Source of the DNA: a virus
IMG/VR virus record: IMGVR_UViG_3300035156_000134
Location: 1-62,355 of that record
Strand: one strand, 5' to 3'
Length of the DNA: 62,355 bases
Positions within the stretch are counted from its first letter, which is position 1. Each line of letters opens with the position of its first letter. The notes under the pieces were generated by a model, which worked only from the letters and a program-made list of their open reading frames with translations, searched no databases and was not told where the DNA came from. Position numbers and translations under genes: made by a program. Positions 1 to 62,355 of this stretch are shown here, one piece after another.

Positions 1-172
1 GCTCGTTGAAGAGCTTGCGGTGGAGCTTATCCATCCGCTTGATCAGCGCCTCAGCCTGTTTGGCTACAGGTCCCTTCCTGTGGTTCGCATCAGCGAAGCT
101 GTCACGGTCCTGGCACGCGTAGTGAAGCGCTAATGAGATGGTCTGTAGGTCGGACTTGGTGAGGTTGGTCAT
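1..172 (-). CDS. small phage protein, 3' end cut by window edge
   Basis: This open frame starts at the ATG at 172 (MTNLTKSDLQ) and runs off the left edge after 57 codons. The complete homologue is at 61389-61640 (83 residues), which shows that about 26 residues are missing here. The start codon overlaps the stop of the upstream gene (ATGA), so translation is probably coupled. The protein is charged and helical with no recognised domain. If the genome is circular, this and the 61389 gene are the same locus from two strain variants. Confidence 0.7.
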   Translation of the reverse strand, partial: MTNLTKSDLQTISLALHYACQDRDSFADANHRKGPVAKQAEALIKRMDKLHRKLFNE

Positions 173-549
173 GAGTGATAGTCCTTATACTTCTCCCACT
201 GCGCAGCCTCGAGCACTTCTCGGGCGAGAGCTCGTGGATCATTATGGCCTGCAGCGATCTCCTCCAGAGCCTTGGCCAGATGGGTACCAGCGGAGCCGTA
301 GACCGACCGGAAGACGTCGTTGTTGAACCGTTTCTGGCCAGCCTCATTGCTGGCCTGCTCTCGGGCCGCCACCTTGACGGGATCATGAGTTCCACAGTAG
401 CCATTCTCCTTGGCCTTGTGGCTGCACTGCTTGTAGGTGGGCCAGCGGCCGAGGTAGGTCGTCACAGCGGCCTTGCAGCGGGTTGGATCAACAGCGCGCT
501 TGGCGTCCGTGGTGCCGCCGCTGCGTGGGTTGTAATCGTGGACAGGCAT
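169..549 (-). CDS. hypothetical Cys/His-rich phage protein (left copy)
   Basis: The protein has 126 residues. The start at 549 (MPVHDYNPRSGG) is chosen because GAGGAG lies 7 bases upstream in the conserved CTGCTGAGGAG leader; an upstream in-frame start would ignore this site. A cluster RCKAAV...QCSH...YCGTHDP (three Cys, then C-x2-H) looks like a small zinc-binding knuckle. The C-terminal half is helical (ALAREVLEAAQWEKY). It is first in an operon read from the promoter at 576-603. A diverged second copy lies at 61637-62017. Function unknown. Confidence 0.75.
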   Translation of the reverse strand: MPVHDYNPRSGGTTDAKRAVDPTRCKAAVTTYLGRWPTYKQCSHKAKENGYCGTHDPVKVAAREQASNEAGQKRFNNDVFRSVYGSAGTHLAKALEEIAAGHNDPRALAREVLEAAQWEKYKDYHS

Positions 550-575
550 GTCAGTGCTCCTCAGCAGATGAGACC

Positions 576-603
576 TACATATACGCTCCAATGCCACTGT
601 ACA
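576..603 (-). promoter_or_regulatory. TGTACA-family promoter
   Basis: On the minus strand TGTACA (603-598) is followed after 16 bases by TATGTA (581-576). An A-rich element (AATGAAATTAAGTG) lies directly upstream and a CTGCTGAGGAG leader downstream. It drives the gene starting at 549. Confidence 0.65.
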
Positions 604-624
604 CACTTAATTTCATTGATGCTC

Positions 625-661
625 AAAAGATGGCCGCACCTGACTGAACAGGCACGGCCAT
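625..661 (-). terminator. intrinsic terminator
   Basis: Minus-strand ATGGCCG (661-655) pairs with CGGCCAT (636-630), with further pairing inside, followed by TCTTTTG. It separates the 728-886 gene from the next promoter. A diverged copy is at 62094-62130. Confidence 0.7.
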
Positions 662-727
662 AGGTTCCACGGAACTGTCGGGCTGCGGTAGACTTCCGTG
701 GTAAGCGAACTGTGTAGCCGGACAGGC

Positions 728-886
728 TCAGGTGTAGGTGGGCTTCCTGAGCGTCACGGGAGCACGGCCATAGTACTTCTTGATGAAGCGCTGGGCCTTC
801 GGCTCCGGCCCCTTGAACTGCTTGCGGCTGTTCAGGTAGACGGTGACGGTCTTGTCCTTGTTGTAGTTGCATTGCAGGTTAGGCAT
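728..886 (-). CDS. small basic hypothetical protein
   Basis: The protein has 52 residues (MPNLQCNYNKDKTVTVYLNS...), very basic, ending RKPTYT. The start at 886 has AAAGGAG 9 bases upstream. Beta-rich N-terminus and basic C-terminus are compatible with nucleic-acid binding, but no family is recognised. A monocistronic unit: a terminator follows and a weak promoter precedes. The second copy at 62199-62355 is cut by the window end. Confidence 0.65.
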   Translation of the reverse strand: MPNLQCNYNKDKTVTVYLNSRKQFKGPEPKAQRFIKKYYGRAPVTLRKPTYT

Positions 887-910
887 GGTGTTTCTCCTTT
901 CAGCATGCTC

Positions 911-939
911 AACCTTGCACACCAACATGTTCATGTACA
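911..939 (-). promoter_or_regulatory. weak TGTACA-family promoter
   Basis: TGTACA (939-934) is followed after 17 bases by AAGGTT (916-911), a poor -10 compared with the family. A GCTGAAAGGAG leader follows and the 52-residue gene starts at 886. Confidence 0.4.
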
Positions 940-1004
940 TAATCCATATGGGCTATCAGGCCGCAAAGTGCGTAACCTACGTTAGCTTTATGGCCACTTT
1001 GTGC

Positions 1005-1175
1005 CTAATCGATGCGTTTCTCACAGTTCACACAGTACCACCCGATGGTCCCGCTGTGCCAGCGGCCTTGAGTCGAGCAGTCCTTGCACCTCGGCGGTTC
1101 CTGACTGAACAGGCGCTGCATGACCTTCTTGACCGACTCAGCATCGTCGATGTCCTGCGGTGTCGGTTCGCGCAT
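1005..1175 (-). CDS. small zinc-ribbon-like protein
   Basis: The protein has 56 residues starting MREPTPQDIDD. The start at 1175 follows AAGGAGG with 7-base spacing. CKDC and CVNC, 18 residues apart, form a probable four-cysteine zinc ribbon, suggesting protein or nucleic-acid contact. The gene overlaps the end of the upstream gene by 38 bases and is the last member of the operon that begins at 3245. Function unknown. Confidence 0.7.
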   Translation of the reverse strand: MREPTPQDIDDAESVKKVMQRLFSQEPPRCKDCSTQGRWHSGTIGWYCVNCEKRID

Positions 1176-1389
1176 CTCGTGCCTCCTTAGCAGCTGCGAG
1201 CTTGAGGATCTCGAAGATCTTGCCATGCTTAGGCATCCCCATGGACCGATGCCACTGGCTGCTGTTGCCCCACACCTCCCATGGCCTGCCTGCTCCGTAG
1301 AGCTGGCGCTTGAGGACCGCATACGGGCCGGCATGGTCAGACCGAACCACGTACTTCTCATCGTAATAGATGATGTGCTGCTCGGTCAT
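1138..1389 (-). CDS. hypothetical phage protein
   Basis: The protein has 83 residues (MTEQHIIYYDEKYVVRSDHAG...). The ATG at 1389 overlaps the stop of the upstream gene (ATGA), which fixes the start. The N-terminal half looks beta-stranded and the C-terminal half helical and basic. No family recognised. Confidence 0.65.
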   Translation of the reverse strand: MTEQHIIYYDEKYVVRSDHAGPYAVLKRQLYGAGRPWEVWGNSSQWHRSMGMPKHGKIFEILKLAAAKEARDARTDTAGHRRC

Positions 1390-1682
1390 ACCAGCTCCAT
1401 CGGTTGGTCGGCGAGCAGGAAGATGTCCTCGCTCGACGGTTCGATCTTGGTGAAGCACGCCTGCGGCCATGCCCAATCGATCATGACAGCCGTGTGAGGA
1501 GCCGGCAAGAAGGCCAACACCTCTCGGCCACATCGGTTGCATTCGGCCACGCCGACGTCAGTCACCCTATAGGTGGCACGCAGCACAGGCTGGGGATAAC
1601 GAGGCGTGGCGATCTCAGGGTCACCACAACACGGACTGTCGAGGCTGACGCAGACCACCACGTCGTTCGTGTCGAAGCTCAT
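1386..1682 (-). CDS. hypothetical protein with FDTND motif and CxxC pair
   Basis: The protein has 98 residues. It begins MSFDTNDVVVC; the same FDTND-x-VC segment occurs in the 2764-3090 protein, so the two may be distant paralogues. CCGDP near the N-terminus and CNRCG in the middle could bind a metal. The ATG overlaps the preceding stop (ATGA). Function unknown. Confidence 0.65.
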   Translation of the reverse strand: MSFDTNDVVVCVSLDSPCCGDPEIATPRYPQPVLRATYRVTDVGVAECNRCGREVLAFLPAPHTAVMIDWAWPQACFTKIEPSSEDIFLLADQPMELV

Positions 1683-1945
1683 GCCCGCACCCTCGCCAAG
1701 GCCACATCGATCAGCCTGGGCCGGACGTAGCCGATCACATGGAAGCCGATCAGCTCGTAGCCACGCAGCCTCTCCTCGCGGTCGTCATGGACGATGATGA
1801 ACGGGCGGTTGACATTGTACAGCGTGACAATGCCCTTGCCCTGCGTGGCCTTCAGCTCGACCAGGTTCTGTCCAAACGCCTCTCGGACCCAGTCCACGGC
1901 CCGGCTGTAGCTGTCCGTCAGGATCGCTAGGTGCAGTATTGTCAT
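1679..1945 (-). CDS. hypothetical phage protein
   Basis: The protein has 88 residues (MTILHLAILTDSYSRAVDW...). AAGGAG lies 6 bases before the ATG at 1945. The alternation of strands and one helix suggests a small alpha/beta fold. It sits in a run of overlapping minus-strand genes. No family recognised. Confidence 0.65.
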   Translation of the reverse strand: MTILHLAILTDSYSRAVDWVREAFGQNLVELKATQGKGIVTLYNVNRPFIIVHDDREERLRGYELIGFHVIGYVRPRLIDVALARVRA

Positions 1946-2082
1946 GATGGCTCCTTCTTTGGCTTCCGCTTCCTGCACAGCAGTGGGAAGTTATGGCGGT
2001 GACGGATCTCGGTCGGGCTGCCGAGCAAGAACCTCTGACCACACGAGCACAGCGTGTAGTCGGACCAGTGACGCTTAGGCAC
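1942..2082 (-). CDS. 46-residue Cys-containing micro-gene
   Basis: A GTG start at 2082 lies within the last codons of the upstream gene and the stop overlaps the next ATG (ATGA), so the frame is bracketed by coupling signals. The product begins VPKRHWSDYTLCSCGQRF, has a CSC pair and a third Cys before a lysine/arginine-rich tail: a possible incomplete zinc knuckle. It fills what would otherwise be a 130-base gap in a gapless operon. Confidence 0.5.
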   Translation of the reverse strand: MPKRHWSDYTLCSCGQRFLLGSPTEIRHRHNFPLLCRKRKPKKEPS

Positions 2083-2266
2083 GGGTGTCGGTCATGACTA
2101 CGATCAAAGCGACCAGACGGTACCGAGCCTCAGGCGCGCACCGCTTCGCAGCCTCATACTCCTTGACCGCGATTGCCTTGTCGCTATACCATGGACTAGC
2201 TGCAACCCAGCACGTGGCACCACGCTTCGTCGTGGCCTTGCGCACCACTCGATATTGATCACGCAT
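2075..2266 (-). CDS. small basic hypothetical protein
   Basis: The protein has 63 residues (MRDQYRVVRKATTKRGATC...). The start at 2266 overlaps the end of the upstream gene by 8 bases. Pattern: beta strand, helix (AIAVKEYEAAKRC), beta strand. No domain recognised. Confidence 0.6.
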   Translation of the reverse strand: MRDQYRVVRKATTKRGATCWVAASPWYSDKAIAVKEYEAAKRCAPEARYRLVALIVVMTDTRA

Positions 2267-2552
2267 CTTCGGTCACCTTTGCTAGGTTCTTGATGTCGAG
2301 CTTCACGAGCTTGTCGAAGTACCAGCCTGGCTCGGCATCAGGCAGCTTCTTGTGTTTGCGCTTCACGAACAGCAGGTAGCCCATGTACGGCGATGGATCC
2401 AACCCCTCGAGCTGAACGCCAAGGCCATAGAAGCTCTTGTAGATCCCGCCGACCGTATAGACCTCGCCGAGCACAGGCCTGACAGCTGGCCGCATGGCAT
2501 CATCACAGCCTGCTGGCCTGGTGCAGACCACCTCGTCACCGACAGCGATCAC
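2259..2552 (-). CDS. small SH3-like phage protein
   Basis: The protein has 97 residues, beginning MIAVGDEVVCTRPAG and containing GEVYTVGGIYKSFYGLGVQL. The spacing of 'GDEVVC ... GEVYTV' strands resembles the small SH3-like phage proteins common in early operons. ATGA overlap with the preceding gene fixes the start. Its role is unknown. Confidence 0.65.
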   Translation of the reverse strand: MIAVGDEVVCTRPAGCDDAMRPAVRPVLGEVYTVGGIYKSFYGLGVQLEGLDPSPYMGYLLFVKRKHKKLPDAEPGWYFDKLVKLDIKNLAKVTEDA

Positions 2553-2764
2553 GACTCATTTTCCTCTTGAAACCAGATCATTCCGGCAACTGGCACGAAG
2601 ATCAGCGGTCGAGGGTGTGGACTCAACTCTTCCCACAACTTGATCAAGGCTGTCATGATCTCGTCATGCCTAGCGTCGTTGGGGACCATGGCAGTCCCGA
2701 GCACGAACTTGGCATGGCCAGGATACTGGCACTCAGCGCACCACGCTCTCATCGGTTGGGCCAT
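2549..2764 (-). CDS. hypothetical protein with CxxC
   Basis: The protein has 71 residues (MAQPMRAWCAECQYPGHAK...). CAEC near the N-terminus and an acidic C-terminus. Its ATG overlaps the previous stop by one base (TGATG). Function unknown. Confidence 0.65.
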   Translation of the reverse strand: MAQPMRAWCAECQYPGHAKFVLGTAMVPNDARHDEIMTALIKLWEELSPHPRPLIFVPVAGMIWFQEENES

Positions 2765-3090
2765 CAGCGTGGGTCCAATTCGTTCAGGTGCGTCCGCTTG
2801 CGAACGTTGGCCATCGTGGCCTCGAGTGTGGCATGAGCACGGTCGTACCGTAGCCGCATGTCTGCGATCTCAGTGTTCAGCTTGACAGCATCTGCCAGCT
2901 TGAGAGCGAACAGGATCTGAGCTTCACTGAGACCGATCTGAGCACCAGCGACGTCGACAAGGAACTCACCAATTGGTGCCACGCCGACGATCCTTGCGCC
3001 GGCGACAAACGGATAAAAGTCCACCCGCCAATAGGCATACGTGCAGACCGTGTCGTTCGTGTCGAAGACGGGTTTGACCTTACGCATCAT
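2764..3090 (-). CDS. hypothetical protein with FDTND motif and helical C-terminus
   Basis: The protein has 108 residues. Of two adjacent ATGs, 3090 is chosen because it overlaps the upstream stop (ATGA) and lies 6 bases from AAGGAG. The N-terminal part is beta-rich (VFDTNDTVC...GARIVGVAPIGEFLV) like the 1386-1682 protein; residues 60-108 form a heptad-like helix (TEIADMRLRYDRAHATLEA). Possibly an oligomer. Function unknown. Confidence 0.65.
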   Translation of the reverse strand: MMRKVKPVFDTNDTVCTYAYWRVDFYPFVAGARIVGVAPIGEFLVDVAGAQIGLSEAQILFALKLADAVKLNTEIADMRLRYDRAHATLEATMANVRKRTHLNELDPR

Positions 3091-3245
3091 GCCTTCTCCT
3101 TCAACCGAACGGCTGCGGTGTAGCCGGCACGTTGGCATGACACCATCCAGAGTCCGGCCTGATAGGCTGCTTCTTCGATGGTTTCAAACTGGTCGCATGT
3201 TTCTTGCCAATCATTGGCAAGGTGCATAGACTCAAATGTCCACAT
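3087..3245 (-). CDS. small hypothetical protein, first gene of early operon
   Basis: The protein has 52 residues (MWTFESMHLANDWQ...). The start at 3245 follows the CTGCTGAGGAG leader. An in-frame upstream ATG would reach across the promoter and is rejected. It leads the 3245-1005 operon. No family recognised. Confidence 0.65.
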   Translation of the reverse strand: MWTFESMHLANDWQETCDQFETIEEAAYQAGLWMVSCQRAGYTAAVRLKEKA

Positions 3246-3271
3246 GGCTTGTCTCCTCAGCAGATGCACAT

Positions 3272-3300
3272 TACCTACAGCCGTTGAGCAATCATGTACA
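3272..3300 (-). promoter_or_regulatory. TGTACA-family promoter
   Basis: TGTACA (3300-3295), 17-base spacer, TAGGTA (3277-3272), upstream GAACTTATGTG, downstream CTGCTGAGGAG leader. It is one of the best matches and drives the operon 3245-1005. Confidence 0.7.
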
Positions 3301-3320
3301 CACATAAGTTCATAAAGCTC

Positions 3321-3354
3321 AAAATAAATGGCGGCGAGCCTGAGCCCACCGCCA
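3321..3354 (-). terminator. intrinsic terminator
   Basis: Minus-strand TGGCGG (3354-3349) pairs with CCGCCA (3334-3329), loop with internal GGCTC pairing, then TTTATTTT. It ends the 3971-3363 transcript just upstream of the next promoter. Confidence 0.75.
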
Positions 3355-3362
3355 CATAGTAG

Positions 3363-3971
3363 TCAGACCATCTTGTTGCCGATGTCCATGTCGGCTTCAG
3401 GATCATCCCGATCATTGAGTTCACCGAGCACCTCCTGCATGGAGACGTCAAACGACTCGAGCAGCGTGTCCACCATCATGGCCAGCTTGTCGGCCACGTC
3501 CTTTCGGCTGCCGTTCTTGCCGGCCATCTTGGCGATCGCGTAGGTCATGATCACCGTGCCGATCAGACGCCGCCGCTCGATCTGCTGCATCGCCTCAGGG
3601 AACTCGTCGACATGTTCGACCGAGCCCTTGATCGACCGGGTGACTGTCTCGCCCCTGACGCCGCCACCTCCGACTCCCATGATCGGAGTCGAGTTGGCCT
3701 CGAACGCTTTGGTCAGCTCATCCTCAATGCCAACGAACTGAGGGATCGGCATAGTGATGTCCATCGGATCCAGACCGGCGTGACGCATAAAGATGTCGGC
3801 CATTTCATTGCAGGCGTCGGGCACGGCCAGACAGGCGAGCTGGGACATACCGGCATGGAGGATGGCGAGCTGGCCAACTGCACTTTGATGGGCGACCACG
3901 TCCATGCCCGTACGTAGGGTGAGCATCTGGATGAGCTCTTCGGTCGACGGAACTGCGTTCTCGGTTTGCAT
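3363..3971 (-). CDS. hypothetical 202-residue early protein
   Basis: The protein has 202 residues, mostly helical, with a glycine-rich hinge (MGVGGGGVRGE) near residue 100 and acidic ends. The start at 3971 has GAAGGA 8 bases upstream and a leader CTGCTGAAGGA. It is monocistronic between the divergent promoter at 4017-4045 and the terminator at 3321-3354. Strong single-gene expression signals suggest an early host-takeover or regulatory role; this is inference from context only. No family recognised. Confidence 0.75.
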   Translation of the reverse strand: MQTENAVPSTEELIQMLTLRTGMDVVAHQSAVGQLAILHAGMSQLACLAVPDACNEMADIFMRHAGLDPMDITMPIPQFVGIEDELTKAFEANSTPIMGVGGGGVRGETVTRSIKGSVEHVDEFPEAMQQIERRRLIGTVIMTYAIAKMAGKNGSRKDVADKLAMMVDTLLESFDVSMQEVLGELNDRDDPEADMDIGNKMV

Positions 3972-4016
3972 ATTGTATATCCTTCAGCAGCCGCCACCAT
4001 GGCGGCAGGCCACACG

Positions 4017-4045
4017 GATCTACCCTACGAACTTGACAGTGTACA
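4017..4045 (-). promoter_or_regulatory. TGTACA-family promoter, minus half of divergent pair
   Basis: Reading the minus strand, TGTACA (4045-4040), 17-base spacer, TAGATC (4022-4017). It shares its palindromic -35 hexamer with the plus-strand promoter at 4040-4068. It drives the gene starting at 3971. Confidence 0.65.
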
Positions 4046-4068
4046 TTGAAGAATGGCCGAGATAGCCT
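4040..4068 (+). promoter_or_regulatory. TGTACA-family promoter, plus half of divergent pair
   Basis: TGTACA (4040-4045), 17-base spacer, TAGCCT (4063-4068), followed by CTGCTGAAGAGG before the ATG at 4095. The same hexamer is used in the opposite direction. Confidence 0.65.
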
Positions 4069-4094
4069 GATGCCACTGCTGAAGAGGAACCACC

Positions 4095-4334
4095 ATGATC
4101 TTGATCACTGCCCCATCCAATGGCAACTACATCTGGGTCGTCAAAGACCCGGCTGATGCCCGAGCCATCGCACTCAAGACCGGGTTCCCAACCATCGAGC
4201 AGGCCAAGGATGACGGCCTCGGGTTCATCCTCATGTTGAAAGAAGAGCAGGACTCATGCAACCCAACCCATACAACTACGACGATGAGCCCATCGAAGAT
4301 GAGCCAGTCGCTTTCACAGCCCTCGGCTGCGTGA
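4095..4334 (+). CDS. hypothetical phage protein
   Basis: The protein has 79 residues (MILITAPSNGNYIWVVKDPAD...). It is the first gene after the divergent promoter, with GAAGAGGAA before the ATG. The last 27 codons overlap the next gene and become Thr/Ser-rich, so the functional part is probably residues 1-53. No family recognised. Confidence 0.6.
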   Translation: MILITAPSNGNYIWVVKDPADARAIALKTGFPTIEQAKDDGLGFILMLKEEQDSCNPTHTTTTMSPSKMSQSLSQPSAA

Positions 4335-4423
4335 TCGCCTTAGCCTCGGCGTTAACGGTGCTGACCTTGGTCGGCCTCGGCGTCCGCTGGCTGGTCCAGA
4401 CTGCTTGGTCGGCTGTGTCATGA
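4256..4423 (+). CDS. small membrane protein
   Basis: The protein has 55 residues: an acidic N-terminus (MQPNPYNYDDEPIEDEP) then one membrane segment (ALGCVIALASALTVLTLVG) and a short positive tail. AAGAAGAGCAG precedes the ATG at 4256. The stop overlaps the next ATG (ATGA). Likely inner-membrane with the N-terminus outside or a small accessory to lysis or superinfection control; no family assigned. Confidence 0.6.
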   Translation: MQPNPYNYDDEPIEDEPVAFTALGCVIALASALTVLTLVGLGVRWLVQTAWSAVS

Positions 4424-4692
4424 TCCCTCGCGTGATCGCCGGGTTCACCCGAGCCTTAGCGAAGCCGAAGAACTGGGATGAGGCGAAGAACGGTCCGTGC
4501 CTCGGCCTCCCGATCCTGGACCACGTGGACGAGAACGGCGAGCCGAGCATGATCAGTGCTTGGCAGCCGACTGACGAAGAGATCATCCGCATTATGGAGG
4601 GTGCACCCGTGTATCTTCGTGTGCGTGGGACCATTCATCCGCCTGTCGGCATCTGGGCCGGCGACGCACCTGAGGACCAAGGCGGCGCGTAG
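4420..4692 (+). CDS. hypothetical phage protein
   Basis: The protein has 90 residues (MIPRVIAGFTRALAKPKNW...). The ATG at 4420 overlaps the previous stop. Contains DENGEPSMISAWQPTDEEI, typical of soluble small phage proteins. Function unknown. Confidence 0.65.
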   Translation: MIPRVIAGFTRALAKPKNWDEAKNGPCLGLPILDHVDENGEPSMISAWQPTDEEIIRIMEGAPVYLRVRGTIHPPVGIWAGDAPEDQGGA

Positions 4693-4836
4693 CGAGCCAA
4701 CGTTTTTATGTACTAAGGTCCAAGCGGTTGCTACATATTCCTCTGTCAGACCATGGTCGGGTCCTAGCGGACCGGACTCCCGCGTGCCTCGTCGCCGCCT
4801 ACTCTCCTTCAGCAGCGGCCATGGTCTGGCACTCCA

Positions 4837-4865
4837 TGTACATCGTCGAGACTTTGAGGTAGAGG
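4837..4865 (+). promoter_or_regulatory. TGTACA-family promoter
   Basis: TGTACA (4837-4842), 17-base spacer, TAGAGG (4860-4865), upstream of the gene at 4915. The 222-base gap 4693-4914 holds no convincing gene; a CTGCTGAAGGAG-like leader on the minus strand at about 4805-4816 has no start codon behind it and may be a remnant. Confidence 0.55.
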
Positions 4866-4914
4866 CCGTGGCTGGCATGCCCTGCAGGGTCTAAGCCGAC
4901 AACGGGAGAACCTC

Positions 4915-5142
4915 ATGAAGAACATCATCGAGTTGCTCAAGGGCAAGAAGACCTACATCGTCGCGATCATCGCCGTCTTGGTGTCGCTGCTGGGCTATCT
5001 GGACGGCTCCATGTCGAGTGTGGAAGCCCTCTACGCGGTCCTGGCAGCTCTCGGCTTCACCAGCGTACGCGCCGGTTCGAAGACCGATGCGATCGCAGTG
5101 ATCGAGTCGAGGCCGACCAACAACTCCAACGCCGTTCCGTAA
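4915..5142 (+). CDS. holin-like small membrane protein
   Basis: The protein has 75 residues. Two hydrophobic segments, TYIVAIIAVLVSLLGYL and ALYAVLAALGFTSV, are separated by a short polar turn; a lysine-rich N-terminus (LKGKKT) precedes them. The pattern KGKKTYIVA...LAALGFTSVRAG is typical of a widespread class of small phage proteins often annotated as holins or holin-like. GGGAG lies before the ATG. It is monocistronic between its own promoter and a perfect terminator. It is far from the endolysin at 27605, so a holin role is uncertain. Confidence 0.6.
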   Translation: MKNIIELLKGKKTYIVAIIAVLVSLLGYLDGSMSSVEALYAVLAALGFTSVRAGSKTDAIAVIESRPTNNSNAVP

Positions 5143-5164
5143 GCGAGAGCTGTCGGGTTGCAGG

Positions 5165-5205
5165 GAAACCCTGGCTGACCAAGCGGTTGGCCAGGGTTTC
5201 TTTTT
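5165..5205 (+). terminator. strong intrinsic terminator
   Basis: GAAACCCTGGC (5165-5175) pairs perfectly with GCCAGGGTTTC (5190-5200), followed by TTTTT. Confidence 0.9.
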
Positions 5206-5210
5206 GCCTG

Positions 5211-5239
5211 TTTACAAGATGCTCGGAACTACGTTACCA
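5211..5239 (+). promoter_or_regulatory. TTTACA variant of the promoter family
   Basis: TTTACA (5211-5216), 17-base spacer, TTACCA (5234-5239), then CTGCTGTAGGAGG before the ATG at 5265. Confidence 0.5.
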
Positions 5240-5264
5240 CCAAGCCCCTGCTGTAGGAGGTTTC

Positions 5265-5660
5265 ATGCTTAGACCGAACGATGTAATTGGCTGGTTCAAC
5301 CTCCGATCCCAGAAAGGGATGGGGGAAATGGCCCAGCTCACCGACGGGCTGCTAGTTGGTGGACAGATCGTGATTGGCGGGTCCGAGGCCAATATCAAGA
5401 AGGCCCACTCGTTTATGGCCGGCCGCGCCCGCATGGGCCGCATGGCTTCGATCAAGGACGCAGTGCTCGACCCGGACAAGCCGACCACGTTCGACACGCC
5501 GGCCATCGTCCAGCTGCTGCTGATCCAGGCCAACGAAACCTTCCACTCGACTGCTGACACGCTCCTCACGATGATCCAAGACATCACCGATGACGGCCAT
5601 GACGTGTCGGTTGCCCTCCAGCTCGCTCGCGAGCAGGTCAACGCCGTCCACAAGCTCTAA
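5265..5660 (+). CDS. hypothetical phage protein
   Basis: The protein has 131 residues (MLRPNDVIGWFNLRSQKGMG...). The start at 5265 follows TAGGAGG; the longer frame from 5187 runs through the promoter and is rejected. Helical C-terminal half (QANETFHSTADTLLTMIQD). First gene of the operon leading to the primase. Function unknown. Confidence 0.7.
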   Translation: MLRPNDVIGWFNLRSQKGMGEMAQLTDGLLVGGQIVIGGSEANIKKAHSFMAGRARMGRMASIKDAVLDPDKPTTFDTPAIVQLLLIQANETFHSTADTLLTMIQDITDDGHDVSVALQLAREQVNAVHKL

Positions 5661-5669
5661 GGGTCAGAC

Positions 5670-5978
5670 ATGAAGAACCAGACACAGGCCGTCAAGGATG
5701 TGGTCGCCGAGCGCCTTCGCCAGCAGACCGAAGAGGGTCACACCATTGAGTCCGACGTGAAAGACAATCTGCCCGGCGAGATGGCGCTTGGCGCAGCTGC
5801 GATGGCAGCCCAGACCGGCACGATGATGGCCCGAGGCGAAGACGCAGTCCGCGGAGGAACTCCGTCGCTGTGGCCATGGCCGGCCGGATACAAGTGGCAT
5901 GACGAACGACGGAACCTCGTGATCGCCGCGGCCCTGATCCTGGCCGAGATCGAGCGTCTCGACGCCAGCAAGCAATAG
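5670..5978 (+). CDS. phage family protein of the ERxRQ...WPW type
   Basis: The protein has 102 residues. The layout VVAERLRQQTEEGHT, then AAAMAAQ, then WPWPAGYKWHDERRNLVIA, then ALILAEIERLD matches a common phage family of about 100-130 residues whose members are usually unnamed and sometimes placed near nucleotide-metabolism genes. It is a soluble helical protein. Its position directly upstream of the primase-helicase fits a replication-associated role. Confidence 0.65.
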   Translation: MKNQTQAVKDVVAERLRQQTEEGHTIESDVKDNLPGEMALGAAAMAAQTGTMMARGEDAVRGGTPSLWPWPAGYKWHDERRNLVIAAALILAEIERLDASKQ

Positions 5979-5982
5979 ATGT

Positions 5983-8112
5983 ATGGCAACACCGTCGAGT
6001 GCACGCAAGGTCAAGCGTGCGACCAAGAGTAGCGTCCCGAAAGGGAGCTCAGCCGAGACCAAGCTGGGCGTAGAGAAGCTGCTGACCTCAGGCCTGTCGA
6101 TGCAGGACGCTGTAGATCTAGGCATCGAGATGCTCTCGGGCTTTCAGACTGCAGCGCTGCATCCGAGCTTCGCCGCCAAGGCCAGCTTGAAGCTGAACTA
6201 CTACGACCTGTCGGGAGCCCCACTGAAGCCTAGGCCGAAGTGGCCGGACTTCTATCGGATCCGGTACCTCGAGGACGTGACCGATGAGGTCAGCTTCGAG
6301 GCAGCGACCGACAAGAAACCACTTCGCTACACCAACGAGCCCGAGGCCGGTGTTGCTGCCTACTTCCCGAAGATCGTGGATTGGTTCGAGCTAGCGGGCG
6401 ACCCGCACAAGCCCCTGATCATCACCGAGGGCGAGCTGAAGGCAGCCAAGGCCTGTAAGGAGGGCTTTGACTCCATCGGGCTCGGTGGCGTGTTCAACTT
6501 CAAGAGCGTGCGGAACGGGATCCCCTTCCTGCCCGAGCTCGAGGAGATCGACTGGGTCAAGCGGATCGTCTACATCTGCTATGACAGCGACTACCGCACG
6601 AACCCGAACGTTTGCATCGCCCTGAACCAGCTGGCTGAGGAGCTGGTGGAGCGGGGCGCTCTGGTCTACGCGCTGAGCCTGCCGGACATGCTGGACGACG
6701 GCAAGACGGGCCTGGACGACCTGCTCTGCAACGCGCCTGACGCCAACAACATGATGCGGGGCCTGCTCAGCGCTGCGGAGCCGATCGGGCTCGCTCGGCC
6801 GCTGTGGCAGCTGAACGACAAAGTCGTCTATGTCCGGGACCCTGGCCTCATCTTGGTTCGCAAGAGCCAGCAGAAGATGTCGCCCGAGGCGTTCAAGAGC
6901 CATGCGTTTGCAACCGTGAACTATACCGAGCAGCTGCTCAGGTCCGACGGCGAGATGAGCTACAAGAAGGTTGGCGCTGCGGGCCCGTGGATGAGCTGGC
7001 CGCTTCGGGCTGAGGTCACGCAGCTGCTCTACCTGCCGGGCGCTGAGAAGATGGTGCCGGACCAAGACGGGCTGGCCTTCAACATCTGGAAGGGCTGGGG
7101 CTGCGAGCCGATCAAAGGCGACATCGGCCCATGGAAGCAGCTGCTTGACCACCTGTTCGTCGGCGCTGACCCTGAGGACCGCAAGTGGTTCGAGCGGTGG
7201 TGCGCCTACCCGATCCAGAACCCAGGCGTGAAGCTCTTCAGCGCCTGCGTGTTCCACGGGACCAAGCACGGCACGGGCAAGTCCCTGGTCGGCTACATGC
7301 TTGGTCGCATCTACGGGAAGAACTTCGTCGAGATCAACAAGGACAATCTGACGGCGGGCAACTACGACTGGGCCGAGGCCAAGCAGTTCGTGCTCGGCGA
7401 TGAGGTGACCGGCTCTGCCAAGCGTGATGTGAACGACATGCTGAAGAAGCTGATCACGCAGGAGTCGTTCCGCATCAACATCAAGTACGTGCCGACCTTC
7501 GAGATCAAGGACGTCATCAACTACTTCTTCACCTCGAACCACCCGGACGCCTTCTTCATGGAGGACAACGAGCGCCGCTACTTCATCCACGAGATCAAGA
7601 CAGGTCCGCTCGACGATGCCTTCTACGAGATGTTCGATGAGTGGATGAAGCGGGGGCCAGGGCCGAGTGCCTTGTTCCACTACATGCTGAACCTCGATCT
7701 GGGCGACTTCAACCCACACGCGCCGGCTCGGAAGACGGTGGCTCGTCAGCGCATGATCGCCGACACCAAGTCAGACCTCGGCGAGTGGGTGCATCGGCTC
7801 CTGGCGGACCCGGACAGCATGCTGAAGCTCGGCCATGTCCACGCCGACCGGGATCTGTTCACGAACCGTGAACTGCTAGTCATGTATGATCCTGAGCAGC
7901 GGACGGGCACGACTGCCAACGGCCTCGGCCGAGAGCTCCGTCGGTCCGGCGTCACGCTCGCGTACGATGGCGGCGTGTTGCCGGGCAAAGACGGCTCGGA
8001 CCGCTACTACATCATCCGCAACCTCGACAAGTGGGTCGGCGCGAACCGCCAACAGTTGGTCAAGCACCTCGACGCAACGAAAAAAGTTCGCAGCACAAGC
8101 AAAAAGTTCTAA
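5983..8112 (+). CDS. primase-helicase (DUF3854 + DUF5906)
   Basis: The protein has 709 residues and probably primes and unwinds DNA at the fork. Residues about 130-250 contain a Toprim-like DUF3854 region (PLIITEGELKAAKA; later YICYDSD and GLDDLL). Residues about 410-530 form a DUF5906/D5-type helicase with Walker A GTKHGTGKS, Walker B QFVLGDE and a sensor-like FFTSNH. A winged C-terminal extension follows. ATG 5983 is used; the site upstream is weak, so coupling to the previous gene (4-base gap) is likely. It is encoded upstream of DNA polymerase A, replacing a T7 gp4-type enzyme. Confidence 0.85.
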   Translation: MATPSSARKVKRATKSSVPKGSSAETKLGVEKLLTSGLSMQDAVDLGIEMLSGFQTAALHPSFAAKASLKLNYYDLSGAPLKPRPKWPDFYRIRYLEDVTDEVSFEAATDKKPLRYTNEPEAGVAAYFPKIVDWFELAGDPHKPLIITEGELKAAKACKEGFDSIGLGGVFNFKSVRNGIPFLPELEEIDWVKRIVYICYDSDYRTNPNVCIALNQLAEELVERGALVYALSLPDMLDDGKTGLDDLLCNAPDANNMMRGLLSAAEPIGLARPLWQLNDKVVYVRDPGLILVRKSQQKMSPEAFKSHAFATVNYTEQLLRSDGEMSYKKVGAAGPWMSWPLRAEVTQLLYLPGAEKMVPDQDGLAFNIWKGWGCEPIKGDIGPWKQLLDHLFVGADPEDRKWFERWCAYPIQNPGVKLFSACVFHGTKHGTGKSLVGYMLGRIYGKNFVEINKDNLTAGNYDWAEAKQFVLGDEVTGSAKRDVNDMLKKLITQESFRINIKYVPTFEIKDVINYFFTSNHPDAFFMEDNERRYFIHEIKTGPLDDAFYEMFDEWMKRGPGPSALFHYMLNLDLGDFNPHAPARKTVARQRMIADTKSDLGEWVHRLLADPDSMLKLGHVHADRDLFTNRELLVMYDPEQRTGTTANGLGRELRRSGVTLAYDGGVLPGKDGSDRYYIIRNLDKWVGANRQQLVKHLDATKKVRSTSKKF

Positions 8113-8120
8113 ATTGGCTG

Positions 8121-8148
8121 TGTACATGCGGGCTCACGGTGATACGCA
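8121..8148 (+). promoter_or_regulatory. TGTACA-family promoter
   Basis: TGTACA (8121-8126), 16-base spacer, TACGCA (8143-8148), then CTGCTGAAGGAG. It drives the genes from 8218. Confidence 0.55.
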
Positions 8149-8217
8149 TGATCCTGCTGAAGGAGCGCCGACACGCTTAGTGCCCCTTCTGCTTTTTGAA
8201 ACACGAAGGAGGCCACC

Positions 8218-8421
8218 ATGGCAGACGAAGCAGAAAAGACCCAGAAGGCGATCGACAAGGCCGTGAAGACGGCCCGCAAGGAGCAGATGACCGCCGTGAC
8301 CGGGGCGATCAAGGACGCCAAGACGGCGGCCGCCGAGCTCGAGGACAAGGGCCAGAAGAAGGCCGTCTCGACCGCTCTGACCGACCTGATGCGTGCCGTC
8401 AAGGACGCGGTCGCCGAGTAA
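8218..8421 (+). CDS. small lysine/alanine-rich helical protein
   Basis: The protein has 67 residues, rich in Lys, Ala and Asp/Glu (KAIDKAVKTARKEQMTAVTG...). GAAGGAGG precedes the ATG. A short unbroken amphipathic helix pair; possibly DNA-associated or a capsid-lumen type protein, but composition alone cannot decide. It has its own promoter and is followed by a hairpin, so it may be made in large amounts. Confidence 0.65.
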   Translation: MADEAEKTQKAIDKAVKTARKEQMTAVTGAIKDAKTAAAELEDKGQKKAVSTALTDLMRAVKDAVAE

Positions 8422-8447
8422 ACCCAACAATGGGTTTGGACATTCAC

Positions 8448-8486
8448 AAACCGGACGCTTAGACTCACAAGGTCGGCGTCCGGTTT
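8448..8486 (+). terminator. hairpin, attenuator or terminator
   Basis: AAACCGGACGC (8448-8458) pairs perfectly with GCGTCCGGTTT (8476-8486); the following tract (CGTCTGG) is poor in U, so termination may be partial and allow read-through to 8506. Confidence 0.6.
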
Positions 8487-8505
8487 CGTCTGGAAGGAAG
8501 ATCAC

Positions 8506-8727
8506 ATGCGTGGTTACAAGATCACCCGCAAAGCGGGTACCGAGCACGGCGAAGCAGTCCGGTTCGGCGGCAGCCAGTCCGAGGCATCGGACCACAAGAA
8601 GGCGCTGCTGGTCGAGGCGGGTCTCCGCCCTCAGGCCGATGCGAACATGGTCACGGTCGATCAGATCGAGATCCCCACTGGCAAGGCGGAGCTCATCCCC
8701 TTCCTGAACGCTCTGGTCAGTGGCTGA
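8506..8727 (+). CDS. hypothetical phage protein
   Basis: The protein has 73 residues (MRGYKITRKAGTEHGEAVRF...). GGAAGGAAG precedes the ATG. Small alpha/beta composition. It overlaps the next GTG start by 8 bases. Function unknown. Confidence 0.65.
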   Translation: MRGYKITRKAGTEHGEAVRFGGSQSEASDHKKALLVEAGLRPQADANMVTVDQIEIPTGKAELIPFLNALVSG

Positions 8728-8974
8728 GCCTGGCGTATTCGTGGACGATGGCAACCGCGACTACTACCGCAACAGTGATACCGGCATCGAGTGCACCCAC
8801 GCCATACGGGCAGCACTTGGCCGCGAGGGCTACATCATGTGGCTTCGTGGCACTCAGATCAAGTATCTGTGGCGTGCCGGCATAAAGGACCAAGCGCATC
8901 CAGCTGAGTACGCTGTGAAGGTCGGTTGGTACGCTAACGAACTGGCTAGGGTCCTCGGCGACCCGAACGCTTAA
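8720..8974 (+). CDS. DUF3310 family protein
   Basis: The protein has 84 residues with a GTG start at 8720 inside the end of the previous gene. The pattern DYYRNSDTGIECTHAIRAAL, then RGTQIKYLWRAGIKD, then AVKVGWYANEL matches DUF3310, a small helical nucleotide-kinase-associated or SaV-like phage family. Biochemical role not established for the family. Confidence 0.75.
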   Translation: MAEPGVFVDDGNRDYYRNSDTGIECTHAIRAALGREGYIMWLRGTQIKYLWRAGIKDQAHPAEYAVKVGWYANELARVLGDPNA

Positions 8975-8986
8975 GGGAGACGGACG

Positions 8987-9319
8987 GTGAGCCTAGAAGC
9001 GATGGGGTTGGGCCCTGATGCAGACGAGGACGCCGTCCGTTCCAAATTCAAAGAGCTCGCCATGCAGGTCCACCCGGACCGCGGCGGCTCAGCCGAACAA
9101 TTCCAAGCAGCTGTGGACCAACGGGACAAAGCGCTCCAAGAGGTCCGGCTCGGTCAGACTCTGGCCCATAACCGATCAGCACTGTTCAAACTTCGCGAAG
9201 CACTCCGAGGCACCAAGTGCCCACGCTGCGAAGGATCAGGCGAACGAATGAAGGTGGCCAGCGGGTTCCGTAGCATGCGGTTCGTCTGCCCCATGTGCAA
9301 AGGGAAGGGAACACTATGA
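8987..9319 (+). CDS. J-domain protein with DnaJ-type zinc finger
   Basis: The protein has 110 residues with a GTG start preceded by AAGGGAG. Residues 1-50 form a truncated J domain with the HPD motif (AMQVHPDRGG), needed to stimulate Hsp70/DnaK ATPase. The C-terminus carries CPRCEGSG and CPMCKGKG, the paired CxxCxGxG motifs of DnaJ. So it combines both recruiting and zinc modules in a miniature. It overlaps the ligase start (ATGA). It probably recruits host DnaK to replication or assembly complexes (inference). Confidence 0.8.
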   Translation: MSLEAMGLGPDADEDAVRSKFKELAMQVHPDRGGSAEQFQAAVDQRDKALQEVRLGQTLAHNRSALFKLREALRGTKCPRCEGSGERMKVASGFRSMRFVCPMCKGKGTL

Positions 9320-10245
9320 AGCCGACGCTCGCAGCCGATGTGGAGGACTTCACTAAGCTGAGGTATCCGCTTTACGGGTCCTTCAAGGTCGACGGTGTCC
9401 GAGGCCTCATGCCTGATCGGCACCTCCTGCCTCGCAGCCTGAAGGAGTTCGGCAACGAGCCCACCATCAGGTGGTTCGATGGATGGGCTGAGAGCCTCCA
9501 GGGCATGGACGGCGAGCTGACCCTAGGTGCTGATCCGGCTCCGAAGGGTGTGCGCCTGTGCCACGCCACCAGCTCGGCTCTGAGCACCCACGACACGCCG
9601 GCTGAGATCCATTGGTGGATCTTCGACCTGTGTGGCGATCGCTTCGAGGACCTGCCCTTCTCGCAACGGCGAGGCCTGTTGATCGATCGGTTCAGACGGA
9701 TGGGAGCTGCCACCCAGAAGAAGCTCCGGGTGCACCTGCTCGAGCAGCGCCTGATCCGGACGCCTGAAGAAGCTGTGGACTTCGTGGCCGAAGCCTTGGC
9801 CCTAGGGTATGAAGGTGCCGTGTTCAAGGACCCGACTCTGCCGTACAAGAATGGCCGGTCCACGCTCCGCAGCCAGCATCTGTTGCGGGCCAAGCCTACG
9901 GCCAGCTGTGAGGCCAAGATCCTGGGCTTCATCGAGGAGATGAAGAACAACAATGAGGCCACCATCAACAAGCTCGGCGGCAAGACCCGCAGCAGCCACA
10001 AGGCCAACAAGACGGGCACTGACACGCTCGGCGCTTTGATGGTCGAGATCCTGAACGGCCCTTTCAAGGGTGTGTCCGTGAAGGTTGGGACCGGTTGGAC
10101 CGATGCCGAGGCGTCCTGGATCTGGGCGAACAAGACGAAGCTGTCTACGGCCATCGTCAAGATGAAATACTTCCCACTCGGCTGCAAGGACAAGCCGAGG
10201 CACCCTGTCTGGGATAGCTTCCGCGAGAAGTTCGACGTGTCCTGA
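9316..10245 (+). CDS. ATP-dependent DNA ligase
   Basis: The protein has 309 residues, close to but shorter than T7 ligase. Motif I is FKVDGVRG with nucleophile Lys24. MDGEL (motif III), WWIFDL (IIIa), EGAVFKDP (IV) and LLRAKPT (V) follow in order. The C-terminal OB-fold segment VSVKVGTGWTDAE is present. It seals nicks during lagging-strand synthesis and recombination. Start at 9316 overlaps the J-protein stop. Confidence 0.9.
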   Translation: MKPTLAADVEDFTKLRYPLYGSFKVDGVRGLMPDRHLLPRSLKEFGNEPTIRWFDGWAESLQGMDGELTLGADPAPKGVRLCHATSSALSTHDTPAEIHWWIFDLCGDRFEDLPFSQRRGLLIDRFRRMGAATQKKLRVHLLEQRLIRTPEEAVDFVAEALALGYEGAVFKDPTLPYKNGRSTLRSQHLLRAKPTASCEAKILGFIEEMKNNNEATINKLGGKTRSSHKANKTGTDTLGALMVEILNGPFKGVSVKVGTGWTDAEASWIWANKTKLSTAIVKMKYFPLGCKDKPRHPVWDSFREKFDVS

Positions 10246-10257
10246 AGGAGATGAGCC

Positions 10258-10389
10258 ATGTTTAGTTGGTTAAAGTTCCTCGTGCCGAAGCGGAAACGGT
10301 ATCGCTATCGGGACGCCATCACCGGCAAGTTGGTCAGCAAGACCTATGCTGAGGAGAACCCTGACACCACCGTCCGAGAGCGGAAATAG
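10258..10389 (+). CDS. 43-residue basic small protein
   Basis: The protein begins MFSWLKFLVPKRKRYRYRD and has 43 residues. GAAGGAG lies 8 bases before the ATG. An N-terminal hydrophobic/amphipathic helix is followed by a strongly basic patch (KRKRYRYR), compatible with membrane-surface or nucleic-acid binding. No family recognised. Confidence 0.6.
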   Translation: MFSWLKFLVPKRKRYRYRDAITGKLVSKTYAEENPDTTVRERK

Positions 10390-10411
10390 CTCAAATAAGT
10401 GAAATTAGCTG

Positions 10412-10440
10412 TTTACAACATGGGGGAGCTGGGTTAGACC
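10412..10440 (+). promoter_or_regulatory. TTTACA variant of the promoter family
   Basis: TTTACA (10412-10417), 17-base spacer, TAGACC (10435-10440). Upstream AAATAAGTGAAATTAG matches the A-rich element; CTGCTGAAGGAA follows. It drives genes from 10473 through the replication block. Confidence 0.65.
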
Positions 10441-10472
10441 TGGTTCCCTCATCTGCTGAAGGAATGTGAGAC

Positions 10473-10886
10473 ATGCCGACCAACCCTGCCGCGGCCAAGA
10501 AGCCCGCGTTCAAGATCCCCAAGAAGATCGCCGACTGCGCCGACCGACTGTACGAGCTCAAGGCTCAGATGTCGGCCGTCGCCAAGACCCTCGAGGCCTT
10601 GGACAAGGAGCGCAAGGCGATCCAGGAGTACGTGATCAACGAGCTCCCGAAGTCGAATGCCACGGGCATCAGCGGCAAGACCGCCAACGTCCGGTCGGTC
10701 ACGGCCGTCATCCCGCAGGTCGAGGACTGGGACAAGTTCTACGAGTTCGTCCGCAAGTCCAAGCGGACCGATTTGCTGCAGCGTCGCGTCTCGGACGGGG
10801 CGATCCAGGAGCTGTGGGATACCAACAAGGTCGTGCCCGGCGTGAAGCAATTCACCGTCGTCAAGCTCAGCCTCACCAAGGTCTAA
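10473..10886 (+). CDS. conserved phage hypothetical protein of replication block
   Basis: The protein has 137 residues. A lysine-rich start is followed by a coiled-coil-like helix (DRLYELKAQMSAVAKTLEAL), then NELPKSNATGISGKTANV, then DWDKFYEFVRK, DLLQRRVSDGAIQELW and VVPGVKQFT. This pattern is conserved in many phage replication modules next to putative ssDNA-binding genes. It probably acts with the 10902 protein. No biochemical function is known. Confidence 0.7.
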   Translation: MPTNPAAAKKPAFKIPKKIADCADRLYELKAQMSAVAKTLEALDKERKAIQEYVINELPKSNATGISGKTANVRSVTAVIPQVEDWDKFYEFVRKSKRTDLLQRRVSDGAIQELWDTNKVVPGVKQFTVVKLSLTKV

Positions 10887-10901
10887 GGAGGACCAATTAC
10901 T

Positions 10902-11798
10902 ATGGCACGTGCACCTGCAGCTGGCGCTAAGCCGCCGGCGAAGATCAAGAACGAGTCCACTGCGCTTGTGAACTACGAGCAGCAGATGGAGGCCCAGGCC
11001 GAGAAGGCCACCAACCAAGAAAAGGGCGGCGGCTTCGGCAAGTCGTTCTCGTTCAAGGGCGGCATCCTCTCGTTCGATGGGGCTCCAATCAAGGGCAACC
11101 AGATCCCGGTCTTGGTGGCCGGCTCGATGATCGAGAAGGCGCTCTATGAAGGTCGGTATGACCCGAACAACATCGAGCCGCCAGTCTGCTTCGCCTTCAG
11201 TGACGACGTCGACACGCTCGCTCCGAACCCGGAGGACGTGGCAGACCTGAAGAACGACGACTGCGAGACCTGCCCATTCAATCAGTGGGGCTCGGCTGAC
11301 GTCGGCCGCGGCAAGGCGTGCAAGGACATCCGCCGCCTCGCCCTCATCCCGGCCGGCACAATCGCCAAGAACGGTGATATAGAAATGGTCGACGATGTCA
11401 AGACGATCCAGAAGGCCGAGTTCGGCTACGCCAAGCTGCCGCCGACTAGCCTCAACGCCTGGGCTTCGTTTGTCCGCGGTGTGGCCTCGACGCTGAAGCG
11501 GCCGCCTCACGGCGTGTTCGCCATGATGTCGGTCGAGCCAGATGACACCAACCAGTTCAAGGTGACCTTCGAGGCCCTGGACATGGTACCATCGAAGCTG
11601 CTGCCGGCGATCATGCCTCGGCACGAAGAAGCCATGAAGGAGCTGGTCCGGCCGTACACGTACCCGACCGAAGAGCAGAAGGCTGACCGTGCCAAGCAGG
11701 CCAAGAAGGGTGCGCGTGGCACGCCTGCTGGTCGGCCAGGGACTGGCACCCGAGGCGTAGCAGCCAAGAAGCCAGCGACTGCTCGCAGGAAATACTGA
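10902..11798 (+). CDS. putative DNA-binding replication protein with Cys cluster
   Basis: The protein has 298 residues. AAGGAGG lies 10 bases upstream of ATG 10902. A flexible Ala/Pro/Lys-rich start precedes a core with DDCETCPFNQWGS followed by GRGKACKD, a C-x2-C-x13-C pattern that may hold zinc. The tail (after residue 260) is Gly/Lys/Ala-rich and basic. Its place between a conserved helical protein and the polymerase suggests single-stranded DNA binding or recombination mediation; this is inference, not homology I can prove. Confidence 0.6.
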   Translation: MARAPAAGAKPPAKIKNESTALVNYEQQMEAQAEKATNQEKGGGFGKSFSFKGGILSFDGAPIKGNQIPVLVAGSMIEKALYEGRYDPNNIEPPVCFAFSDDVDTLAPNPEDVADLKNDDCETCPFNQWGSADVGRGKACKDIRRLALIPAGTIAKNGDIEMVDDVKTIQKAEFGYAKLPPTSLNAWASFVRGVASTLKRPPHGVFAMMSVEPDDTNQFKVTFEALDMVPSKLLPAIMPRHEEAMKELVRPYTYPTEEQKADRAKQAKKGARGTPAGRPGTGTRGVAAKKPATARRKY

Positions 11799-11900
11799 GG
11801 GACTTTAGACCCTTAGCTAGGGCAGGTGGGAACTCGGCATTCGGACTCAACAACCACCCGCAGAGATTGCATCTGCCCGTTTATTTAGAAGGAAGCTCAG

Positions 11901-12137
11901 ATGGCGAAGAACAAGAAGGTCGACCCGCTCGAGAGCTGGCACGTGCTGCAGGCTGAGATCCACAAGCTCTCCGAGAAGGAGTGTCAGGACCTCATCGACC
12001 TGGAGCTGAGCGGCAAGAAGCGCCGAAACATGGTGCTCCGCCTGTATATGAAGATGAACAAGCTCCGGAATATCCGCGAGCGTGCCGTCCTGACGAAGCA
12101 GACGGTCTTGGTCCGCGTCGGGCGGCCGGCGCTGTGA
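11901..12137 (+). CDS. small basic helical protein
   Basis: The protein has 78 residues (MAKNKKVDPLESWHVLQAEI...). GAAGGAAG precedes the ATG. Basic and helical (SGKKRRNMVLRLYMKMNKLRN). Likely nucleic-acid binding by composition. It overlaps the next GTG (GTGA). Confidence 0.65.
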   Translation: MAKNKKVDPLESWHVLQAEIHKLSEKECQDLIDLELSGKKRRNMVLRLYMKMNKLRNIRERAVLTKQTVLVRVGRPAL

Positions 12138-12346
12138 GCTCGCTGATCATTGCCCTGAAGATTGTCGTGATCTTGGCCGCTGCTGTTCTCGCCAAAGGAG
12201 GCCTTGCGACTGCGATCGACTCCCCGGGCGATTACCAACGGGGACTGATCAGCAACAAGGCGCAGGTGAAGTTCAATATAGCCGCCGGCATCATTTTGTG
12301 CGTTATTTGCACCTGGATCGCCGTAGCTCTGGTTCGGAGTTTCTAA
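12134..12346 (+). CDS. two-span membrane protein
   Basis: The protein has 70 residues. The GTG at 12134 overlaps the stop of the previous gene. Two membrane segments, SSLIIALKIVVILAAAVLA and FNIAAGIILCVICTWIAVAL, flank a polar loop (DSPGDYQRGLISNKAQ). A longer frame from 11981 is the shadow of the upstream gene. Function unknown. Confidence 0.65.
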   Translation: MSSLIIALKIVVILAAAVLAKGGLATAIDSPGDYQRGLISNKAQVKFNIAAGIILCVICTWIAVALVRSF

Positions 12347-12347
12347 G

Positions 12348-14387
12348 ATGGCTCGGCGTCCGACAATGCCGAAGCCGACCACAGTCGACTTTGAGACCAA
12401 AGGGATTGAGGGTCGGCCCGACTACCCACCTGAGCCCGTGGGTGTGTCGATCAAGGAGTTCGGAAAAAAGGCTCGGTACTGGTCGTGGGGCCACCTGGCG
12501 GGTGGCAACAACTGCTCCAAGGCCGAGGCGGCCAACGCGCTGAAGAAGGTGTGGGCCAAGCGGCAGACCGTCCCGATCCTCTTCCAGAATGCCAAGTTCG
12601 ACGTCGACGTGTGCGAGGTCCACTTCGAGCTGCCGGTCCCGGCCTGGCACGACATTCATGACTCGATGTTCCTGATCTACCTGGAGGATCCACGGCGGCC
12701 CACGTTCGCGTTGAAGCCGAGCGCTGAGTTCTACCTAGACATGCCGCCCGAGGAACAGGACGCGGTCAGGGACTGGCTGCTGGAGAAGGAGCACAAGCTC
12801 TGGGTCGAGAGCCACCTCGGGATCGATCCGAAGACCGGCAAGCGGGAGACCGTTAAGCCGAGTACTTTCGGCAAGTTCATCGCCTACGCGCCTGGAAACG
12901 TGGTTGGCCCGTATGCCAACGGCGACTGCGTGCGGACTGAGAAGCTGTTCGTCAAGCTGTGGACCCGGGCCGCTGAGCGGGGCATGCTGGAGGCCTATGA
13001 CCGTGAGCGCCGCCTGATGCCCCACCTGCTCACGTCAGAGCGAGAAGGTGTCAGGCTGAACATGGCCCAGCTCCGGAAGGACTCGCTCGCCTACGAGGAC
13101 GTGCTGACCAAGATCGATGCGCAGATCCGGAAGATGACCAAGTCGCCGAGCCTGAACATCGACTCCGGTCAGGAGTTGGCGCACGCCATGATCAAGTCGA
13201 ACATGGCCGATGAGGGCCAGCTCGGCTACACCAAGGACGGCAAGGTCCAGACCAACAAGGCGGCGATTCAGGCCGGCGTCACGAACCCGGACATGCGGGC
13301 GCTGCTGTCGTACCGAGCGCCACTGGCGACCTGCCTCAAGACCTTCATGCGGCCGTGGCTCCGGACGGGTGAGCGGTCAGATGGGATCTTGTTCACCAAC
13401 TGGAACCAGGTCAAGCAGGGCGACGGCAAGAACGTGGTGGGCACCTCGACGGGCCGACTCAGCTCCACGCCGAACTTCCAGAACATTCCGAACGAGTTTC
13501 CTGAGCTGATCCAGCTGCTAGGCTTCCTCGTCAGCCAGAAGCCCACGCCTAAGCAGATCGCTGCGGCGGGCGCCAAGCTGAAGGCGCTCGAGATCAAGCT
13601 CAAGGTGCCGAAGGGGCTACCGCAGCTGCCGAAGGTACGTGGCTACATCATCCCGTACAATCCGGGCGAGATCCTGCTCGACCGAGATTACTCGCAGCAG
13701 GAGGTCCGCATCCTGGGCCACTACGAGGATGGGCCACTCAAGGAGCAGTACCTCGCCGACATCTGGATGGACTTCCACGATCGGACCCGGCAGCTCATCT
13801 TCGAGATGCTCGGTGTGCTCTATGATCGGAGGCCGGTCAAGAACACCAACTTCGGCATCATTTACGGGCAGGGCTCAACCAGCCTGGCCATCAAGAACGA
13901 TATCACACCGCAGGAGTCGAAGGACCTGCTCAACGCCATTCTGACCGTGTTCCCAGGGATCAAAGAGATCAACGAGGACATGAAGGAACGGGCGGCGAAT
14001 GAGGAGCCGATCCGGACGTGGGGCGGAAGGGAGTATTACTGCGAGCCAGCCGCATACTCCGAGAAATACAAGCGGGTGATGTCGTTCGAGTACAAGCTCA
14101 TCAACCTGCTGGTGCAAGGGTCGGCAGCGGACGCCACCAAGGAGGCCGCCATCCGGTGGTGCGAGGCGAAGCGGCCAGAGACCCGGTTCCATCTGAACAT
14201 TCACGATCAGCTGACTGGGTCCACGCCGCTGAAGCTCCTGCACCCGGAGATGAAGGTGATGCGGGAGTGCATGGAGGGGCTGGACTTTGATATCCCGCTC
14301 CTGACCGAGGGCAAATGCTCGACCAAGAATATGAATGCGTTGGAGGTCTACGACAAGGCCGGCGTCATCTACTACAAGGACAAGTGA
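12348..14387 (+). CDS. family A DNA polymerase with 3'-5' exonuclease
   Basis: The protein has 679 residues, the size of T7 DNA polymerase. The N-terminal DEDD exonuclease shows VDFETKG (motif I). Polymerase motif A is LLDRDYSQQEVRIL, motif B is RRPVKNTNFGIIYG (Phe at the sugar-discriminating position) and motif C is LNIHDQLTG, with Gln in place of the usual Glu after the catalytic Asp. It is the replicative polymerase, transcribed with the primase-helicase and nuclease genes. GGAG lies 9 bases before the ATG at 12348. Confidence 0.92.
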   Translation: MARRPTMPKPTTVDFETKGIEGRPDYPPEPVGVSIKEFGKKARYWSWGHLAGGNNCSKAEAANALKKVWAKRQTVPILFQNAKFDVDVCEVHFELPVPAWHDIHDSMFLIYLEDPRRPTFALKPSAEFYLDMPPEEQDAVRDWLLEKEHKLWVESHLGIDPKTGKRETVKPSTFGKFIAYAPGNVVGPYANGDCVRTEKLFVKLWTRAAERGMLEAYDRERRLMPHLLTSEREGVRLNMAQLRKDSLAYEDVLTKIDAQIRKMTKSPSLNIDSGQELAHAMIKSNMADEGQLGYTKDGKVQTNKAAIQAGVTNPDMRALLSYRAPLATCLKTFMRPWLRTGERSDGILFTNWNQVKQGDGKNVVGTSTGRLSSTPNFQNIPNEFPELIQLLGFLVSQKPTPKQIAAAGAKLKALEIKLKVPKGLPQLPKVRGYIIPYNPGEILLDRDYSQQEVRILGHYEDGPLKEQYLADIWMDFHDRTRQLIFEMLGVLYDRRPVKNTNFGIIYGQGSTSLAIKNDITPQESKDLLNAILTVFPGIKEINEDMKERAANEEPIRTWGGREYYCEPAAYSEKYKRVMSFEYKLINLLVQGSAADATKEAAIRWCEAKRPETRFHLNIHDQLTGSTPLKLLHPEMKVMRECMEGLDFDIPLLTEGKCSTKNMNALEVYDKAGVIYYKDK

Positions 14388-14388
14388 T

Positions 14389-14622
14389 ATGAATGCTGAG
14401 GAGCTTGAGGCTGAGGGCAAACGCCTTGTCAATCAGTTCGAGAAAGACTTCGAAGGTGTTATCAGGCCGTTCTACACGGCCATGAAGATCTACGCCGAAA
14501 ACGTCGACAAGGCTCCGATATCGGATCAGATGAAGGTGGCGCTTCTAAAGATCACGATGCAGGGCCTTGAGCAGCTCGGCAACATCGCCGACCGTGTCGC
14601 TGCAGAAGAAGGAATTGCATAA
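14389..14622 (+). CDS. small acidic helical protein
   Basis: The protein has 77 residues starting MNAEELEAEGKRLVNQF. All-helical and acidic. It begins one base after the polymerase stop and its TAA overlaps the next ATG, so it is coupled to both neighbours. A polymerase- or nuclease-associated role is possible from position only. Confidence 0.65.
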   Translation: MNAEELEAEGKRLVNQFEKDFEGVIRPFYTAMKIYAENVDKAPISDQMKVALLKITMQGLEQLGNIADRVAAEEGIA

Positions 14623-15314
14623 TGGCAGGCGTCGTCAAGAAGTTTCTCGCATGGTCGTGGTCCAGGCTGCAGACCTACGAGCTGTGCCCGCTGAAGGCGA
14701 AGTACGGGTACCTCGACAAGATCGAGGAGCCAAAGAACAACGCCATGCTGCGTGGTGGCGCGATCCACAAGATGGCGCAGGACTACGTCGAGAAGGGTGG
14801 CCGCCTGAAGGACGAGCTGAAGCTCTACGAGAAGCTGTTCAAGGAGGTCAAGCTGCTGCAGAAGCGGAAGGACGTGACCGTCCTGGCCGAGCAGCAGAAC
14901 GCCCTGACCGAGCAGTGGACGCCAGCCTCATGGTTCGGGAAGGACGCGTGGCTCCGGATCATCGTCGATCTGGCCATCATCCTGCACACCGAGAAGCGGG
15001 CGAGGTTGGTTGATCACAAGACCGGCCGGGTCAACACCGAGGGGGCGCAGCAGCTGGAGCTGTACGCCATCTGGGGGTTCTTGACCTACCCGGACGTGGA
15101 CACCATCGACGGCGAGCTGTGGTTCCTGGACCAGCTTGCGAGTAGTCGGCATGTAGTGACCTTCTACAGGAAGGATTTGAAGAAGCTCCAGACGAAGTGG
15201 GCTAACAGGGCGAAGCCGCTACTGAAGGACACACGGTTCGCACCGCGTAAGAACGACAAGTGTAAATGGTGTTGGTACAGTAAGGCCAAAGACGGCCCCT
15301 GCCCGGTTGCATAA
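14622..15314 (+). CDS. Cas4/RecB-like PD-(D/E)XK nuclease
   Basis: The protein has 230 residues. Motifs: SWSRLQTYELCPLKAKY, then GGAIHKMAQDYVEKG, then the catalytic ARLVDHKTG (Asp and Lys), then QQLELYAIWG. One Cys near the N-terminus and three in the tail (CKWCWY...GPC) form the 1+3 cysteine set of Cas4/AddB-type iron-sulfur nucleases. It probably trims DNA ends during recombination or replication. Overlapping coupling on both sides. Confidence 0.85.
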   Translation: MAGVVKKFLAWSWSRLQTYELCPLKAKYGYLDKIEEPKNNAMLRGGAIHKMAQDYVEKGGRLKDELKLYEKLFKEVKLLQKRKDVTVLAEQQNALTEQWTPASWFGKDAWLRIIVDLAIILHTEKRARLVDHKTGRVNTEGAQQLELYAIWGFLTYPDVDTIDGELWFLDQLASSRHVVTFYRKDLKKLQTKWANRAKPLLKDTRFAPRKNDKCKWCWYSKAKDGPCPVA

Positions 15315-15627
15315 TGGGACGACGTCACCACAGCATGACTGAGCTCGAGTGGCTGCTGCGCAAGACTTATCTTGATGACAGTGGCTGCTTGATGTGGATC
15401 GGCTACAAAAGAATGGCCGCTACGGCTCGATCGCGCTTGGCGACAGCGTTCAGAGGCCGGCGCATGTTCAGATGTGGGAGCTATTCAATGGACCTGTCCC
15501 AGAAGGCATGAAGGTCTGCCACACCTGCGACGAAACTTTGTGCGTGCGTCTAGATCACTTGTTTCTAGGCACGCAGAAAGAGAATATGCAAGACTGCGTC
15601 GCCAAGGGGCGGCACAGATATAGCTGA
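15314..15627 (+). pseudogene. HNH homing endonuclease, frameshifted
   Basis: Two overlapping frames together give one HNH_3-type protein. The first frame (from ATG 15314) encodes GCLMWIGYK; the second resumes with NGRYGSIALGD, AHVQMWELFNGPVPEG, VCHTCDETLCVRLDHLFLGT and ENMQDC. The join is at the run AAAA (15407-15410): one extra A restores the frame. So this is either a real inactivating deletion or an assembly/sequencing error. Intact members are mobile endonucleases that cut phage DNA to spread. Confidence 0.8.
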
Positions 15628-15638
15628 AGGAGATTGAC

Positions 15639-16238
15639 GTGGCGAAGACAAGATTGCTGGTGGCCATGCGGAACAGCATCCGCAAGAAGCTGATCGACCG
15701 GGCGTTCGATCACCGGGAGAAGGAGCTGAAGGATCGGCGCCCGATCATCGCCAAGATGGCGTACGAAGAGATCGTCACGCCCGAAGAGCAAAAGCGCATG
15801 GCGGCTTTGCCGCCAGAGTGGTTCCCATCTGGGAAACGCGTCGAGATCGAGGACCACGCGGATGATGACTACCGCGGCTATCAACGGGAGTGGATCCACT
15901 GGGACATGACTTGGGCTGAGCCGTATCCGTATGATCGGATTTTGAAGATCGGTGCTAAGAAGATGTCGGATGATCTGCTCCAGGCCGTCGAGGAACAGGT
16001 GGCAGCCGAGATCGAACTGGGCGAAACCAAGGCGGCCGCGGTGGCCTCCACCCAAGCGCTCCTGGACAGCTACAACTGGGTCGAAGATCTGGTCACAGGC
16101 TGGCCTGAGGCTGCGTCTGTGATCCATGAGGTGGTGACCACCGGTGGTGTCATGAGGGACCTGCCAGCTGTGACCAGCCTCAACTCACTGCTCGGCCTGC
16201 CGCCGGGTCAGGTCCGTCACGAACATCATAACGCATAA
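15639..16238 (+). CDS. Nmad5-like (nucleotide-modification-associated) protein
   Basis: The protein has 199 residues with a GTG start after GCTGAAGGAG. The arrangement of a helical start (RNSIRKKLIDRAFDHREKEL), MAALPPEWFPSG, a variable middle and TQALLDSYNWVEDLVTGWPEA fits my recollection of the Nmad5 family, found near DNA-base modification genes in phages. Its enzymatic role is unknown. The presence of a modification cluster at 20-26 kb in the same genome supports the call. Alternative: unrelated helical phage protein. Confidence 0.5.
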   Translation: MAKTRLLVAMRNSIRKKLIDRAFDHREKELKDRRPIIAKMAYEEIVTPEEQKRMAALPPEWFPSGKRVEIEDHADDDYRGYQREWIHWDMTWAEPYPYDRILKIGAKKMSDDLLQAVEEQVAAEIELGETKAAAVASTQALLDSYNWVEDLVTGWPEAASVIHEVVTTGGVMRDLPAVTSLNSLLGLPPGQVRHEHHNA

Positions 16239-16249
16239 GGAATAGCACA

Positions 16250-16801
16250 ATGAACGACATCATGGTAGACCTCGAGACGCTGGGCCAAACGCCTGGCTGC
16301 ATCATCCTCTCGATCGGGGCCGTCCAATTTGGCCCGAAGGGCCTCGGCAAGGAGTTCTACGCCGTGATCAATGTGGCGGACCAGAAGAAGGCCGGCCTGA
16401 CCACCGACCCGTCCACGATCGAGTGGTGGGACAAACAGTCGGTCCAGGCGCGGGAGGTCCTGGCGCAGGCCAACAACAAGAAGGAGTCGATCCCGCTGAA
16501 GACAGCGTTGGACACGTTCCAGCTCTACCTGCAGGAGTGCGGCAACCTTCGAAACATCAAGATCTGGGGCAACGGCAGCGACTTCGACAATGCTATCTTG
16601 GCCGTGGCCCATAAGGCGGCGAACCGCGAGATCGGCTGGCAGTTCTGGAATAATCGTTGCTTCCGGACACTGAAGAGCATGGGCTCGAAGGCTACCCAGC
16701 CTGAGCGTCAAGGCACTTATCACAACGCTCTGGACGATGCCAAACACCAAGCTCTATGGGCGATCGAGCTCGGTCGCATTGCTGGCGTTAAAGTGTTCTG
16801 A
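16250..16801 (+). CDS. DEDDh 3'-5' exonuclease (Rv2179c/exoVIII-like)
   Basis: The protein has 183 residues. Motif I MVDLETLG, then STIEWWDKQS (typical of the Rv2179c-like group), GNGSDFDNAIL (motif II) and HNALDDAKHQ (His/Asp motif III) are all present. It degrades DNA or RNA 3' ends and may generate recombinogenic tails. AAGGAA precedes the ATG. Stop and next start overlap (TGATG). Confidence 0.85.
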   Translation: MNDIMVDLETLGQTPGCIILSIGAVQFGPKGLGKEFYAVINVADQKKAGLTTDPSTIEWWDKQSVQAREVLAQANNKKESIPLKTALDTFQLYLQECGNLRNIKIWGNGSDFDNAILAVAHKAANREIGWQFWNNRCFRTLKSMGSKATQPERQGTYHNALDDAKHQALWAIELGRIAGVKVF

Positions 16802-17181
16802 TGCGGATCAATGTCCCTGGCCGCCGCGAAGGCACTGACGAGGGGTGGGTCAGGGACAAGGCCAAAGAGTTGTACGGAGTCGAGTCGATCAAGGTAGGCC
16901 ATAGCGGCTGGCCTGATCGGCTTTACTTGACTAAGCCGCCGGGTTTGTGGATCGAGCACAAACGCTACAGCGGCACCGAGGCGATGGCTCGTCAGGCCTG
17001 GCGGATCAAGCGGCTGAACGATCTAGGCTATGACGCAAGGGTGATTGATGACCGAGACGAGGCTCTTAGAGCGATCAGCGAAAAAGTGGATCCCGCACAA
17101 GTTCCAGAAAAAAGGCCTCAGACGCCTGCTCGAAAACGCCGTGTACCTCATGCTGGCCAGCCCAGGAGCCGGCAAGACTAG
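16801..17181 (+). CDS. VRR-NUC domain nuclease
   Basis: The protein has 126 residues. GHSGWPDRLYL (Asp), LWIEHKRYSG (Glu-x-Lys) and ARQAWRIKRLNDLGYDARVI match the VRR-NUC fold of Holliday-junction/structure-selective nucleases; residues 1-90 cover the domain. The last 44 codons overlap the helicase start region (17048-17181) in another frame and look like a basic, non-domain tail. It may resolve replication or recombination intermediates. Confidence 0.8.
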   Translation: MRINVPGRREGTDEGWVRDKAKELYGVESIKVGHSGWPDRLYLTKPPGLWIEHKRYSGTEAMARQAWRIKRLNDLGYDARVIDDRDEALRAISEKVDPAQVPEKRPQTPARKRRVPHAGQPRSRQD

Positions 17182-18580
17182 CATGACGCTCGCAGCGTTT
17201 GTCGAGCTGCAGAAGCGCGGCATCGCCACCCGCATGCTGATCATCGCGCCGCTCCGCCCGTGCTACCTCGTGTGGCCGCTCGAGATCGACAAGTGGCAGC
17301 AGTTCGAGCACCTGACCTACTCGGTCTTGCACGGCCCTGACAAGGAAGACCGACTGGCCGACGACGTGGACATCTTCATCATCAACCCAGACGGCCTGGA
17401 CTGGTTGTTCGGCGCGGAGAGCTACGTCAAGAAGTCAGGCAAGAAGGGCGTGCGGCTGAACCTCGATCGGTTCACTGAGCTGAACATCGACACCCTCGTC
17501 ATCGACGAGCTAACCGCCTTTGCCAACATCAGCTCGCAGCGTTTTCAGATGATGAGCGTGGTCGTGCAGTTCTTTCGCCGCCGGTGGGGCCTGACGGGTT
17601 CGCCCGCTGCTAACGGCTTAATGAAGCTGTTCGGCCAGGTCAAGATCGTTGACGAGGGCGCCACCTTCGGCCAGTGGATCACCCACTTCCGCCACAGGTT
17701 CTTCAAGAACAATCCATGGACGCCGTTCAAGTGGGACATCAAGACCATGGAGAAGGACGGCTTCGATGGCGAGGTCGAGATCTACAAGGCCTTAGCCCCG
17801 ATCGCCATGCGGGTGGACGCAGCCGACTACATCGACATGCCGACCATGATCCCGCTCCGCATCGAGGTCCAGCTCCCGCCGAAGGCCATGCTGCTCTACA
17901 AGATGGTCGAGGAAGATATGTTCGCGCTGCTCGACGGGCCCAAGAAGAAGGATGGGCCGTTGCCGATCACGGCGGCCAACGCTGGCGTGGCCCTCGGCAA
18001 GTGCCGCCAGATCGCCAGCGGCGCCATCTACCCAGATGAAGGCTACAACGTCAAGGGCTTCAAGTCTGCACCCGCCTCGCCCGTCACTCGCCAGTATGTG
18101 GTCGTGCATGACGAGAAGCTGAACGCCCTGGAGGAACGCCTCGAGGAACTGCAAGGCCAACCCTACCTGCTCGGCTATGAGTTCCAGCACGACCTGGACC
18201 GGATCCTTAAGCGGTGGCCGAAGACGCCGTACTTCGACAGCGACATGCAGGCATCCAAGAAGCTCGAGCGCCAGTGGAACGACGGCGAGTTGCCACTGCT
18301 GCTGGGTCATCCGCAGTCGATCGGCCATGGGCTCAACATGCAGGAGTCCAGCCGGAACGTCGGGTGGTTCAGCCTGACCTGGAACTATGAGCTCTACGAC
18401 CAGTTCATCAGGCGGGTCCTGCGCCAGGGCAACAAGAGCCAGAAGGTCTTCGTCGACCACTATATCGCCCTCAACACGGTGGACGAGCTCCTCTACCGGC
18501 TGATGGAGCACAAGGCTGGGACTCAAAACCGGCTGTTCGACGCCCTCAAAGATGAGAAAAGGTGGAGAACCTCAAAATAG
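17048..18580 (+). CDS. SNF2/SSL2-type DNA helicase
   Basis: The protein has 510 residues. ATG 17048 is chosen with AAGGG 6 bases upstream over a TTG at 17045. Walker A is LASPGAGKTS, then LIIAPLRPCYLVW (Ia), LVIDELTAF (DExx), GLTGSPA (III), GHGLNMQ (V) and FIRRVLRQGNKS (VI). It is a superfamily 2 helicase as in many phages, probably for recombination-dependent replication or branch processing. It ends just before the promoter at 18584. Confidence 0.88.
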   Translation: MTETRLLERSAKKWIPHKFQKKGLRRLLENAVYLMLASPGAGKTSMTLAAFVELQKRGIATRMLIIAPLRPCYLVWPLEIDKWQQFEHLTYSVLHGPDKEDRLADDVDIFIINPDGLDWLFGAESYVKKSGKKGVRLNLDRFTELNIDTLVIDELTAFANISSQRFQMMSVVVQFFRRRWGLTGSPAANGLMKLFGQVKIVDEGATFGQWITHFRHRFFKNNPWTPFKWDIKTMEKDGFDGEVEIYKALAPIAMRVDAADYIDMPTMIPLRIEVQLPPKAMLLYKMVEEDMFALLDGPKKKDGPLPITAANAGVALGKCRQIASGAIYPDEGYNVKGFKSAPASPVTRQYVVVHDEKLNALEERLEELQGQPYLLGYEFQHDLDRILKRWPKTPYFDSDMQASKKLERQWNDGELPLLLGHPQSIGHGLNMQESSRNVGWFSLTWNYELYDQFIRRVLRQGNKSQKVFVDHYIALNTVDELLYRLMEHKAGTQNRLFDALKDEKRWRTSK

Positions 18581-18583
18581 TTG

Positions 18584-18612
18584 TGTACAGCGTTGTGAGC
18601 TTTGGGTAGACA
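18584..18612 (+). promoter_or_regulatory. TGTACA-family promoter
   Basis: TGTACA (18584-18589), 17-base spacer, TAGACA (18607-18612), upstream CAAAATAGTTG, downstream AGCTGAAGGAG. It starts a new unit at 18638. Confidence 0.7.
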
Positions 18613-18637
18613 GGATCCAGCTGAAGGAGACTACCCC

Positions 18638-18886
18638 ATGACGACTCTCATCACCCTCGCCGCCGTGTCCATCATCCATGACGGCACGCAGTACGGCTGG
18701 ACCCACGGCATTGTCAGCCTGTCCCACCAGACGGAAGTCTTCGTCGAGTACGAGACTGGCTTCACCCGCACGTTCTTCGTTGAGACCGACGTGCCACTCC
18801 GGGCCTTCATCGACCTGGTCCACATGGTCGAGCGCTCCACGACCGGCCAGACTCCGAAGATCACTGGCCTCACGGTCGCACGGTGA
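18638..18886 (+). CDS. hypothetical phage protein
   Basis: The protein has 82 residues (MTTLITLAAVSIIHDGTQYG...). The start at 18638 follows the CTGAAGGAG leader. Predominantly beta-stranded. Its stop overlaps the next GTG. Function unknown. Confidence 0.65.
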   Translation: MTTLITLAAVSIIHDGTQYGWTHGIVSLSHQTEVFVEYETGFTRTFFVETDVPLRAFIDLVHMVERSTTGQTPKITGLTVAR

Positions 18887-19767
18887 CTCCCGAGCCGTTC
18901 CGCCTTCGCTCCTTCACTGGCGTCATGGTGACGCTGGTGGTGGACAAGGACAAGCACACAGTCGTAACGCTCGCGAACAAGGTGTCTTATATCCAGGCCA
19001 AGGTCTGGGACCGCACCGAGTTCGAAGCCGAGTATCAGCCTGTGCGTCTGGTTGAGGACGGCCTCAAGACCACCCTCCAACAATTCCGTGGCTACGCCAT
19101 CTCGGTGGGCATGACGCCTGAGGCTGCGGTCTATCTCACGAAGTTAATCCCCATGGCAGCGTCCGATGTGGCCGCGGCTATCACCCAAGGCCTAGCAACT
19201 TACGCAGGCATCAAGAAGGAAGCAGAACTGATGGCAAAGGCAGAAGGAAATACGGCTCCGCGGAAGCTCGCAGGCGCAGCAGCGCTGGCCGTCAAGCGGA
19301 AGGAAGAGCGACTCGCCGCTGAGGCCAAGGCTCTGGTGTCCGGCGTGTCGGACCAGCTGACTCAGACCGAGGACAAGGCGGCGCCGGACGCCGGCCTCCC
19401 GAAGGGCCCGGTCAAGGGGACCGGCGCCAAGCGCCAGCCAGACAAGCTGCCGAAGGAAACCGCGGACACGCCGAAGACGTTGAAGGCGGCGAAGAAGATC
19501 CTGAAGGGCGACAAGCCGCCGAAGGCCGATGCACAGGTCAAGGGCGGCCAGCTCGACCCGGCCAAGCTCAAGAACAAGGAGGGGAATTGGAAGTCTGCCT
19601 CGGCCATGTTCAAGGGGCTCCTTCTCGAGGGCAAGCTGAACGACGACAATATCGCCAGCGAGGTAGACGCACGGTTCAGCCTCGGCAGCGAGAAGGCTGT
19701 AGCCTACGTCAAGTGGAACCGCGGGTGGTTCCGTCGCGAAGGCATCGAGCTGCCCGCAGCGAAGTAA
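18883..19767 (+). CDS. conserved phage protein with C-terminal helical DNA-binding-like domain
   Basis: The protein has 294 residues with a GTG start at 18883. Three parts are visible: a folded N-terminal region (1-110), a long Lys/Ala/Pro-rich linker (115-235), and a C-terminal segment (SASAMFKGLLLEGKLNDDNI ... SEKAVAYVKWNRGWFRREG) that resembles a short helical module repeated in phage proteins. An internal ATG at 19229 could give a shorter form. Nucleic-acid binding is plausible; no firm family. Confidence 0.6.
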   Translation: MTPEPFRLRSFTGVMVTLVVDKDKHTVVTLANKVSYIQAKVWDRTEFEAEYQPVRLVEDGLKTTLQQFRGYAISVGMTPEAAVYLTKLIPMAASDVAAAITQGLATYAGIKKEAELMAKAEGNTAPRKLAGAAALAVKRKEERLAAEAKALVSGVSDQLTQTEDKAAPDAGLPKGPVKGTGAKRQPDKLPKETADTPKTLKAAKKILKGDKPPKADAQVKGGQLDPAKLKNKEGNWKSASAMFKGLLLEGKLNDDNIASEVDARFSLGSEKAVAYVKWNRGWFRREGIELPAAK

Positions 19768-19771
19768 TCCT

Positions 19772-19798
19772 GGGCGGCTTCGGCCGCCCATCCTCTTT
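19772..19798 (+). terminator. UUCG-loop hairpin terminator
   Basis: GGGCGGC (19772-19778), TTCG, GCCGCCC (19783-19789), followed by ATCCTCTTT. It lies 4 bases after the 19767 stop. Confidence 0.75.
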
Positions 19799-19814
19799 GG
19801 CCTAGGAGCCTAGC

Positions 19815-20354
19815 ATGACCGGCACACAACTCTTTATCCTCGTTGCCCTGATTACCATTTTGGCAGGCGCCATGTTCTTGGCCGGCTGGCTTTGGCGGGC
19901 CATCAAGTATCCCGACATGATGACCGACATCGTCGACTTCCACGAAAAGTTCAAGCTCGAGTACGACGGCGGGCCCCGTATCATGCCTGACGACCTGTTT
20001 GACTTCCGCTTCAAGTTCATGCACGAGGAGCTGGCCGAGTATGCCGAAGAGCAGGAGCGCATCTCGCTCTACAACGCTGGCCCGATCCAGCCCATCAAGA
20101 TCGACCAATGCCTGGAGATGCAGCTCGACGCTCTGGTCGACCTCGTCTACGTCACACTCGGCACGGCGTACCTCCAGTTTGGCGGCAAGAATTTCAAGAT
20201 CGCCTGGAACCGGGTGCAGGAAGCCAACATGGCTAAGGTCCGGTGCGAACGGCCTGGCGACAGCAAGCGCGGATCCACGTTCGACGTCATCAAGCCGGCT
20301 GGCTGGACGGCACCGAGTCATATGGATCTGATCCAGCAGCGCCACGCTAGCTGA
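19815..20354 (+). CDS. membrane-anchored MazG-like NTP pyrophosphohydrolase
   Basis: The protein has 179 residues. An N-terminal membrane segment (LFILVALITILAGAMFLAGW) is followed by an all-alpha NTP pyrophosphohydrolase core: DFHEKF, KFMHEELAEYAEE (E-E-x2-E) and DALVDLVYVTLG (D-x3-D), then AWNRVQEANM. This family hydrolyses (d)NTPs such as dCTP or dUTP to the monophosphate. TAGGAG before ATG 19815 supports the membrane-bearing start. It stands directly before the base-modification cluster, so it could remove an unmodified dNTP and supply dNMP. Confidence 0.75.
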   Translation: MTGTQLFILVALITILAGAMFLAGWLWRAIKYPDMMTDIVDFHEKFKLEYDGGPRIMPDDLFDFRFKFMHEELAEYAEEQERISLYNAGPIQPIKIDQCLEMQLDALVDLVYVTLGTAYLQFGGKNFKIAWNRVQEANMAKVRCERPGDSKRGSTFDVIKPAGWTAPSHMDLIQQRHAS

Positions 20355-20363
20355 ACTCAACTA

Positions 20364-20392
20364 TGTACAAAGGCTGGGCTGTGCGATAGCCT
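20364..20392 (+). promoter_or_regulatory. TGTACA-family promoter
   Basis: TGTACA (20364-20369), 17-base spacer, TAGCCT (20387-20392), then CTGCTGAAGGAGG before ATG 20416. It drives the modification genes. Confidence 0.7.
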
Positions 20393-20415
20393 GGCCTCTG
20401 CTGAAGGAGGATCCC

Positions 20416-21435
20416 ATGAAGACGTTTCTATTGAGCCCATTCTACCCGGTGGCAGACAAGCTGGACACCAGCCACCGAGCTGGCTGGGCGCGGTACTGGA
20501 CACGCGCCCTTGGCGAGGTGGAGGTCAAGCCGACCCTGCTGACGACGGCCACCATGCCCGCGCTGGATCAGGCCAAGAAGGGCGACATCATCTACTGTTA
20601 CCACGGCATGGAGTGGGGTGGCGCCATGAACCTGCAGTCCGGCCTGACGAACGAGATCATCGCCCGGGCCGATCGGCTGGTCGACGCTAAGAAGCGGGGC
20701 GTCAAGCTCGTCAGCCTCGATATCCCCATGCCGTCGTATGGCAAGCTGCTCGAGGCCCGAGGCTATGCCCGGTCCGAGCACCTGACGGCCGCACTCGCCA
20801 AGCAGGGGTACCTGAGGGTGCCAAACGAGCGAGCGGCACACGTGATCATGGGAGACAGCCACGCTCTCAGCCAATATGTGCCTGGCGCTGTGATCTACCG
20901 GACCGACGGCCAGACCCTCCACGGCGCCATGCTGGTCGGCCTCGAGAAGCGCCTGGAGAATTGGGCCTTCGAGACGGCGGTGGAGCTAGAGAGTTTGTCA
21001 AAGCTGACCTCGTACTTCGGCAACATCGACATCCGCCACCACATCTGTCGGCTGCCCGACCCGGGCAAAGCTATCAAGGACCTGATCGACGAATACGGCA
21101 AACAGCTGAACTCGATCCGTAACTCTAACAACATCTCTGAAATTGAGGTGGTCCTGCCGCTCCACATCGAGAGCGAGGACCGCGTGCTGCCCAAGACGGG
21201 CTGGTATAAGGGGACACCGTTCTTCGGCACGTGGAGCGAGCGGCATCAGGTCAAGATCGCGATGATGACCCGGATCAAGGCCATGGCCAAGAAGCACGGG
21301 TTCGCGGTGGTCGACCATCCGAAGCACTTCCTCATGCGGAATGGGCAGCTCGACTTCGCCGTGATGGAGACTCCTCGGTCCGTCCACATCCGGCCGTCCG
21401 AGTATCGCCTCATCCAGGAGGGCATGACATGGTGA
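20416..21435 (+). CDS. SGNH/GDSL-like protein of the modification cluster
   Basis: The protein has 339 residues and is soluble. Block-I-like motif IMGDSHALSQ (GDSH) near residue 138 and a later YFGNIDIRHH (G-N-x-D...H, about residue 200) follow the SGNH hydrolase order (Ser in GDS, Gly, Asn, His). The first 120 residues (CYHGMEWGGAMNLQSG, LVSLDIPMPSYG) resemble a Rossmann-like region. In cluster context it might transfer or hydrolyse an acyl or glycosyl group on a modified base; not demonstrated. It overlaps the next gene by 7 bases. Confidence 0.5.
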   Translation: MKTFLLSPFYPVADKLDTSHRAGWARYWTRALGEVEVKPTLLTTATMPALDQAKKGDIIYCYHGMEWGGAMNLQSGLTNEIIARADRLVDAKKRGVKLVSLDIPMPSYGKLLEARGYARSEHLTAALAKQGYLRVPNERAAHVIMGDSHALSQYVPGAVIYRTDGQTLHGAMLVGLEKRLENWAFETAVELESLSKLTSYFGNIDIRHHICRLPDPGKAIKDLIDEYGKQLNSIRNSNNISEIEVVLPLHIESEDRVLPKTGWYKGTPFFGTWSERHQVKIAMMTRIKAMAKKHGFAVVDHPKHFLMRNGQLDFAVMETPRSVHIRPSEYRLIQEGMTW

Positions 21436-22553
21436 CCGTGTCGCTGAAGTCCATCCGTGACATGATGTGCACCGCTGCTCGGAACGAAGGGATCTTACGG
21501 GACGAGAAGGGCTACCGCGCCAAGATCGTGGACGTGCGTCCCTTCGTGGAAGCGCACAACCGAGGATTGGTGTTCACACCGTACTTCGTCGAGGCTCTGC
21601 ACTATGTGGCCAAGGCGAAGAAGCTGCAGACAGCGTCGCTGGCTGGAAAGAAGGTGCCGAAGGTCGGGGACCCGCTGATGGAGGCCATCCCGATCTACAA
21701 CACGGTCGAGCGCCGCTATGCCGGGTTCAGCAATGTGCTCGAGCACCTCTGGTACGGGGTTGGAGCTCCGAAGTTTTTTCAGAATAGCGCGGCGGGCCGG
21801 CTGCAACCGCTGGTGCATTGGCAGCACCTCGGCAGTGGTAAGAAGCTGGAGGAGTGGCTTTACATTACGTTGGTTCACCGACTGACAGGTAGTGGTGCTA
21901 GCTTCGAGAGTGATCACGGGTGGCGGAACAACCGGGTGGCTGAGATGGCACACCTCGGGGCGCTGGCCAGCATGGCCAAGTTCATCCGCTATTATCCTGA
22001 GCCGATCTTCACGTCGATCGGGAACCAGATCCCGCCGTTCCCACCGATGGGTGGGCGCGCATATCTGCAGGACGTGGCACCGGAGTTCGTGATGCGTGTG
22101 GCTGACGTGCTTCGTGGCGTGGCGATCATCAACAAAGCGCCGATGGGGATCAAGCTGGCTGTCGACACCGTGCTTGGCATCCACAAGACGATGGGCTACA
22201 AGCAGTTCAAGTTCGTCTTCACGGCCTGGGTCATGGACATGGCCGAGTATCTGCCGCACCTGGTGGACCCCAACAGCGATTGTTACCACGGCAAGAACGC
22301 CATCGAGAGCATGAACATCTGCTTTGACCGGCTGCCGACCATGAAGCTTCAGGACTTCTACGACACGGCTACGCGCCTCTTCGCCGACCTCACTGGCACG
22401 AAGCCGATGGACGTGGAGGACGCCAGCCCGGGCTGTGACCTGGTCCGATGGATCGAGAACTACGTCCCCAAGAAGGGCTTCGACCATGTGCTTGAGCAGG
22501 GAGTCTACAACGGCAGCAGTCTCCGGTGGCACGCGGGCAGACAGCCTCAATAG
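21429..22553 (+). CDS. candidate amino-acid:DNA transferase (aGPT-Pplase-like)
   Basis: The protein has 374 residues; GGAGGG precedes ATG 21429. The segment LTGSGASFESDHGWRNN, preceded by GFSNVLEHLWYGVGAPKFF, resembles the conserved core of alpha-glutamyl/putrescinyl thymine pyrophosphorylases, glycosylase-fold enzymes that replace a pyrophosphate on 5-hydroxymethylpyrimidine in DNA with an amine or amino acid. The clade is uncertain. Together with the kinase (23515) and hydroxymethylase-like gene (24478) this would supply the condensation step. I could not verify the family by alignment. Confidence 0.5.
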   Translation: MVTVSLKSIRDMMCTAARNEGILRDEKGYRAKIVDVRPFVEAHNRGLVFTPYFVEALHYVAKAKKLQTASLAGKKVPKVGDPLMEAIPIYNTVERRYAGFSNVLEHLWYGVGAPKFFQNSAAGRLQPLVHWQHLGSGKKLEEWLYITLVHRLTGSGASFESDHGWRNNRVAEMAHLGALASMAKFIRYYPEPIFTSIGNQIPPFPPMGGRAYLQDVAPEFVMRVADVLRGVAIINKAPMGIKLAVDTVLGIHKTMGYKQFKFVFTAWVMDMAEYLPHLVDPNSDCYHGKNAIESMNICFDRLPTMKLQDFYDTATRLFADLTGTKPMDVEDASPGCDLVRWIENYVPKKGFDHVLEQGVYNGSSLRWHAGRQPQ

Positions 22554-22557
22554 ACCA

Positions 22558-22586
22558 TGTACAGCCGCGTGTGGGCATCGTAAGCC
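22558..22586 (+). promoter_or_regulatory. TGTACA-family promoter
   Basis: TGTACA (22558-22563), 17-base spacer, TAAGCC (22581-22586), then CGCTGAAGGAG. It drives genes from 22608 to 26454. Confidence 0.7.
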
Positions 22587-22607
22587 AGACCCGCTGAAGG
22601 AGACACC

Positions 22608-23513
22608 ATGTCACACGACACCCATACCAACGACCGCTCGTTCCTCGAGCTCAACCACGGCGCCACCGTCGAGACCTACCGCCAGATGGCGAAGGGTTGG
22701 AAGGACCCGTTTCCGCTCCCCACCATAGCCAAGGTCGGCCTCGATGCCGAGCGAAGCGTGCTCGTAGTCCGAGACGACTTGTCCGAGCTCGGCAGCAAGG
22801 CTCGCTTTGGCAGCCTGCTGGTTCAACGCATGAAGGAGGACACCATTGTCTATGTCGCACCTCGAGTCGGTTGGGCACCGATCAGCCTCGCCAAGCTCTG
22901 CAAGATGTATGGCAAACGGCTCATCCTATTTGCCCCAGCTTCAAAGGATGCGTCAGATCATCAGCGGGTGGCCGTTGAGCTCGGCGGCGAGATGCGCTTC
23001 GCTCGCATCGCAGCCATGCCAGTGCTTCAGCTGCAGGCGAAGGCATTTGCTGAGAAGCACGGCTATCTCTTCGCCCCACTTGGTCTTCGTCATCCCCTGG
23101 TCACAGCGGCGATTGTGGCCACTGCAGACAAGCTCGCGAAGAGGATGGGGTCACCGCCTGCCGAAGTCTGGTCCGCCATGTCAACTGGAGTTTTGGGACG
23201 AGGACTCCAACTGGCCTGGCCTGACGCAGAGTACCACGGCGTTGCGGTTGCTCGGAATATCAAAGCGGGTGAACGTGGTCGAGCTATAATTCACAGCCAC
23301 CCGATGGCGTTCCTGCAGGACGAGAAGAAAGAGTTTCGGCCGCCCTTCCCGTCTGCGTCGAACTACGACGCCAAGGTCTGGAGGTTCATGCAGGACCACG
23401 CACAGGACGGCGCCCTGTTCTGGAACGTAGCCGGCGAAATTCAGCCGACCAAGCCCAACAAGCTCAAGTCCGACGTCGCATGGGGCGATGCTTCGGCCTT
23501 CAAGAGGAAGTAA
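22608..23513 (+). CDS. PLP-dependent enzyme, fold type II
   Basis: The protein has 301 residues. VVRDDLSELGSKARFG carries a lysine in the position where ACC-deaminase/D-cysteine-desulfhydrase-like enzymes bind PLP (RDDL...GSK). Alpha/beta repeats follow (VYVAPRVGWAPISLAKLCKMYG; RLILFAPAS; FAPLGLRHPLVTAAIVATAD; AMSTGVLGRGL), consistent with the tryptophan-synthase-beta fold. It would act on an amino acid or an amino-acid-bearing base. CTGAAGGAG leads the ATG. Confidence 0.65.
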   Translation: MSHDTHTNDRSFLELNHGATVETYRQMAKGWKDPFPLPTIAKVGLDAERSVLVVRDDLSELGSKARFGSLLVQRMKEDTIVYVAPRVGWAPISLAKLCKMYGKRLILFAPASKDASDHQRVAVELGGEMRFARIAAMPVLQLQAKAFAEKHGYLFAPLGLRHPLVTAAIVATADKLAKRMGSPPAEVWSAMSTGVLGRGLQLAWPDAEYHGVAVARNIKAGERGRAIIHSHPMAFLQDEKKEFRPPFPSASNYDAKVWRFMQDHAQDGALFWNVAGEIQPTKPNKLKSDVAWGDASAFKRK

Positions 23514-23514
23514 C

Positions 23515-24465
23515 ATGGCCGACAGAGTCAAACGCATCATCATTCTTGAGGGGCCAGATTGCGCGGGCAAGACCACGCTGGCCCGAGAGCTTAGTGACAG
23601 GTACGGTAGCGAGATGGCCGTCATCCACCAAGGACCGTTCCCTCGAGTGACTGCAGCGCAGCTGCCTCGGTTCTACGTCGAGAGCATGATGCCCGCCATC
23701 AACAACTACACTGGCCTGATCATGGATCGCAGCTGGTTGTCGGAGCCAATCTACGGCAGCGCCTTCCGGGGTGGGACTAACCGCATCAGCGATGTGGCCA
23801 GGCGCCACCTCGAGCGGATCGCCATGCGGCACGGCGCCGTGGTCGTGCTGTGTCTCCCGCCGTGGGAGGCAGTGGCGACCGAGTGGAAGAAGCGGAAGGG
23901 CTTCGACCCGAAGGCCGAGATGCTGGAAGGCCTCGACCAGCTCGAACATGTCTACCAAGGCTACGAGCGGCTGCATCTCGACACGGACCTCCCGGTGGTG
24001 CGCTACAACTACAAGATGCACGGCAGCCAGAACGGGATCATCCGCAGCCAGCTCGAACGGATCGGGGCCCCGCTGCATGAGCTGAGGTCTCGGATGGTCG
24101 GCGACTTGGATGCCCAGGTGATCTTGGTCGGCGAGAAGGCCAGTGACCACACTGACGCTGACGCACTCCGCCAATTCCCGTTCTGTTCATTCAGCAAGCA
24201 GGGCTCCAGCGCATGGTTGACCGAGCAGCTGTGGAAGGCCGACATCTCCGAGCAGGCGCTGCTGTGGCTGAACGCTTCGGACGGTGTCCACCAGATCAAG
24301 GACCTCTACGCCAGACCCACGATTGCGCTCGGCCAAGCTGCGTCCGATGCTTTGACGGCTCTGGGTATCCCGCATGAGATGGTGGCACATCCGCAGTATC
24401 ACAAACGTTTCACCCCAGGGATCGAGTATCCGCTGATCCCGCTGATCAAGTCCCATCTCAAGTAA
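23515..24465 (+). CDS. P-loop nucleotide kinase fused to UDG-like domain
   Basis: The protein has 316 residues. Residues 1-195: thymidylate-kinase-like P-loop enzyme with GPDCAGKTT (13-21), IMDRSWLSEPIYG and a lid-like stretch. This resembles kinases that phosphorylate 5-hydroxymethyl-pyrimidines or their nucleotides. Residues about 200-316: VILVGEKASDH, SSAWLTEQLW, ALLWLNASD, PTIALGQAASDAL and VAHPQYHKRF follow the motif order of the uracil-DNA glycosylase superfamily (G-E-x, Asn, LG-x-A, HP), without iron-sulfur cysteines. The fusion suggests recognition of a modified base coupled to phosphorylation; this is inference. Confidence 0.7.
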   Translation: MADRVKRIIILEGPDCAGKTTLARELSDRYGSEMAVIHQGPFPRVTAAQLPRFYVESMMPAINNYTGLIMDRSWLSEPIYGSAFRGGTNRISDVARRHLERIAMRHGAVVVLCLPPWEAVATEWKKRKGFDPKAEMLEGLDQLEHVYQGYERLHLDTDLPVVRYNYKMHGSQNGIIRSQLERIGAPLHELRSRMVGDLDAQVILVGEKASDHTDADALRQFPFCSFSKQGSSAWLTEQLWKADISEQALLWLNASDGVHQIKDLYARPTIALGQAASDALTALGIPHEMVAHPQYHKRFTPGIEYPLIPLIKSHLK

Positions 24466-24477
24466 AGGAACCAGACT

Positions 24478-25299
24478 ATGCAGACCCTCAATAACGCCTG
24501 GTGGGAACAGCTAGCGTTCGTCATGGCTGGAGGCCGTCAGACCAGCCCGCGGGGCCAGCTGACACTGGAGGTGCCGTCCAGAACTCTGAGCTTCGACATG
24601 AACTACCCCGTCGTGGTCCAGCCACTTCGGAAGCTCGGCTACAAGTTCATGGCGGCCGAGGCATGGTGGATCCTGTCAGGCCGGGACGACGTCGACGCCA
24701 TCGCGCCGTACAGCAAGGACATCAGCAAGTTCAGTGACGACGGCCACAAGTTCTACGGCGCCTACGGGCCGAGGATCGTGGCGCAGCTCGACTACGTCGT
24801 CAATGCTCTGCTGTCGGACCCAGACACTCGACAGTCGGTGCTGACCACTTGGCGGCAGAACCCCACCCGCTCGAAGGATGTGCCGTGCACTGTCGCCTTC
24901 AGCTGGATGATCCGGGACGGCGCCTTGGAGTGCCACGTGTTCATGCGGTCGAGTGACAACTGGCTGGGCATTCCGTACGACGCGTTCAACTTCAGCATGC
25001 TGTCGGCCGAGATTGCCCGTCAACTGAACCAGCACCCGCTCCTCCACGGCGTGCCGATCAAGCTCGGTGACTGTCACCTGACGGCCGCGTCGAGCCACAT
25101 CTACCAGCGCAACTTCGATGATGTGCTGGCCGTGCTGAACACAGCTCCGGTCCGGAACAACGGTGTGCCTGTGCCAGTGTCGCTCTACAACCCGGAGGAG
25201 ATGATGCCTTCATACGGGCGGTGGACCAGCGTAGCGGCGTTCCTCGATATCCTCAAGGACACGAAGGCCGGTCACGAGCTTCGCTGGTGGGAACAGTGA
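24478..25299 (+). CDS. thymidylate-synthase-family pyrimidine (hydroxy)methylase
   Basis: The protein has 273 residues. The catalytic loop DVPCTVAFSW places Cys137; RSSDNWLGIPYDAFNF and GDCHLTAASSHIYQRN complete the family signature. Thymidylate synthases have Asn 31 residues after the Cys (E. coli Asn177); here it is Asp168, as in T4 dCMP hydroxymethylase (Cys148/Asp179). So the substrate may be dCMP rather than dUMP, and the product 5-hydroxymethyl- or 5-methyl-dCMP. ThyX at 25810 makes a second canonical thymidylate synthase unnecessary. Coupled to the deaminase by GTGA. Confidence 0.8.
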   Translation: MQTLNNAWWEQLAFVMAGGRQTSPRGQLTLEVPSRTLSFDMNYPVVVQPLRKLGYKFMAAEAWWILSGRDDVDAIAPYSKDISKFSDDGHKFYGAYGPRIVAQLDYVVNALLSDPDTRQSVLTTWRQNPTRSKDVPCTVAFSWMIRDGALECHVFMRSSDNWLGIPYDAFNFSMLSAEIARQLNQHPLLHGVPIKLGDCHLTAASSHIYQRNFDDVLAVLNTAPVRNNGVPVPVSLYNPEEMMPSYGRWTSVAAFLDILKDTKAGHELRWWEQ

Positions 25300-25823
25300 A
25301 CACGAAGCGGCTGAGTAGGGAGGCCTGGGCAATGGAGGTTGCCCGGGTCACTGCCAAACGGGCCTCATGCCTCCGCCGCGCAGTCGGCTGTGTGCTGCTG
25401 GACTCGGACGGCTTTATTCTGTCCACCGGCTACAACGGTGTCGCTGCGGGCCAGCCACATTGCAATCGGCAAGCCCAAGACACGTGGCCAGATGGCGATC
25501 CGTTAGGCCCGGTGCAGTATCCGTCGGCTTGCCCCGGCGCTTTCGCCCAGAGCGGCACGAACCTAGATGGTTGCCATGCCATCCACGCCGAGCAGAACGC
25601 GCTCCTACGGTGTGCCGACGTCCGCAGGATCCACAGCTGCTTTGTCACCGCCAGCCCGTGCATGACCTGCACGAAGCTGCTGATGAACACGTCGTGTGAA
25701 CGGATCATCTTCGACCAACCTTATCCGCACAGCGAGGCTGAGCTGCTGTGGATTAACGTCCGGCCAGCTCGCCGCTGGCTCAGCTTCGCAGATTACATGG
25801 AGAACGAAGATGCAGATAGTTAA
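25296..25823 (+). CDS. dCMP-deaminase-like zinc deaminase
   Basis: The protein has 175 residues with a GTG start overlapping the previous stop. HAIHAEQNAL and ASPCMTCTKLL provide the His/Glu and PCxxC zinc site of the cytidine/deoxycytidylate deaminase superfamily. Extra His/Cys residues (PHCNRQ, SACPG, DGCH) in a long insertion may bind a second zinc as in T4-type dCMP deaminase. It converts dCMP (or a 5-substituted dCMP) to dUMP for ThyX. Overlaps the thyX start by 14 bases. Confidence 0.85.
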   Translation: MNTKRLSREAWAMEVARVTAKRASCLRRAVGCVLLDSDGFILSTGYNGVAAGQPHCNRQAQDTWPDGDPLGPVQYPSACPGAFAQSGTNLDGCHAIHAEQNALLRCADVRRIHSCFVTASPCMTCTKLLMNTSCERIIFDQPYPHSEAELLWINVRPARRWLSFADYMENEDADS

Positions 25824-26454
25824 TGCCTCCACCGTCGACTTCGTCGACAAGCTCGGGACCGACCTGACCGTGGTTAATGCGGCTCGCGTGTCGTTTGACA
25901 AGCACGTCGACCACATGGAGCTCGGCGACGTCAAACTGCTAGGCTACCTCGGTAAGCACGGCCACTGGTCGCCGTTCGCCCATGCGCAGGTGCAGCTGCG
26001 GATCACGGCCCCGATCTTCGTAGCGCGTCAGCTCGTCAAGCATCAGATCGGCTTGGTCTGGAACGAGGTCAGCCGCCGCTACGTCAGCGATGAACCGACC
26101 TACTTCCTGCCGACCGTGTGGCGAGGCAAGCCGATCAACGGCGCTAAGCAGGGCAGCTCGGGCGAAGTCATCCTGCCGCAGGATTTGATCGACGCAGCGG
26201 ACAAGCTGATGAGCGACTCGATCGACGTCTACCAGGCCTATATGGACTGCGGCGTGGCGCCTGAGCAGGCTCGCATGTTCCTGCTGCAGAACATGATGAC
26301 GTCGTGGTACTGGACGGGCTCGCTCTATGCGTGCGCCCGGGTGTGCCATTTGCGGCTGGATGCCCATGCACAGGGCGAGTCGACCGATGTGGCGAAGGAG
26401 ATTGACAGGATCTGCCGAGAGCACTTCCCACATGCGTGGGCAGCTCTGATCTAG
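25810..26454 (+). CDS. thyX: flavin-dependent thymidylate synthase
   Basis: The protein has 214 residues. VKHQIGLVWNEVSRRYV is the ThyX signature (RHRxxSxNExSRRY variant with KHQ), followed by PTYFLP. HWSPFAHAQVQLRITAPIF is typical of the N-terminal core. It makes dTMP from dUMP with FAD and methylene-tetrahydrofolate. Its stop lies in CTAG, shared with the stop of the convergent minus-strand gene at 26451. Confidence 0.9.
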   Translation: MQIVNASTVDFVDKLGTDLTVVNAARVSFDKHVDHMELGDVKLLGYLGKHGHWSPFAHAQVQLRITAPIFVARQLVKHQIGLVWNEVSRRYVSDEPTYFLPTVWRGKPINGAKQGSSGEVILPQDLIDAADKLMSDSIDVYQAYMDCGVAPEQARMFLLQNMMTSWYWTGSLYACARVCHLRLDAHAQGESTDVAKEIDRICREHFPHAWAALI

Positions 26455-26786
26455 CAGCGCTTCGCCTCGATTTCTTCGAGGGTCTGATCTTCAAGATGGG
26501 CGAGGTCGTCTCGGGCACCAGCTGTGGCCTTGAGGATCTCGTCCAGCTTCGCATGCATGGCGTGATCCCGCTTGACCGATGCGGCCTCGTCCAGGAACAT
26601 CTTGACGATGAGCTGGAGGCCTAAGATGATGGCCCAGATGGAGAGGGCATTTGTCAGGATCTCGGCCGTCAGGCCGGCCCCGAACCACGCAGCGCAACCG
26701 ATGATGGTCGCTAACTGCGTGATTGGGTTGGCGGAGAGCCTGATGTTCCACAGCGTGACTGCGGTCAGGACCTCCTTGAGCTTCAC
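26451..26786 (-). CDS. low-affinity-iron-permease-like small membrane protein (possible holin)
   Basis: The protein has 111 residues; GTG 26786 overlaps the previous stop (GTGA). Two membrane segments (QLATIIGCAAWFGAGLTAEI and LSIWAIILGLQLIVKMFL) are followed by MHAKLDEILKATAGARDDLA and LEDQTLEEIEA, which closely resembles the end of the bacterial low-affinity iron permease family (PF04120: HxKLDELI...ARxxLxxLE). It lies in the lysis cassette after endolysin and spanin genes, so a holin function is plausible. It is shorter than typical family members. Confidence 0.65.
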   Translation of the reverse strand: MKLKEVLTAVTLWNIRLSANPITQLATIIGCAAWFGAGLTAEILTNALSIWAIILGLQLIVKMFLDEAASVKRDHAMHAKLDEILKATAGARDDLAHLEDQTLEEIEAKRC

Positions 26787-26917
26787 CGGCTGGCGCGGGT
26801 GATTACGGCCGGCGAGGGGCCGCGGCCCGGTGCGATGCCGCTCCGGGTGATGTAGGTCTTGTTGACGGGCTTGGAACCCTTGGCGCCAGGCGCCTTCCAT
26901 TTCGTTGCGATCTTCAT
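26783..26917 (-). CDS. 44-residue basic lysis-cassette protein
   Basis: It starts MKIATKWKAPGAKGSKPVNK at 26917 (ATGA overlap with the upstream gene; AGGAG before it). Strongly basic and glycine/proline-rich, with no membrane segment. Coupled on both sides. Function unknown; possibly modulates the adjacent holin candidate. Confidence 0.6.
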   Translation of the reverse strand: MKIATKWKAPGAKGSKPVNKTYITRSGIAPGRGPSPAVITRASR

Positions 26918-27216
26918 CGTGTTGCTCCTGCTGGCGGAACGGTCTCGCAGGCCTTCATCAGAGAGTCCGCCGTCTCTCCGTAGCCTGACCACTCCCGAAG
27001 CTTGGCGCGGAACCGACCGACCATCTCCGTAAGGGTTTCGGGCGCCACCGGCAGGTCCTCCACCAGCTTCGCCGGCCGGACTGGCCGTTGACCTGGCTTC
27101 AAGCAGCTGACCGCCACCGCCGTGGGCACATTCTGGCTCAAGGTGGTCGGGACCGCCTCAGGCCGCGCACAGGCGCATACACCAACCAGGGCCAGTGTGA
27201 CATACCACCGCTTCAT
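26914..27216 (-). CDS. Rz1-like outer spanin candidate
   Basis: The protein has 100 residues, starting MKRWYVTLALVGVCACARPE: a short signal sequence ending in a Cys (VCAC), compatible with a lipoprotein, followed by a proline-containing exported region. It directly follows the Rz-like gene with ATGA overlap. The lipobox is imperfect. It would anchor in the outer membrane and join the inner spanin. Confidence 0.65.
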   Translation of the reverse strand: MKRWYVTLALVGVCACARPEAVPTTLSQNVPTAVAVSCLKPGQRPVRPAKLVEDLPVAPETLTEMVGRFRAKLREWSGYGETADSLMKACETVPPAGATR

Positions 27217-27608
27217 TGGCCCTCTCCCCACGCGGCCCGGGCCAACCCGGTTGCGGTCTGGCAGTCCTGACCCACAGGCGCTCGGACGCTGAGCAGCCGG
27301 GCCACCTCCGAAGCTGTCACCGGAGTCCGATCCTGAGCCCGCTGGAGCGCTTGGTCCACAGCCGAGTAGGCTGATTGGGTGGCCCGGCTGAGCGCTTCTG
27401 TGGCCGCGCCGGCCGTACCCAGTGCTAGCTGGCAGGACTTGTTGGACACGTCAGAGGCCTGAACCCGGAGCTGGGCAGTCTGGAGCTGCGTCCGGAGGTC
27501 CGCCTTCTCGGTCTTGAGCTTCCCCACGGCCAGGACCTGCCAGATCAGGAGGGCACTCAGGACCGCAGCCCCGAGCACCTCCATAATCGTTCTCGGTGAG
27601 ACCGTCAT
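27213..27608 (-). CDS. Rz-like inner spanin
   Basis: The protein has 131 residues: an N-terminal membrane anchor (VLGAAVLSALLIWQVLAV) then a coiled-coil periplasmic domain (KLKTEKADLRTQLQTAQLRV). Position between endolysin and Rz1-like gene, coupled by ATGA on both sides, supports the call. Confidence 0.75.
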   Translation of the reverse strand: MTVSPRTIMEVLGAAVLSALLIWQVLAVGKLKTEKADLRTQLQTAQLRVQASDVSNKSCQLALGTAGAATEALSRATQSAYSAVDQALQRAQDRTPVTASEVARLLSVRAPVGQDCQTATGLARAAWGEGQ

Positions 27609-28219
27609 GCCTCGTTCGTGGAAACCACGCCTGACGATGTGAGGGTCACGTGCCGAGCGCCTTCAGGCTTGATCCGGTAGTTCGGCCGCCGAATGGCGTA
27701 CAGGCGATCGATCCCGATCTCGGTGATGTTGACTGAGTCGCTCTGGTTCCCGCCGAGCACGTGCAGGGTCTTGCCGTTCTCGCTGACGGCCACGACCAAA
27801 GCCACATGGCCGCCACCGTCCCGGACGAACACGGCCACATCGCCGACCTCGATCTCCTTCAGGCGGTAGCCCTCCTTCCCCTTGAACTGGACGCTGTGCC
27901 CGAAGCCGGCCCAGGCGAGCGCCGACAGGTACGAGACCGGCGGCATCCGGTTGAGATGACCTTGGTCAGACCGAACGGCGAGCATGGCCATGAACAGGCC
28001 ACACCAGGGGATCGAGTCCTTGTTGTACCAGTCAGCTGCCCACTTGGTGTAGGGAATGCCCCACAACTTGAAGACCTCGTCAGCCCAGCCGACGATGATC
28101 GGGTTGTTGGCTACGCCCTTCCCTTCGAGCAGGCCATAGAACTTCAGCCCCTCGGTCACCATCATCGGTGCTTTCGGGGCCTTGGTCAGGTACGCATACT
28201 TCTCAGGCACTTTCGTCAT
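27605..28219 (-). CDS. endolysin, CHAP/NlpC-type cysteine peptidase
   Basis: The protein has 204 residues. IPWCGLFMAML (Cys73), GGGHVALVVAV (His138) and LGGNQSDSVNI match the TIGR02594/CHAP-like amidase or endopeptidase group that cuts peptidoglycan. There is no signal peptide, so a holin must release it. GAAGGAG lies before ATG 28219. It heads the lysis cassette. Confidence 0.85.
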   Translation of the reverse strand: MTKVPEKYAYLTKAPKAPMMVTEGLKFYGLLEGKGVANNPIIVGWADEVFKLWGIPYTKWAADWYNKDSIPWCGLFMAMLAVRSDQGHLNRMPPVSYLSALAWAGFGHSVQFKGKEGYRLKEIEVGDVAVFVRDGGGHVALVVAVSENGKTLHVLGGNQSDSVNITEIGIDRLYAIRRPNYRIKPEGARHVTLTSSGVVSTNEA

Positions 28220-28234
28220 GTCGGCTCTCCTTCG

Positions 28235-29038
28235 TTAAATTCCGAGCGAGGTCACCACGGCCTCGAAGCTCCAGACGTCATAGACATCGCTCTCCATGGT
28301 GACCACCTTCTCCAGGCGCCCGAAGGCGATGTTGTCCTGGATGAATGCCGTGGTCAGGTCCGTGCAGATCAGCGCCGGCTTCGACACGCCGAGCGTTAGC
28401 GTGTACTGCCCAATTAGCTGCTCCATCTCGCTCATGCGATTGTAGCTGAAGCTCAAGCTGACGACGGGCCGGATCAGGCCACTGTCCTCTTGGCTGCGGG
28501 TCTCGCCGGTCTCAGTGGTGACACTCGAGTTTAGGTCCTTCGCTCCGAGCGACGCCTTCTGGGGCCCAACGATGAACTGTTGGCTCTTGCCGACGAATGC
28601 CCGGCTAAACTGGATCCCGCTCGCCTTGGCACCCGACGTAGTCAGCACGACCCGCCAGTAGCGCTGCGTCACCGGGTTGGCCAGTGTCAGCAGCTGCTTC
28701 GCCAACAGCATCGAGTCACGGGCAGTCTGGCCGGTGATGGGGCCGAGGTTCCCGCTTTGGTACTGCACCGCCGTGAACGCCGCCGTGTCCGAGGCCTGCC
28801 AGTTGATGCTGTCGCCAGGCACCATGTTGTGCCACAGGAGGGCGAGACAGTCCACGGCCCTGGCGGTGCCAAGGTCGAAGACGATGGTCGAGGTGTTTCC
28901 GGCCGCCAAGCCGACGGTCCGAACCACTCGACCGTAGTCGTTGTTGACGGCGTTCGTGGCCGGGTAAAGGCTGTTGAACGCAGCGCCTGAGGTGGAGGCC
29001 ACCGTCATGTCCCAGGGCTTGGCAAGCAGTCCGATCAT
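28235..29038 (-). CDS. minor tail protein with discoidin-like N-terminal half
   Basis: The protein has 267 residues. Residues 1-160 (AAFNSLYPATNAVNNDYGR ... ALLWHNMVPGDSINW ... QRYWRVVLTTSGAKA) look like a galactose-binding/F5-8C-like beta-sandwich found in phage tail and GTA proteins. It is encoded beside other tail genes. Probably attached at the tail tip or fibre base. Confidence 0.65.
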   Translation of the reverse strand: MIGLLAKPWDMTVASTSGAAFNSLYPATNAVNNDYGRVVRTVGLAAGNTSTIVFDLGTARAVDCLALLWHNMVPGDSINWQASDTAAFTAVQYQSGNLGPITGQTARDSMLLAKQLLTLANPVTQRYWRVVLTTSGAKASGIQFSRAFVGKSQQFIVGPQKASLGAKDLNSSVTTETGETRSQEDSGLIRPVVSLSFSYNRMSEMEQLIGQYTLTLGVSKPALICTDLTTAFIQDNIAFGRLEKVVTMESDVYDVWSFEAVVTSLGI

Positions 29039-29042
29039 GGTC

Positions 29043-29405
29043 TTAGCCCCAGCAGCGGAGAACGGTCTGGCCGGTCCCCGGGTTAATGGTGAAGTCCGGA
29101 ATGAGCACGACGAGCCCGGACTGGAGATTGAAGCGGTCGTTGGTTAGCAAGGCGCACGGTGTCTGGCCGTCCAGACTGGAGGGCACCATGATGTTGATGC
29201 CGAGCACCGTCACCTCGAACCGCTGGCGTGGCGCCTTCAAGATGTTGTGCAGGATCACGGCCAACGCATCGGCGTCCGTCAGGTTCGTCAGCCGGCCCTC
29301 GATCTGAACTTGGCGGCTGAGCTGATAGTTCGTGCGCACAGCGGCGTCCGCCTGCTCAGCGTACCGAAAGGGCTGGGTGATGAAGCTGAAGGTGTTAGCT
29401 ACCAT
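29043..29405 (-). CDS. tail-associated protein
   Basis: The protein has 120 residues (MVANTFSFITQPFRYAEQAD...), beta-rich. It overlaps the upstream membrane-protein gene by 11 bases. It pairs with the 28235 protein in gene order as in other siphovirus tail-tip regions. Specific function unknown. Confidence 0.55.
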   Translation of the reverse strand: MVANTFSFITQPFRYAEQADAAVRTNYQLSRQVQIEGRLTNLTDADALAVILHNILKAPRQRFEVTVLGINIMVPSSLDGQTPCALLTNDRFNLQSGLVVLIPDFTINPGTGQTVLRCWG

Positions 29406-29784
29406 GATTGTCCGGCTTTTGCTTGTTGAAGATCGCGTACAGAAGTGTCATGACATAGTCCCCGAAGAACTCGACCACGAGCAAGCCCGAGATGCCGAGG
29501 CCGATGCCCCAGACCATGCCCATGCCAGGGCCGAGTACTTTCCCACCAATCTGACCCGACACCACCATCAACAGCACCAAGCCAAGGAGCCCGGTCAGGC
29601 ATCGCTCTTGGTTCTTCGTCAGTTTCCTACGCGATGCCGGCGCAATCGAGCGTGCCAGCATAAGGCCCATGACGGAGAGCCCGAACGCCATAACTGGAAT
29701 GTCAAGTCCGAAGAAGGTGACGATGGCCGGACCGAAGCTCGGCGTGATGACTGCAGTCGTTGCTGCTGCGACCCCGTTCGACAC
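29395..29784 (-). CDS. three/four-span membrane protein, holin-like
   Basis: The protein has 129 residues with a GTG start. Membrane segments include FGPAIVTFFGLDIPVMAFGL, CLTGLLGLVLLMVVSG and GMVWGIGLGISGLLVVEFF. It sits inside the tail module beside another multi-span protein. A lysis or injection-related membrane role is possible; no family recognised. Confidence 0.6.
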   Translation of the reverse strand: MSNGVAAATTAVITPSFGPAIVTFFGLDIPVMAFGLSVMGLMLARSIAPASRRKLTKNQERCLTGLLGLVLLMVVSGQIGGKVLGPGMGMVWGIGLGISGLLVVEFFGDYVMTLLYAIFNKQKPDNHGS

Positions 29785-30480
29785 CTAAGCATCCAGCCCG
29801 TACGCCTTCGCAAACGTGACCAAGATCGCCATGCCGAAGATAAGCGCGATGGCTCGGTACTGTTCACGAATTTGCGGCGCTACAGGCCAAAGCGGTTCGG
29901 GCTGCATCTTCGCGATGCTGAGCTGGGAGGCGTGGGCCTCGTCCATCGTGACCAGGAGGTAGACGCACGCGACGAACGGCACGGCTGCCAAAGCCTTCAT
30001 GCTTTTATCGATCGTCAGGAACACCTCCATCGTGCCGATGCTGACTTCGCCCCAGGTCAGATAGATTAGGAGGTTTCCGGTCACGCCAAGACAGACGGCC
30101 ATCATGATCAGGATCCACCGCACTCGGTAGATGTTGATCAAGGTCCACTTCGTGATCTTACCACGGATGATCCCACGGCCTGCGTTAAGGTCTAGGTTGG
30201 CTAGGGACCAGGCCATCACCATGACGGCAAAGCTAAGGACTGTAAGCTGTCCGAAGATGGCCGCCGCGTAAGCAATTGGATGCCCAAGAAACCCTGGCGG
30301 GAATGGAAGCTCGTTGTTGGCACTGATCGCTGCCTTGGCTTGGGCCCTGACAGTCGAATTGGAGATACCGTCCTGGGCAGTTACCACGGCCGACGTGATG
30401 AAGATCCCGAGGGCGACCAAAATTGGCTGGAGAGCCGTCCGCATTTCAACCCTTCCTGGTTTAAGGTCTGACATCAACAT
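29785..30480 (-). CDS. multi-span membrane protein in tail module
   Basis: About 231 residues. Of three closely spaced ATGs, 30480 has the best distance (9 bases) from CTGAAGGAG. At least four membrane segments are visible (LVALGIFITSAVVTA, LTVLSFAVMVMAWSLAN, WILIMMAVCLGVTGNLLIYL, ALAAVPFVACVYLLVTM, plus AIALIFGMAILVTFA). It forms a pair with 29395. Such genes between fibre and lysis blocks are unusual; they may form a two-component holin/antiholin system or a receptor-exclusion factor (inference). Confidence 0.6.
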   Translation of the reverse strand: MLMSDLKPGRVEMRTALQPILVALGIFITSAVVTAQDGISNSTVRAQAKAAISANNELPFPPGFLGHPIAYAAAIFGQLTVLSFAVMVMAWSLANLDLNAGRGIIRGKITKWTLINIYRVRWILIMMAVCLGVTGNLLIYLTWGEVSIGTMEVFLTIDKSMKALAAVPFVACVYLLVTMDEAHASQLSIAKMQPEPLWPVAPQIREQYRAIALIFGMAILVTFAKAYGLDA

Positions 30481-30541
30481 AAGCATGAGCTCCTTCAGGT
30501 GGCGCTGGTTTATCCTACCAGCTGCCACAATGATACCCAGC

Positions 30542-30988
30542 CTAAAGGCCTATGTCCAGGATGCCCAGCTTCACCCTGACCGCGTTCTTGGCCTTGATAC
30601 GGTCCAGCTCCGGGTTCGGTGCCGCCTTGGCCTTGTCAGCCACGGTCTGGGCGTACACGGCCGTTGGGATCTTCAGAGCTTTGGCCTCAGCGGCGACCTG
30701 GCCATCAATGGCGACGCCGGCCAGCATCAGCCGGGCCTCCAGCGCCTTCATGGCCTGGGCCAGCTCGATCGAGATGCTGACATTGAGGTTCCGGTGGGTG
30801 ATGTCCACAGCGTTTAGCGCCATCTCAGCGTCCACGACCCACTTCTTCAGCTGCCAGTCCCACTTCTCACCAGGCTCTGGCTGCCGTGGCACGGCCGCCC
30901 AGCGACTGACCTCGCCGTGAATAGGATCCTTCGGGTCGGTCTCGACCACCTGGACGCCTAGTGCATTTTCCATAATCCAGTGGGGCAC
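30542..30988 (-). CDS. tail-fibre-associated protein
   Basis: The protein has 148 residues with a GTG start. WAAVPRQPEPGEKWDWQLKKWV followed by a long helix (ELAQAMKALEARLMLAG) resembles small proteins after tail-tip genes that act as assembly factors or fibre ends. No firm family. Confidence 0.55.
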   Translation of the reverse strand: MPHWIMENALGVQVVETDPKDPIHGEVSRWAAVPRQPEPGEKWDWQLKKWVVDAEMALNAVDITHRNLNVSISIELAQAMKALEARLMLAGVAIDGQVAAEAKALKIPTAVYAQTVADKAKAAPNPELDRIKAKNAVRVKLGILDIGL

Positions 30989-30997
30989 AGTCTGATC

Positions 30998-33900
30998 CTA
31001 CTTCGGGGTTGCGCTGATGGTGCCAGAGAAGCCTGACAAGGCGGTGTTGGTGGTGGCGCCGAGCAGACGGTACGTGGCCTGAGCGCCATTGAACGAGGTG
31101 TGCGTGGTGATCCCGGTGGCGTAGCCCGGCCCGGTCCGGGCACCCTTCGGCGGGTCCTGCGAGTAGTAGTTGAAGGCGCCGGTCCCGAACTGCTGAGGGC
31201 CAACGTCTACCCAGCCGCCACCGTTGATCGACACCTGCCACTGATAGACCAAGGACGTGGTATCTCCCTCCGTCGTTCGGGTGGCCTGGCTGTAGGTGAT
31301 CGACGAAGCCAACTCGCAGGTTGCGTTCGTGCCGATCGTGACTGGCGCGAGCGTGGCCACGACGATGTAACCAGTCGAGCTGCCTGGTCCAGTCAGCGCA
31401 GAGGTGGAGGAAGGGGAACCAGCGCCACTGCCGCCCGTGCTGCCACCCGTTCCTGCGCTGCCGCCCGAAGCCGGCGGAGGGGCCAGAGTTACCGTGATGG
31501 CCAGTTGCTTGTAGAGCGTCACGCCGGCATAGGTCTCCGACACGGTCACCGAGGTGGACCCGCCTTGATAGCCGGTGATGGTCAGATCCCCTCGGGAGTT
31601 GGTCCCGATGTCGTTGTTGATCGTGGCAGTCAGACCAGGCGTAAAGCCTTTTGCGTAAGCCGTCTGAGGGCTAACGTCGGTGATCCCGATCAGGCGGCGG
31701 AACGACCGAACGATGGGGAACTGGCTGGCCGGAATGATACCCTGATAATCGGCGTTTAGCTGGACGTCTCCCACGTCACCAGTCGAGTGTTGGTTCAGCG
31801 CTGTAATATCAGCGTTGAAGGTGAAGGCCAGATCAGTCACCCGGTTCGGCGTCGTGGCGACAGCGGCAACCGCCCCGTAGAACCCCTCGCCGCCGGCGAC
31901 GTTGAGGCTATTGGGCACATAGTCGATAAACACGTCGTCCGCGTAGAATTCAATCCGGTCAATGCCGTTCCAGACGACTTCGAACATCGTGTTGTCGCTG
32001 AACGTAACTCCCGCCTTCGCCTTCCCTTGATTGAAGAAGGTGCCCGAGTTACCGATGTACCAATCGGTATCGGTGCTGCGATGCCACCCTACGCACTGCC
32101 CGTAGGTCGGGCCTGGCTGCGCAGTAGCGAATTTGCTCAGGCCAACCATCGTGCCACCAATTGGCATCTTGCCACGCACCCGGCACGGTGTCCGAGCAAA
32201 GCGATTAGTTGCTGCGTACACACTCCAATCACCGGCGTTGTCTCGAGCGTAGACCGCGTTCCCGACAACCCGAGCTTTGGAGTTGGGGATCATGACGGTG
32301 TCGGCGCTGGCGTTGTCGGCAGGGCGTCCATCGCCGGTGATGCCCAGCCACGGGTTGGCCTCCTTGACCTCTACCTCGTCCACGATCAGTCGAAGCGGCC
32401 CGTTCGTCCAATTGTAGACAGCAGGGCATCCGAATTTTCGGATGGCTGTGAACTTGAACTCGAGAACTGTAAGACCCAAGGTTCCAGGCTGGTTTTCATG
32501 GAAGAAAAGATTAACGACCTGTGAGTCAGTGAAGCCATTGCCGTCGAGAGAGTCGCCCAGCCGCATCCTGACGTAAACGCCATTGGGAGTTGCTTCACTG
32601 GCGTACATCGACACACGCAGGATATACTCCCGCCCGACTTGCAATGGAACTCCGCGCCACGCATTGGCGAAGCCACCCGCATTGGCAGTCTTGTTCATGG
32701 AGAAGGCATATTGGCCTTTGACCGCTTCAGCCGACCCGGTGATAGTCGTCGAGACAGTGCCGCCAGCATATTCAAATGCTTCGATGATCCCGGTCGTTGT
32801 GCCCTGTTCAGCGTCACCGTTGTACACAAGGTTGTTGCCTCGGGTGGCAAACGACTCAGGCTTCCCGATGCCGGTGGTGCCGTCCCACGTGGCGAGCGTA
32901 GCAGCTTTGGCAGCGATGGCATTGAGTAGGGCTTGGCGGGCCGAATAATAGTTGGCCCACATGCCGTTGAACGTAGACGCTACGATCGTGCTGTTTTGGC
33001 TGGTGTCGTTCCACCCATTTGGGATCCCGCCCAGATAGGTGTTGAGCGACGATTGCGAGGTGGTGTAGGCAGAGCTAGAGATGCCAAAGGCTGCGGCCTG
33101 GGCAACAATCCCGGCCAGCTCATTATTGATGTCGTTGGCGCGCCGAATGATCTCCGGCTTTTCACCAGCGGACAACACGTTGTCAGCCTGGATGGCTACT
33201 ATCTGGGTAAGAGCTGTGCCCGCATTGGTCTGCGCCGAGTCGGCCTGGTCCTTCGCAGCCTTCGCCCGCTGGACAGAGACCGTGTTATTGGCCCTCTCGA
33301 GATTGGCGATCGCCGTGTACACGTTCTGGAACATGGTCCGGAGCGTGGCGCCGTTGATGGTCGAGTCAGTTGTGGTCGTGGACCAACCACCTGGAATGGC
33401 GGTTAGATAATCTGCGGCAGCTTGGTAGGCGCTGTACGCAGCGTTTCGCTCGGTAGCCGTATAGTCCGTGCCGTACGTAGCGGTGATGTTGGTTGATGCC
33501 GTGACAGCTCCGTTGTAGGCAGCATTAACTTCGTTCCACCGACTGATCAACTCAGGCTTCTCACTCTTGTGAAGCACGTTGTCGGCGCCGATGTTGCTTA
33601 GATCAGCCAAGGCCGCTGCCGCATTGACCACACCGAGGTTGGCCTTGCTGTTGATGTACGAGGCATTATCGGCCAGCAGCTCACTGATCCGGACGTAGAC
33701 AGTGTTAACTAGGCTCCGAAGCGTTACCCCGTTGATAAAGCTGTCTTGGCTCGGGTCAGCCCAGTTGCCGATGCCGCCCAGGTAGTTGTTCAGGTCTTGA
33801 CGCCCGTTGAACATGTTGGCTCGGCCTGACCCAGTTGGGTCCCCGCCGTAGACGCTGTTCAGCTGGTTCGACGTGGACGCAGCCGACTCGTACGACCGGT

Positions 33901-35926
33901 TCAGATCATTCATCGCCGTCAGGAACGCGAGCTTCTCAGACCGGCTGAGAATGTTATCGCTGCTCAGGTCGTTGATGGCATTGATGGCGTTCGTGGCGTT
34001 CGTCGCTGCCTGAGCTGACTGGTTGATTAGGTCGATCTTGCCTTGGCCACTGACTCCGTCCCACGTGGCCAGCGTCGCAGCCTTCGCAGCGATGGCGTTC
34101 AGGATGGCCTGCCGGTCCCGATAGTAATTCGAGAAGGTCGTGTTGAAGTTCGTGATGTTGATGTTGGTGTTGTTGGCCGTGTCCGTCAGGGCCGGGTTCA
34201 GCGTGCCGACGTAGGTGACCAACGCATTGTAGGCGGCCGTGTACACGCTCGTCGTCACCGAGACGCCGTTCGCCTTGGCGATGATGTCCGCGTACTCGTT
34301 GTTGGCATCGGTGTATTGGCGGATGATGTCCGGCTTCTCACCGCGGGACAGGACACCGTCGGCCTGGATGGCATCGATCTGGGTCAGCGCCGTGTTGGCA
34401 TTGCCCTGGGCCGTGTTCGCGTTGGTAAAGGCGTCATTGGCCTTCTGGATCAAGTCCAGCTTGCCTTGGCCGGTGACACTATCCCAGACGGCCGTCAGAC
34501 CTAGCCCAGCGCCATCGGCCACCTGGTTGGTGTTGGTCACCTGGTTCGACGTTGCGACCCAGGTGGCGCTCTGGCCGTTATACCGGCGGGTCGTCTGCGG
34601 GGTGACCGAGATGTCTGGCCACAGGTCCCCGTCCACAGCTCCAACCGGCGGCGTGGTGGATGGGCCGAAGACCTTGTTCTTCCCGTTCGCGGTGGTCTGC
34701 GCATTCCCAGCGGCCAGCAGCGCTGCGGCGGCATCGGTCCCAGCCTGGGCTAGGGCAGCAGGCACGTCGCTCGTCTGATGGACGAAATGGCACTGCTCAG
34801 CCCCGAGCCGGAGGTCCCAGACCGGCGCCGAGGTGGGCAGCTGGTTGATCCCGAGGACCGTGGGCTCCAGGCTGTTCGTGCCGTCCAAGTTCAGAGTGGT
34901 CGAGCCGAACCGGACCCGGCCAAAGATCAGCTCACCGAGCTCATTGAAGGTGTGGTAGGCACCGAACCCCAGGAGCAGACCGGCCAAGGCGTCGGCGATG
35001 GTCAGCTGCTCATCGAAGCACTCGTCGACAGGCTCGACTTGCAGAGCGTTAAGGTTCGACAGGCTGGTCGCCTTGACAGGCAGAGCCGTCGTGACGCCGA
35101 GGATCCGGTTGATGACGTTCCCGACCTTGGTGATCGCCGTCCCACCGACCACGGTCCCGGAGTCGCCCTTGACGTGGCAAGTCACCGGGAACGAGGGTCG
35201 GCTACCAAGGCGGATCAGGCCGTAGCCGTTCAAACGGCTGAACTTGCCGAGCGGTGGGCTGGCACCCGTCAAGAAGTCGGTCAGCTGCGCCTGACTGAAG
35301 TCGGCGTGAAACGTGATGGCCTGACCACCCTCGAACACGGCGTAGGTGGACTCGATCGGCCCATACGCACTGACCTGGTAGATCTGGCGGACAGGATCAA
35401 GCAGCACTGGCCGGCAGAACTTGGCGTCACCGAAGACCCACGGCTTCAACACGCCCTTGACGTCGGCCGAGCCTTCCAAATTCCCGGTGCCGGCGTAGCT
35501 CTGCGCCAGCATGTTCTGATCAAGCAGCGCCGAGCGGTCGGTCATCGACACAACCAGCTCTAAACGACCCTTGCGGAGGGCACCAGTCCCGACGGCGGTG
35601 AACAGTTGGTTGAAAACGCCCTGTGCAATGTTGCCAGCGAAGACCTTGATCTGGGCACCCGACCACACGAGCCGGGTCAGGTTGTCGGCCTGTGTGTCAG
35701 CCAGGCTGATGACGAAGTCGCCCAGATCGATCTGGCCAGCAGCGGTGAACGCACCGTTGAAGACGCTGCAGCCGATGGTCGGCGACTGCGACACGACCGG
35801 CGCCCAGGACTGACCGTTCGCCGTTGTTGCCCGAGGATCATTGCGGTTGGTCAGCCGGTGCGTGGTCAGGCTGCCGAGCGTCGGATCGTACGCAACGACT
35901 TCGATGAGGGTGGCAAAAACGTCCAT
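30998..35926 (-). CDS. tail-tip/central fibre protein with four internal repeats
   Basis: The protein has 1642 residues. Residues 1-400: J/gpL-like hub region (FATLIEVVAYDPTLGSLTTH, LKPWVFGDAKFCRPVLLD). Middle: four repeats of about 110-130 residues, each beginning D-x-V/I-L-x3-EK (DGVLSRGEKPDIIRQY, DNILSRSEKLAFLTAM, DNVLHKSEKPELISRW, DNVLSAGEKPEIIRRA), probably helical coiled segments; two end with ATLATWDG. Then a carbohydrate-binding-like jelly roll (NLVYNGDAEQG...) and a Gly/Ser-rich linker with an Ig-like domain near the C-terminus. It should determine host receptor binding. Confidence 0.8.
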   Translation of the reverse strand: MDVFATLIEVVAYDPTLGSLTTHRLTNRNDPRATTANGQSWAPVVSQSPTIGCSVFNGAFTAAGQIDLGDFVISLADTQADNLTRLVWSGAQIKVFAGNIAQGVFNQLFTAVGTGALRKGRLELVVSMTDRSALLDQNMLAQSYAGTGNLEGSADVKGVLKPWVFGDAKFCRPVLLDPVRQIYQVSAYGPIESTYAVFEGGQAITFHADFSQAQLTDFLTGASPPLGKFSRLNGYGLIRLGSRPSFPVTCHVKGDSGTVVGGTAITKVGNVINRILGVTTALPVKATSLSNLNALQVEPVDECFDEQLTIADALAGLLLGFGAYHTFNELGELIFGRVRFGSTTLNLDGTNSLEPTVLGINQLPTSAPVWDLRLGAEQCHFVHQTSDVPAALAQAGTDAAAALLAAGNAQTTANGKNKVFGPSTTPPVGAVDGDLWPDISVTPQTTRRYNGQSATWVATSNQVTNTNQVADGAGLGLTAVWDSVTGQGKLDLIQKANDAFTNANTAQGNANTALTQIDAIQADGVLSRGEKPDIIRQYTDANNEYADIIAKANGVSVTTSVYTAAYNALVTYVGTLNPALTDTANNTNINITNFNTTFSNYYRDRQAILNAIAAKAATLATWDGVSGQGKIDLINQSAQAATNATNAINAINDLSSDNILSRSEKLAFLTAMNDLNRSYESAASTSNQLNSVYGGDPTGSGRANMFNGRQDLNNYLGGIGNWADPSQDSFINGVTLRSLVNTVYVRISELLADNASYINSKANLGVVNAAAALADLSNIGADNVLHKSEKPELISRWNEVNAAYNGAVTASTNITATYGTDYTATERNAAYSAYQAAADYLTAIPGGWSTTTTDSTINGATLRTMFQNVYTAIANLERANNTVSVQRAKAAKDQADSAQTNAGTALTQIVAIQADNVLSAGEKPEIIRRANDINNELAGIVAQAAAFGISSSAYTTSQSSLNTYLGGIPNGWNDTSQNSTIVASTFNGMWANYYSARQALLNAIAAKAATLATWDGTTGIGKPESFATRGNNLVYNGDAEQGTTTGIIEAFEYAGGTVSTTITGSAEAVKGQYAFSMNKTANAGGFANAWRGVPLQVGREYILRVSMYASEATPNGVYVRMRLGDSLDGNGFTDSQVVNLFFHENQPGTLGLTVLEFKFTAIRKFGCPAVYNWTNGPLRLIVDEVEVKEANPWLGITGDGRPADNASADTVMIPNSKARVVGNAVYARDNAGDWSVYAATNRFARTPCRVRGKMPIGGTMVGLSKFATAQPGPTYGQCVGWHRSTDTDWYIGNSGTFFNQGKAKAGVTFSDNTMFEVVWNGIDRIEFYADDVFIDYVPNSLNVAGGEGFYGAVAAVATTPNRVTDLAFTFNADITALNQHSTGDVGDVQLNADYQGIIPASQFPIVRSFRRLIGITDVSPQTAYAKGFTPGLTATINNDIGTNSRGDLTITGYQGGSTSVTVSETYAGVTLYKQLAITVTLAPPPASGGSAGTGGSTGGSGAGSPSSTSALTGPGSSTGYIVVATLAPVTIGTNATCELASSITYSQATRTTEGDTTSLVYQWQVSINGGGWVDVGPQQFGTGAFNYYSQDPPKGARTGPGYATGITTHTSFNGAQATYRLLGATTNTALSGFSGTISATPK

Positions 35927-38900
35927 CAGTAGTTCATCCGATCTGCGTAGGCCTTGCCGTAATAGTTCGCACCATCACCACTGGCGCCAGTCCCGACTGC
36001 CGTCCCGCTAGCCGCCATGCTCGCAGCGATCTGGGCCAGGTAGTTGTTCGTCTCGGTCCGTTGGGCCGCAGCCGACGCAGCCGCGGTGGTCACAGCGTTG
36101 ACCACACCCATGTCCGTGTTCGCCTGCTGCACGGCCCGGAGAGCATCCTCGGTCGCCGAGACCAGCGTGGCCTTGACCGCCTCGAACTCCGGCGTCGCAG
36201 TGCCATAGGTCTGACGGGCCAGGTCGAAGAGCTTCTGACCAGCATTCGTGAACTCGTCCTGCGTCGTGCTGCCGTCGGCCAGCCCGGCCTTGGCCACCGC
36301 GAAGTCCTTCTGCGCCACGCCGAACTGGTCGAAGATGGTCAGGCCACTGTCCGGCCCCTTTGTGATCATGTCTAGGAACGATTGGTATCCGCTCGTCATC
36401 TCCTCGAGCATCTGCTTCTGCTGAGCTTGGAACACGACCTGGACCTGAGCGATCTCGTCGGCCGAGTACCCTGCCTGCTTGAGCTGGGTGATGGTGTTGT
36501 CCATACCCCGCTTGAACTCGTCAAACGCACCCTTGATCGGATCCCGAAGCATCGCAGCCTGACGGTGCAGCTGCTCGTAGATCGTGGCGGCTGCGACGGC
36601 GGCCTCGGTGTCGTTGGACGAGGACAGCACACGCTTCGAAGCATCGGTGATGCCCGTGATGACACCCTGCTTGACGGCCAGCTGAATGGCGTAGGCGATC
36701 GCCGCTGCTTCGCCGTCGGTGCCGAAGTCCTTGATCAGCCCAGCCTTACCGGCCTTGCTCTTGGCGTGGAGCGGGTCGTTCGTGGTGGTGCTGGCCACCC
36801 GGTACTTGCCGTCCCATGTGCCGATGGTGACATTCGGCGTGCCGGTCACAGACCCACCCAGCTGCGAGGCTATCTGACCAAGGCCTCCGAGGACTGCCTT
36901 CGCATTGCCCGTGGCGCCGGCCTTCAGAGCCGCATTGCTGCCCTGTGCACCAGTCACCTGGTTGGCGCCGTTGGCGTCAGCACCGAAGCTGGCCGAGCTG
37001 GACTTCGGCTTCATGAACAGACCGCCGATCGTGCCACCGACAATGCCGCCGATGATGTTCCCACCAGGGATGGGCAAGAAGCTGCCGATGGCACCGCCGA
37101 TCGCTGCGCCGGTCTGCGACTGCTTCAGGCCCAGGGAGTTCACGATGCCCGAAGCCATCATGCCCATGCCGGCGCCCTTCATGGCCTTGCCGACCGTGGC
37201 ACCGATGCCCTCCAAGGTGCTCGGGAGCTTGATGCCGATCTTGGCCAGGCCAGTTTGGATCGTACCGCCCACGCCCTTGAGTACGCCCTGCATCCCCTTC
37301 GGCATGGCGTTCCACAGCGTGGTCAGTTTGCCGCTCAGGCGACCGACGAACTTCTCTACGATCTGGCTGTACATGTCGGTGCTGCCGGACTTGCCACCAC
37401 TCAGACCAGGCAGGCCGAGCTTCTTCCCCATCACGACGATGTCGGCCTGGGTCGGATCCTCGCCGTTCATGTTCGGGCCGGTGACGCCGTTGCCCTTGGC
37501 CAGGAGCGAGGCCAGTTCAGCGGTCGGGCTGTCGTCCGAGCCGGTGTAGTTGGCAGCGTCCCGCAGCATCTTGGCGCCGTCCTTCAGCGCTGCGGACATG
37601 TCGTACGACGCCGTCTTGATGTCGGCGACCGAGCTCGTCACGTTGAGCGTCTCATCGGCCAGCTGCTTGACCGCTGCATCGACACCAGACTGGCCAGACA
37701 CCATGTCCTCGACTTCCCGCTGTAGGCCTCCGAAGATGTCGTTCGAGATGGTCTTGATCATCATATTCTTGAAGCCGGCGAATGCGTCCTTCAGGAAGTT
37801 GACGCTGGCCTTGAACGGGTTCTTCGAGGCGTCGTTCAGGAACCGCTCGAAGGCGGACTGCAGATCGTCCACGACTCCGACGTAGATCTCGACTTGGCGC
37901 CGTTGATCCTCGAGCGCCCGGTTGATCTGCTCGTTCGCAGCTGCGATCGCCAGGAGCTGCTTGTACTGCTCGGGCAGCATCTTGCCGAACTGGCGCTCGT
38001 AGTCGAACTTCTGCTGGAGGGCCTCCGCCTCGATGTGGCGACCCTGCAGGATCTTCTGCTGGATGGCCAACTCCTCCATGCTGGCCTTGACGATGTTGTC
38101 GAAGGGCTTGTTGGCAGCCAGGTTCAACGTCGCCGTGTCTGCAGCCTTCATGGCATCAGTGTAGCGGACGACAGCGTCACCGACCTGGATCCACTCGCCG
38201 ACCATCTCACCAAGGGCGGCTTTGTCCTTGTCCATGATGTCCAGGAACCGTGGCTGCTCGTCGTAGCGGTCTGTGATGCCTTGGCGCTTGCCCTGGTTGG
38301 CTGCGCCTTCGGCCATCTTCTTGTTGTACGCAGCCAGGGCAGCGCCGCCGGACTTGTGCGACTCACGAAGCTCATTGACGGCCCGGATGGCGTCACCCAC
38401 TCGGGCAGTGTACTGGGCCTGGGTGATCGTGCCGGCCTTGAGCTCAGCGCCCGCCGTGGCCTTCACGACTGCGAGGTTCGCCGTGGCCTTCTGCACATCG
38501 GTGATCGCTCCAGCCTGCTGGGCCAGGGCGTTGGCCAGCCCGACACTCGGCTTGGTGACACCAGTCGTAGCAACCGAGGTACGGTCCTGAGCGGTGACGA
38601 ACTGCTCGAGGCTCTTCCGAGTCTCGACGATGGCCTTGTCATAGAACTTGACGGCCAGAGCAGCCTGCTCAGCGCTCTTCCGAATGCGGCCTTCGTCCGG
38701 CCCGAACCCCAAGGTCTTGGCAGCCGTGTCCGTGGCCACACCGAAGGCCTGACCCACACCGCGGACGATGTTGCCCACGCGTGCCAAGCCGGATCCGCCA
38801 CTAGCCGTCCGACGGGCCTGTTCGGAGCGCTCAGCGAGGCCCACGTCGGACTGCGCCCGGAGCTGGTTGAACGTGACGGCTGCCTTGTTCCGACCAGCCA

Positions 38901-40572
38901 CCAGCTCGGAGAAGGCGGCAGCCTGCTTGGCCTTGGCCAGGTTGTAGAGCTGCTGCGCAGCGTTGCCGACTGCGCCCGCAAAGCTGTTGATCCCGCCGAC
39001 AGCACCCGCAGCACCTGTCCCCACCGCTGCCACGCCCGTGGCGGCTGCGCCGGCCCGCTGGGAGGCCTCACGGAAGGCGAGGTTGGCGTCCTTCAGGGTC
39101 TGGCCGATGCCGTTGACCAAGGCCTGCGTGGTCTTGCCAGCAGAGCTGATGCTCATGAAGGCGAACACCAGGCCGGCGATGCCTGCCGTGACCAACACGA
39201 GCGGGCTCATCAAGGTCATCAACACAGCCTGCAGACCCTTCAGCGCAATGCTGCCGAGTGCGGCTGCGGTGGTCGTGGCGCCGAGCCCGATCTCCAAGGC
39301 CACGAGCTGGCTGACGAAGGCCACCATGACGCCGATCTTGATCGATGCAAAGTAGATCCCGTAGGCGATCGCCGCGTTCTTCAGCAGCCCGATGTTGTTG
39401 CCGAGGAAGCCGATCGTGCTGCCAACCATCTGGCCGAACTTGGCCAGGCTGCCGTCGTTGACCAAGCTCTGCAGGGCGTCGCCCAGACCCTTCGCACCGT
39501 CGGTCAGACCCTTGAAGATGCCTGAGTTGGCCAGCACGCGGACGGCCCGATCGAGCTCGTTCAAGAAGGCGTTGAACCCGGAGTAGGCGCTCTTCGCACC
39601 GTCAGGGATCTCCTTCTGGAGCTGCGCAGCGAACTTCGGCAGGAAGTCACTCGAGACGACCTTGCCGGCTTCGAGCATCTTGCCCAGCTCTTGAGTCGTC
39701 ACACCCATGGCGCGGGCAGCGACTTGGAAGGCACCAGGCAGACGCTCGCCGAGCTGGCCACGAAGCTCTTCAGCCTGGACCGTCCCCTTGCTCATCATCT
39801 GCTGGATGGCCAGGAGTGATCCACGAATGTTGTCGTTCGAGAGGCCGTAGGCTACACCCGCCTTCGTGACGGCGTCAAAGACCTCACGGCTCTTCAGCCC
39901 CTCCATGTTAGTGCCGCGGCTGGCTGCCAGCAGACCCACGTACGAGGCGGTCAGGTCCTTGATGCGGAGGCCGTAGCGGTTGGCCACACCCTCAGCGAAA
40001 GCCATCTCCTTGTTGGCCTGGTTCGTGCTGCCCGTGACGATCTTCAGGGCTTGGTCGAACCCGCGGAATTGGGCTTCGGTGTTGACGATCGACTTGCCGA
40101 GCTCGACCATGCCGACACCGATAATGATGTTCCGGAGGTTGAGGAGCTGTGCACCAAACTTGCCAGCACTAGCGGTCGGACCCTTGAACGGATCCATCCG
40201 GCCCATGCGGTTGTACGAGGCTTCAATCTGGGCGAAGTTAGGCTGCAGCCGCTTGGTAGCGTTGGCCATACGGTCGATGCCGAGGGCGCCCTTGTTGAAG
40301 GCGTTCTCCATCCGCCGAGCAGCCGAAGCCCCGGTGTCACCAGCCTTGTTGGCGGCGGCACGGATCTGATCCATCGACTTCGTCGTGGACTTGGCTGCTC
40401 GGTCGGCGGCTTGCGACCAGTTCTTGTAGCCGTCACCGACCTTGAGACCGAGACCAGACAGGCTGTTGGTGGCCTGCTTGATCTGGTCAATGGACTTGAT
40501 GACGCGGTTCTTGCCGGCCTCGGCTTGAGTCGAGTCAATGCCGATCTCAATGCCATGTTGTTCGTCGGCCAC
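35926..40572 (-). CDS. tape measure protein
   Basis: The protein has 1548 residues with GTG 40572 behind AGGAGG. The N-terminal part has coiled-coil segments; the tape-measure core SLLAIQQMMSKGTVQAEELR / GQLGERLPGAFQVAARAMG is typical. Hydrophobic stretches near residues 400-480 (IALKGLQAVLMTLMSPLV, LVTAGIAGLVFAFM) and a Gly-rich region (GAAIGGAIGSFLPIPGGN) could enter the host membrane. Using about 0.15 nm per residue, the tail would be near 230 nm. Stop and next start overlap by one base. Confidence 0.9.
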   Translation of the reverse strand: MADEQHGIEIGIDSTQAEAGKNRVIKSIDQIKQATNSLSGLGLKVGDGYKNWSQAADRAAKSTTKSMDQIRAAANKAGDTGASAARRMENAFNKGALGIDRMANATKRLQPNFAQIEASYNRMGRMDPFKGPTASAGKFGAQLLNLRNIIIGVGMVELGKSIVNTEAQFRGFDQALKIVTGSTNQANKEMAFAEGVANRYGLRIKDLTASYVGLLAASRGTNMEGLKSREVFDAVTKAGVAYGLSNDNIRGSLLAIQQMMSKGTVQAEELRGQLGERLPGAFQVAARAMGVTTQELGKMLEAGKVVSSDFLPKFAAQLQKEIPDGAKSAYSGFNAFLNELDRAVRVLANSGIFKGLTDGAKGLGDALQSLVNDGSLAKFGQMVGSTIGFLGNNIGLLKNAAIAYGIYFASIKIGVMVAFVSQLVALEIGLGATTTAAALGSIALKGLQAVLMTLMSPLVLVTAGIAGLVFAFMSISSAGKTTQALVNGIGQTLKDANLAFREASQRAGAAATGVAAVGTGAAGAVGGINSFAGAVGNAAQQLYNLAKAKQAAAFSELVAGRNKAAVTFNQLRAQSDVGLAERSEQARRTASGGSGLARVGNIVRGVGQAFGVATDTAAKTLGFGPDEGRIRKSAEQAALAVKFYDKAIVETRKSLEQFVTAQDRTSVATTGVTKPSVGLANALAQQAGAITDVQKATANLAVVKATAGAELKAGTITQAQYTARVGDAIRAVNELRESHKSGGAALAAYNKKMAEGAANQGKRQGITDRYDEQPRFLDIMDKDKAALGEMVGEWIQVGDAVVRYTDAMKAADTATLNLAANKPFDNIVKASMEELAIQQKILQGRHIEAEALQQKFDYERQFGKMLPEQYKQLLAIAAANEQINRALEDQRRQVEIYVGVVDDLQSAFERFLNDASKNPFKASVNFLKDAFAGFKNMMIKTISNDIFGGLQREVEDMVSGQSGVDAAVKQLADETLNVTSSVADIKTASYDMSAALKDGAKMLRDAANYTGSDDSPTAELASLLAKGNGVTGPNMNGEDPTQADIVVMGKKLGLPGLSGGKSGSTDMYSQIVEKFVGRLSGKLTTLWNAMPKGMQGVLKGVGGTIQTGLAKIGIKLPSTLEGIGATVGKAMKGAGMGMMASGIVNSLGLKQSQTGAAIGGAIGSFLPIPGGNIIGGIVGGTIGGLFMKPKSSSASFGADANGANQVTGAQGSNAALKAGATGNAKAVLGGLGQIASQLGGSVTGTPNVTIGTWDGKYRVASTTTNDPLHAKSKAGKAGLIKDFGTDGEAAAIAYAIQLAVKQGVITGITDASKRVLSSSNDTEAAVAAATIYEQLHRQAAMLRDPIKGAFDEFKRGMDNTITQLKQAGYSADEIAQVQVVFQAQQKQMLEEMTSGYQSFLDMITKGPDSGLTIFDQFGVAQKDFAVAKAGLADGSTTQDEFTNAGQKLFDLARQTYGTATPEFEAVKATLVSATEDALRAVQQANTDMGVVNAVTTAAASAAAQRTETNNYLAQIAASMAASGTAVGTGASGDGANYYGKAYADRMNY

Positions 40573-40582
40573 CGGCTACCTC

Positions 40583-41286
40583 CTACTTTTTCGGCTTCAC
40601 CAATTCTAGGTACATCGTGTCGAGCTTCTTGAGGCAGTCCCAGAGGTATTCACGTTCGCCCTCAGAGAGCTCTAGATCAGCCGCGTATGTGGTAAGCGCC
40701 AGGTAGGAGATGGGACCCTGTCCGAACCCGTTGGACCGAGTGGTTGACAAGCGGTTGAAGGCCTGCCAGATCCACTCGGTCCCACTTTCGATCTCGGGCC
40801 GTTCGTCCAGGGCCTTGATCACATGGCCATTGGACTGGTGGAACTCGAGAGCTTCTAGGTGCGGTCCGAACTCAACACCCCATTCGAGGACTGCTCGGAG
40901 TTTCCCACCGTGCCATCGATCGTCTCGGCCCGGAAGGCCTCGTACGACGTCATGGCGGTCACCACGTCCTCGAGGAACTCAGGACGCTCCTTGAAAACTT
41001 CCTCGGCGTACGCCGGGGTGAACTCAGGAACTCCGCCGCCGCGCCAGCCGACGATGCCGCCGTGTGCTGCGACGTGACTGGTGACGAGCTTGTTCTGCTC
41101 GGGCGTCAGTTCCTTGTTGCGGCCCATGACCCGGATGCGCTGCGTGATCTTGCCGCGCTCTAGGTTGACCTTCTCGCTCGAGACGTGACGGATGGTGACG
41201 AAGAAGCCGCCGCCGAAGTCGATCTCGGCTCCGTCCTTCATCAGGTTTTCGTCAATCTTGGCGTAGCGGTCGTCAAAGAAACCCAT
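40583..41286 (-). CDS. tail assembly chaperone GT-type fusion (-1 frameshift product)
   Basis: Slipping -1 at 40900-40906 joins the first about 128 residues of the 41286 protein to a second frame reading GGKLRAVLEWGVEFG, ALEFHQSNGHVIKALDERPE and SGTEWIWQAFNRLSTTRSNG. This extension continues to 40583 and is clearly coding before the GTG at 40822, so separate initiation is unlikely. The pair corresponds to lambda gpG/gpGT, chaperones that load tail-tube protein onto the tape measure. Confidence 0.85.
40855..41286 (-). CDS. tail assembly chaperone G-type
   Basis: The protein has 143 residues, unshifted form. It starts MGFFDDRYAKIDENLM and has FVTIRHVSSEKVNLERGK, a common tail-chaperone beginning. 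Located between the tail tube and tape measure genes, as expected. Confidence 0.85.
   Translation of the reverse strand: MGFFDDRYAKIDENLMKDGAEIDFGGGFFVTIRHVSSEKVNLERGKITQRIRVMGRNKELTPEQNKLVTSHVAAHGGIVGWRGGGVPEFTPAYAEEVFKERPEFLEDVVTAMTSYEAFRAETIDGTVGNSEQSSNGVLSSDRT
40900..40906 (-). promoter_or_regulatory. programmed -1 frameshift slippery heptamer GGGAAAC
   Basis: On the minus strand the heptamer G GGA AAC fits the X-XXY-YYZ rule in the zero frame of the 41286 gene. It is placed 16 codons before the zero-frame stop and opens into the -1 coding extension. Confidence 0.85.
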
Positions 41287-41372
41287 GGTCTTAACTCCTG
41301 TCGGTGAGTTGTCGGCTGGTTTGGTGGGACTGACTGCCGCCGACACAGCAGCCAGCCCCATAGATACCCGGC

Positions 41373-42308
41373 TTAGGCGGCCGGGGTACGGGTGATCTGA
41401 AGGGACGTGGCCAGCGTCGCATCGATCAGGCCGCGGCCCTCGATGGTCTGCATCATGTCGGCGTTGTTGCCCTCGGCGTCGGCCGTCACGTTCCGGTAGC
41501 GGAGCTTCGGCAGGCGGACCAAATAGGTGTTGGTGCCGTCGGTGATGGTCATGGAGACGTTGCTGTTCGTCCGGTTGAGCATCTTGTCCATCTGCTCCCA
41601 CGACTCGAAGTAGGCATCGAACGTGAAGGTGACTTCCCGCATGCCGTACTGGATGTCGTAGCCGGCGACCTGACCATGACCCTGGTTCATGCGGAGGTTG
41701 TTCTGAATGCCCAGCGTGAAGCCGGTCATGATCAGCGGAAGCGTATCACCCGTGATCGTGAAGACGGTCACGTCCACCATCGAGAGGATGCGGGTTTCTG
41801 CCGGCTCGGTCACGCTGCCGGTGCCGACGATGCTGGTCGTACCCGGGATGGCTGAGAGCGCCATCGCATCGATCGTGCCGGTGGTCTTGCCGCCGACCGA
41901 ACCCGTGAGGGTGATCCCACCATAGCGAAGGCCGAGGAACTTCATGTACTTGCGGCTGCCGCCGGCGAGGAAGCTCTTCTCAAGGCTATACGACCGGCGG
42001 ACGATGCCGGCCTTCAGGACGCCTGCCGTCCAGGTGCCACGAAGGACCGCCTCCAGGACCATGTCGAACGCGGCCGACTTGGCGAAGTCGAACGGGATCG
42101 AACCACCCGCGGACGAGCCGGTCAGGATGAGGTCGGTCAGATCGTAGTTCGGGTTGATCTCGTCCGTCTCGTCGAAGGTGACGTTCGGGCCCAAGGTCTC
42201 GCCGTTCACCCGCAGCCGGTTCATCACCGGGTTGGCGGGCGTGACGCCCATGGTGGTCTCCAGCACATGGGAGACGATCAGGTCATTCGTTGCGCCGAAG
42301 CTTGGCAT
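41373..42308 (-). CDS. major tail tube protein
   Basis: The protein has 311 residues, beta-rich (MPSFGATNDLIVSHVLETTM...). ETLGPNVTFDETDEINPNYD and GSIPFDFAKSAAFDMVLEA are typical of large siphovirus tail-tube proteins. It lies between the terminator gene and the chaperones. Confidence 0.85.
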   Translation of the reverse strand: MPSFGATNDLIVSHVLETTMGVTPANPVMNRLRVNGETLGPNVTFDETDEINPNYDLTDLILTGSSAGGSIPFDFAKSAAFDMVLEAVLRGTWTAGVLKAGIVRRSYSLEKSFLAGGSRKYMKFLGLRYGGITLTGSVGGKTTGTIDAMALSAIPGTTSIVGTGSVTEPAETRILSMVDVTVFTITGDTLPLIMTGFTLGIQNNLRMNQGHGQVAGYDIQYGMREVTFTFDAYFESWEQMDKMLNRTNSNVSMTITDGTNTYLVRLPKLRYRNVTADAEGNNADMMQTIEGRGLIDATLATSLQITRTPAA

Positions 42309-42319
42309 GGTCTAACTCC

Positions 42320-42748
42320 CTATGAGAACAGGTCGACTTGGATACGCGCGTTCACGACCTGGCAGTACCGTCCACCTTCGGGCCGTTCGAAAGTGCTGGG
42401 TTCGAAGAGGGTGATGTCTTGGTGAATGTGACCGGTCGGCTCGGTGGCCTGACGGAGGAAGAGCTCGGCCTCATTGGAAGCGACCGTGACCTCAGTCTCA
42501 CCGGTGTTGATCGGGCCGAAAATCTCAAGGTAGAGGCGACCAATTCGGCGGCGGCGCTTTATGGCCGTACCCACGCCGATCACTTGGGCCTCACCGAGCT
42601 GCATGCTGAAGCGCATCCAGGTGGCGTCCACACCGTAGGCGGAGGTCTCGTTGGTCACGACCAGGGGGAAGGTTTGGAAGACTGGAATTGCATTGACTTG
42701 CGCCCGTACCCACTCTCTCATGGTGTTCCGGAAGCCAAGAAAGTCCAC
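42320..42748 (-). CDS. tail terminator protein (DUF4128-like)
   Basis: The protein has 142 residues. MREWVRAQVNAIPVFQ, then TWMRFSMQLGEAQVIG, RIGRLYLEIFGPINTGE and AELFLRQATEP match DUF4128-type tail terminators that cap the tail tube at the connector end. Position just before the tail tube supports this. Confidence 0.75.
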   Translation of the reverse strand: MDFLGFRNTMREWVRAQVNAIPVFQTFPLVVTNETSAYGVDATWMRFSMQLGEAQVIGVGTAIKRRRRIGRLYLEIFGPINTGETEVTVASNEAELFLRQATEPTGHIHQDITLFEPSTFERPEGGRYCQVVNARIQVDLFS

Positions 42749-42758
42749 TCGCAGTCAC

Positions 42759-43142
42759 CTACCTAAATTGAGCTCCCACTCTGTCAAGCGTCACCTGAAC
42801 CATGCCCTGTGGCGCCTGCGTAGAGGTTCCCTTTTCGAGCTCGAGGATATACGGCACATTGTTGGAGATGTACACAGGTCCAAAGACCTGGATCGAGTCG
42901 ATGGTGGCCTGGCCGCGGTAGATTACATCCTGCGCTCCAGCGGGCCAGGAGTCAAGCACACCTGAGGCTGGAACCCCGAGGCTGACCTGCCAGTTGCCCC
43001 TGGACCGGCCAGTCAGGACCGGGTTCATGTTGACCACACCCTCAAGGATCTCAAAGGCGATCTTCTGCTGGATCCTGATCACCAGCTGGTCGATGTCGCC
43101 AGCCAGCTTCTTGGTGTTGATGTTGAACCGGGCTCTGATCAC
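42759..43142 (-). CDS. HK97 gp10-like neck/tail completion protein
   Basis: The protein has 127 residues. NPVLTGRSRGNWQVSL followed by VPYILELEKGTSTQAPQGM is the typical HK97 gp10 signature. It completes the head-tail joint. Confidence 0.8.
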   Translation of the reverse strand: MIRARFNINTKKLAGDIDQLVIRIQQKIAFEILEGVVNMNPVLTGRSRGNWQVSLGVPASGVLDSWPAGAQDVIYRGQATIDSIQVFGPVYISNNVPYILELEKGTSTQAPQGMVQVTLDRVGAQFR

Positions 43143-43492
43143 GGCTTCGTGACGGCCAGGAAGGCCACGATCATCACACCGACCGGGCTGGCCAGCTTGA
43201 CGTCCATGACCTTCCAGGTCTTGCCGCCATGGAGGACCAGGCTCTCCGAGGTCGGCTCGACCGGGAACTTGCCCACGACCACGGCGGTGGGCATCTTCTC
43301 GAACATCTTCAAGGCCGTCTCTGTGCTGGTCACCACGGCCAGGCCGGCCTTGTCCACCGTGGTCCGGGTGGAGATGCCCTGAGCGTTCGGCTTCGACATC
43401 GTCACGGTCCGGAGCGTGGCCAGGCTCCCGAACTTGGTCAGGAGCTTCGTGGCCAGCGAGTCCATCCGATCGTAGAAAGCTGTGTCGGTCAT
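43139..43492 (-). CDS. head-tail joining/head closure protein
   Basis: The protein has 117 residues. YDRMDSLATKLLTKFGSLAT at the start and KTWKVMDVKLASPVGV toward the end resemble head-closure proteins in this position. ATGA overlaps on both sides. Confidence 0.7.
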   Translation of the reverse strand: MTDTAFYDRMDSLATKLLTKFGSLATLRTVTMSKPNAQGISTRTTVDKAGLAVVTSTETALKMFEKMPTAVVVGKFPVEPTSESLVLHGGKTWKVMDVKLASPVGVMIVAFLAVTKP

Positions 43493-43983
43493 CCGATCAG
43501 CCGCCGTGCCGTCTGGATGCTGGAGCCGATCACCCGGCTGGTCAGCGGCAGCAGAAGCCCATCGACCAGCGGGAACCGACGGCCGGTGAAACTGCCATCC
43601 TGATACTTGGTCCGGGTGCTGCCGATGCCCTCGAACCGTTCCTCGATCTCACTGATCGTCTGGCCGGTGGTGGATGGCAAGAGCTCACCCTGGCTGGCCT
43701 CGTAGGCGAGCAGGATCTGCGCGGTTTTAACGTTGGCCGGGATGCCGTCCCAGTAGGTGCTCGGCAGACCCATGGTTTGGCTGACACTGAGCGGCAAGCC
43801 CCAGGTGAATGCGATGTTGAGGTAGAGGGCGGCGTTGAGAATATCGGACTTTTGCTTGTCCTCATCCTGCTCACCAAACGAGGCCCGTCCAAGGCCTTCA
43901 AGCGTGGTGACCGTCTCCTCGACGGTGACATATGTGTTGGCGCCCGTGACGCCTGAACCATTCTCGACTACAAGGTCAACCAC
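43489..43983 (-). CDS. head-tail adaptor (gp6/DnaT-like family)
   Basis: The protein has 164 residues with GTG 43983 after GAGGAG. NTYVTVEETVTTLEGLG, DILNAALYLN and PANVKTAQILLAYEASQGEL match the family often labelled DnaT-like ssDNA-binding in databases but acting as the adaptor beneath the portal. Confidence 0.75.
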   Translation of the reverse strand: MVDLVVENGSGVTGANTYVTVEETVTTLEGLGRASFGEQDEDKQKSDILNAALYLNIAFTWGLPLSVSQTMGLPSTYWDGIPANVKTAQILLAYEASQGELLPSTTGQTISEIEERFEGIGSTRTKYQDGSFTGRRFPLVDGLLLPLTSRVIGSSIQTARRLIG

Positions 43984-44002
43984 GAGCAGCTCCTCAAAGG
44001 GA

Positions 44003-44032
44003 TGAGGGCCCAGACCGAAGTCCAGGCCCTCA
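44003..44032 (-). terminator. hairpin between capsid and connector genes
   Basis: Minus-strand TGAGGGCC (44032-44025) pairs with GGCCCTCA (44010-44003), then TCCCTTTGA. It may reduce transcription from the capsid genes into the connector genes. Confidence 0.6.
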
Positions 44033-44040
44033 CGTTGTCA

Positions 44041-44337
44041 TCAGGCCTTGGCGGCGTCGTCGGCTGTTGCCGGCTCGTCCGTGGTCAGCTTGATCTCATC
44101 CCATTCCGCCTTGTGCACATCCATGTATGCATCGAAGGTGTAGTTCGGGATGCGGGCGACAAACCCGTCGGCCTTGCGCTTGTACATCTTGCCTGGCAAG
44201 TCACGGTCTTCGACCGCCCCGGCATCGACGAGCTCACGCGCCTTGGCATTGGACACCTTGGACAGGTCCGTGGGGACCTTGATGTCCGACGCCTTATCGG
44301 CTGCCTTGGCAGTCGTGGCGTTGTCGGCATCAGCCAT
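44041..44337 (-). CDS. hypothetical head-region protein
   Basis: The protein has 98 residues. A low-complexity start (MADADNATTAKAADKASD) and C-terminus flank a core with DLPGKMYKRKADGFVARIPN. Likely a minor virion or assembly protein by position. ATGA-type overlap with the next gene. Confidence 0.6.
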   Translation of the reverse strand: MADADNATTAKAADKASDIKVPTDLSKVSNAKARELVDAGAVEDRDLPGKMYKRKADGFVARIPNYTFDAYMDVHKAEWDEIKLTTDEPATADDAAKA

Positions 44338-45214
44338 TGGTCTTGTCCTCTCGTGCGCTCACGATCGCAGCGCGGACGGTCTCGTCCGATGCGTTCTTGG
44401 CGTGCTTCACACCCTCGGTGTCGGCGACCTTGCGGAGCGCGTCACCCTCGAGCGTGGCCGGATCGACCGGCGTGTTGCTGTTGCCGTCGCCGCCGACTTC
44501 GCCAACCAGCGGGATGGAGCCGTCACGTGCTTCGACCTTCTTGGCGAAGAGCTCGGTCATCTTGTTGATGATCGTCTCGTCCTTCATGGTCGCCGTAGTC
44601 TTCAGCCCCATGTCGGCCGCGGCTGCACGAAGCTGCTCGGCGTTCAGGCGGCTGATCGGCACACCGTTGACGGTCGGCAGGACGTTCGAGGTGCGAACAC
44701 CGATACGGCGCTCGGCCCCATCGAAGTTGTTACGCTCGTCCGACCGGCGGTCGAATGCCTGCACGCTGTCGCTGATGCTGAGGCCGAGCATCTGCTCGAA
44801 CTCCGCCTTGGTCGTGTCGGCCGTGACCTCGAGGCCACGGAGGACCGCCTCGGCCTTGGCCTGTTCGAACGTGATCTGGCCGGCGTCTTCCGTCGGGACC
44901 GCCTTGACGATCGTCTGGAAGTCGAAGTCCTTCAACTCCTCGTCGGTATCCGGCAGCTCGACCTGAGCAAACCGATCACGTGCTTCTTCGCCGCCGAACG
45001 TGGCGATCGCTTCGAGACCGCGATCCTTGAACGAGTCGGCGTCCTGCGGCGAAAGGACGAACATGACCAGATCGGCCGGCTCGCCTTCCGACTTGAAGGC
45101 CGGGAGATTGCGTTCCCCGACCGAGTGCCCCTGGTTGCGAAGCTCGTTCGCAGCCTTGGTGACCATCGCAGCGGACAGGGCCGTCGTTGCTGCGTGGAAG
45201 ATCAGAACCTTCAT
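44330..45214 (-). CDS. head-region protein with Rossmann-like start and HeH/SAP-like helices
   Basis: The protein has 294 residues. Residues 1-80 (MKVLIFHAATTALSAAMVTK...LVMFVLSPQDADSFK) look like a small alpha/beta nucleotide-binding-like fold. Later segments ISRLNAEQLRAAAADMGLK and DALRKVADTEGVKHAKNAS resemble HeH/SAP helix-extension-helix elements that touch DNA or other proteins. It is encoded right after the major capsid protein. May be a decoration or packaged DNA-binding protein. No firm family. Confidence 0.55.
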   Translation of the reverse strand: MKVLIFHAATTALSAAMVTKAANELRNQGHSVGERNLPAFKSEGEPADLVMFVLSPQDADSFKDRGLEAIATFGGEEARDRFAQVELPDTDEELKDFDFQTIVKAVPTEDAGQITFEQAKAEAVLRGLEVTADTTKAEFEQMLGLSISDSVQAFDRRSDERNNFDGAERRIGVRTSNVLPTVNGVPISRLNAEQLRAAAADMGLKTTATMKDETIINKMTELFAKKVEARDGSIPLVGEVGGDGNSNTPVDPATLEGDALRKVADTEGVKHAKNASDETVRAAIVSAREDKTNG

Positions 45215-45246
45215 GACTTTACCTCGTGTGCTCGAGAGCAGACTAA

Positions 45247-45262
45247 GGCGGCCGAAGCCGCC
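45247..45262 (-). terminator. GC-rich UUCG-loop hairpin after the capsid gene
   Basis: GGCGGC-TTCG-GCCGCC on the minus strand, 11 bases past the capsid stop, without a U-run. Probably mRNA stabilisation or partial termination that gives high capsid expression. Confidence 0.6.
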
Positions 45263-45272
45263 CTAGACCGAA

Positions 45273-46250
45273 TTACCGGGTGCGGAGACGCACGCCCGGC
45301 AGGTTCTTGGTGTTGCTCGTCACGTTCAGCCAGTTGGCCGACGTTGCAAGCGCCGACGAGGTGGGGTTCGCACCGCCGCCAGCCATGTCCCAGGCGAACC
45401 CGGACACGCGTGCGTTGTATGCGAATTCCGCCTGGTAGCGGTACATGATGTTCTCGAAGCCGGAGAGCTTCTCGAAGATCAGTTCCCGCTCTTCGGACTC
45501 AGTCAGTGCGACCGCGTCCTCGACGAGGCCGAGCGTGACATACTCGTCGACGCCTGCACCACCGCCATTGACGATGACCAGCGAAGGCGAGTCGGTCACG
45601 AGGACCGGCAAGCCGAGGGTGGCGGGCGTGCCGCCATAGATGATCGCGCCGGCGACCGAGTCCAGGTTCATGCCGATCGAGGTGCCGATCAGGCTATGGA
45701 AGACGGTCGAGTGCATGACCCACATGCGTAGACGGCTGTATTGGTCGCCGAACTTTGCACGCGCCTGCGAGAGCAGAAGGTGGTTGATCGCCGTGGCCGC
45801 CGTCGAGTTCACCGCGGCGACGCCCGAGAGGGCTGCGTTGATGATCGCGATCGCCGTGTTCAGCTGTTCTGCCGTTTCGTCTGCTGCTGCAGCGGCACCG
45901 ATGATGTAGCTCATCTCTTCGGCGTCTGCGGCGATCTTGCGGAAGGCGTCTGCCGTCTGCGCGATCGGACCGTGGCGGCGGTTCAGCTTGACGCCGACGT
46001 ACTCGCCCATCTGCAACTTGTTGTCGGAGACGGCCGCCACGCTGGTGACGTCACGGCGCTGTGCCGTACCCGTCAGCTGCTTGATGAACGCTTCCTGCTC
46101 GAAGTCGCCGCGCATCGCCTCGGTGACGATCGTGATGGCACCGTACGAAGCGGCGTTGAATGCATCGACGTTCTGCTGCTGAACCTCGAAGTAACCGCCG
46201 TAGTACTGCTCATTGTAGATCTTGAAGTCGGTCTTCGTACCGGCTGCCAT
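45273..46250 (-). CDS. major capsid protein (HK97 fold)
   Basis: The protein has 325 residues. FKIYNEQYYGGYFEVQQQNV, MWVMHSTVFHSLIG, IIYGGTPATLGLPVLVTDSP and the late NIMYRYQAEFAYNARVSGF are typical of HK97-type capsid proteins of this length without a protease domain; a separate scaffold precedes it. GAGGGAGG lies before ATG 46250. Confidence 0.88.
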   Translation of the reverse strand: MAAGTKTDFKIYNEQYYGGYFEVQQQNVDAFNAASYGAITIVTEAMRGDFEQEAFIKQLTGTAQRRDVTSVAAVSDNKLQMGEYVGVKLNRRHGPIAQTADAFRKIAADAEEMSYIIGAAAAADETAEQLNTAIAIINAALSGVAAVNSTAATAINHLLLSQARAKFGDQYSRLRMWVMHSTVFHSLIGTSIGMNLDSVAGAIIYGGTPATLGLPVLVTDSPSLVIVNGGGAGVDEYVTLGLVEDAVALTESEERELIFEKLSGFENIMYRYQAEFAYNARVSGFAWDMAGGGANPTSSALATSANWLNVTSNTKNLPGVRLRTR

Positions 46251-46282
46251 AACGGCCTCCCTCGCTTGTGTGTCAGATAGCC

Positions 46283-47122
46283 CTAGGAGGCTGGTGCTTC
46301 CTGGGACCGTTCGGCGTTCACCCGCTCATTGTACTTGGCCTGGCCGAGCTCGCCGATCAGAGCCGCTTTCTCTTTGCGGCTCATCGTGGCGATCTTCTTG
46401 CCACCACCCGACGGTGTCGTCGTTTGGCGGTCACCAGACCCGCTATGGCCTGAGCCGTCGAACAGCCGGGCGAACTTCTCGCTGTTCTTCATTTCAGCCA
46501 CGCGCTGTGCGATCGTCATGCTCCCGCCCTGACTGTCACCAATCCGGGTGTTACCCTTCTCGTCGATCACCTTGGTCTTGGGCGTGAGACTCCCGTCTTC
46601 GCCCTCCTCCAACTCGAATGCGACGCTGGGCAGAACATGCGGCAATAGCAGGTCCACGTCACCCTTGGCGGCGGCGATTTCCTTGACTGCTGCTTCGCGC
46701 TGGAAAGTCGACTTGAGGAGCCCGTCCCGGGCTTCGATCTTCTTTTCCAGCTGTGTCTTTTCAGACGTGTGTCGATCGTTGAGTTGCGTCAACTGTGCGT
46801 TGAGCTTCTCTTCGACCAGCCGGTCGACGTCCTTCTTCGGGTCTAACGTGCCCAGCTCCTTGATCTTGGCAACAGCATCCTTGGCAGCCACTGGGTCGAG
46901 ACCCTCGAATGCCTTGGTGCGGGCCTTTTCGGCGGCGAGTGCAGTCCGTTCGGACGACAACGCGTTCTTGAGGCCGTCGACATTCTCCAGGCCGAAGCCA
47001 TTGAATGCCTCCACGTCGAGGATGAACTTGCCGTCCAATCCCTGCTCGGCCGTCCCGGCCTTGTAGTGACTGCGGAACCCTTCGTCCACTGCGTCCAAGC
47101 TGTCGATCACTGATTTGAGCAT
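46283..47122 (-). CDS. scaffolding protein
   Basis: The protein has 279 residues. The start at 47122 (MLKSVIDSLDAVDEGF) follows GGAGA. A long coiled coil (NALSSERTALAAEKARTKAF ... LTQLNDRHTSEKTQLEKKIE) and an acidic/Gln-rich tail are typical of phage scaffolds, located directly upstream of the capsid gene. Confidence 0.8.
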   Translation of the reverse strand: MLKSVIDSLDAVDEGFRSHYKAGTAEQGLDGKFILDVEAFNGFGLENVDGLKNALSSERTALAAEKARTKAFEGLDPVAAKDAVAKIKELGTLDPKKDVDRLVEEKLNAQLTQLNDRHTSEKTQLEKKIEARDGLLKSTFQREAAVKEIAAAKGDVDLLLPHVLPSVAFELEEGEDGSLTPKTKVIDEKGNTRIGDSQGGSMTIAQRVAEMKNSEKFARLFDGSGHSGSGDRQTTTPSGGGKKIATMSRKEKAALIGELGQAKYNERVNAERSQEAPAS

Positions 47123-47220
47123 TGTCTTCTCCGAGTCCGGATGTCCCATCCGCTTGCGACCAAGTTCCCCTTGGTCTCGGCATTGAGCGTGAGCTTCCTG
47201 ACACACGTTCAATGCGCCAG

Positions 47221-47250
47221 CCTATACCCTGGAATTGAAGCCTTTGTACA
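47221..47250 (-). promoter_or_regulatory. TGTACA-family promoter for the capsid operon
   Basis: TGTACA (47250-47245), 18-base spacer, TATAGG (47226-47221). The scaffold ATG at 47122 is about 95 bases downstream. It lacks the CTGAAGGAG leader of the early-type members. Confidence 0.55.
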
Positions 47251-47256
47251 CGGGCG

Positions 47257-48315
47257 TCAGAACGCAGCCGGATGCCTCTGGCGCAGTTGCGCTAGCGTGT
47301 AGGTGTGACCGGACTCGTCGACGAAGCGGTCCACGGACAGCTTGCCAGAGCGGAACAGTTGGCCACGGGCGGAGCCGAGGACGTCATCCTGGAAGCCGGC
47401 CGGCTGGCGCTTCAGCCAGGTGCCATAGGTCTCACTGGCCGGCACCTGGCCGTTGAGCGAGGCGCGGGTGCCCGGTGGGGACTCCGCTAGGTTGATGCCC
47501 ATCTCCTTCCAGCTCTTCAGGATGGGGATCATGGTGGACCGGCAGTTCGGATGGCCAGGCGTCCTGGGGCCTGAGTCGAGCGGGTAGACCGTACCATCTC
47601 GGCTGATGCAGATGAGGCTGGTCAGGCTGTCCAGGGTGGCCCGCCACTGCATGCCTTTCAGGACCTGGAAGTTCTGTTCGGCCGACTCCTGACGGGCGGC
47701 GGTCACCGTGTGGTTGATGGCAGTCCGAACCAGGGCCTCAGCAGAACGCTTCGTGACACCCTGGATGATACCGTCTTGCCCACCCAGCTTCGACGTCCCA
47801 CGGATCCGCCGGATGGCCGTGTCCACGGTCTCACCCTCAACCACACTGGTCCGAACGGCCTGCTCGATCCGCTTCCGCTGACTGGAGCTGTAGTCCACGA
47901 CCCACTGCTCGAGGAGACGGCCTTCAAAGGGCCGGGCGGTCACGGCTGCCCAGACTTGAACGGGCGCTGGCGTGACGAGGCTGAGCTCGATCGGCAGGAC
48001 CGACTTGACGGCACCGACCATGAAGCCGCTCTCGTAGGTGGCCAGGTCCCTCAGCTGCGACTGGACCAGGGTCATCATCTCCTGGCTGGCGGCATCGCTG
48101 ATCTTGTTGAGGCTGTGCAGCAGCCCATTCAGCCGGGTGCTCTTCACCGACCCTGAGATGTCGCCAAACTGCTGCCCGAGCTGGCCAGACACGTCGTCGG
48201 TCAGCTTCCGCAGGAAGATCACCAGGTCTTGCAGCTGGTTCTTCTTGTAGCGCTGCAAGAAGATCTCATGCTGAAGCATGAGGTCGAGCAGCTCAGTGTT
48301 GGCGTCGTCCGCCAC
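47257..48315 (-). CDS. minor head protein (SPP1 gp7/Mu gpF-like)
   Basis: The protein has 352 residues. SAEALVRTAINHTVTAARQE, GMQWRATLDSLTSLICISRDG and GPRTPGHPNCRSTMIPI are hallmark segments of the Mu F/SPP1 gp7 head morphogenesis domain. It is involved in early head assembly and possibly DNA ejection. It is adjacent to the portal. Confidence 0.88.
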   Translation of the reverse strand: MADDANTELLDLMLQHEIFLQRYKKNQLQDLVIFLRKLTDDVSGQLGQQFGDISGSVKSTRLNGLLHSLNKISDAASQEMMTLVQSQLRDLATYESGFMVGAVKSVLPIELSLVTPAPVQVWAAVTARPFEGRLLEQWVVDYSSSQRKRIEQAVRTSVVEGETVDTAIRRIRGTSKLGGQDGIIQGVTKRSAEALVRTAINHTVTAARQESAEQNFQVLKGMQWRATLDSLTSLICISRDGTVYPLDSGPRTPGHPNCRSTMIPILKSWKEMGINLAESPPGTRASLNGQVPASETYGTWLKRQPAGFQDDVLGSARGQLFRSGKLSVDRFVDESGHTYTLAQLRQRHPAAF

Positions 48316-49758
48316 TTAGGCAGCCGGTGCAGGCGCACCGGTCCCGGTCGGCGGGATGTCGTCCAGCCCTTCGTCGTCACGCTCTGCCTCGTTCTTGTCG
48401 AAGTCGAAGTCCTCACCGACCAGGCTGTTCTGGCGATAGATCTCCAGGAACTGGCGGCGGCTGAGGTCGCCCAGGCGACGGGCCTCCACGATCAGCTTCA
48501 GGCCGGCCTCGGACAGGACGCGGGTGAAGTCGAGGCTGATGTTGACCTGGCCGGTCTGCTCGAGCTTCGAGGAGTCTCCACCGAGCCAGTCGACGGTGTA
48601 CGCCAGGCCCAGCTCGATGGAGTCCTTCAAGGACAAGGCCCAGAGCTGGAGGACGGTGGTGGCTTCTTGCGCATCGATCATCCGGCCCGAGGCGGACTCG
48701 ACCGTGCCGACCTCTCCGGGCTTATCGAACTGGGCGCCGAACGCTCGCATCTGGTCGACGAGGTCGTTCAACTCCAGGCGAGCGGCCTCGAGGTGGCGGC
48801 CGTTCGACTCAACGAACTTGACGTCGCACTTTTCGCCCTTGATCCCGAAGATCGAGTTCGGCCCGAGGACGATGTCCTTCAGGTCGCCGTCGAAGTTGGT
48901 CACGACCAAGATCGGGAATGAATTCACCTGGAGCGAGCGACGCTGCTCGGACCGGATCTGGAAGTGCTCCAGGTTCATGTCGGCCAGATCGTCCAGCGGG
49001 TTCTCGGCCTGAAAGAAGCCGGTCCGCTGTAGATACAGCGGAACTAGCGTGACCTTGCCGAGGGTGTTCACCCCTTCGGCCACCTGCGTCCACACCATCC
49101 GGGTCGTGCGGGGCACGCGGGTGTGCTCCATGACGCGCCAGCCGTCCGGCGTGACGATCCGGATCTGGCGGACGTAATCGGTCTCGAACTCGTTGATGAC
49201 CTTCTCGACGGTCCGATAGTAGCGCAACTGCGTGATCTCACGGCGGCCGTTGATGACGATCGAGCGGAGGGCAATCAGGTCCATCAGAGGGATCGGCACC
49301 CAGTACGGCGCCGTGTTCCGACGCTGGTCGTCAGCTGCCGTGGCTGCCACGACGGCCTCGCGGTCCACCAGGAACAGGCCGAGGCCGCAGCTGCCGAGGG
49401 CGTTGGCCATCAGGTCCTTGGCGAAGGCCTGGACGTCGGTCCCCTCCTTGTCCACGTCCCAGCAGATCGGCTCGATGACCGGCAGCCCGCCCTCGATCTG
49501 GAAGGGCTTGGCGAAGAGCTTGCCAACGGTGTTCTGGACCGTCCGCTTGAAGTAGTTCCGCAGCCGCGCCGTCTTCAGGCGATAGTCGTAGTCGGGGTCG
49601 AACTCGTGCGGGTTCTTCGGCAGGTAGGTCTCGCCGGATGCCTGCATGGCCTTCGAGCCGCCCATGAGCGTCATCGGCAGACTGGCCTTGACCTGCATGT
49701 CGTAGATCCACGGATCCACCACGGATGGGTCCGGTACTCGGCTCGGGCTAACGGCCAT
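48316..49758 (-). CDS. portal protein (DUF4055-like)
   Basis: The protein has 480 residues. ATG 49758 (MAVSPSRVPDP) is preferred because GGAGAC precedes it; a longer frame would run into the promoter and terminase gene. DPDYDYRLKTARLRNYFKRT, TVGKLFAKPF and FEIRSEQ-like helices of the DUF4055 portal group are visible (LEHFQIRSEQRRSLQVNSFP). Forms the DNA entry vertex. Confidence 0.85.
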   Translation of the reverse strand: MAVSPSRVPDPSVVDPWIYDMQVKASLPMTLMGGSKAMQASGETYLPKNPHEFDPDYDYRLKTARLRNYFKRTVQNTVGKLFAKPFQIEGGLPVIEPICWDVDKEGTDVQAFAKDLMANALGSCGLGLFLVDREAVVAATAADDQRRNTAPYWVPIPLMDLIALRSIVINGRREITQLRYYRTVEKVINEFETDYVRQIRIVTPDGWRVMEHTRVPRTTRMVWTQVAEGVNTLGKVTLVPLYLQRTGFFQAENPLDDLADMNLEHFQIRSEQRRSLQVNSFPILVVTNFDGDLKDIVLGPNSIFGIKGEKCDVKFVESNGRHLEAARLELNDLVDQMRAFGAQFDKPGEVGTVESASGRMIDAQEATTVLQLWALSLKDSIELGLAYTVDWLGGDSSKLEQTGQVNISLDFTRVLSEAGLKLIVEARRLGDLSRRQFLEIYRQNSLVGEDFDFDKNEAERDDEGLDDIPPTGTGAPAPAA

Positions 49759-51178
49759 GACTTGTCTCCATCCCTTCCGCGAACATACCCTTGCGGGAGG
49801 CGCTCTGTACATCTTTGACGGCCAGCTCGGTCACGGCCCAGACCAGCGCATCCATCCGGTCAGCCAGCATCTTACCAGCCTGGGCCGGCGAGTAGCTCAC
49901 CATCTGATCTTCGAGCTCCTTCATCATGCCCACGTGGTGGACCATGTTCCGCTCGTACAACGCCGAAACAGGCTCGGCCCGGGTCAACTTGCCGCGACTG
50001 GCATAGACGGCCTTGTAGTTGTAGAGGCCGTAGTTGTTCAGGCCCGCCGTGGTGCGGAGGGTGTTCTCGACCATGGCGCCGCCGTTGTTCGCCTCGGCGA
50101 TCAGCTTGTCCGCCTTGTGCAGGTGGAACTGCGACATGGCTTTCCGGGCCCACTCGATCGGTGTCCCTTGGATCGACGCGTCCTCGAGAACGTAGACGTG
50201 GCCGTTGGCAGCCAAACCAGCCGTGACGATGCCGGACTCGGCTTCATCCTTCTCCGAGATGGAGGGATCGACGGCGGTGACCACCCGGATCAGCGGCGGC
50301 ACGTCTGGCAGCTGGACTCGGTTACGGTCGATGTCCTTGGCCGACCACAAGGCGCCCATGATGTCAAGCAGCAGCTCGCCCGCGATCTCCTGGCGACCGA
50401 GGCGGGTGCCCTCGTAGTTCGAGACGACGGCATCGAAGAAGGTCGGGGCGAGGTTGGCTCGGTTGTCGTAGGTGGACCCGGACGTGATAAACGTCGTCCG
50501 GGCCTTAGCGATCTTCACCAGAGCAGGTACAGGTTTCGGGGTCGTTGTAATGCAGATCTGAGGCCCAATAGTCCGGGTGCGAACGAGACGCATCCCGAAC
50601 AGCAACATGTCCCAGACCGCCTGTGCATCTGGCCAGGCTGCGAGCTCGTCAACCCACGCAACATGGTGCTGCGGACCACGAAGGCGGTCAGCTTCTTCGG
50701 CGGAGAAGAGTGTGGCAATGCTTCCATCCTTCCAGGTCAACCGCCGCTTCGAGCTCTCGTACTTCGGCATGTTGTTCGGTGGACAGATCGCGAGGATGCC
50801 TGAGTCACCTTCGACCATGATATCGCGGGCGTCACCGGCGGTCGGGCCGACGAGTGCACACCGGATGGGCTTCTTCCGACGCTGCGCATCCTCCACCTCT
50901 TGGCGGATATACTCGGCGCCAGCCCGGGTCTTGCCGAAGCCGCGGCCGGCCAGGATCAACCAGGCGAACCACATCAGCTCCTTGCGGTCTTCGTCCTTCG
51001 GATCCTGGCTGTTGGCCCAGGGGAACATGTCCGGCTTCAGCTGGGCAGGGCGCGCGTTGATCGGCCACATGAACTTCAGCTTGGCCTTGAGCTCAGGCGG
51101 AAGCTTCGAGAGCATCTGCGCCACGAGGTGCGCCTTCTCTGGCCCTGCTGCCTTCAACACCTCCTGCAACGTACGCAT
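49748..51178 (-). CDS. terminase large subunit
   Basis: The protein has 476 residues. Walker A LAGRGFGKT, Walker B HHVAWVDE, motif III-like CITTTPKP in the ATPase half, and a C-terminal RNase-H-like nuclease with VTAVDPS, LIAEANNGG and MDALVWAV acidic motifs. It drives DNA packaging. It is separated from the probable small subunit (59703) by about 8.5 kb. Its last 11 bases overlap the portal start. Confidence 0.9.
   Translation of the reverse strand: MRTLQEVLKAAGPEKAHLVAQMLSKLPPELKAKLKFMWPINARPAQLKPDMFPWANSQDPKDEDRKELMWFAWLILAGRGFGKTRAGAEYIRQEVEDAQRRKKPIRCALVGPTAGDARDIMVEGDSGILAICPPNNMPKYESSKRRLTWKDGSIATLFSAEEADRLRGPQHHVAWVDELAAWPDAQAVWDMLLFGMRLVRTRTIGPQICITTTPKPVPALVKIAKARTTFITSGSTYDNRANLAPTFFDAVVSNYEGTRLGRQEIAGELLLDIMGALWSAKDIDRNRVQLPDVPPLIRVVTAVDPSISEKDEAESGIVTAGLAANGHVYVLEDASIQGTPIEWARKAMSQFHLHKADKLIAEANNGGAMVENTLRTTAGLNNYGLYNYKAVYASRGKLTRAEPVSALYERNMVHHVGMMKELEDQMVSYSPAQAGKMLADRMDALVWAVTELAVKDVQSASRKGMFAEGMETSHGR
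49782..49811 (-). promoter_or_regulatory. TGTACA-family promoter inside terminase gene end
   Basis: TGTACA (49811-49806), 18-base spacer, TATGTT (49787-49782), placed 24-53 bases before the portal ATG. Because it lies in coding sequence, the match is less certain. Confidence 0.45.
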
Positions 51179-51180
51179 GG

Positions 51181-51432
51181 TTACAGGATCCGGGCAGTGA
51201 CGAGGGCGATGCCGTCGTTCAGCTCACTGCGCTTGGCCACGGTCACCTCGCACGCCTCGCCATTGATCTCGACGGTCTTGCCGACCGACGGGAGCTTGCC
51301 GAGGTAGGCCACCTGGTAAAAGCCAGGCTTGCCATCCTGCCGCTTGAGGCTGGCCTCACCAGCGTAGACCATGCCGAAGTCCACATGGGTCGTGGCGATC
51401 GGCGTGACCTGACCATAGACGATGCGGCTCAT
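51181..51432 (-). CDS. small structural-type protein
   Basis: The protein has 83 residues, beta-rich (MSRIVYGQVTPIATTHVDFG; VGKTVEINGEACEVTVAKR). Overlaps upstream gene by ATGA. It sits between terminase and repeat-fibre genes; possibly a small decoration or fibre-linking protein. Confidence 0.6.
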   Translation of the reverse strand: MSRIVYGQVTPIATTHVDFGMVYAGEASLKRQDGKPGFYQVAYLGKLPSVGKTVEINGEACEVTVAKRSELNDGIALVTARIL

Positions 51433-51806
51433 TGGTTTTCAGCCTTGATGATGAGCGTCCGCTGGCGTTTGCGGGGCGGGTTGTTGTCGGTCCAGCCCGT
51501 GAAGAGCAGGGGCAGCTTCTTCTCGGTGTCGAACATCGAGTCATCTCGCTTGGTCTCGTCGATCTCGGACCAGAACCGAAGGACGTTCCCACCTGTCAGA
51601 GTGGTCACGTAGCCAGGATCGGTCTTGATCACCAGACCCATCGTCACAGCCTCGAGGTAGCGCTCGAGCGTGTAGGTGACGAAGCTCTCACCCACCTGAA
51701 GCAGATCATCCTCGCCGTCGCCTCGGCTAAAGGTCTCTTCCCAGTCCAGGATCTCGTGCGGATCCATGGTCTGCGTGAAGGGTTCAGCACTCGCAGGTAC
51801 GGCCAT
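51429..51806 (-). CDS. hypothetical virion-associated protein
   Basis: The protein has 125 residues (MAVPASAEPFTQTMDPHEIL...). GGGAG precedes the ATG. EFTSRG-like acid motifs and VTTLTGGNVLRFWSEIDETK suggest a beta-structured protein. Its neighbour order (repeat protein, this, small beta protein, TerL) suggests a head-fibre attachment role; inference only. Confidence 0.55.
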   Translation of the reverse strand: MAVPASAEPFTQTMDPHEILDWEETFSRGDGEDDLLQVGESFVTYTLERYLEAVTMGLVIKTDPGYVTTLTGGNVLRFWSEIDETKRDDSMFDTEKKLPLLFTGWTDNNPPRKRQRTLIIKAENQ

Positions 51807-51816
51807 CTGAAACTCC

Positions 51817-53676
51817 CTACCCCATGACTTGCCGCCGACTGCCGTCAGCGGTTAGTTCAATCTTTCTCGTGCCGCTAACCGTGAGGGTTTGGCGACGGCT
51901 GCCGACAGCCTTCATGGTGTGTCGCCGCACCACTGACGGTGGGCTGCTCGGCCGTAGTGACGCGGCGTAGACGCTGTCAGCGTCCTCGACCATGTTGGCC
52001 ACCGCCCGTACCATGACTTTAGCCATACCAGCACAGGTGTCCTCACCCTCGGCCAGGCTGGCCTGGGCGCTGACCCGGGCGATGGAGAGGCCTTGGGCTA
52101 GGTCAGCACCTTCCGTCATCAGGGCCTGCGCAACCACGCGGACCTGGCCAGACCCAGACGAGGTATCAGGCTGATCGAAGATGATCATGGCCGCGTAGGT
52201 GGGCAGGACGCCAGTGGCGACCAAGGTGTCGGCCCCTTCGCTCAGGAAGCCGACCATGCCGATCGTGCTGCCCGAGACGCTCTGCACCAGGTCCGCACCC
52301 TCGACCAAGGTGGCCTGAGCAGCCACGCGAGCCTGGGCCGTAGCGACTACGGTGTCTGGCGCTTCACTCATCAACGCCTGGCCGGTGGCCAGGGCACCGA
52401 CGATGCTCACCAGCGTGTCAGCCCCTTCGGCCAACGTGCCGATCATCACCTTCGGAGCGACGTTCACAGATTGGATCGTGTCCTCGCCCTCGGTCAGTGA
52501 GACCTGCGCCGTGACGCGGAGCGTGCCAGTGCCGGATGCGGTGTCGTCGGCTTCGACCAAGGCCGCGGCTGCTGTGGCTCGGGCTGTCCCGGCGGCCACG
52601 ACCGTGTCGGCGCCTTCGACGAGCAGGGCGCTGAGCTGGACACTGGACGTGACCAGGCCAACTGAGGCGATCGTGTCGGCACCCTCGGTCAGGGACGCCG
52701 TGGCCTGGACTGCGACCTTCGTCGTAGCCTGCGTGGTGTCGGCGCCCTCAGTGAGGGAGGCCGAGGCCTTCGTTGCCACCTTGGCCGTGGCGGTGACGGT
52801 GTCGGCACCTTCGACGATCGCGGCGGTAGCCTGCACACGGCCGGTGCCGACCGAGGCGATGGTGTCGGCCCCCTCGGTCATGCTCGCCGTGGCCTGGACT
52901 CGAAGCACTGCCACAGCCGTGGCTACATCAGCTCCTTCGGCCAAGGTTGCTGTGGCAGTCCGACCCGTAGGAGCGGCGTCCATGATCGAGTAGCCAGTCG
53001 GCGGCGGATAGGCGTGGCCCGCCGCCCCGTGGTTGATCGTGATCGGCCCGCCGCCGGTCGACAGATATGCCGCGAACGCGAACGCCGGCGTCGGGCCGGT
53101 GCGGGGCAGGGTCCAGCCGCCGGTAACGGTGAGTGGATTGCCGTACCACGGCCCGGCGTTGACAGCGACGAAGCACATGCCGGTGGCGATGTCGATCGCC
53201 AGCCGGATGAGGTCGTTCGCTGCCCAGGTCGGGCCGAAGGTGTCGTAGCCGGAGAAGTCGTCGCCGAGCGCTCCGTTTGGATATGACCCGAAGCCGTTGT
53301 TCGACTGGCCGAGGTAGCCCGGATTTAGCGGCCCCTCGGCCTGGTTGATCACGCCAACTGCGATCTGCGTTCCGCCGCCCGTGCTAACCCGCATCTCGGT
53401 GTACCATTTGCCTGACGATTTGAAAGGCGAGGCGGCGACGGCATATCCGCTGCCGGTGAAGGCGATCGTGCGGTCACCGTTCGAGCGGGTGAACGGCGGC
53501 GACGCGGTGAAGGCTGGATCGAACCCGACGGGCGCTGCAGCGCCGGCTCCGGAAACCACAGCTGTCGCGACGCAGACGTCAGCTCCCTCGGCGAGATTGA
53601 CGACGTTGCCAGGCGAGGCAGCTGTGAGCGGATTGCCTGCGACTGGGCCGAAGGCTACTGGGCCACGGCCAGGCAT
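51817..53676 (-). CDS. SPRY-like fibre protein with 16 EGADT repeats
   Basis: The protein has 619 residues. Residues 45-220 form a SPRY/concanavalin-like domain (SGKWYTEMRVSTGGG, QIAVGVINQAEG, DLIRLAIDIATGMCF). Residues about 235-580 contain about 16 tandem repeats of 21-23 residues with core [TVAS]-E-G-A-D-T-x-x-A (for example TEGADTIASVGTGRVQA). A basic tail (SRRQTLTVSGTRKIELTADG) ends it. The repeat predicts an elongated beta-solenoid rod. Probably a virion fibre; the SPRY-like part may bind sugars or proteins. Confidence 0.7.
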   Translation of the reverse strand: MPGRGPVAFGPVAGNPLTAASPGNVVNLAEGADVCVATAVVSGAGAAAPVGFDPAFTASPPFTRSNGDRTIAFTGSGYAVAASPFKSSGKWYTEMRVSTGGGTQIAVGVINQAEGPLNPGYLGQSNNGFGSYPNGALGDDFSGYDTFGPTWAANDLIRLAIDIATGMCFVAVNAGPWYGNPLTVTGGWTLPRTGPTPAFAFAAYLSTGGGPITINHGAAGHAYPPPTGYSIMDAAPTGRTATATLAEGADVATAVAVLRVQATASMTEGADTIASVGTGRVQATAAIVEGADTVTATAKVATKASASLTEGADTTQATTKVAVQATASLTEGADTIASVGLVTSSVQLSALLVEGADTVVAAGTARATAAAALVEADDTASGTGTLRVTAQVSLTEGEDTIQSVNVAPKVMIGTLAEGADTLVSIVGALATGQALMSEAPDTVVATAQARVAAQATLVEGADLVQSVSGSTIGMVGFLSEGADTLVATGVLPTYAAMIIFDQPDTSSGSGQVRVVAQALMTEGADLAQGLSIARVSAQASLAEGEDTCAGMAKVMVRAVANMVEDADSVYAASLRPSSPPSVVRRHTMKAVGSRRQTLTVSGTRKIELTADGSRRQVMG

Positions 53677-53679
53677 GAC

Positions 53680-54426
53680 CTAGCGAACCCGCTGGATGGC
53701 GAACGCCGCGGAGTTAATAGGCCCGAAGCTGCCGCCGTTGTCATAGTAGACGAACGCGCGGAGCTGTTGGCCTGCCGTCAGCGGCATGAGGCGGCTGTTG
53801 TACGAGCCACTGCGGTTGGGCGCCGTGACCGACCACTGGAAGCCGGGCGAGTCAGCGTTGATGATATCGATGCCGAGCCCGTGGCTGATGCCAGCACCTG
53901 GGCCACCGCCCTGCGGATCCGCTACCCGAACCTTGAGCTGGCAGTCATAGAGGCCGGTCTGCTGAACCGTATACTCGTTGCGGTTGATCTTGTTCCAACC
54001 ACCGTGCGTGTCGGTCGTGGCCGGCCAAGCGTTGCCGCCATTGGCATTGTCCCACGCTATTGTGGTGAAGGCATTTGCCGTGTTGTAGAACGGGTTGGCG
54101 TCCGAGTTGTTGCGCTCGACCACCAGGACCGGCCAATCCGGCACATGCGCTTTGGATAGGTACGCGACTGAGACAGTGGCACTAGTCGAGACGTTGAGCA
54201 GCGCGCCGGTCGAGCTGGCCGAGAGGCCGCGCGCCAGCGTGCCATTGAAGGTGTACGCGCCGGTGCCAGTTTCCCACGCGGTGCCGTCAATGATCAGATA
54301 CTCGACCTGGGTGACGCCGCTCGTCCAGACCGTGTTGAAGTGCCGATAGCCCGGGACAGCAGCCCCTAGGGTCAAGGCGCCAGTGCCGCCACCCGCCACA
54401 GTTGTCATGACGCGGTCAGCGATCAT
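53680..54426 (-). CDS. fibre protein with C1q-like jelly roll
   Basis: The protein has 248 residues. Residues 1-115: beta-structured attachment part. Residues 120-248: YTVQQTGLYDCQLKVRVAD, SRLMPLTAGQQLRAFVYYD and NSAAFAIQRVR follow the pattern of C1q/TNF-like trimeric jelly rolls used at fibre tips. Coupled with its neighbours. Confidence 0.65.
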   Translation of the reverse strand: MIADRVMTTVAGGGTGALTLGAAVPGYRHFNTVWTSGVTQVEYLIIDGTAWETGTGAYTFNGTLARGLSASSTGALLNVSTSATVSVAYLSKAHVPDWPVLVVERNNSDANPFYNTANAFTTIAWDNANGGNAWPATTDTHGGWNKINRNEYTVQQTGLYDCQLKVRVADPQGGGPGAGISHGLGIDIINADSPGFQWSVTAPNRSGSYNSRLMPLTAGQQLRAFVYYDNGGSFGPINSAAFAIQRVR

Positions 54427-54710
54427 GCGGAATATCCTTCAGCCCAGGCCGTAAGCCGGTTCCATTGAGCAATCGTCGGAGCCCAGTTCGGGTTGGCTGT
54501 GGCGGTCTCCAACTGTGCTAGCACCGACTGCTCAGCTACGGTGAGGTCGTACTCCCGAGCTTGCTCCATCCACGCTTCAAGCTGCTGGCGGTTCAGAGGC
54601 AGGCTCAGATCCACGCGAAGCGGTGGGCCACCCCGGACCGGATCACCGTCGGCCACGACTGGCGGGTTCGGTGGCCTAGGGTTCCTGGCCTTCTTCGGCG
54701 CCAGGGCCAT
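54423..54710 (-). CDS. small fibre-associated protein
   Basis: The protein has 95 residues: Pro/Lys-rich N-terminus then two helices (NRQQLEAWMEQAREYDL, WAPTIAQWNRLTAWAEG). Perhaps an adaptor in the fibre complex. No family recognised. Confidence 0.6.
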   Translation of the reverse strand: MALAPKKARNPRPPNPPVVADGDPVRGGPPLRVDLSLPLNRQQLEAWMEQAREYDLTVAEQSVLAQLETATANPNWAPTIAQWNRLTAWAEGYSA

Positions 54711-54711
54711 C

Positions 54712-55119
54712 TTACGCGTTCGCAGCGGTGATCTGGAACGCCGAGATGGTCACGGCCTGGGCGAGCGCGACGTTGGTGTTGTCCACCGTCATGTCGCCGC
54801 CACCGCCGGTGGCCGTCACAGTCCCCTGCAGGTGGCAGGTCGTGCCGTCGCTCGCGTAGATGCGGAAGTGGCCGATCACGCCGGCGGCGTCCGCCGAGAG
54901 GTCCTCCCAGGTGCCGCTCTTGGCCTTCGTGCCGCCCGAGGCGGCCAGGAGCCAGTCGGCGGGCAGATTGAGCGTGGCGACCGTGGTGCCCGAGTTCGCT
55001 GCCGCGCAGCTGGCAGGAGGCGCACCGGTGAAGAGCTTCATGATGGCCGAGACGCCGATGGCTGTCTCGATGGCGTCCAGCCGAGCGTTTCGGACTGCGA
55101 CGGACTGCTGAAGTGCCAT
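54712..55119 (-). CDS. beta-rich virion protein
   Basis: The protein has 135 residues. An N-terminal helix (AVRNARLDAIETAIG) is followed by strands (LKLFTGAPPASC-like, GHFRIYASDGTTCHLQG, TVDNTNVALAQAVTISAF). This layout is common for small phage structural proteins encoded next to fibre genes. GGGAG precedes ATG 55119; a promoter lies 30-60 bases upstream. Confidence 0.65.
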   Translation of the reverse strand: MALQQSVAVRNARLDAIETAIGVSAIMKLFTGAPPASCAAANSGTTVATLNLPADWLLAASGGTKAKSGTWEDLSADAAGVIGHFRIYASDGTTCHLQGTVTATGGGGDMTVDNTNVALAQAVTISAFQITAANA

Positions 55120-55148
55120 GCGTGAGCTCCCTGATAGGTTAGCCCGGC

Positions 55149-55178
55149 GTCATACCATCAGCAGGCGAGATTTGTACA
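55149..55178 (-). promoter_or_regulatory. TGTACA-family promoter for fibre operon
   Basis: TGTACA (55178-55173), 18-base spacer, TATGAC (55154-55149), 30 bases before ATG 55119. Confidence 0.55.
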
Positions 55179-55184
55179 TGGGCT

Positions 55185-55215
55185 CTGGGCCGCTCCAGAC
55201 ATCGAAGCGGCCCAG
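55185..55215 (-). terminator. strong hairpin, probable terminator
   Basis: CTGGGCCGCT (55215-55206 on minus) pairs perfectly with AGCGGCCCAG (55194-55185). No U-run follows, but it separates the 55228 gene from the promoter at 55149-55178. Confidence 0.6.
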
Positions 55216-55227
55216 GCCATAGGCTGA

Positions 55228-55407
55228 TCAGTCGCAGAGCTCTTTGGCGCGCTTGACCGCGGGGCAAGGTGTCTCCACCGTCCCGTTGTCACCGACCACG
55301 ATCGTGTTGGTCGGTTCACGGATCCGGTCCTCGTTGTCACAGGCGACCAACGCGGCCGAGACTGCCAGGCTGGCACAACCGATCAAGAGCATGCGTGAGA
55401 ACTTCAT
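55228..55407 (-). CDS. small lipoprotein
   Basis: The protein has 59 residues with a signal peptide (MLLIGCASLAVSAALVAC) and lipobox LVAC (Cys23). The mature part is about 36 residues, acidic/polar, with two more Cys (TPCPAVKRAKELCD). AAGGAGG precedes the ATG. It could block superinfection at the envelope or act with the downstream exported proteins; inference. Confidence 0.7.
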   Translation of the reverse strand: MKFSRMLLIGCASLAVSAALVACDNEDRIREPTNTIVVGDNGTVETPCPAVKRAKELCD

Positions 55408-55418
55408 AACTTCCTCCT

Positions 55419-55574
55419 TCATTCGTAGACGTAAGGGTGAACCAACTCTTTGGTCTGGCGGTCCAGCTCCTCGAGATGGTTCAGCTTCGCCGTCACCGAG
55501 AGGCTGGCCACCAAGATGACGATGGTCATCAGGTTCGCCAGCAGGATGACGAAGAACAGCTTGACGGCGCTCAT
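55419..55574 (-). CDS. small single-span membrane protein
   Basis: The protein has 51 residues: MSAVKLFFVILLANLMTIVI, ending the membrane segment at about 26, then KLNHLEELDRQTKELVHPYV as a cytoplasmic or periplasmic helix. ATGA overlap with the upstream glycosidase-like gene. Together with the lipoprotein it makes an envelope-directed trio. Confidence 0.6.
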   Translation of the reverse strand: MSAVKLFFVILLANLMTIVILVASLSVTAKLNHLEELDRQTKELVHPYVYE

Positions 55575-57550
55575 TGGACCTGGCCGATGGCGTTCAAGAT
55601 CGCCTGGCGCTTCGGCGTCTCACTCAGCGGCTGAGCAGCATACTCACGCATGCCCCACGCGCCGTATTGGCTGATGGTGCCGGTGTGGCTGTACATCGTG
55701 AGGTTGTCACCGATGTCCCGCTTCCACTCGGCCAGAAACAGGTCGTACTGCTCCTTCATCCGAGGGTCACGCTGCATGGCTTCAGCCACCACTGCAGTCG
55801 GCCCGTTCGGGCTGATGATGTGCTGACCTGCCTCGTAGGTGATGTAGCGCAGGCCGAACTTCTGCGCCAGCCGCCAGTTGGCCTTGGCCCGATCCAGTGT
55901 GAACACCCGCTGCGCGGCTAGCCGGGTGAACGCGGCATCCAGGTCGCTCACCGTCAGCTTGTCGTTCGGCGGATCGAAGAACGAGTGGCCAAAGTACGGG
56001 GCCGTGGCGAAGGCGTCGTGCCACTTCGCTGTGTCCTTGAACTCCAGCACCCGCTCACCAGCCCAGGGGTTATCGTTCTGGGCTGAAATGACCCGGACCA
56101 ACTTGCCGGGCTGATCAGCGAAGATCGGCGTCAGGATCTTCATCATCTCGGTCGACTTCTGGCCGAGGCGATAGAGGTGGTTGGTGTAGCGGTCTGCCGC
56201 CAGGCCTTGGGCGACGCCCTCGTTCAGCGCCTGCGTGGTTTGGCCGAACTGGAAGTTCCAGACCTCGTTTGACAGCTCGTAGTAGGCACTGCGACCCGGC
56301 TTGAGGTTGGCACGGACATATTCGCCGTGGCGCTTGATGTAATCCGCATCCGCGTTCCAGGGGATGGTGAACCAGGCATCGCTATCCGCGGCGTTGGCCA
56401 GGGCGACCATGTGCTCCACAGCCGTACCGTCGTTGCCACCGCTGGTCGGCGTGGACCGGGTGGCCCAGGTCACTAAGGGTGGGTTCCCGTTGGCGGCCGA
56501 CCAGTCCAGGAAGCGAAGCAGCTTGAACGGCTTCACATCGTCGACGTAGCGCTTGTCGAACACGCCGACCTGCTCAACGCCTGGCTCCCGGCAGTCGAGG
56601 TTCCGGAAGTCCTTGGCGCCGGTCACATAGAGCAGCAGCGACGGTCGACTCTGACCGATCTTGCTGAAGTCAAAGCCGCGCCAGGTGAAGATGACCGACC
56701 CGCTCTCGCTGTAACCACCAGCGTCTGAGTCAACCCGGACCTTGCCGAAGCCCTCCCACGTGCAGGTGACTGAAGTGGCCTTGTTGGCCCACACGGCCTG
56801 CGGCACGTTGATCGCCAGCACACCGGACGAGACCGGGTAGCCATAGGCGTTCAGCTTGTCACGCGGACTGTCATCGTTCCAGCTGACCGCTGGGTCCTTC
56901 CAGCCGCCGGCGCCGTAGGCCAGGTTAGCCCAGACCCGCTCGGTCGCATAGTAGACCGGGCCAGAGACGTTCATGCCGATCACGGTCGGCTTGATCGGAC
57001 CAGCCGGCGATGGAGTCGGCGTGGGCAGCGGGACTGGCGTCGGAGTAGGCGTCGGGCTCGGGGCCGGCAGCGTCGACACGTCGGTGTTGAACTCGCAGGC
57101 CTTCTTGACGTTGACGGCTGGATCCCCGAAGACCTCGTTCGAGCAGACCACGACGCCGGTCTGGACCAGCTTGAAGTTCCACTTGCCGGGCACCCCGTAG
57201 CGGACCACGGCTGGCGTGATCGGCCCACAGACATCATCCTCCAGGCCACATGCAACCCAGCCGCTCGGCTTGGGAGTCGGTGTAGGCGTGGGGACCGGCG
57301 TCGGGGCAGGCGCTGGCAGCTTCGCCAGGAAGGCCTTCCGAGCGTTGACCGCGTCCGTGGCGATCACGCCAGCCCGGTTGAAGCAGGCGATGCCCGTTTC
57401 CAACTTGGTCCGGTTGGTCTGGTCAGCCTTGGGTACGGCCGTGCTGCCGCAGTTGCTAATGGTGGGCGGTTTGGCCACGGTTGTCTGCGCTTTGACGGTG
57501 GCAACACCGCTCATCAGCACAGCGACCATGAGGAAGGCTCGTTTTGTCAT
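55571..57550 (-). CDS. secreted glycoside-hydrolase-like protein with PT linkers
   Basis: The protein has 659 residues. The start at 57550 gives a signal peptide (MTKRAFLMVAVLMSGVATVKA). Two Pro/Thr linkers (PAPTPVPTPTPTP; SPTPTPTPVPLPTPTP) separate small Cys-containing domains from a C-terminal half of about 430 residues. There, YYELSNEVWNFQFG (Asn-Glu acid/base) and LRYITYEAGQHI (Glu nucleophile) match the order of clan GH-A barrels. It likely cleaves an extracellular or capsular polysaccharide after export, unlike virion-borne depolymerases. The exact family is not determined. Confidence 0.65.
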   Translation of the reverse strand: MTKRAFLMVAVLMSGVATVKAQTTVAKPPTISNCGSTAVPKADQTNRTKLETGIACFNRAGVIATDAVNARKAFLAKLPAPAPTPVPTPTPTPKPSGWVACGLEDDVCGPITPAVVRYGVPGKWNFKLVQTGVVVCSNEVFGDPAVNVKKACEFNTDVSTLPAPSPTPTPTPVPLPTPTPSPAGPIKPTVIGMNVSGPVYYATERVWANLAYGAGGWKDPAVSWNDDSPRDKLNAYGYPVSSGVLAINVPQAVWANKATSVTCTWEGFGKVRVDSDAGGYSESGSVIFTWRGFDFSKIGQSRPSLLLYVTGAKDFRNLDCREPGVEQVGVFDKRYVDDVKPFKLLRFLDWSAANGNPPLVTWATRSTPTSGGNDGTAVEHMVALANAADSDAWFTIPWNADADYIKRHGEYVRANLKPGRSAYYELSNEVWNFQFGQTTQALNEGVAQGLAADRYTNHLYRLGQKSTEMMKILTPIFADQPGKLVRVISAQNDNPWAGERVLEFKDTAKWHDAFATAPYFGHSFFDPPNDKLTVSDLDAAFTRLAAQRVFTLDRAKANWRLAQKFGLRYITYEAGQHIISPNGPTAVVAEAMQRDPRMKEQYDLFLAEWKRDIGDNLTMYSHTGTISQYGAWGMREYAAQPLSETPKRQAILNAIGQVQ

Positions 57551-57585
57551 TGGCTGATCTCCTTCAGCTACGGGGTGGAGGCGTC

Positions 57586-57614
57586 TGAATATAGCCTGGG
57601 CCGTTTGATGTACA
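57586..57614 (-). promoter_or_regulatory. TGTACA-family promoter
   Basis: TGTACA (57614-57609), 17-base spacer, TATTCA (57591-57586), then GTAGCTGAAGGAG before ATG 57550. Confidence 0.65.
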
Positions 57615-57836
57615 TCAAGCGGGGTTCTCGGCCCGGACCATGTCGGCCATCCGCTCAATCTCCCACCACTCCTGGCTGGTGAACAGATCCGTACGTCTGG
57701 ACACGTCGTGGGTGAACAGAGCACCCTCAGCCTCCCAGACCACCATCATATACCTCTGGATGAGCGGCAGGCGCATGACGTCATGGTCGACCTTGATCGG
57801 CCCGAGCGTGGATGTGTCGATGGGCTCCTTGCTCAC
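57615..57836 (-). CDS. hypothetical phage protein
   Basis: The protein has 73 residues. GTG 57836 (SKEPIDTSTLG) overlaps the stop of the 27-residue ORF upstream and is preferred to a longer frame. Contains YMMVVWEAEGALFTHDVSRR and SQEWWEIERMADMV. Its stop abuts the TGTACA box of the next promoter. Function unknown. Confidence 0.6.
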   Translation of the reverse strand: MSKEPIDTSTLGPIKVDHDVMRLPLIQRYMMVVWEAEGALFTHDVSRRTDLFTSQEWWEIERMADMVRAENPA

Positions 57837-57916
57837 TTCCCTGATCCCATCATCGCGCCTGCCACCAGCTCGATGGCAGACCAGACCTTCTCGCTGCACC
57901 AGCGCCAGAGCCTCAC
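57833..57916 (-). CDS. 27-residue micro-ORF linked by GTGA overlaps
   Basis: GTG 57916 overlaps the upstream stop and its own stop overlaps the next GTG. The product begins VRLWRWCSEKVWSAIELVAG: a Trp-rich amphipathic helix. Either a real micro-protein or a translational relay between two genes. Confidence 0.4.
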   Translation of the reverse strand: MRLWRWCSEKVWSAIELVAGAMMGSGK

Positions 57917-58182
57917 GACTTGGCCTCCTTCAACTTCGCCACCACCAGATCAAAGTGCTCGACCACATGGATGACTCCGCCGTCCTCGACACCGGAGTTC
58001 ATCGTGATCCAGGTGCCGTCCTCGACCCAGCGCTTGTCGCTCAAAGCCGCGAGCTTGTCGTCTTCGTGGCAAACCAGCCTCGGGCTGAACGACTCGATCC
58101 GGTCGACGTTGACCACCACCGGCGTCGCAGCGGAGCGTCCATAGATCCTGGACGGCTCGGTAAACATCACCATTCGTAACAT
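57913..58182 (-). CDS. small beta-rich protein
   Basis: The protein has 89 residues. PVVVNVDRIESF and GTWITMNSGVEDGGVIHVVE followed by a C-terminal helix loosely resemble FlbD-like small proteins, without enough identity to call it. CTGAAGGAGG leads the ATG at 58182, behind the promoter at 58208-58236. Confidence 0.6.
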   Translation of the reverse strand: MLRMVMFTEPSRIYGRSAATPVVVNVDRIESFSPRLVCHEDDKLAALSDKRWVEDGTWITMNSGVEDGGVIHVVEHFDLVVAKLKEAKS

Positions 58183-58207
58183 GTGGGTCCTCCTTCAGCT
58201 TGATCCC

Positions 58208-58236
58208 GGCTTAAGCCGCTTGGGATAGTCTGTACA
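58208..58236 (-). promoter_or_regulatory. TGTACA-family promoter
   Basis: TGTACA (58236-58231), 17-base spacer, TAAGCC (58213-58208), upstream GATGAAATTGTC, downstream AGCTGAAGGAGG. Confidence 0.7.
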
Positions 58237-58270
58237 TAGACAATTTCATCATACCAGATAGCCGCCTGAG

Positions 58271-58492
58271 TTAGCTGTAGCGCTCGAAGTCTTCGGCCGC
58301 AACTACGAGGCCATCGAAGTCCTCTTCGGACCCGAGCACATCCGCCAACTCGATCAGTTGATCCATGGGCACATTGTAATCGTCGGACAGGGACTCGAGG
58401 TACGCAAAGCGGCTCTCGTATCCATGGTCGGCATAGACCGAAGTGCCAGGTGCCTCTGCATTCACACGGTCCTTGGTGGCCTGGCTGATCAT
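58271..58492 (-). CDS. small acidic protein
   Basis: The protein has 73 residues (MISQATKDRVNAEAPGTSVY...), strongly acidic C-terminal half (LGSEEDFDGLVVAAEDFE). ATGA overlap with the upstream gene. Acidic small early proteins sometimes mimic DNA or bind host enzymes; no direct evidence here. Confidence 0.6.
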   Translation of the reverse strand: MISQATKDRVNAEAPGTSVYADHGYESRFAYLESLSDDYNVPMDQLIELADVLGSEEDFDGLVVAAEDFERYS

Positions 58493-58722
58493 GCCGGGTC
58501 GCCCGCACCGTTCGGCGCAACATACATGGCGATGACTTCCCAGACGATGTCATCTGAGTTCTTCGACGTCCTGCCACTATATAGCGCGGACATCAACGTC
58601 TTCGTGTCAGCCTTGACGGTGTTGGTCGTAGCGTACGCAGCTGTCTCGGCGTGCCAGCCACCGAAGGTGCTCTCGTAGTGGATGCCGTCCTTTCGGATGA
58701 CGATCAATTTGAAATGTGGCAT
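58489..58722 (-). CDS. hypothetical phage protein
   Basis: The protein has 77 residues (MPHFKLIVIRKDGIHYESTF...). The start follows GCTGAAGGAG. Beta-alpha-beta composition. First of a two-gene unit driven by the promoter at 58751-58779. Confidence 0.6.
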   Translation of the reverse strand: MPHFKLIVIRKDGIHYESTFGGWHAETAAYATTNTVKADTKTLMSALYSGRTSKNSDDIVWEVIAMYVAPNGAGDPA

Positions 58723-58750
58723 CTTGGTCTCCTTCAGCATTGTGGCTCTG

Positions 58751-58779
58751 TTCATACTGTGGCGAGATGGCCCTGTACA
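58751..58779 (-). promoter_or_regulatory. TGTACA-family promoter
   Basis: TGTACA (58779-58774), 17-base spacer, TATGAA (58756-58751), upstream AATGAAAATATGTG, leader TGCTGAAGGAG. It overlaps the end of the upstream gene. Confidence 0.7.
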
Positions 58780-59039
58780 CACATATTTTCATTACCTCGA
58801 AGCTCTCGCATCTTCAATCCAAGCTCGCGTCTCGTCAGAACAATGGCGCCGAGTTCCAAAGCGACTTTGCGTCTAGTTAGCGACACGTCATAGTGCGGAA
58901 AGCTTGTCGGTTGAAACCAGGTGCGGCGCATGCCGATCTGATCAGCCACGGCGTGTAGCTCGTCAAGTGTGTCAGCAATCATGTGACACATCTTCATGCG
59001 ACCAAGTGGGTTCCGGGCTTCGTCGACATAGACACTCAT
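58752..59039 (-). CDS. DUF4031 family protein
   Basis: The protein has 95 residues. MSVYVDEARNPLGRMKMCHM, then IADTLDELHAVADQIG, then SFPHYDVSLTRRKVALELGA matches DUF4031, a small family widespread in bacteria and phages; biochemical function unknown. The last about 17 residues extend over the next promoter. ATGA overlap fixes the start at 59039. Confidence 0.85.
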   Translation of the reverse strand: MSVYVDEARNPLGRMKMCHMIADTLDELHAVADQIGMRRTWFQPTSFPHYDVSLTRRKVALELGAIVLTRRELGLKMRELRGNENMCVQGHLATV

Positions 59040-59206
59040 GCTCGAGCTTCTTTGATGGTCGCGAGCAATGCTTCCATGTCTGTGTCTTCCTCGACGGCTC
59101 CGTGCTCGATCATTTCGTCTGCGAAGTCCTGATCAGACTGTGGCATATCGAAACCGTTGGCGACGCAGTTGGCGATATTTTCTTTGATGATCTCGAGCAA
59201 TGTCAT
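59036..59206 (-). CDS. small acidic helical protein
   Basis: The protein has 56 residues (MTLLEIIKENIANCVANGFD...), acidic. It follows the CTGCTGAGGAG leader and overlaps the DUF4031 start. Function unknown. Confidence 0.6.
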   Translation of the reverse strand: MTLLEIIKENIANCVANGFDMPQSDQDFADEMIEHGAVEEDTDMEALLATIKEARA

Positions 59207-59231
59207 GGTGGGCTCCTCAGCAGATGCACGA

Positions 59232-59260
59232 TGCCTATTTCACTTTGAGACTTATGTACA
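59232..59260 (-). promoter_or_regulatory. TGTACA-family promoter
   Basis: TGTACA (59260-59255), 17-base spacer, TAGGCA (59237-59232), upstream AATGAAAATAAGTG, leader CTGCTGAGGAG. Confidence 0.7.
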
Positions 59261-59283
59261 CACTTATTTTCATTATCCAAATT

Positions 59284-59354
59284 CCCCGGAAATGTACCGG
59301 GGTGGCTGGCCGCGGTTCGGCCACGGTACAAGGGGGGACCGCGCGATGAGCCCT
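59284..59354 (-). ncRNA. candidate structured small RNA between tandem promoters
   Basis: A promoter at 59361-59389 reads toward this gene-free stretch. Nested pairings are visible: GTACCG (59329-59324 minus) with CGGTAC (59299-59294), TGGCCG with CGGCCA inside it, and CCCCGG with CCGGGG at 59302-59284. No coding frame of reasonable size exists. It may be a small RNA or a structured leader that ends before the next promoter. Confidence 0.35.
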
Positions 59355-59360
59355 AGTCCC

Positions 59361-59389
59361 ATCGTACCACGACCTCACATCAATGTACA
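59361..59389 (-). promoter_or_regulatory. TGTACA-family promoter without downstream gene
   Basis: TGTACA (59389-59384), 17-base spacer, TACGAT (59366-59361), upstream AATGAAAATAGTTG. It is the outermost of the minus-strand set. Confidence 0.6.
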
Positions 59390-59702
59390 CAACTATTTTC
59401 ATTCAACCGCATTTATTTTGAGCTCCGCACAGAGCCGCCACGATCATCGAGCTGCCGACACTGTAACTAGCTATCCGCGTATACACGGCTGTGTTCACCA
59501 CGCACCTACGCACAAATGAACATTGCGTCTGTGCTACGCGTATACTATGACCATGTACAGAGCGTCCGCGCTAGCACGACTGTAGACCGTGCTCACACTG
59601 CACACGGTACCGTGCACGTAGCACTCACGTTCACAGCAATGTTCATTTGACTGTGTGCAATGTTCATAACCATGTACGCACGGTGTCCTAGCGCTAGCTG
59701 CC
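59390..59702. other. noncoding region with iteron-like repeats and palindromes
   Basis: No gene is seen. ATGAACATTGC occurs once forward (59516-59526) and twice inverted (59636-59646 and 59657-59667); the outer pair extends to a 14-base inverted repeat (59513-59526 with 59636-59649). CGCGTATAC occurs twice (59476-59484, 59537-59545). Perfect palindromes CACGGTACCGTG (59603-59614) and CTAGCGCTAG (59688-59697) are present. It adjoins the small terminase candidate. An origin, packaging site or operator cluster are the main options. Confidence 0.5.
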
Positions 59703-60182
59703 TCAGGCAGGCTCTGCGCCTGGTAGCGGTGTGGTGGGATCTTCAGCGCCTGGAAGTTTCAGCGGCTCGGCTCCGACTGCGTTGAGAATGTTGTTGAGCA
59801 ACCCCATCACCATGTCCTGGTCACCAAGCCCATCGTCTGCCTGGCTCAGCTCGACATGCTCCTTAGGTTTCCCGTACGCCCGTGAGAGCAGGCGGTCAGC
59901 GCACTCCATGCGGATGGATGGGTGGACGGCTGGATCCAGTGCGATGTCGCTCATCACCTTGACCATGGCCTCGGTCTTGGGCACAATCAGCTCACGCAAA
60001 CGGTTGGCGCGCTCAACACCCTGCCGTTGGGCTGTGAGCTTGGTCTCCAGCTGCGCCTCACCTAGCCCATGGCCCGCCATGACGCGGTCTGTCTTCTCGA
60101 CTGGGTCCTTGACCGCCCGAGCCCTTGAGCCTCTAGGCTTCGTGGCGCCTTTCTTCACGGGAACTGGGTCCGCCTTGGGCAT
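59703..60182 (-). CDS. probable terminase small subunit
   Basis: The protein has 159 residues. ATG 60182 (MPKADPVPVKKG) with GAGGACC upstream is preferred over a longer frame. A basic Pro/Lys-rich N-terminus is followed by helices and HPSIRMECADRLLSRAYGKP, a segment common in small terminase-type proteins, then KEHVELSQADDG. It would recognise the packaging site, perhaps in the adjacent 59390-59702 region. The large subunit is 8.5 kb away, so the call stays moderate. Confidence 0.5.
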   Translation of the reverse strand: MPKADPVPVKKGATKPRGSRARAVKDPVEKTDRVMAGHGLGEAQLETKLTAQRQGVERANRLRELIVPKTEAMVKVMSDIALDPAVHPSIRMECADRLLSRAYGKPKEHVELSQADDGLGDQDMVMGLLNNILNAVGAEPLKLPGAEDPTTPLPGAEPA

Positions 60183-60673
60183 TGGTGTGGTCCTCACATA
60201 TCCGAGCATCTCTGTACTCTGAGCCACTGAGTTCGAACATATCGGTGTGCGGGTAGCTCGTCCGCTGCCGGTGGGACCCTCCAGGCTGAAATAACGGAAA
60301 TAACACAAAGAACAGATCCGTTTGGCCGCATTCTGATAGCTGATGGCCCAACCAAATCAACAGCTTAGGCTCAGTTTGGTACAGATTAACAGATCCTACC
60401 CTTCTCTTGTATCTTTGAAGAGATAGAAGGTGGTATAGTAATAAGGATGGTTAGGGTTTACATTCCTATGGAAGTAGAAGGTTGGCCGTCAGAACACAGT
60501 TTCTGTTAATTCCGTTAGGAGGTCCAGGTTTTCGTCTGTGGAGGCCCATCAAAGCGCATCAGCCGCGCCATGCGGTCCCAACACATTCGTTCTGTTCTTT
60601 TGCGGGAACGGAATTTCCGTTATCTTCATAGGCCACGACCGCGTGGCTATGCGAACAAGGGTGTAGACATACA
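60183..60673. other. AT-richer noncoding region with long inverted repeats
   Basis: No gene is supported. ATAACGGAAAT (60291-60301) and ATTTCCGTTAT (60613-60623) form an 11-base inverted pair; ATTAACAGA (60385-60393) and TCTGTTAAT (60502-60510) form a 9-base pair. The stretch 60375-60480 is much richer in A/T than the genome and includes TATAGTAAT. Probably the promoter and operator region of the 60674 gene. Confidence 0.45.
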
Positions 60674-61291
60674 ATGCCATACCAATTCAAGCAATTTGCT
60701 GCCGGCCTCTCATACGAGGAAGTAGAGGAGCAACGACTCATCGAAACATGGATCGACCTGATGAACGCCGAGGAAGAGTCCAAGTTGCAGGGCGTCAAAG
60801 CACAGTACCTCACAAAAGACCAGATGTCGGACAGAGCGACTAAAATCAAGGCCGTTATTGGCAAATTGGGGTATGATCCAGCCCAACCACGGCCATCGCG
60901 CCAACGTGGCAGACCAAGAGACGGAGCGATCCCGAACCCATTGCCGCCACTGCAGACGAAGCTAACCTCATGCCTCGGTGAGCAGTACACCATCGTGGCC
61001 TACGGCCGGTCGCCCAGGAAGCTCGGCGAAACATTCGACATGGTGGCGTATATCGATGAGCGTGGCAAGCTCGTGTTCAGGAACCTGGTCAACCTGTTCT
61101 GTGGCATGTTGCCTTCAGGCATTCCGACTGTGACGTGGCCAGAGGATCCTAGAGGTCTGAAGCCTGGCGAGAAGATCCCACTGTCCAAGCGCCGAACAGC
61201 CTCGAAGCAGGATCTGAAACGTGACCGTGACGAGATGGACGAAGATCTGAAGCAGCACAAGGCTCGGAAGGCCTCAGGCCGCATGTACTGA
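60674..61291 (+). CDS. AT-hook-containing protein, possible regulator
   Basis: The protein has 205 residues and is the only plus-strand gene of this end. A helical N-terminus (GLSYEEVEEQRLIETWIDLM) precedes RQRGRPRDG, a GRP-centred AT-hook at about residues 76-81. A beta-rich centre (YTIVAYGRSPRKLGETFDMV) and a highly charged tail (KQDLKRDRDEMDEDLKQHKA) follow. A long AT-rich leader with inverted repeats suggests autoregulated expression. DNA binding is inferred; no family recognised. Confidence 0.6.
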   Translation: MPYQFKQFAAGLSYEEVEEQRLIETWIDLMNAEEESKLQGVKAQYLTKDQMSDRATKIKAVIGKLGYDPAQPRPSRQRGRPRDGAIPNPLPPLQTKLTSCLGEQYTIVAYGRSPRKLGETFDMVAYIDERGKLVFRNLVNLFCGMLPSGIPTVTWPEDPRGLKPGEKIPLSKRRTASKQDLKRDRDEMDEDLKQHKARKASGRMY

Positions 61292-61297
61292 TCGCCT

Positions 61298-61361
61298 CAG
61301 ATGGCCGTCCCAAGCATCCCAGAAGCGCAATGCGCAGGACGAATGATAGTACGGCCATCTG
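61298..61361. terminator. candidate bidirectional terminator between convergent genes
   Basis: CAGATGGCCGT (61298-61308) pairs perfectly with ACGGCCATCTG (61351-61361) across 42 bases. It lies between the stops of the 60674 and 61389 genes; no U-run. Confidence 0.5.
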
Positions 61362-61388
61362 GTAATCAACGGCGCGTCTGCGGGTACG

Positions 61389-61640
61389 TCACGTGTCGGT
61401 GCGTTGGATATCGAAGATGCTGATGGACGGCGTCAACCGGTCCTGCTCGCGGAGTTGGGTGAACATGGTGGGCTCGTTGAAGAGCTTGCGGTGGAGCTTA
61501 TCCATCCGCTTGATCAGCGCCTCAGCCTGTTTGGCTACAGGTCCCTTCCTGTGGTTCGCATCAGCGAAGCCGTCACGGTCCTGGCATGCGTAGTGCAGGG
61601 CTAGTGAAATGGTCTGAAGGTCGGACTTGGTGAAGGTCAT
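61389..61640 (-). CDS. small phage protein (complete copy)
   Basis: The protein has 83 residues (MTFTKSDLQTISLALHYACQ...), with LIKRMDKLHRKLFNEP in a basic helix. The ATG overlaps the preceding stop (ATGA). A truncated, diverged copy is at 1-172. Function unknown. Confidence 0.7.
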   Translation of the reverse strand: MTFTKSDLQTISLALHYACQDRDGFADANHRKGPVAKQAEALIKRMDKLHRKLFNEPTMFTQLREQDRLTPSISIFDIQRTDT

Positions 61641-62017
61641 GAGCGGTAGTCCTTATACTTCTCCCACTGCGCAGCCTCGAGCACTTCTCGGGCGAGAGCT
61701 CGTGGATCATTATGGCCTGCACCGATCTCCTCCAAGGCCTTGGCCATGCGGGCACCGGCCGAGCCGTAGACGGACTTGAAGACCTCGTTGTTGAACCGCT
61801 TCATGCCGGCCTCGTCGCTGGCCTGCTCACGGGCCGCCACCTTGACAGGGTCATGAGTCCCGCAGTAGCCGTTGGCCTTGGGCTTGTGGCTGCACTGCTT
61901 GTAGGTGGGCCAGCGGCCGAGGTAGGTCGTCACAGCTGCCTTGCAGCGGTTAGGGTCGACAGCGCGCTTGGCATCCGTGATGCCGCCGCTGCGTGGGCTG
62001 TAGTCGTGAACAGGCAT
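61637..62017 (-). CDS. hypothetical Cys/His-rich phage protein (right copy)
   Basis: The protein has 126 residues, starting MPVHDYSPRSGGITDAKRA at 62017. All Cys/His of the left copy (169-549) are kept; differences include Ser/Asn, Pro/Thr and Met/Gln changes spread over the length, as expected for homologues under purifying selection rather than sequencing errors. Confidence 0.75.
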   Translation of the reverse strand: MPVHDYSPRSGGITDAKRAVDPNRCKAAVTTYLGRWPTYKQCSHKPKANGYCGTHDPVKVAAREQASDEAGMKRFNNEVFKSVYGSAGARMAKALEEIGAGHNDPRALAREVLEAAQWEKYKDYRS

Positions 62018-62043
62018 GCCGTGTCTCCTCAGCAGATGAGACC

Positions 62044-62072
62044 TACCTAAGCCGCTCCAATGCATCTGTACA
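62044..62072 (-). promoter_or_regulatory. TGTACA-family promoter (right copy)
   Basis: TGTACA (62072-62067), 17-base spacer, TAGGTA (62049-62044). The left copy differs in spacer length (16) and -10, showing that the element tolerates change. Confidence 0.7.
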
Positions 62073-62093
62073 CACTTAATTTCATTGATGCTC

Positions 62094-62130
62094 AAAAGAT
62101 GGCCGCACCTGACTGAACAGGCACGGCCAT
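62094..62130 (-). terminator. intrinsic terminator (right copy)
   Basis: ATGGCCG (62130-62124 on minus) pairs with CGGCCAT (62105-62099), then TCTTTTG. Same structure as 625-661. Confidence 0.7.
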
Positions 62131-62198
62131 AGGTTCCACGGAACTGTCGGGCTGCGGTAGACCTCCGTGGTGTACGCGAAACTGGTAGCCGGACAAGC

Positions 62199-62355
62199 TC
62201 AGGTGTAGGTGGGCTTCCTGAGCGTCACAGGAGCACGGCCATAGTACTTCTTGATGAAGCGCTGGGCCTTCGGCTCCGGCCCCTTGAACTGCTTGCGGCT
62301 GTTCAGGTAGACGGTGACGGTCTTGTCCTTGTTGTAGTTGCATTGCAGGTTAGGC
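62199..62355 (-). CDS. small basic hypothetical protein, 5' end cut by window edge
   Basis: The frame matches the 728-886 gene (tail RKPTYT) and is open to the right edge; only the first two bases of the start codon are missing. Function unknown. Confidence 0.6.
   Translation of the reverse strand, partial: PNLQCNYNKDKTVTVYLNSRKQFKGPEPKAQRFIKKYYGRAPVTLRKPTYT

What the first reader, a model, noticed from the sequence alone, without database searches (positions are those of the whole stretch)
4017..59389. Genome-wide promoter family TGTACA-N17-TAGNNN with conserved leader
About twenty gene-start regions on both strands share a palindromic TGTACA (or TTTACA), a spacer of 16-18 (mostly exactly 17) and a -10 such as TAGGTA, TAGACC, TAGCCT, TAAGCC or TATGAA. 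Early-type copies also share an upstream AATGAAAATAAGTG element and a downstream CTGCTGAAGGAG leader; the three in the late/structural region have 18-base spacers and no leader. The uniform palindromic -35 is unlike a generic host consensus and hints at a phage-encoded activator or an adapted sigma factor.
Basis: seen in the sequence. Interest (0 to 1): 0.8.

Follow-up and report, generated by a model that had tools for sequence, protein, structure and literature searches.

The report
T4-style phage promoters using TGTACA
This uncultured phage starts about twenty of its genes from a shared promoter that looks like the strong early promoters of phage T4, except that the usual recognition box is replaced by the palindrome TGTACA, a version that also recurs in many other uncultured phages.

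Summary
TGTACA-N17-TAG occurs 9 times against 0.05 expected, always outside genes, and 18 of 27 TGTACA sites lie in the 8.8% non-coding DNA. About 20 gene starts carry it (17-base spacer in most, 18 in three late copies).

The same family fills three related contigs (59.6, 62.7 and 38.8 kb) and recurs, with a perfect TATAAT, in AT-rich uncultured phages.

What it is: a promoter with the layout of T4 early promoters. It has an A-rich block at -45 to -40, G at -36, a -35 box, 17 bases and a TAnnnT-type -10. A weight matrix from T4-like early promoters fits the upstream block only at the exact register. The main tolerated variants are TTTACA (the T4 box) and TGTACT. Stenotrophomonas phage IME13 mixes TTTACA and TGTACA, and one orthologous late promoter is TGTACA in two relatives and TTTACA in a third. 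Canonical TTGACA is almost absent.

The palindrome does not extend into its flanks, and no sigma factor, activator or RNA polymerase was recognised in the window. Best reading: host sigma70-type polymerase reads a phage-specific -35 box; a phage activator is unsupported but not excluded. CTGCTGAAGGAG is a promoter-linked ribosome-binding site. Novelty: new variant of a known kind.

The parts
4040..4068 (+). promoter TGTACA-N17-TAGCCT, rightward; its TGTACA (4040-4045) is also the -35 of the divergent leftward promoter
4017..4045 (-). promoter TGTACA-N17-TAGATC, leftward, sharing the same TGTACA palindrome
   Evidence: same arrangement in relative G001 at 6702, with an orthologous flanking gene
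3272..3300 (-). promoter TGTACA-N17-TAGGTA with CTGCTGAGGAG leader and ATG
576..603 (-). promoter TGTACA-N16-TATGTA (end-repeat copy of 62072)
911..939 (-). TGTACA with leader but no recognisable TA -10 box; doubtful
4837..4865 (+). promoter TGTACA-N17-TAGAGG, no GCTGAAGG leader
5211..5240 (+). weak T4-type variant TTTACA-N18-TACCAC
8121..8148 (+). promoter TGTACA-N16-TACGCA; AAAGTTCT-TGTACA arrangement kept upstream of orthologues in G003 and G014
10412..10440 (+). promoter TTTACA-N17-TAGACC (T4-type -35); TTTACA also kept upstream of the orthologue in G001
18584..18612 (+). promoter CAAAATAGTTG-TGTACA-N17-TAGACA with leader
20364..20392 (+). promoter TGTACA-N17-TAGCCT with CTGCTGAAGGAG leader
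22558..22586 (+). promoter TGTACA-N17-TAAGCC; conserved in G001 upstream of an 83% identical gene
57586..57614 (-). promoter TGTACA-N17-TATTCA with leader
58208..58236 (-). promoter TGTACA-N17-TAAGCC with leader
58751..58779 (-). promoter AATGAAAATATGTG-TGTACA-N17-TATGAA with leader
59232..59260 (-). promoter AATGAAAATAAGTG-TGTACA-N17-TAGGCA with leader; the fullest match
59361..59389 (-). AATGAAAATAGTTG-TGTACA-N17-TACGAT, upstream of the 59260 promoter, no gene start directly after it
59531..59559 (-). TGTACA-N17-TAGCAC, no gene start directly after it
62044..62072 (-). promoter TGTACA-N17-TAGGTA with leader (end-repeat copy of 603)
47221..47250 (-). late-type promoter TGTACA-N18-TATAGG; orthologous site is TGTACA-N18 in G001 and TTTACA-N18 in G002
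49782..49811 (-). late-type promoter TGTACA-N18-TATGTT inside the 3' end of the terminase gene, before the portal gene; kept in G002, G003, G005 with invariant wobble bases
55149..55178 (-). late-type promoter TGTACA-N18-TATGAC before gene 54712-55119

Best explanation
These are the phage's own strong promoters, built like the T4 early promoters (A-rich proximal UP element at about -45 to -40, TG at -37/-36, a -35 box, 17 bases, a -10 box). They are read by the host's sigma70-type RNA polymerase, with the alpha C-terminal domain on the A-rich block and sigma region 4 on the -35 box. The -35 box is the phage-type TGTACA, a sister of T4's TTTACA that differs at -34, in place of the host TTGACA. 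Transcripts would start about 6-8 bases after the -10 and carry a short leader whose main element is a strong ribosome-binding site (GCTGAAGGAG). The structural genes use a reduced version: no A-rich block, 18-base spacer, TAT-type -10. At one divergent junction a single TGTACA palindrome serves as -35 for promoters in both directions. Shown here: the sequence pattern, its conservation, its register match to T4-type promoters and its interchange with TTTACA. Inferred: that it is transcribed, that host polymerase suffices, and the timing classes.
For: Enrichment and position before gene starts. In non-coding windows with a -10 box at N17, TGTACA is found 30 times in the window and three relatives (1.1 expected) and 76 times in eleven AT-rich phages (4.6 expected); the enriched single-base variants are mainly TTTACA (4 and 8, against 0.15 and 0.87 expected) and TGTACT (3 and 3); TTGACA is 0 and 2. 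In the T4-like phage SHFML-26 the same test gives TTTACA/TTTACT and no TGTACA or TTGACA; IME13 gives TTTACA 8 and TGTACA 5; G034 gives TGTACA 6 and TTTACT 3. A matrix of the -53 to -36 region of T4-like early promoters scores +1.3 on the window group and +5.5 on the AT-rich group at the exact register, and between -13.5 and -0.5 at every shift of 1-6 bases. A T4-like promoter before the spackle gene reads AAAATAACTG-TTTAC, against GAAAATAACTG-TGTACA here. At an orthologous late promoter the -35 is TGTACA in the window and G001 and TTTACA in G002, all N18. The -10 becomes TATAAT in AT-rich phages. Published: T4 early promoters have UP/-35/TGn/-10 layout and use host polymerase (PMC2988021); T4-like phages have an A-rich -40 to -44, G at -36 and GTTTAC (PMC1524935).
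Against: TGTACA matches only 4 of 6 bases of TTGACA and changes two bases that sigma70 is generally held to contact (my knowledge), yet it is held more strictly than the -10 in the GC-rich phages; that is also what a dedicated binding protein would cause. Most cultured T4-like phages tested (T4, RB49, Aeh1, KVP40, Cr30, phiM12, HTVC008M, S-PM2) show no excess of TGTACA promoters over the control. No transcription start is mapped, and the host is unknown.
Confidence: 0.77

Rival explanations
1. A phage-encoded activator or sigma-appropriating factor (by analogy with T4 MotA/AsiA) recognises TGTACA with or without the A-rich block and recruits host polymerase to a weak -10.
For: The -35 box is held more strictly than the -10 in the GC-rich phages and TTGACA is nearly absent. 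Many small proteins of the window have no known family.
Against: No sigma, HTH, MotA or AsiA family appeared in the scans. No protein cluster is shared by all motif-rich phages, though several contigs are incomplete. T4 early promoters share the layout and need no phage protein (PMC2988021). TTTACA replaces TGTACA in the same slot.
Confidence: 0.14
2. TGTACA is an operator: a symmetric dimeric repressor or regulator binds over the -35 of otherwise ordinary promoters.
For: The core is a perfect palindrome and occurs many times, like phage operator or stoperator arrays.
Against: Conservation is one-sided and symmetry stops at the hexamer: flanking complementarity 10-35%, near the 25% expected by chance. 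The position is fixed relative to the -10. No repressor or integrase family was found.
Confidence: 0.05
3. The site is read only by phage-altered polymerase (for example ADP-ribosylated alpha subunit, as by T4 Alt) or only on modified phage DNA; the window carries a probable thymine-modification gene cluster.
For: The cluster at about 20416-25299 is shared with G001-G003, G015, G022 and G024, all of which have the motif.
Against: Motif-rich G019, G020, G023, G032 and G037 share none of the three cluster proteins 20416, 21429 and 22608, so the modification is not needed for TGTACA. No Alt-like family was seen.
Confidence: 0.03

Closest known systems
T4 early promoters (Tequatrovirus; reference here Shigella phage SHFML-26)
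   Same: A-rich block at about -44 to -40, G at -36, TAC core of the -35, strict 17-base spacer, TAnnnT -10, one promoter before each of many small early genes (PMC2988021, PMC1524935).
   Different: The -35 is TGTACA (G at -34) instead of TTTAC; the -10 is poorer in this GC-rich siphophage; a GCTGAAGG leader is attached; a no-UP N18 version serves late genes.
Stenotrophomonas phage IME13 (Straboviridae, Tulanevirus) early-type promoters
   Same: Uses TGTACA and TTTACA side by side in the same A-rich/-35/N17/-10 frame.
   Different: A T4-type phage, not a relative of the window phage; TTTACA is at least as common as TGTACA.
Certrevirus CB7 sigma70-like promoter AAAA(N4)TGTTGAC(N17)TATAAT (PMC7344957)
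   Same: A-rich block, TG before the -35, 17-base spacer, many copies in the early region.
   Different: Keeps the canonical TTGAC -35.
Mycobacteriophage cluster K SAS/ESAS elements (PMC3203893)
   Same: A repeated start-associated sequence before many genes with an upstream extended element.
   Different: ESAS is a 17-bp imperfect inverted repeat with a 4-13 bp spacer in most sites and no described -35/-10 geometry; the sequences differ.

Membership tests
T4-type early promoter | A-rich UP-like block at about -45 to -40 in fixed register | tested here: met
   Register-specific match to the SHFML-26 matrix for the window group as a whole; degenerate in about half of the window's own copies.
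T4-type early promoter | GTTTAC at -36 to -31 | tested here: not met
   GTGTAC instead in most copies; TTTACA in a minority, at 10412 and weakly 5211. So it is filed as a sister variant, not a member.
T4-type early promoter | 17-base spacer and TAnnnT -10 | tested here: inconclusive
   Spacer met. The final T of the -10 is frequent in G002/G003 (81%) but not in the window.
T4-type early promoter | Transcribed by host sigma70 polymerase without phage protein synthesis | not testable with these tools
   Needs transcription assays or RNA sequencing.
Host-consensus sigma70 promoter | TTGACA -35 | tested here: not met
   0 TTGACA with a -10 at N17 in the window group and 2 in the AT-rich group.
Activator-dependent (MotA-like) middle promoter | Phage activator gene and a MotA box centred at -30 | tested here: not met
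   No such gene family in the scans; the box sits at -35 to -30 with sigma70 spacing and has no GCTT core.
Phage operator array | Two-fold symmetric site bound by a phage repressor | tested here: not met
   No symmetry beyond 6 bp; no repressor family.

The most novel reading that the evidence does not exclude
TGTACA is a separate, phage-specific promoter element used by many unrelated uncultured phages and read through a phage-supplied or host factor not yet known. Its palindromic form lets one -35 box drive transcription in both directions.
Probability: 0.15. Interest if true: 0.75.

Novelty: new variant of a known kind. Interest (0 to 1): 0.45.

Why it matters
It shows that the T4 early-promoter design is used beyond the T4-like phages, with a -35 box that nearly excludes the host consensus. 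The motif marks gene starts across many uncultured phages and could improve their annotation. The natural TGTACA/TTTACA interchange, and one palindromic -35 shared by divergent promoters, make sigma region 4 recognition at -34/-33 and bidirectional initiation directly testable.

Tried and rejected
Phage sigma factor, activator or polymerase: no family hit. Common regulator shared by all motif phages: none at BLASTP sensitivity. Symmetric operator: no flank symmetry. Cultured carriers: portal, capsid and primase relatives have none or one match; most cultured T4-like phages tested show no excess over the control; blastn with consensus promoters found no cultured phage with the full element. DNA modification as the reason for TGTACA: motif-rich phages without the cluster exist. 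A seeming TGTACA/TTTACA orthologue pair at G002 31029 and G003 35086 was dropped, as the downstream proteins differ. Leader as a feature of the whole promoter class: group-specific, not linked to promoters in T4-like, IME13 and AT-rich phages. Literature search for GTGTACA or TGTGTACA with phage promoters: nothing relevant.
Full report
**Check of the observation.** The window is a 62,355-base IMG/VR virus record. TGTACA-N17-TAG occurs 9 times on the two strands against 0.05 expected from dinucleotide-preserving shuffles, and none of the nine overlaps a predicted gene. Of 27 TGTACA palindromes, 18 lie in the 8.8% of non-coding bases (p = 2e-13), and TGTACA is the most enriched non-coding hexamer. 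With variants, about 20 gene starts carry the element. The window's ends, 1-884 and 61472-62355, are 822/878 identical, so 603(-) and 62072(-) are copies of one locus. Gene calls come from a codon-model script written here, not from a standard gene finder.

**Relatives.** Major-capsid relatives were found in IMG/VR. Three long contigs, G001 (59.6 kb), G002 (62.7 kb) and G003 (38.8 kb), have TGTACA at or near the top of non-coding hexamers and a peak of TAG boxes at spacer 17; two more distant relatives, G008 and G010, do not. In G002 and G003 the element reads (C/T)GAAAATAGTTG-TGTACA-N16/17-TAGNNT. Orthologous promoters are kept: 22558 (gene 83% identical in G001), 8121 (orthologues in G003 and G014), 10412 with TTTACA (gene 64% identical in G001), and the late 47250(-) site (70% and 54% identical genes in G001 and G002). 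The site at the end of the terminase gene, 49811(-), keeps TGTACA-N18-TATGTT in the window, G002, G003 and G005 while neighbouring wobble bases vary, which points to selection on the DNA.

**Beyond the genus.** Whole contigs then show up to 14 copies of TGTACA-N17-TAnnnT, mostly on one strand, with reversed-pattern controls near zero. Sites chosen only by TGTACA and a TA box still show the A-rich block and, in AT-rich phages, a TATAAT -10. The DNA polymerase of one such contig is 63% identical to that of Kyanoviridae phage C48C1, so a T4-like replication module is likely there. The related motif with TAnnnT had 7 scattered hits in 257 Gb of bacterial and archaeal genomes, so the element belongs to phages.

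**Link to T4 early promoters.** A consensus promoter from these contigs aligned to the T4-like promoter before the spackle gene, which reads AAAATAACTG-TTTAC. Three tests followed. (a) In non-coding windows with a -10 at N17, TGTACA is over-represented about 27-fold in the window group and 17-fold in the AT-rich group; TTTACA and TGTACT are the clearly enriched single-base variants; TTGACA is 0 and 2. The T4-like phage SHFML-26 uses TTTACA/TTTACT with no TGTACA or TTGACA; IME13 uses TTTACA 8 and TGTACA 5; G034 uses TGTACA 6 and TTTACT 3. (b) A matrix of the -53 to -36 region from SHFML-26 peaks sharply at the exact register on all groups. (c) One orthologous late promoter has TGTACA in the window and G001 and TTTACA in G002. 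Published descriptions of T4-like early promoters give the same A-rich -40 to -44, G at -36 and GTTTAC (PMC1524935) and an UP/-35/TGn/-10 layout read by host polymerase (PMC2988021). Certrevirus CB7 has AAAA(N4)TGTTGAC(N17)TATAAT (PMC7344957). TGTACA is thus a further version of a phage-type UP/-35/-10 promoter. The SHFML-26 promoters used for the matrix were picked by sequence, not by mapped starts.

**Mechanism.** Shown: pattern, conservation, register and interchange with TTTACA. Inferred: host sigma70-type polymerase reads it, alpha C-terminal domain on the A-rich block, sigma region 4 on the -35, initiation 6-8 bases after the -10, then a short leader. The leader GCTGAAGGAG is linked to promoters within this genus (14/17 against 2/70 in the window; 24/33 against 5/124 in G002 and G003) and not elsewhere, so it is a ribosome-binding module of the genus. 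At 4040-4045 one TGTACA serves promoters in both directions, each with N17 and a TAG box; G001 has the same arrangement with an orthologous flanking gene.

**Activator or sigma factor.** Scans of nearly all predicted proteins with Pfam and PHROGs found no sigma, HTH, MotA, AsiA or RNA polymerase family. Limits: the group scans with PHROGs list only the top 25 families, the two very long tail proteins were not scanned, and many small proteins remain unassigned. No protein is shared by all motif-rich phages. Conservation is one-sided around TGTACA and symmetry ends at the hexamer. These lower, but do not exclude, a phage factor.

**Open point.** Why G at -34 and T at -33 are kept so strictly is not explained. 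IME13, which mixes both boxes, is the only cultured phage found here with more than a few such sites.

Noticed in passing
4017-4068; also G001 6702-6707: One TGTACA palindrome is the -35 of two divergent promoters, both with N17 and a TAG box; the arrangement is kept in a relative with an orthologous flanking gene (38% identity).
   Followed up: partly
1-884 and 61472-62355: The contig ends are an imperfect direct repeat (822 of 878 aligned bases identical): probably a circular or permuted genome of about 61.5 kb closed across strain variants, or a duplicated gene.
   Followed up: partly
20416-25299: Probable thymine-modification cluster (thymidylate synthase-like protein, AAA kinase-like protein, PLP-dependent enzyme, phrog_13881 protein), with an Nmad5-domain protein nearby at 15639-16238; three of its proteins are shared with G001-G003 and with the motif-bearing contigs G015, G022 and G024.
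   Followed up: no
59232-59559: Largely gene-free stretch with three copies of the element in a row on the minus strand; two have no gene start directly after them.
   Followed up: no
IME13 (NC_029000), whole record: A cultured T4-type phage whose predicted early promoters mix TTTACA and TGTACA, a natural case for testing -34 base preference.
   Followed up: partly

What the first reader, a model, noticed from the sequence alone, without database searches (positions are those of the whole stretch)
19815..26454. Candidate pyrimidine hypermodification pathway
Eight consecutive genes encode a MazG-like NTP pyrophosphohydrolase, an SGNH-like protein, an aGPT-Pplase-like protein, a fold-II PLP enzyme, a P-loop kinase fused to a UDG-like domain, a TS-family (hydroxy)methylase, a deoxycytidylate-type deaminase and ThyX. 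Known thymidine hypermodification pathways (phages ViI and M6) use a TS-family hydroxymethylase, a hydroxymethyluracil kinase, an aGPT-Pplase and tailoring enzymes. Here the set of tailoring enzymes (SGNH, fold-II PLP) and the fused kinase do not match a pathway I know, so the final base may be new.
Basis: partly seen in the sequence, partly recalled or inferred. Interest (0 to 1): 0.92.

Follow-up and report, generated by a model that had tools for sequence, protein, structure and literature searches.

The report
Phage cytosine hypermodification gene cluster
This virus carries an eight-gene cluster that most likely rebuilds the letter C of its DNA, first into 5-hydroxymethylcytosine and then into a larger, still unidentified base made by three enzymes whose genes travel together in many environmental phages.

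Summary
The eight genes are real, co-directional and closely packed. They form a DNA base-modification cluster, but the target is most likely cytosine, not thymine. The TS-family enzyme carries published dCMP-hydroxymethylase signatures: Asp168 (E. coli Asn177 / T4 Asp179 position) and Asp134 (T4 Asp145). The first is Asp in 56 of 56 readable distinct TS-family proteins beside the SGNH/ORF3/PLP trio and Asn in 27 of 27 from phage M6-type (thymidine-hypermodifying) loci. A T4-like relative of the cluster uses a T4 gp42 homologue. Cultured phage AXL3, which shares the MazG-kinase-TS-deaminase core, has DNA resistant to 35 of 37 restriction enzymes, cut only at A/T-only sites. The core thus resembles T4's hydroxymethyl-dCTP supply route. 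The new part is the trio SGNH + ORF3 + PLP: together in 24 of 27 distinct well-flanked loci; ORF3 relatives in at least 575 IMG/VR stretches but no hit in the phage records searched. ORF3 resembles amino acid:DNA transferases by predicted fold only; the PLP protein belongs to the M6 gp52 family; the SGNH fold is supported by structure comparison. In relatives the trio is replaced by a methyltransferase, or SGNH has other partners. The final base and the trio's chemistry remain unknown.

The parts
19815..20354 (+). MazG-like/PRA-PH all-alpha NTP pyrophosphohydrolase; proposed dCTP (dUTP) pyrophosphatase, analogue of T4 gp56
   Evidence: PF01503 27.4 bits, above cut-off; PHROG 671 4.7e-20; substrate inferred
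20416..21435 (+). SGNH-fold protein (GDS at 146-148, GNID at 202-205, His324); proposed acyl/ester transfer or hydrolysis on the modified base
   Evidence: PHROG 13881 3.9e-52; invariant GDSH, GxID, SVH; AlphaFold + Foldseek PDB 2.3e-6
21429..22553 (+). ORF3, all-alpha protein with amino acid:DNA transferase/aGPT-Pplase-like predicted fold; proposed base-flipping transferase acting on hmC in DNA
   Evidence: model pLDDT 82; BFVD ADDT-annotated proteins 8.7e-15 and 7.8e-4; at least 575 relatives in IMG/VR; natural SGNH-ORF3 fusion in L150
22608..23513 (+). Fold-type II PLP enzyme, phage M6 gp52 family, candidate PLP lysine Lys64
   Evidence: PHROG 7093 4.9e-42 (M6 gp52 in the same family); Lys64 21/21, Ser192 21/21, C-terminal YDxK and FWN motifs shared with M6 gp52
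23515..24465 (+). P-loop NMP-kinase-like protein with UDG-like C-terminal domain (about 24121-24462); proposed hm-dCMP kinase, analogue of T4 gp1
   Evidence: PHROG 761 3.3e-18; AAA_28 27.8 bits; alignment A5; PF03167 in 4/12 homologues
24478..25299 (+). TS-family dCMP hydroxymethylase candidate (Asp134, Cys137, Thr138, Asp168)
   Evidence: PF00303 72.5 bits; best PDB match CMP hydroxymethylase MilA 3e-19 with Asp aligned; residue tests
25296..25823 (+). dCMP deaminase (dCMP to dUMP for dTMP supply)
   Evidence: PF00383 63.6 bits, MafB19-deam 27.1 bits
25804..26454 (+). ThyX flavin-dependent thymidylate synthase; supplies dTMP while the TS-family enzyme is committed to dCMP
   Evidence: PF02511 137.5 bits
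9316..10245 (+). ATP-dependent DNA ligase, same two Pfam domains that were enriched in cytosine-modified contigs by MetaGPA; supporting context
   Evidence: PF01068 35.7 bits, PF14743 26.1 bits (below its cut-off of 28); PMC8670742

Best explanation
A two-stage cytosine hypermodification pathway. Stage 1, before replication: the MazG-like enzyme lowers dCTP, the TS-family enzyme turns dCMP into 5-hydroxymethyl-dCMP, the P-loop kinase helps raise it to the triphosphate, and the deaminase with ThyX supplies dTMP, so the polymerase inserts 5-hydroxymethylcytosine for C. Stage 2, in the DNA: ORF3 (amino acid:DNA-transferase-like fold) binds hmC and attaches a small, probably amino-acid-derived group; the PLP enzyme (M6 gp52 family) tailors it; the SGNH protein adds or removes an acyl group. 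Supported by sequence and structure: the gene families, the dCMP-hydroxymethylase signature, the conservation and swapping of the trio. Inferred: the order of steps, post-replicative action, amino-acid chemistry, the SGNH role and the final base.
For: Asp at the T4 Asp179 position in 56/56 readable TS-family proteins beside the trio against Asn in 27/27 of M6 type; Asp at T4 Asp145 in 56/56 (signatures from PMC6400193, and PMC8670742). T4-like contig L041 with the trio has a TS homologue of T4 dCMP hydroxymethylase, 1.6e-75. Core sharer AXL3: 35 of 37 restriction enzymes blocked, only TasI and Tru1I cut (PMC7504290; shared core). MetaGPA associates the same Pfams (TS, PRA-PH, dCMP deaminase, MafB19, DNA ligase) with cytosine-modified contigs (window). 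Trio within 2.5 kb in 24/27 distinct loci, no SGNH near 18 M6-type ADDT loci. SGNH-ORF3 fusion. Trio label changes at least 4 times on the TS tree, mixed with methyltransferase-bearing relatives: tailoring cassettes are exchanged over one core. M6 gp52 family PLP with conserved lysine. Aeromonas phages 44RR/31/25 encode this SGNH and T4 gene 42 but no glucosyltransferase.
Against: No virion DNA data for any trio-bearing phage. ORF3 is linked to amino acid:DNA transferases by predicted fold only. The T4 Ser94 signature is Gly here (also Gly in M6-type enzymes). No dedicated hmC-activating DNA kinase was identified; if ORF3 needs a phosphorylated base as ADDT enzymes do, the kinase might have to serve in DNA instead. 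AXL3 itself lacks the trio.
Confidence: 0.72

Rival explanations
1. Thymidine hypermodification as in phages M6 and ViI: dUMP hydroxymethylase, 5-hmdU in DNA, DNA kinase, aGPT-Pplase and tailoring enzymes.
For: PLP enzyme of the M6 gp52 family and ADDT-like fold of ORF3; dCMP deaminase could supply dUMP.
Against: Asp instead of Asn at the pyrimidine-specificity position in every readable trio locus; gp42 homologue in a T4-like trio locus; no PF18748 kinase, no radical SAM gene in the cassette; AXL3 cut only at A/T-only sites.
Confidence: 0.06
2. Plain 5-hydroxymethylcytosine (or 5-methylcytosine) DNA; the trio does something else, such as small-molecule or cofactor work.
For: The core alone is enough to explain AXL3-like resistance; no biochemical proof that the trio touches DNA.
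Against: The trio stays with the hmC core across many contigs and replaces, or is replaced by, another tailoring gene; ORF3 fold matches DNA-acting transferases; PLP family is one used in a DNA hypermodification cassette.
Confidence: 0.12
3. The kinase-UDG fusion is a 5-hydroxymethylcytosine DNA kinase (UDG-like domain flips the base, P-loop domain phosphorylates the hydroxymethyl group), giving the activated base for ORF3; otherwise the pathway is as in the best explanation.
For: UDG-like domain in 4/12 homologues; stand-alone UDG-like protein just before SGNH in L032; by analogy hmdU kinases work with a helical glycosylase-like domain (Pfam names).
Against: Kinase is thymidylate/dNMP-kinase-like; L012 and L013 have the trio with a kinase lacking the UDG region; the kinase is near ORF3 in only 12/27 loci while SGNH and PLP are near in 26 and 24; AXL3-type relatives have the fusion without the trio.
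Confidence: 0.2

Closest known systems
T4 hydroxymethyl-dCTP route (gp56 dCTPase, gp42 dCMP hydroxymethylase, gp1 dNMP kinase, Cd deaminase)
   Same: Same set of functions predicted: pyrophosphatase, dCMP hydroxymethylase with Asp179/Asp145 signatures, NMP kinase, dCMP deaminase
   Different: No glucosyltransferase in the cassette; decoration by SGNH/ORF3/PLP; ThyX beside it; MazG-type pyrophosphatase; kinase has a UDG-like tail
Phage M6 / ViI thymidine hypermodification cassettes
   Same: PLP enzyme of the M6 gp52 family; ADDT/aGPT-Pplase-like predicted fold; TS-family hydroxymethylase
   Different: dCMP-type instead of dUMP-type TS; no 5-hmdU DNA kinase family hit; no radical SAM; SGNH is additional
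5-hydroxymethylcytosine carbamoyltransferase clusters (5cmdC, MetaGPA, PMC8670742)
   Same: TS (Asp177), PRA-PH, dCMP deaminase/MafB19 core; DNA ligase with the same Pfam domains elsewhere in the window
   Different: Tailoring enzyme is the trio, not a carbamoyltransferase
Stenotrophomonas phage AXL3 / Pseudoxanthomonas phage PW916 cluster
   Same: MazG-kinase(UDG)-TS-deaminase order and about 40-49% identical kinase and TS proteins
   Different: A SAM-dependent methyltransferase stands in place of the trio
Aeromonas T4-like phages 44RR, 31 and 25
   Same: SGNH homologue (27-32% identity) in phages reported to have gene 42 but no glucosyltransferase genes
   Different: 44RR: SGNH fused to a domain weakly matching HMUDK_hel; 25: SGNH beside a UDP-galactopyranose mutase; no ORF3 or PLP relative found in phage records

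Membership tests
dCMP hydroxymethylase (T4 gp42 / MilA type) | Asp at T4 Asp179 / E. coli TS Asn177 position | tested here: met
   Asp168; 56/56 trio loci Asp, 27/27 M6-type Asn
dCMP hydroxymethylase (T4 gp42 / MilA type) | Asp three residues before the catalytic Cys (T4 Asp145), and Tyr96 | tested here: met
   Asp134-Val-Pro-Cys137 and Tyr96; signature from PMC6400193
dCMP hydroxymethylase (T4 gp42 / MilA type) | Ser (or Thr) at T4 Ser94 | tested here: not met
   Gly94 in the window; Ser in 29 and Gly in 26 of the trio group; Gly also in 24 M6-type enzymes
dCMP hydroxymethylase (T4 gp42 / MilA type) | Makes hm-dCMP | not testable with these tools
   needs an enzyme assay
M6/ViI thymidine hypermodification pathway | dUMP-type TS-family hydroxymethylase (Asn) | tested here: not met
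M6/ViI thymidine hypermodification pathway | 5-hmdU DNA kinase PF18748 and helical domain PF18723 | tested here: not met
   no hit in window proteins; M6 gp54/gp55 hit as positive control
M6/ViI thymidine hypermodification pathway | Amino acid:DNA transferase PF18724 | tested here: inconclusive
   no sequence hit in 38 ORF3 homologues; predicted fold matches ADDT-annotated viral proteins 8.7e-15
M6/ViI thymidine hypermodification pathway | M6 gp52-type PLP enzyme | tested here: met
   PHROG 7093 4.9e-42, shared motifs and lysine
SGNH hydrolase superfamily | SGNH fold with GDS block I and GxN block III | tested here: met
   Foldseek 2.3e-6; invariant G146-D-S-H and G202-N-I-D
SGNH hydrolase superfamily | DxxH block V | tested here: not met
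   invariant SVH324, no Asp three residues before the His
Fold-type II PLP enzyme | PLP lysine and Ser/Gly-rich phosphate loop | tested here: met
   Lys64 21/21; Ser192 21/21, Gly194 19/21
UDG superfamily (kinase C-terminus) | PF03167 match | tested here: inconclusive
   4/12 homologues, best 0.0013, not the window protein
Cytosine-modified phage gene set (MetaGPA) | TS with Asp177, PRA-PH, dCMP deaminase, MafB19, DNA ligase | tested here: met
   against PMC8670742; the PF14743 hit is below its curated cut-off

The most novel reading that the evidence does not exclude
A new DNA base: 5-hydroxymethylcytosine carrying an amino-acid-derived group placed by an amino acid:DNA-transferase-like enzyme (ORF3), tailored by an M6 gp52-type PLP enzyme and finished with an acyl step by an SGNH enzyme; in effect the chemistry of thymidine hypermodification moved onto cytosine, widespread in uncultured phages.
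Probability: 0.4. Interest if true: 0.87.

Novelty: new variant of a known kind. Interest (0 to 1): 0.72.

Why it matters
Known cytosine decorations in phages that turned up here are sugars and a carbamoyl group. A trio with an amino acid:DNA-transferase-like fold, a PLP enzyme of a thymidine-modifying family and an SGNH enzyme, tied to dCMP hydroxymethylase and found in at least 575 viral stretches, points to a common, chemically unidentified base. It also offers a candidate lead for the unknown modification of hmC in Aeromonas phages 44RR, 31 and 25, which share the SGNH gene. Such bases matter for restriction and CRISPR evasion, for sequencing bias against modified phages, and as enzymes for DNA labelling.

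Tried and rejected
Thymidine hypermodification: rejected on the TS residue test, the missing hmdU kinase family and AXL3 data. Sequence link of ORF3 to ADDT or HMUDK_hel: not found by Pfam, PDB sequence search or hhalign; only the predicted fold supports it; PDB fold search gave nothing significant (a DNA glycosylase, 7ou3, has the highest TM-scores of the listed hits at 0.30/0.40 but E 6.3). ORF3 in phage records by tblastn: no match. SGNH by sequence against PDB: nothing. Kinase as a 5-hmdU DNA kinase: no PF18748 hit. The primary papers on thymidine hypermodification (PMC8989533, PMC5889632) are not in the library, so what those enzymes do rests on Pfam names, PMC9476957 and general knowledge. 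In the TS tree, loci L002 and L003 were labelled NONE although one search shows their methyltransferase gene (an ORF-picking artefact); some rows have long branches.

Full report
Observation. The window is a 62,355-base IMG/VR virus record. On the + strand, between a replication block (DNA polymerase A at 12348, DNA ligase at 9316, helicase at 17045) and late genes on the - strand, eight ORFs run from 19815 to 26454 with small gaps or overlaps. Pfam and PHROG name a MazG-like pyrophosphohydrolase, a PLP enzyme, a P-loop kinase, a TS-family enzyme, a dCMP deaminase and ThyX. The protein at 20416 is SGNH by predicted fold. The protein at 21429 (ORF3) has no sequence family; its model matches viral proteins annotated as amino acid:DNA transferases.

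Target base. The TS family chooses its pyrimidine by one residue: Asn177 (E. coli) for uracil, Asp for cytosine (PMC8670742; T4 Asp179 in PMC6400193). The window has Asp168 there and Thr138 after the catalytic Cys137. The best solved relative is the CMP hydroxymethylase MilA, with the Asp aligned. Among distinct TS-family sequences, the residue is Asp in 56 of 56 readable sequences from loci with at least two trio genes, and Asn in 27 of 27 from M6-type loci, which served as an internal control. The hydroxymethylase signature Asp145 is present in both groups (Asp134 here), so hydroxymethylation rather than methylation is indicated; the Ser94 signature is Gly in the window. A T4-like contig (L041) with the trio has a homologue of T4 gp42 (1.6e-75).

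Experimental support from relatives. Stenotrophomonas phage AXL3 and Pseudoxanthomonas phage PW916 share the MazG-kinase(UDG)-TS-deaminase unit. AXL3 DNA resisted 35 of 37 restriction enzymes and was cut only by TasI and Tru1I, whose sites hold only A and T (PMC7504290). In the MetaGPA study, contigs selected for modified cytosine were enriched in TS (mostly Asp177), PRA-PH, dCMP deaminase, MafB19-like deaminase and DNA ligase domains; the window has matches to all of these.

The trio. SGNH, ORF3 and PLP recur together. Of 27 distinct ORF3 loci with at least 3.5 kb on both sides, SGNH lies within 6 kb in 26, PLP in 24, TS in 22, deaminase in 17, kinase in 12 and MazG in 10; all three trio genes lie within 2.5 kb in 24. 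None of 18 M6-type ADDT loci has an SGNH relative nearby. An IMG/VR scan gave at least 575 stretches with ORF3 relatives, while tblastn found none among 50,697 phage records. Contig L150 carries one protein with SGNH and ORF3 fused. The order of the trio varies (SGNH-ORF3-PLP, ORF3-PLP-SGNH, SGNH-PLP-ORF3), so the linkage is kept through rearrangement.

Exchange of cassettes. AXL3-type relatives have a SAM methyltransferase where the window has the trio. On a tree of TS proteins the trio label needs 6 changes, at least 4 forced by well-supported branches. In many marine T4-like loci a fourth gene, X, joins the trio (39 ORFs, hhalign to ORF3 95%). Another set pairs SGNH with a protein matching HMUDK_hel (L016-L020, L032, L218), fused to SGNH in Aeromonas phage 44RR. 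In Aeromonas phage 25 SGNH stands beside a UDP-galactopyranose mutase. The SGNH gene is thus common to several cytosine-modifying backgrounds, and 44RR, 31 and 25 have T4 gene 42 but no glucosyltransferases (PMC2993671).

Mechanism. Stage 1 is T4-like: dCTP to dCMP, dCMP to hm-dCMP, phosphorylation to hm-dCTP, with deaminase and ThyX making dTMP. Stage 2 is inferred: ORF3, whose fold resembles DNA-acting amino acid transferases, attaches a group to hmC; the PLP enzyme, of the family found in the M6 cassette, tailors it; SGNH transfers or removes an acyl group. The kinase is placed in stage 1 because it resembles dNMP kinases, is absent near the trio in many loci and occurs without its UDG-like tail in L012 and L013; a role as an hmC-DNA kinase remains open.

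Limits. No chemistry is known for any trio-bearing phage, the ORF3 assignment rests on a predicted fold, the UDG-like domain is a weak match, several loci come from the same contigs (distinct-sequence counts are used where given), and the IMG/VR contigs are uncultured. The kind of system, phage cytosine hypermodification, is known; this enzyme set and, probably, its product are new.

Noticed in passing
L226 5932-8113 (Aeromonas phage 25): Beside the SGNH gene lie a UDP-galactopyranose mutase (PF03275 5e-54) and an unassigned 358-aa protein, suggesting a sugar on hmC in this phage.
   Followed up: partly
L016 5900-9765, L218, L221, L222: SGNH with an HMUDK_hel-like protein; in L016, L221 and L222 a myo-inositol-1-phosphate synthase-like gene is close by, possibly an inositol-derived modification.
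   Followed up: partly
L032 9174-9725: Stand-alone UDG-like protein (PF03167 0.0014) just before SGNH, related to the C-terminus of the window's kinase.
   Followed up: partly
L002 7614-8438, L003 934-1758, L004 7715-8464: SAM methyltransferase in the place of the trio in AXL3-type clusters; a candidate hmC O-methyltransferase.
   Followed up: partly
L041 8087-9064 and relatives: Gene X, a 325-aa protein distantly related to ORF3, between ORF3 and PLP in T4-like marine loci.
   Followed up: partly
L006 10840-13271, L007 7980-8705: Erythrobacter and Microcystis phages carry the PLP domain annotated as DNA modification methylase; ParB-annotated genes precede it in L007.
   Followed up: no
L005 4408-5931 (Aeromonas phage 44RR): A sodium:solute symporter (PF00474 6e-53) next to the SGNH fusion gene in a phage.
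   Followed up: no
L012 and L013, about 12469-13086: Kinase without the UDG-like region beside an intact trio.
   Followed up: partly
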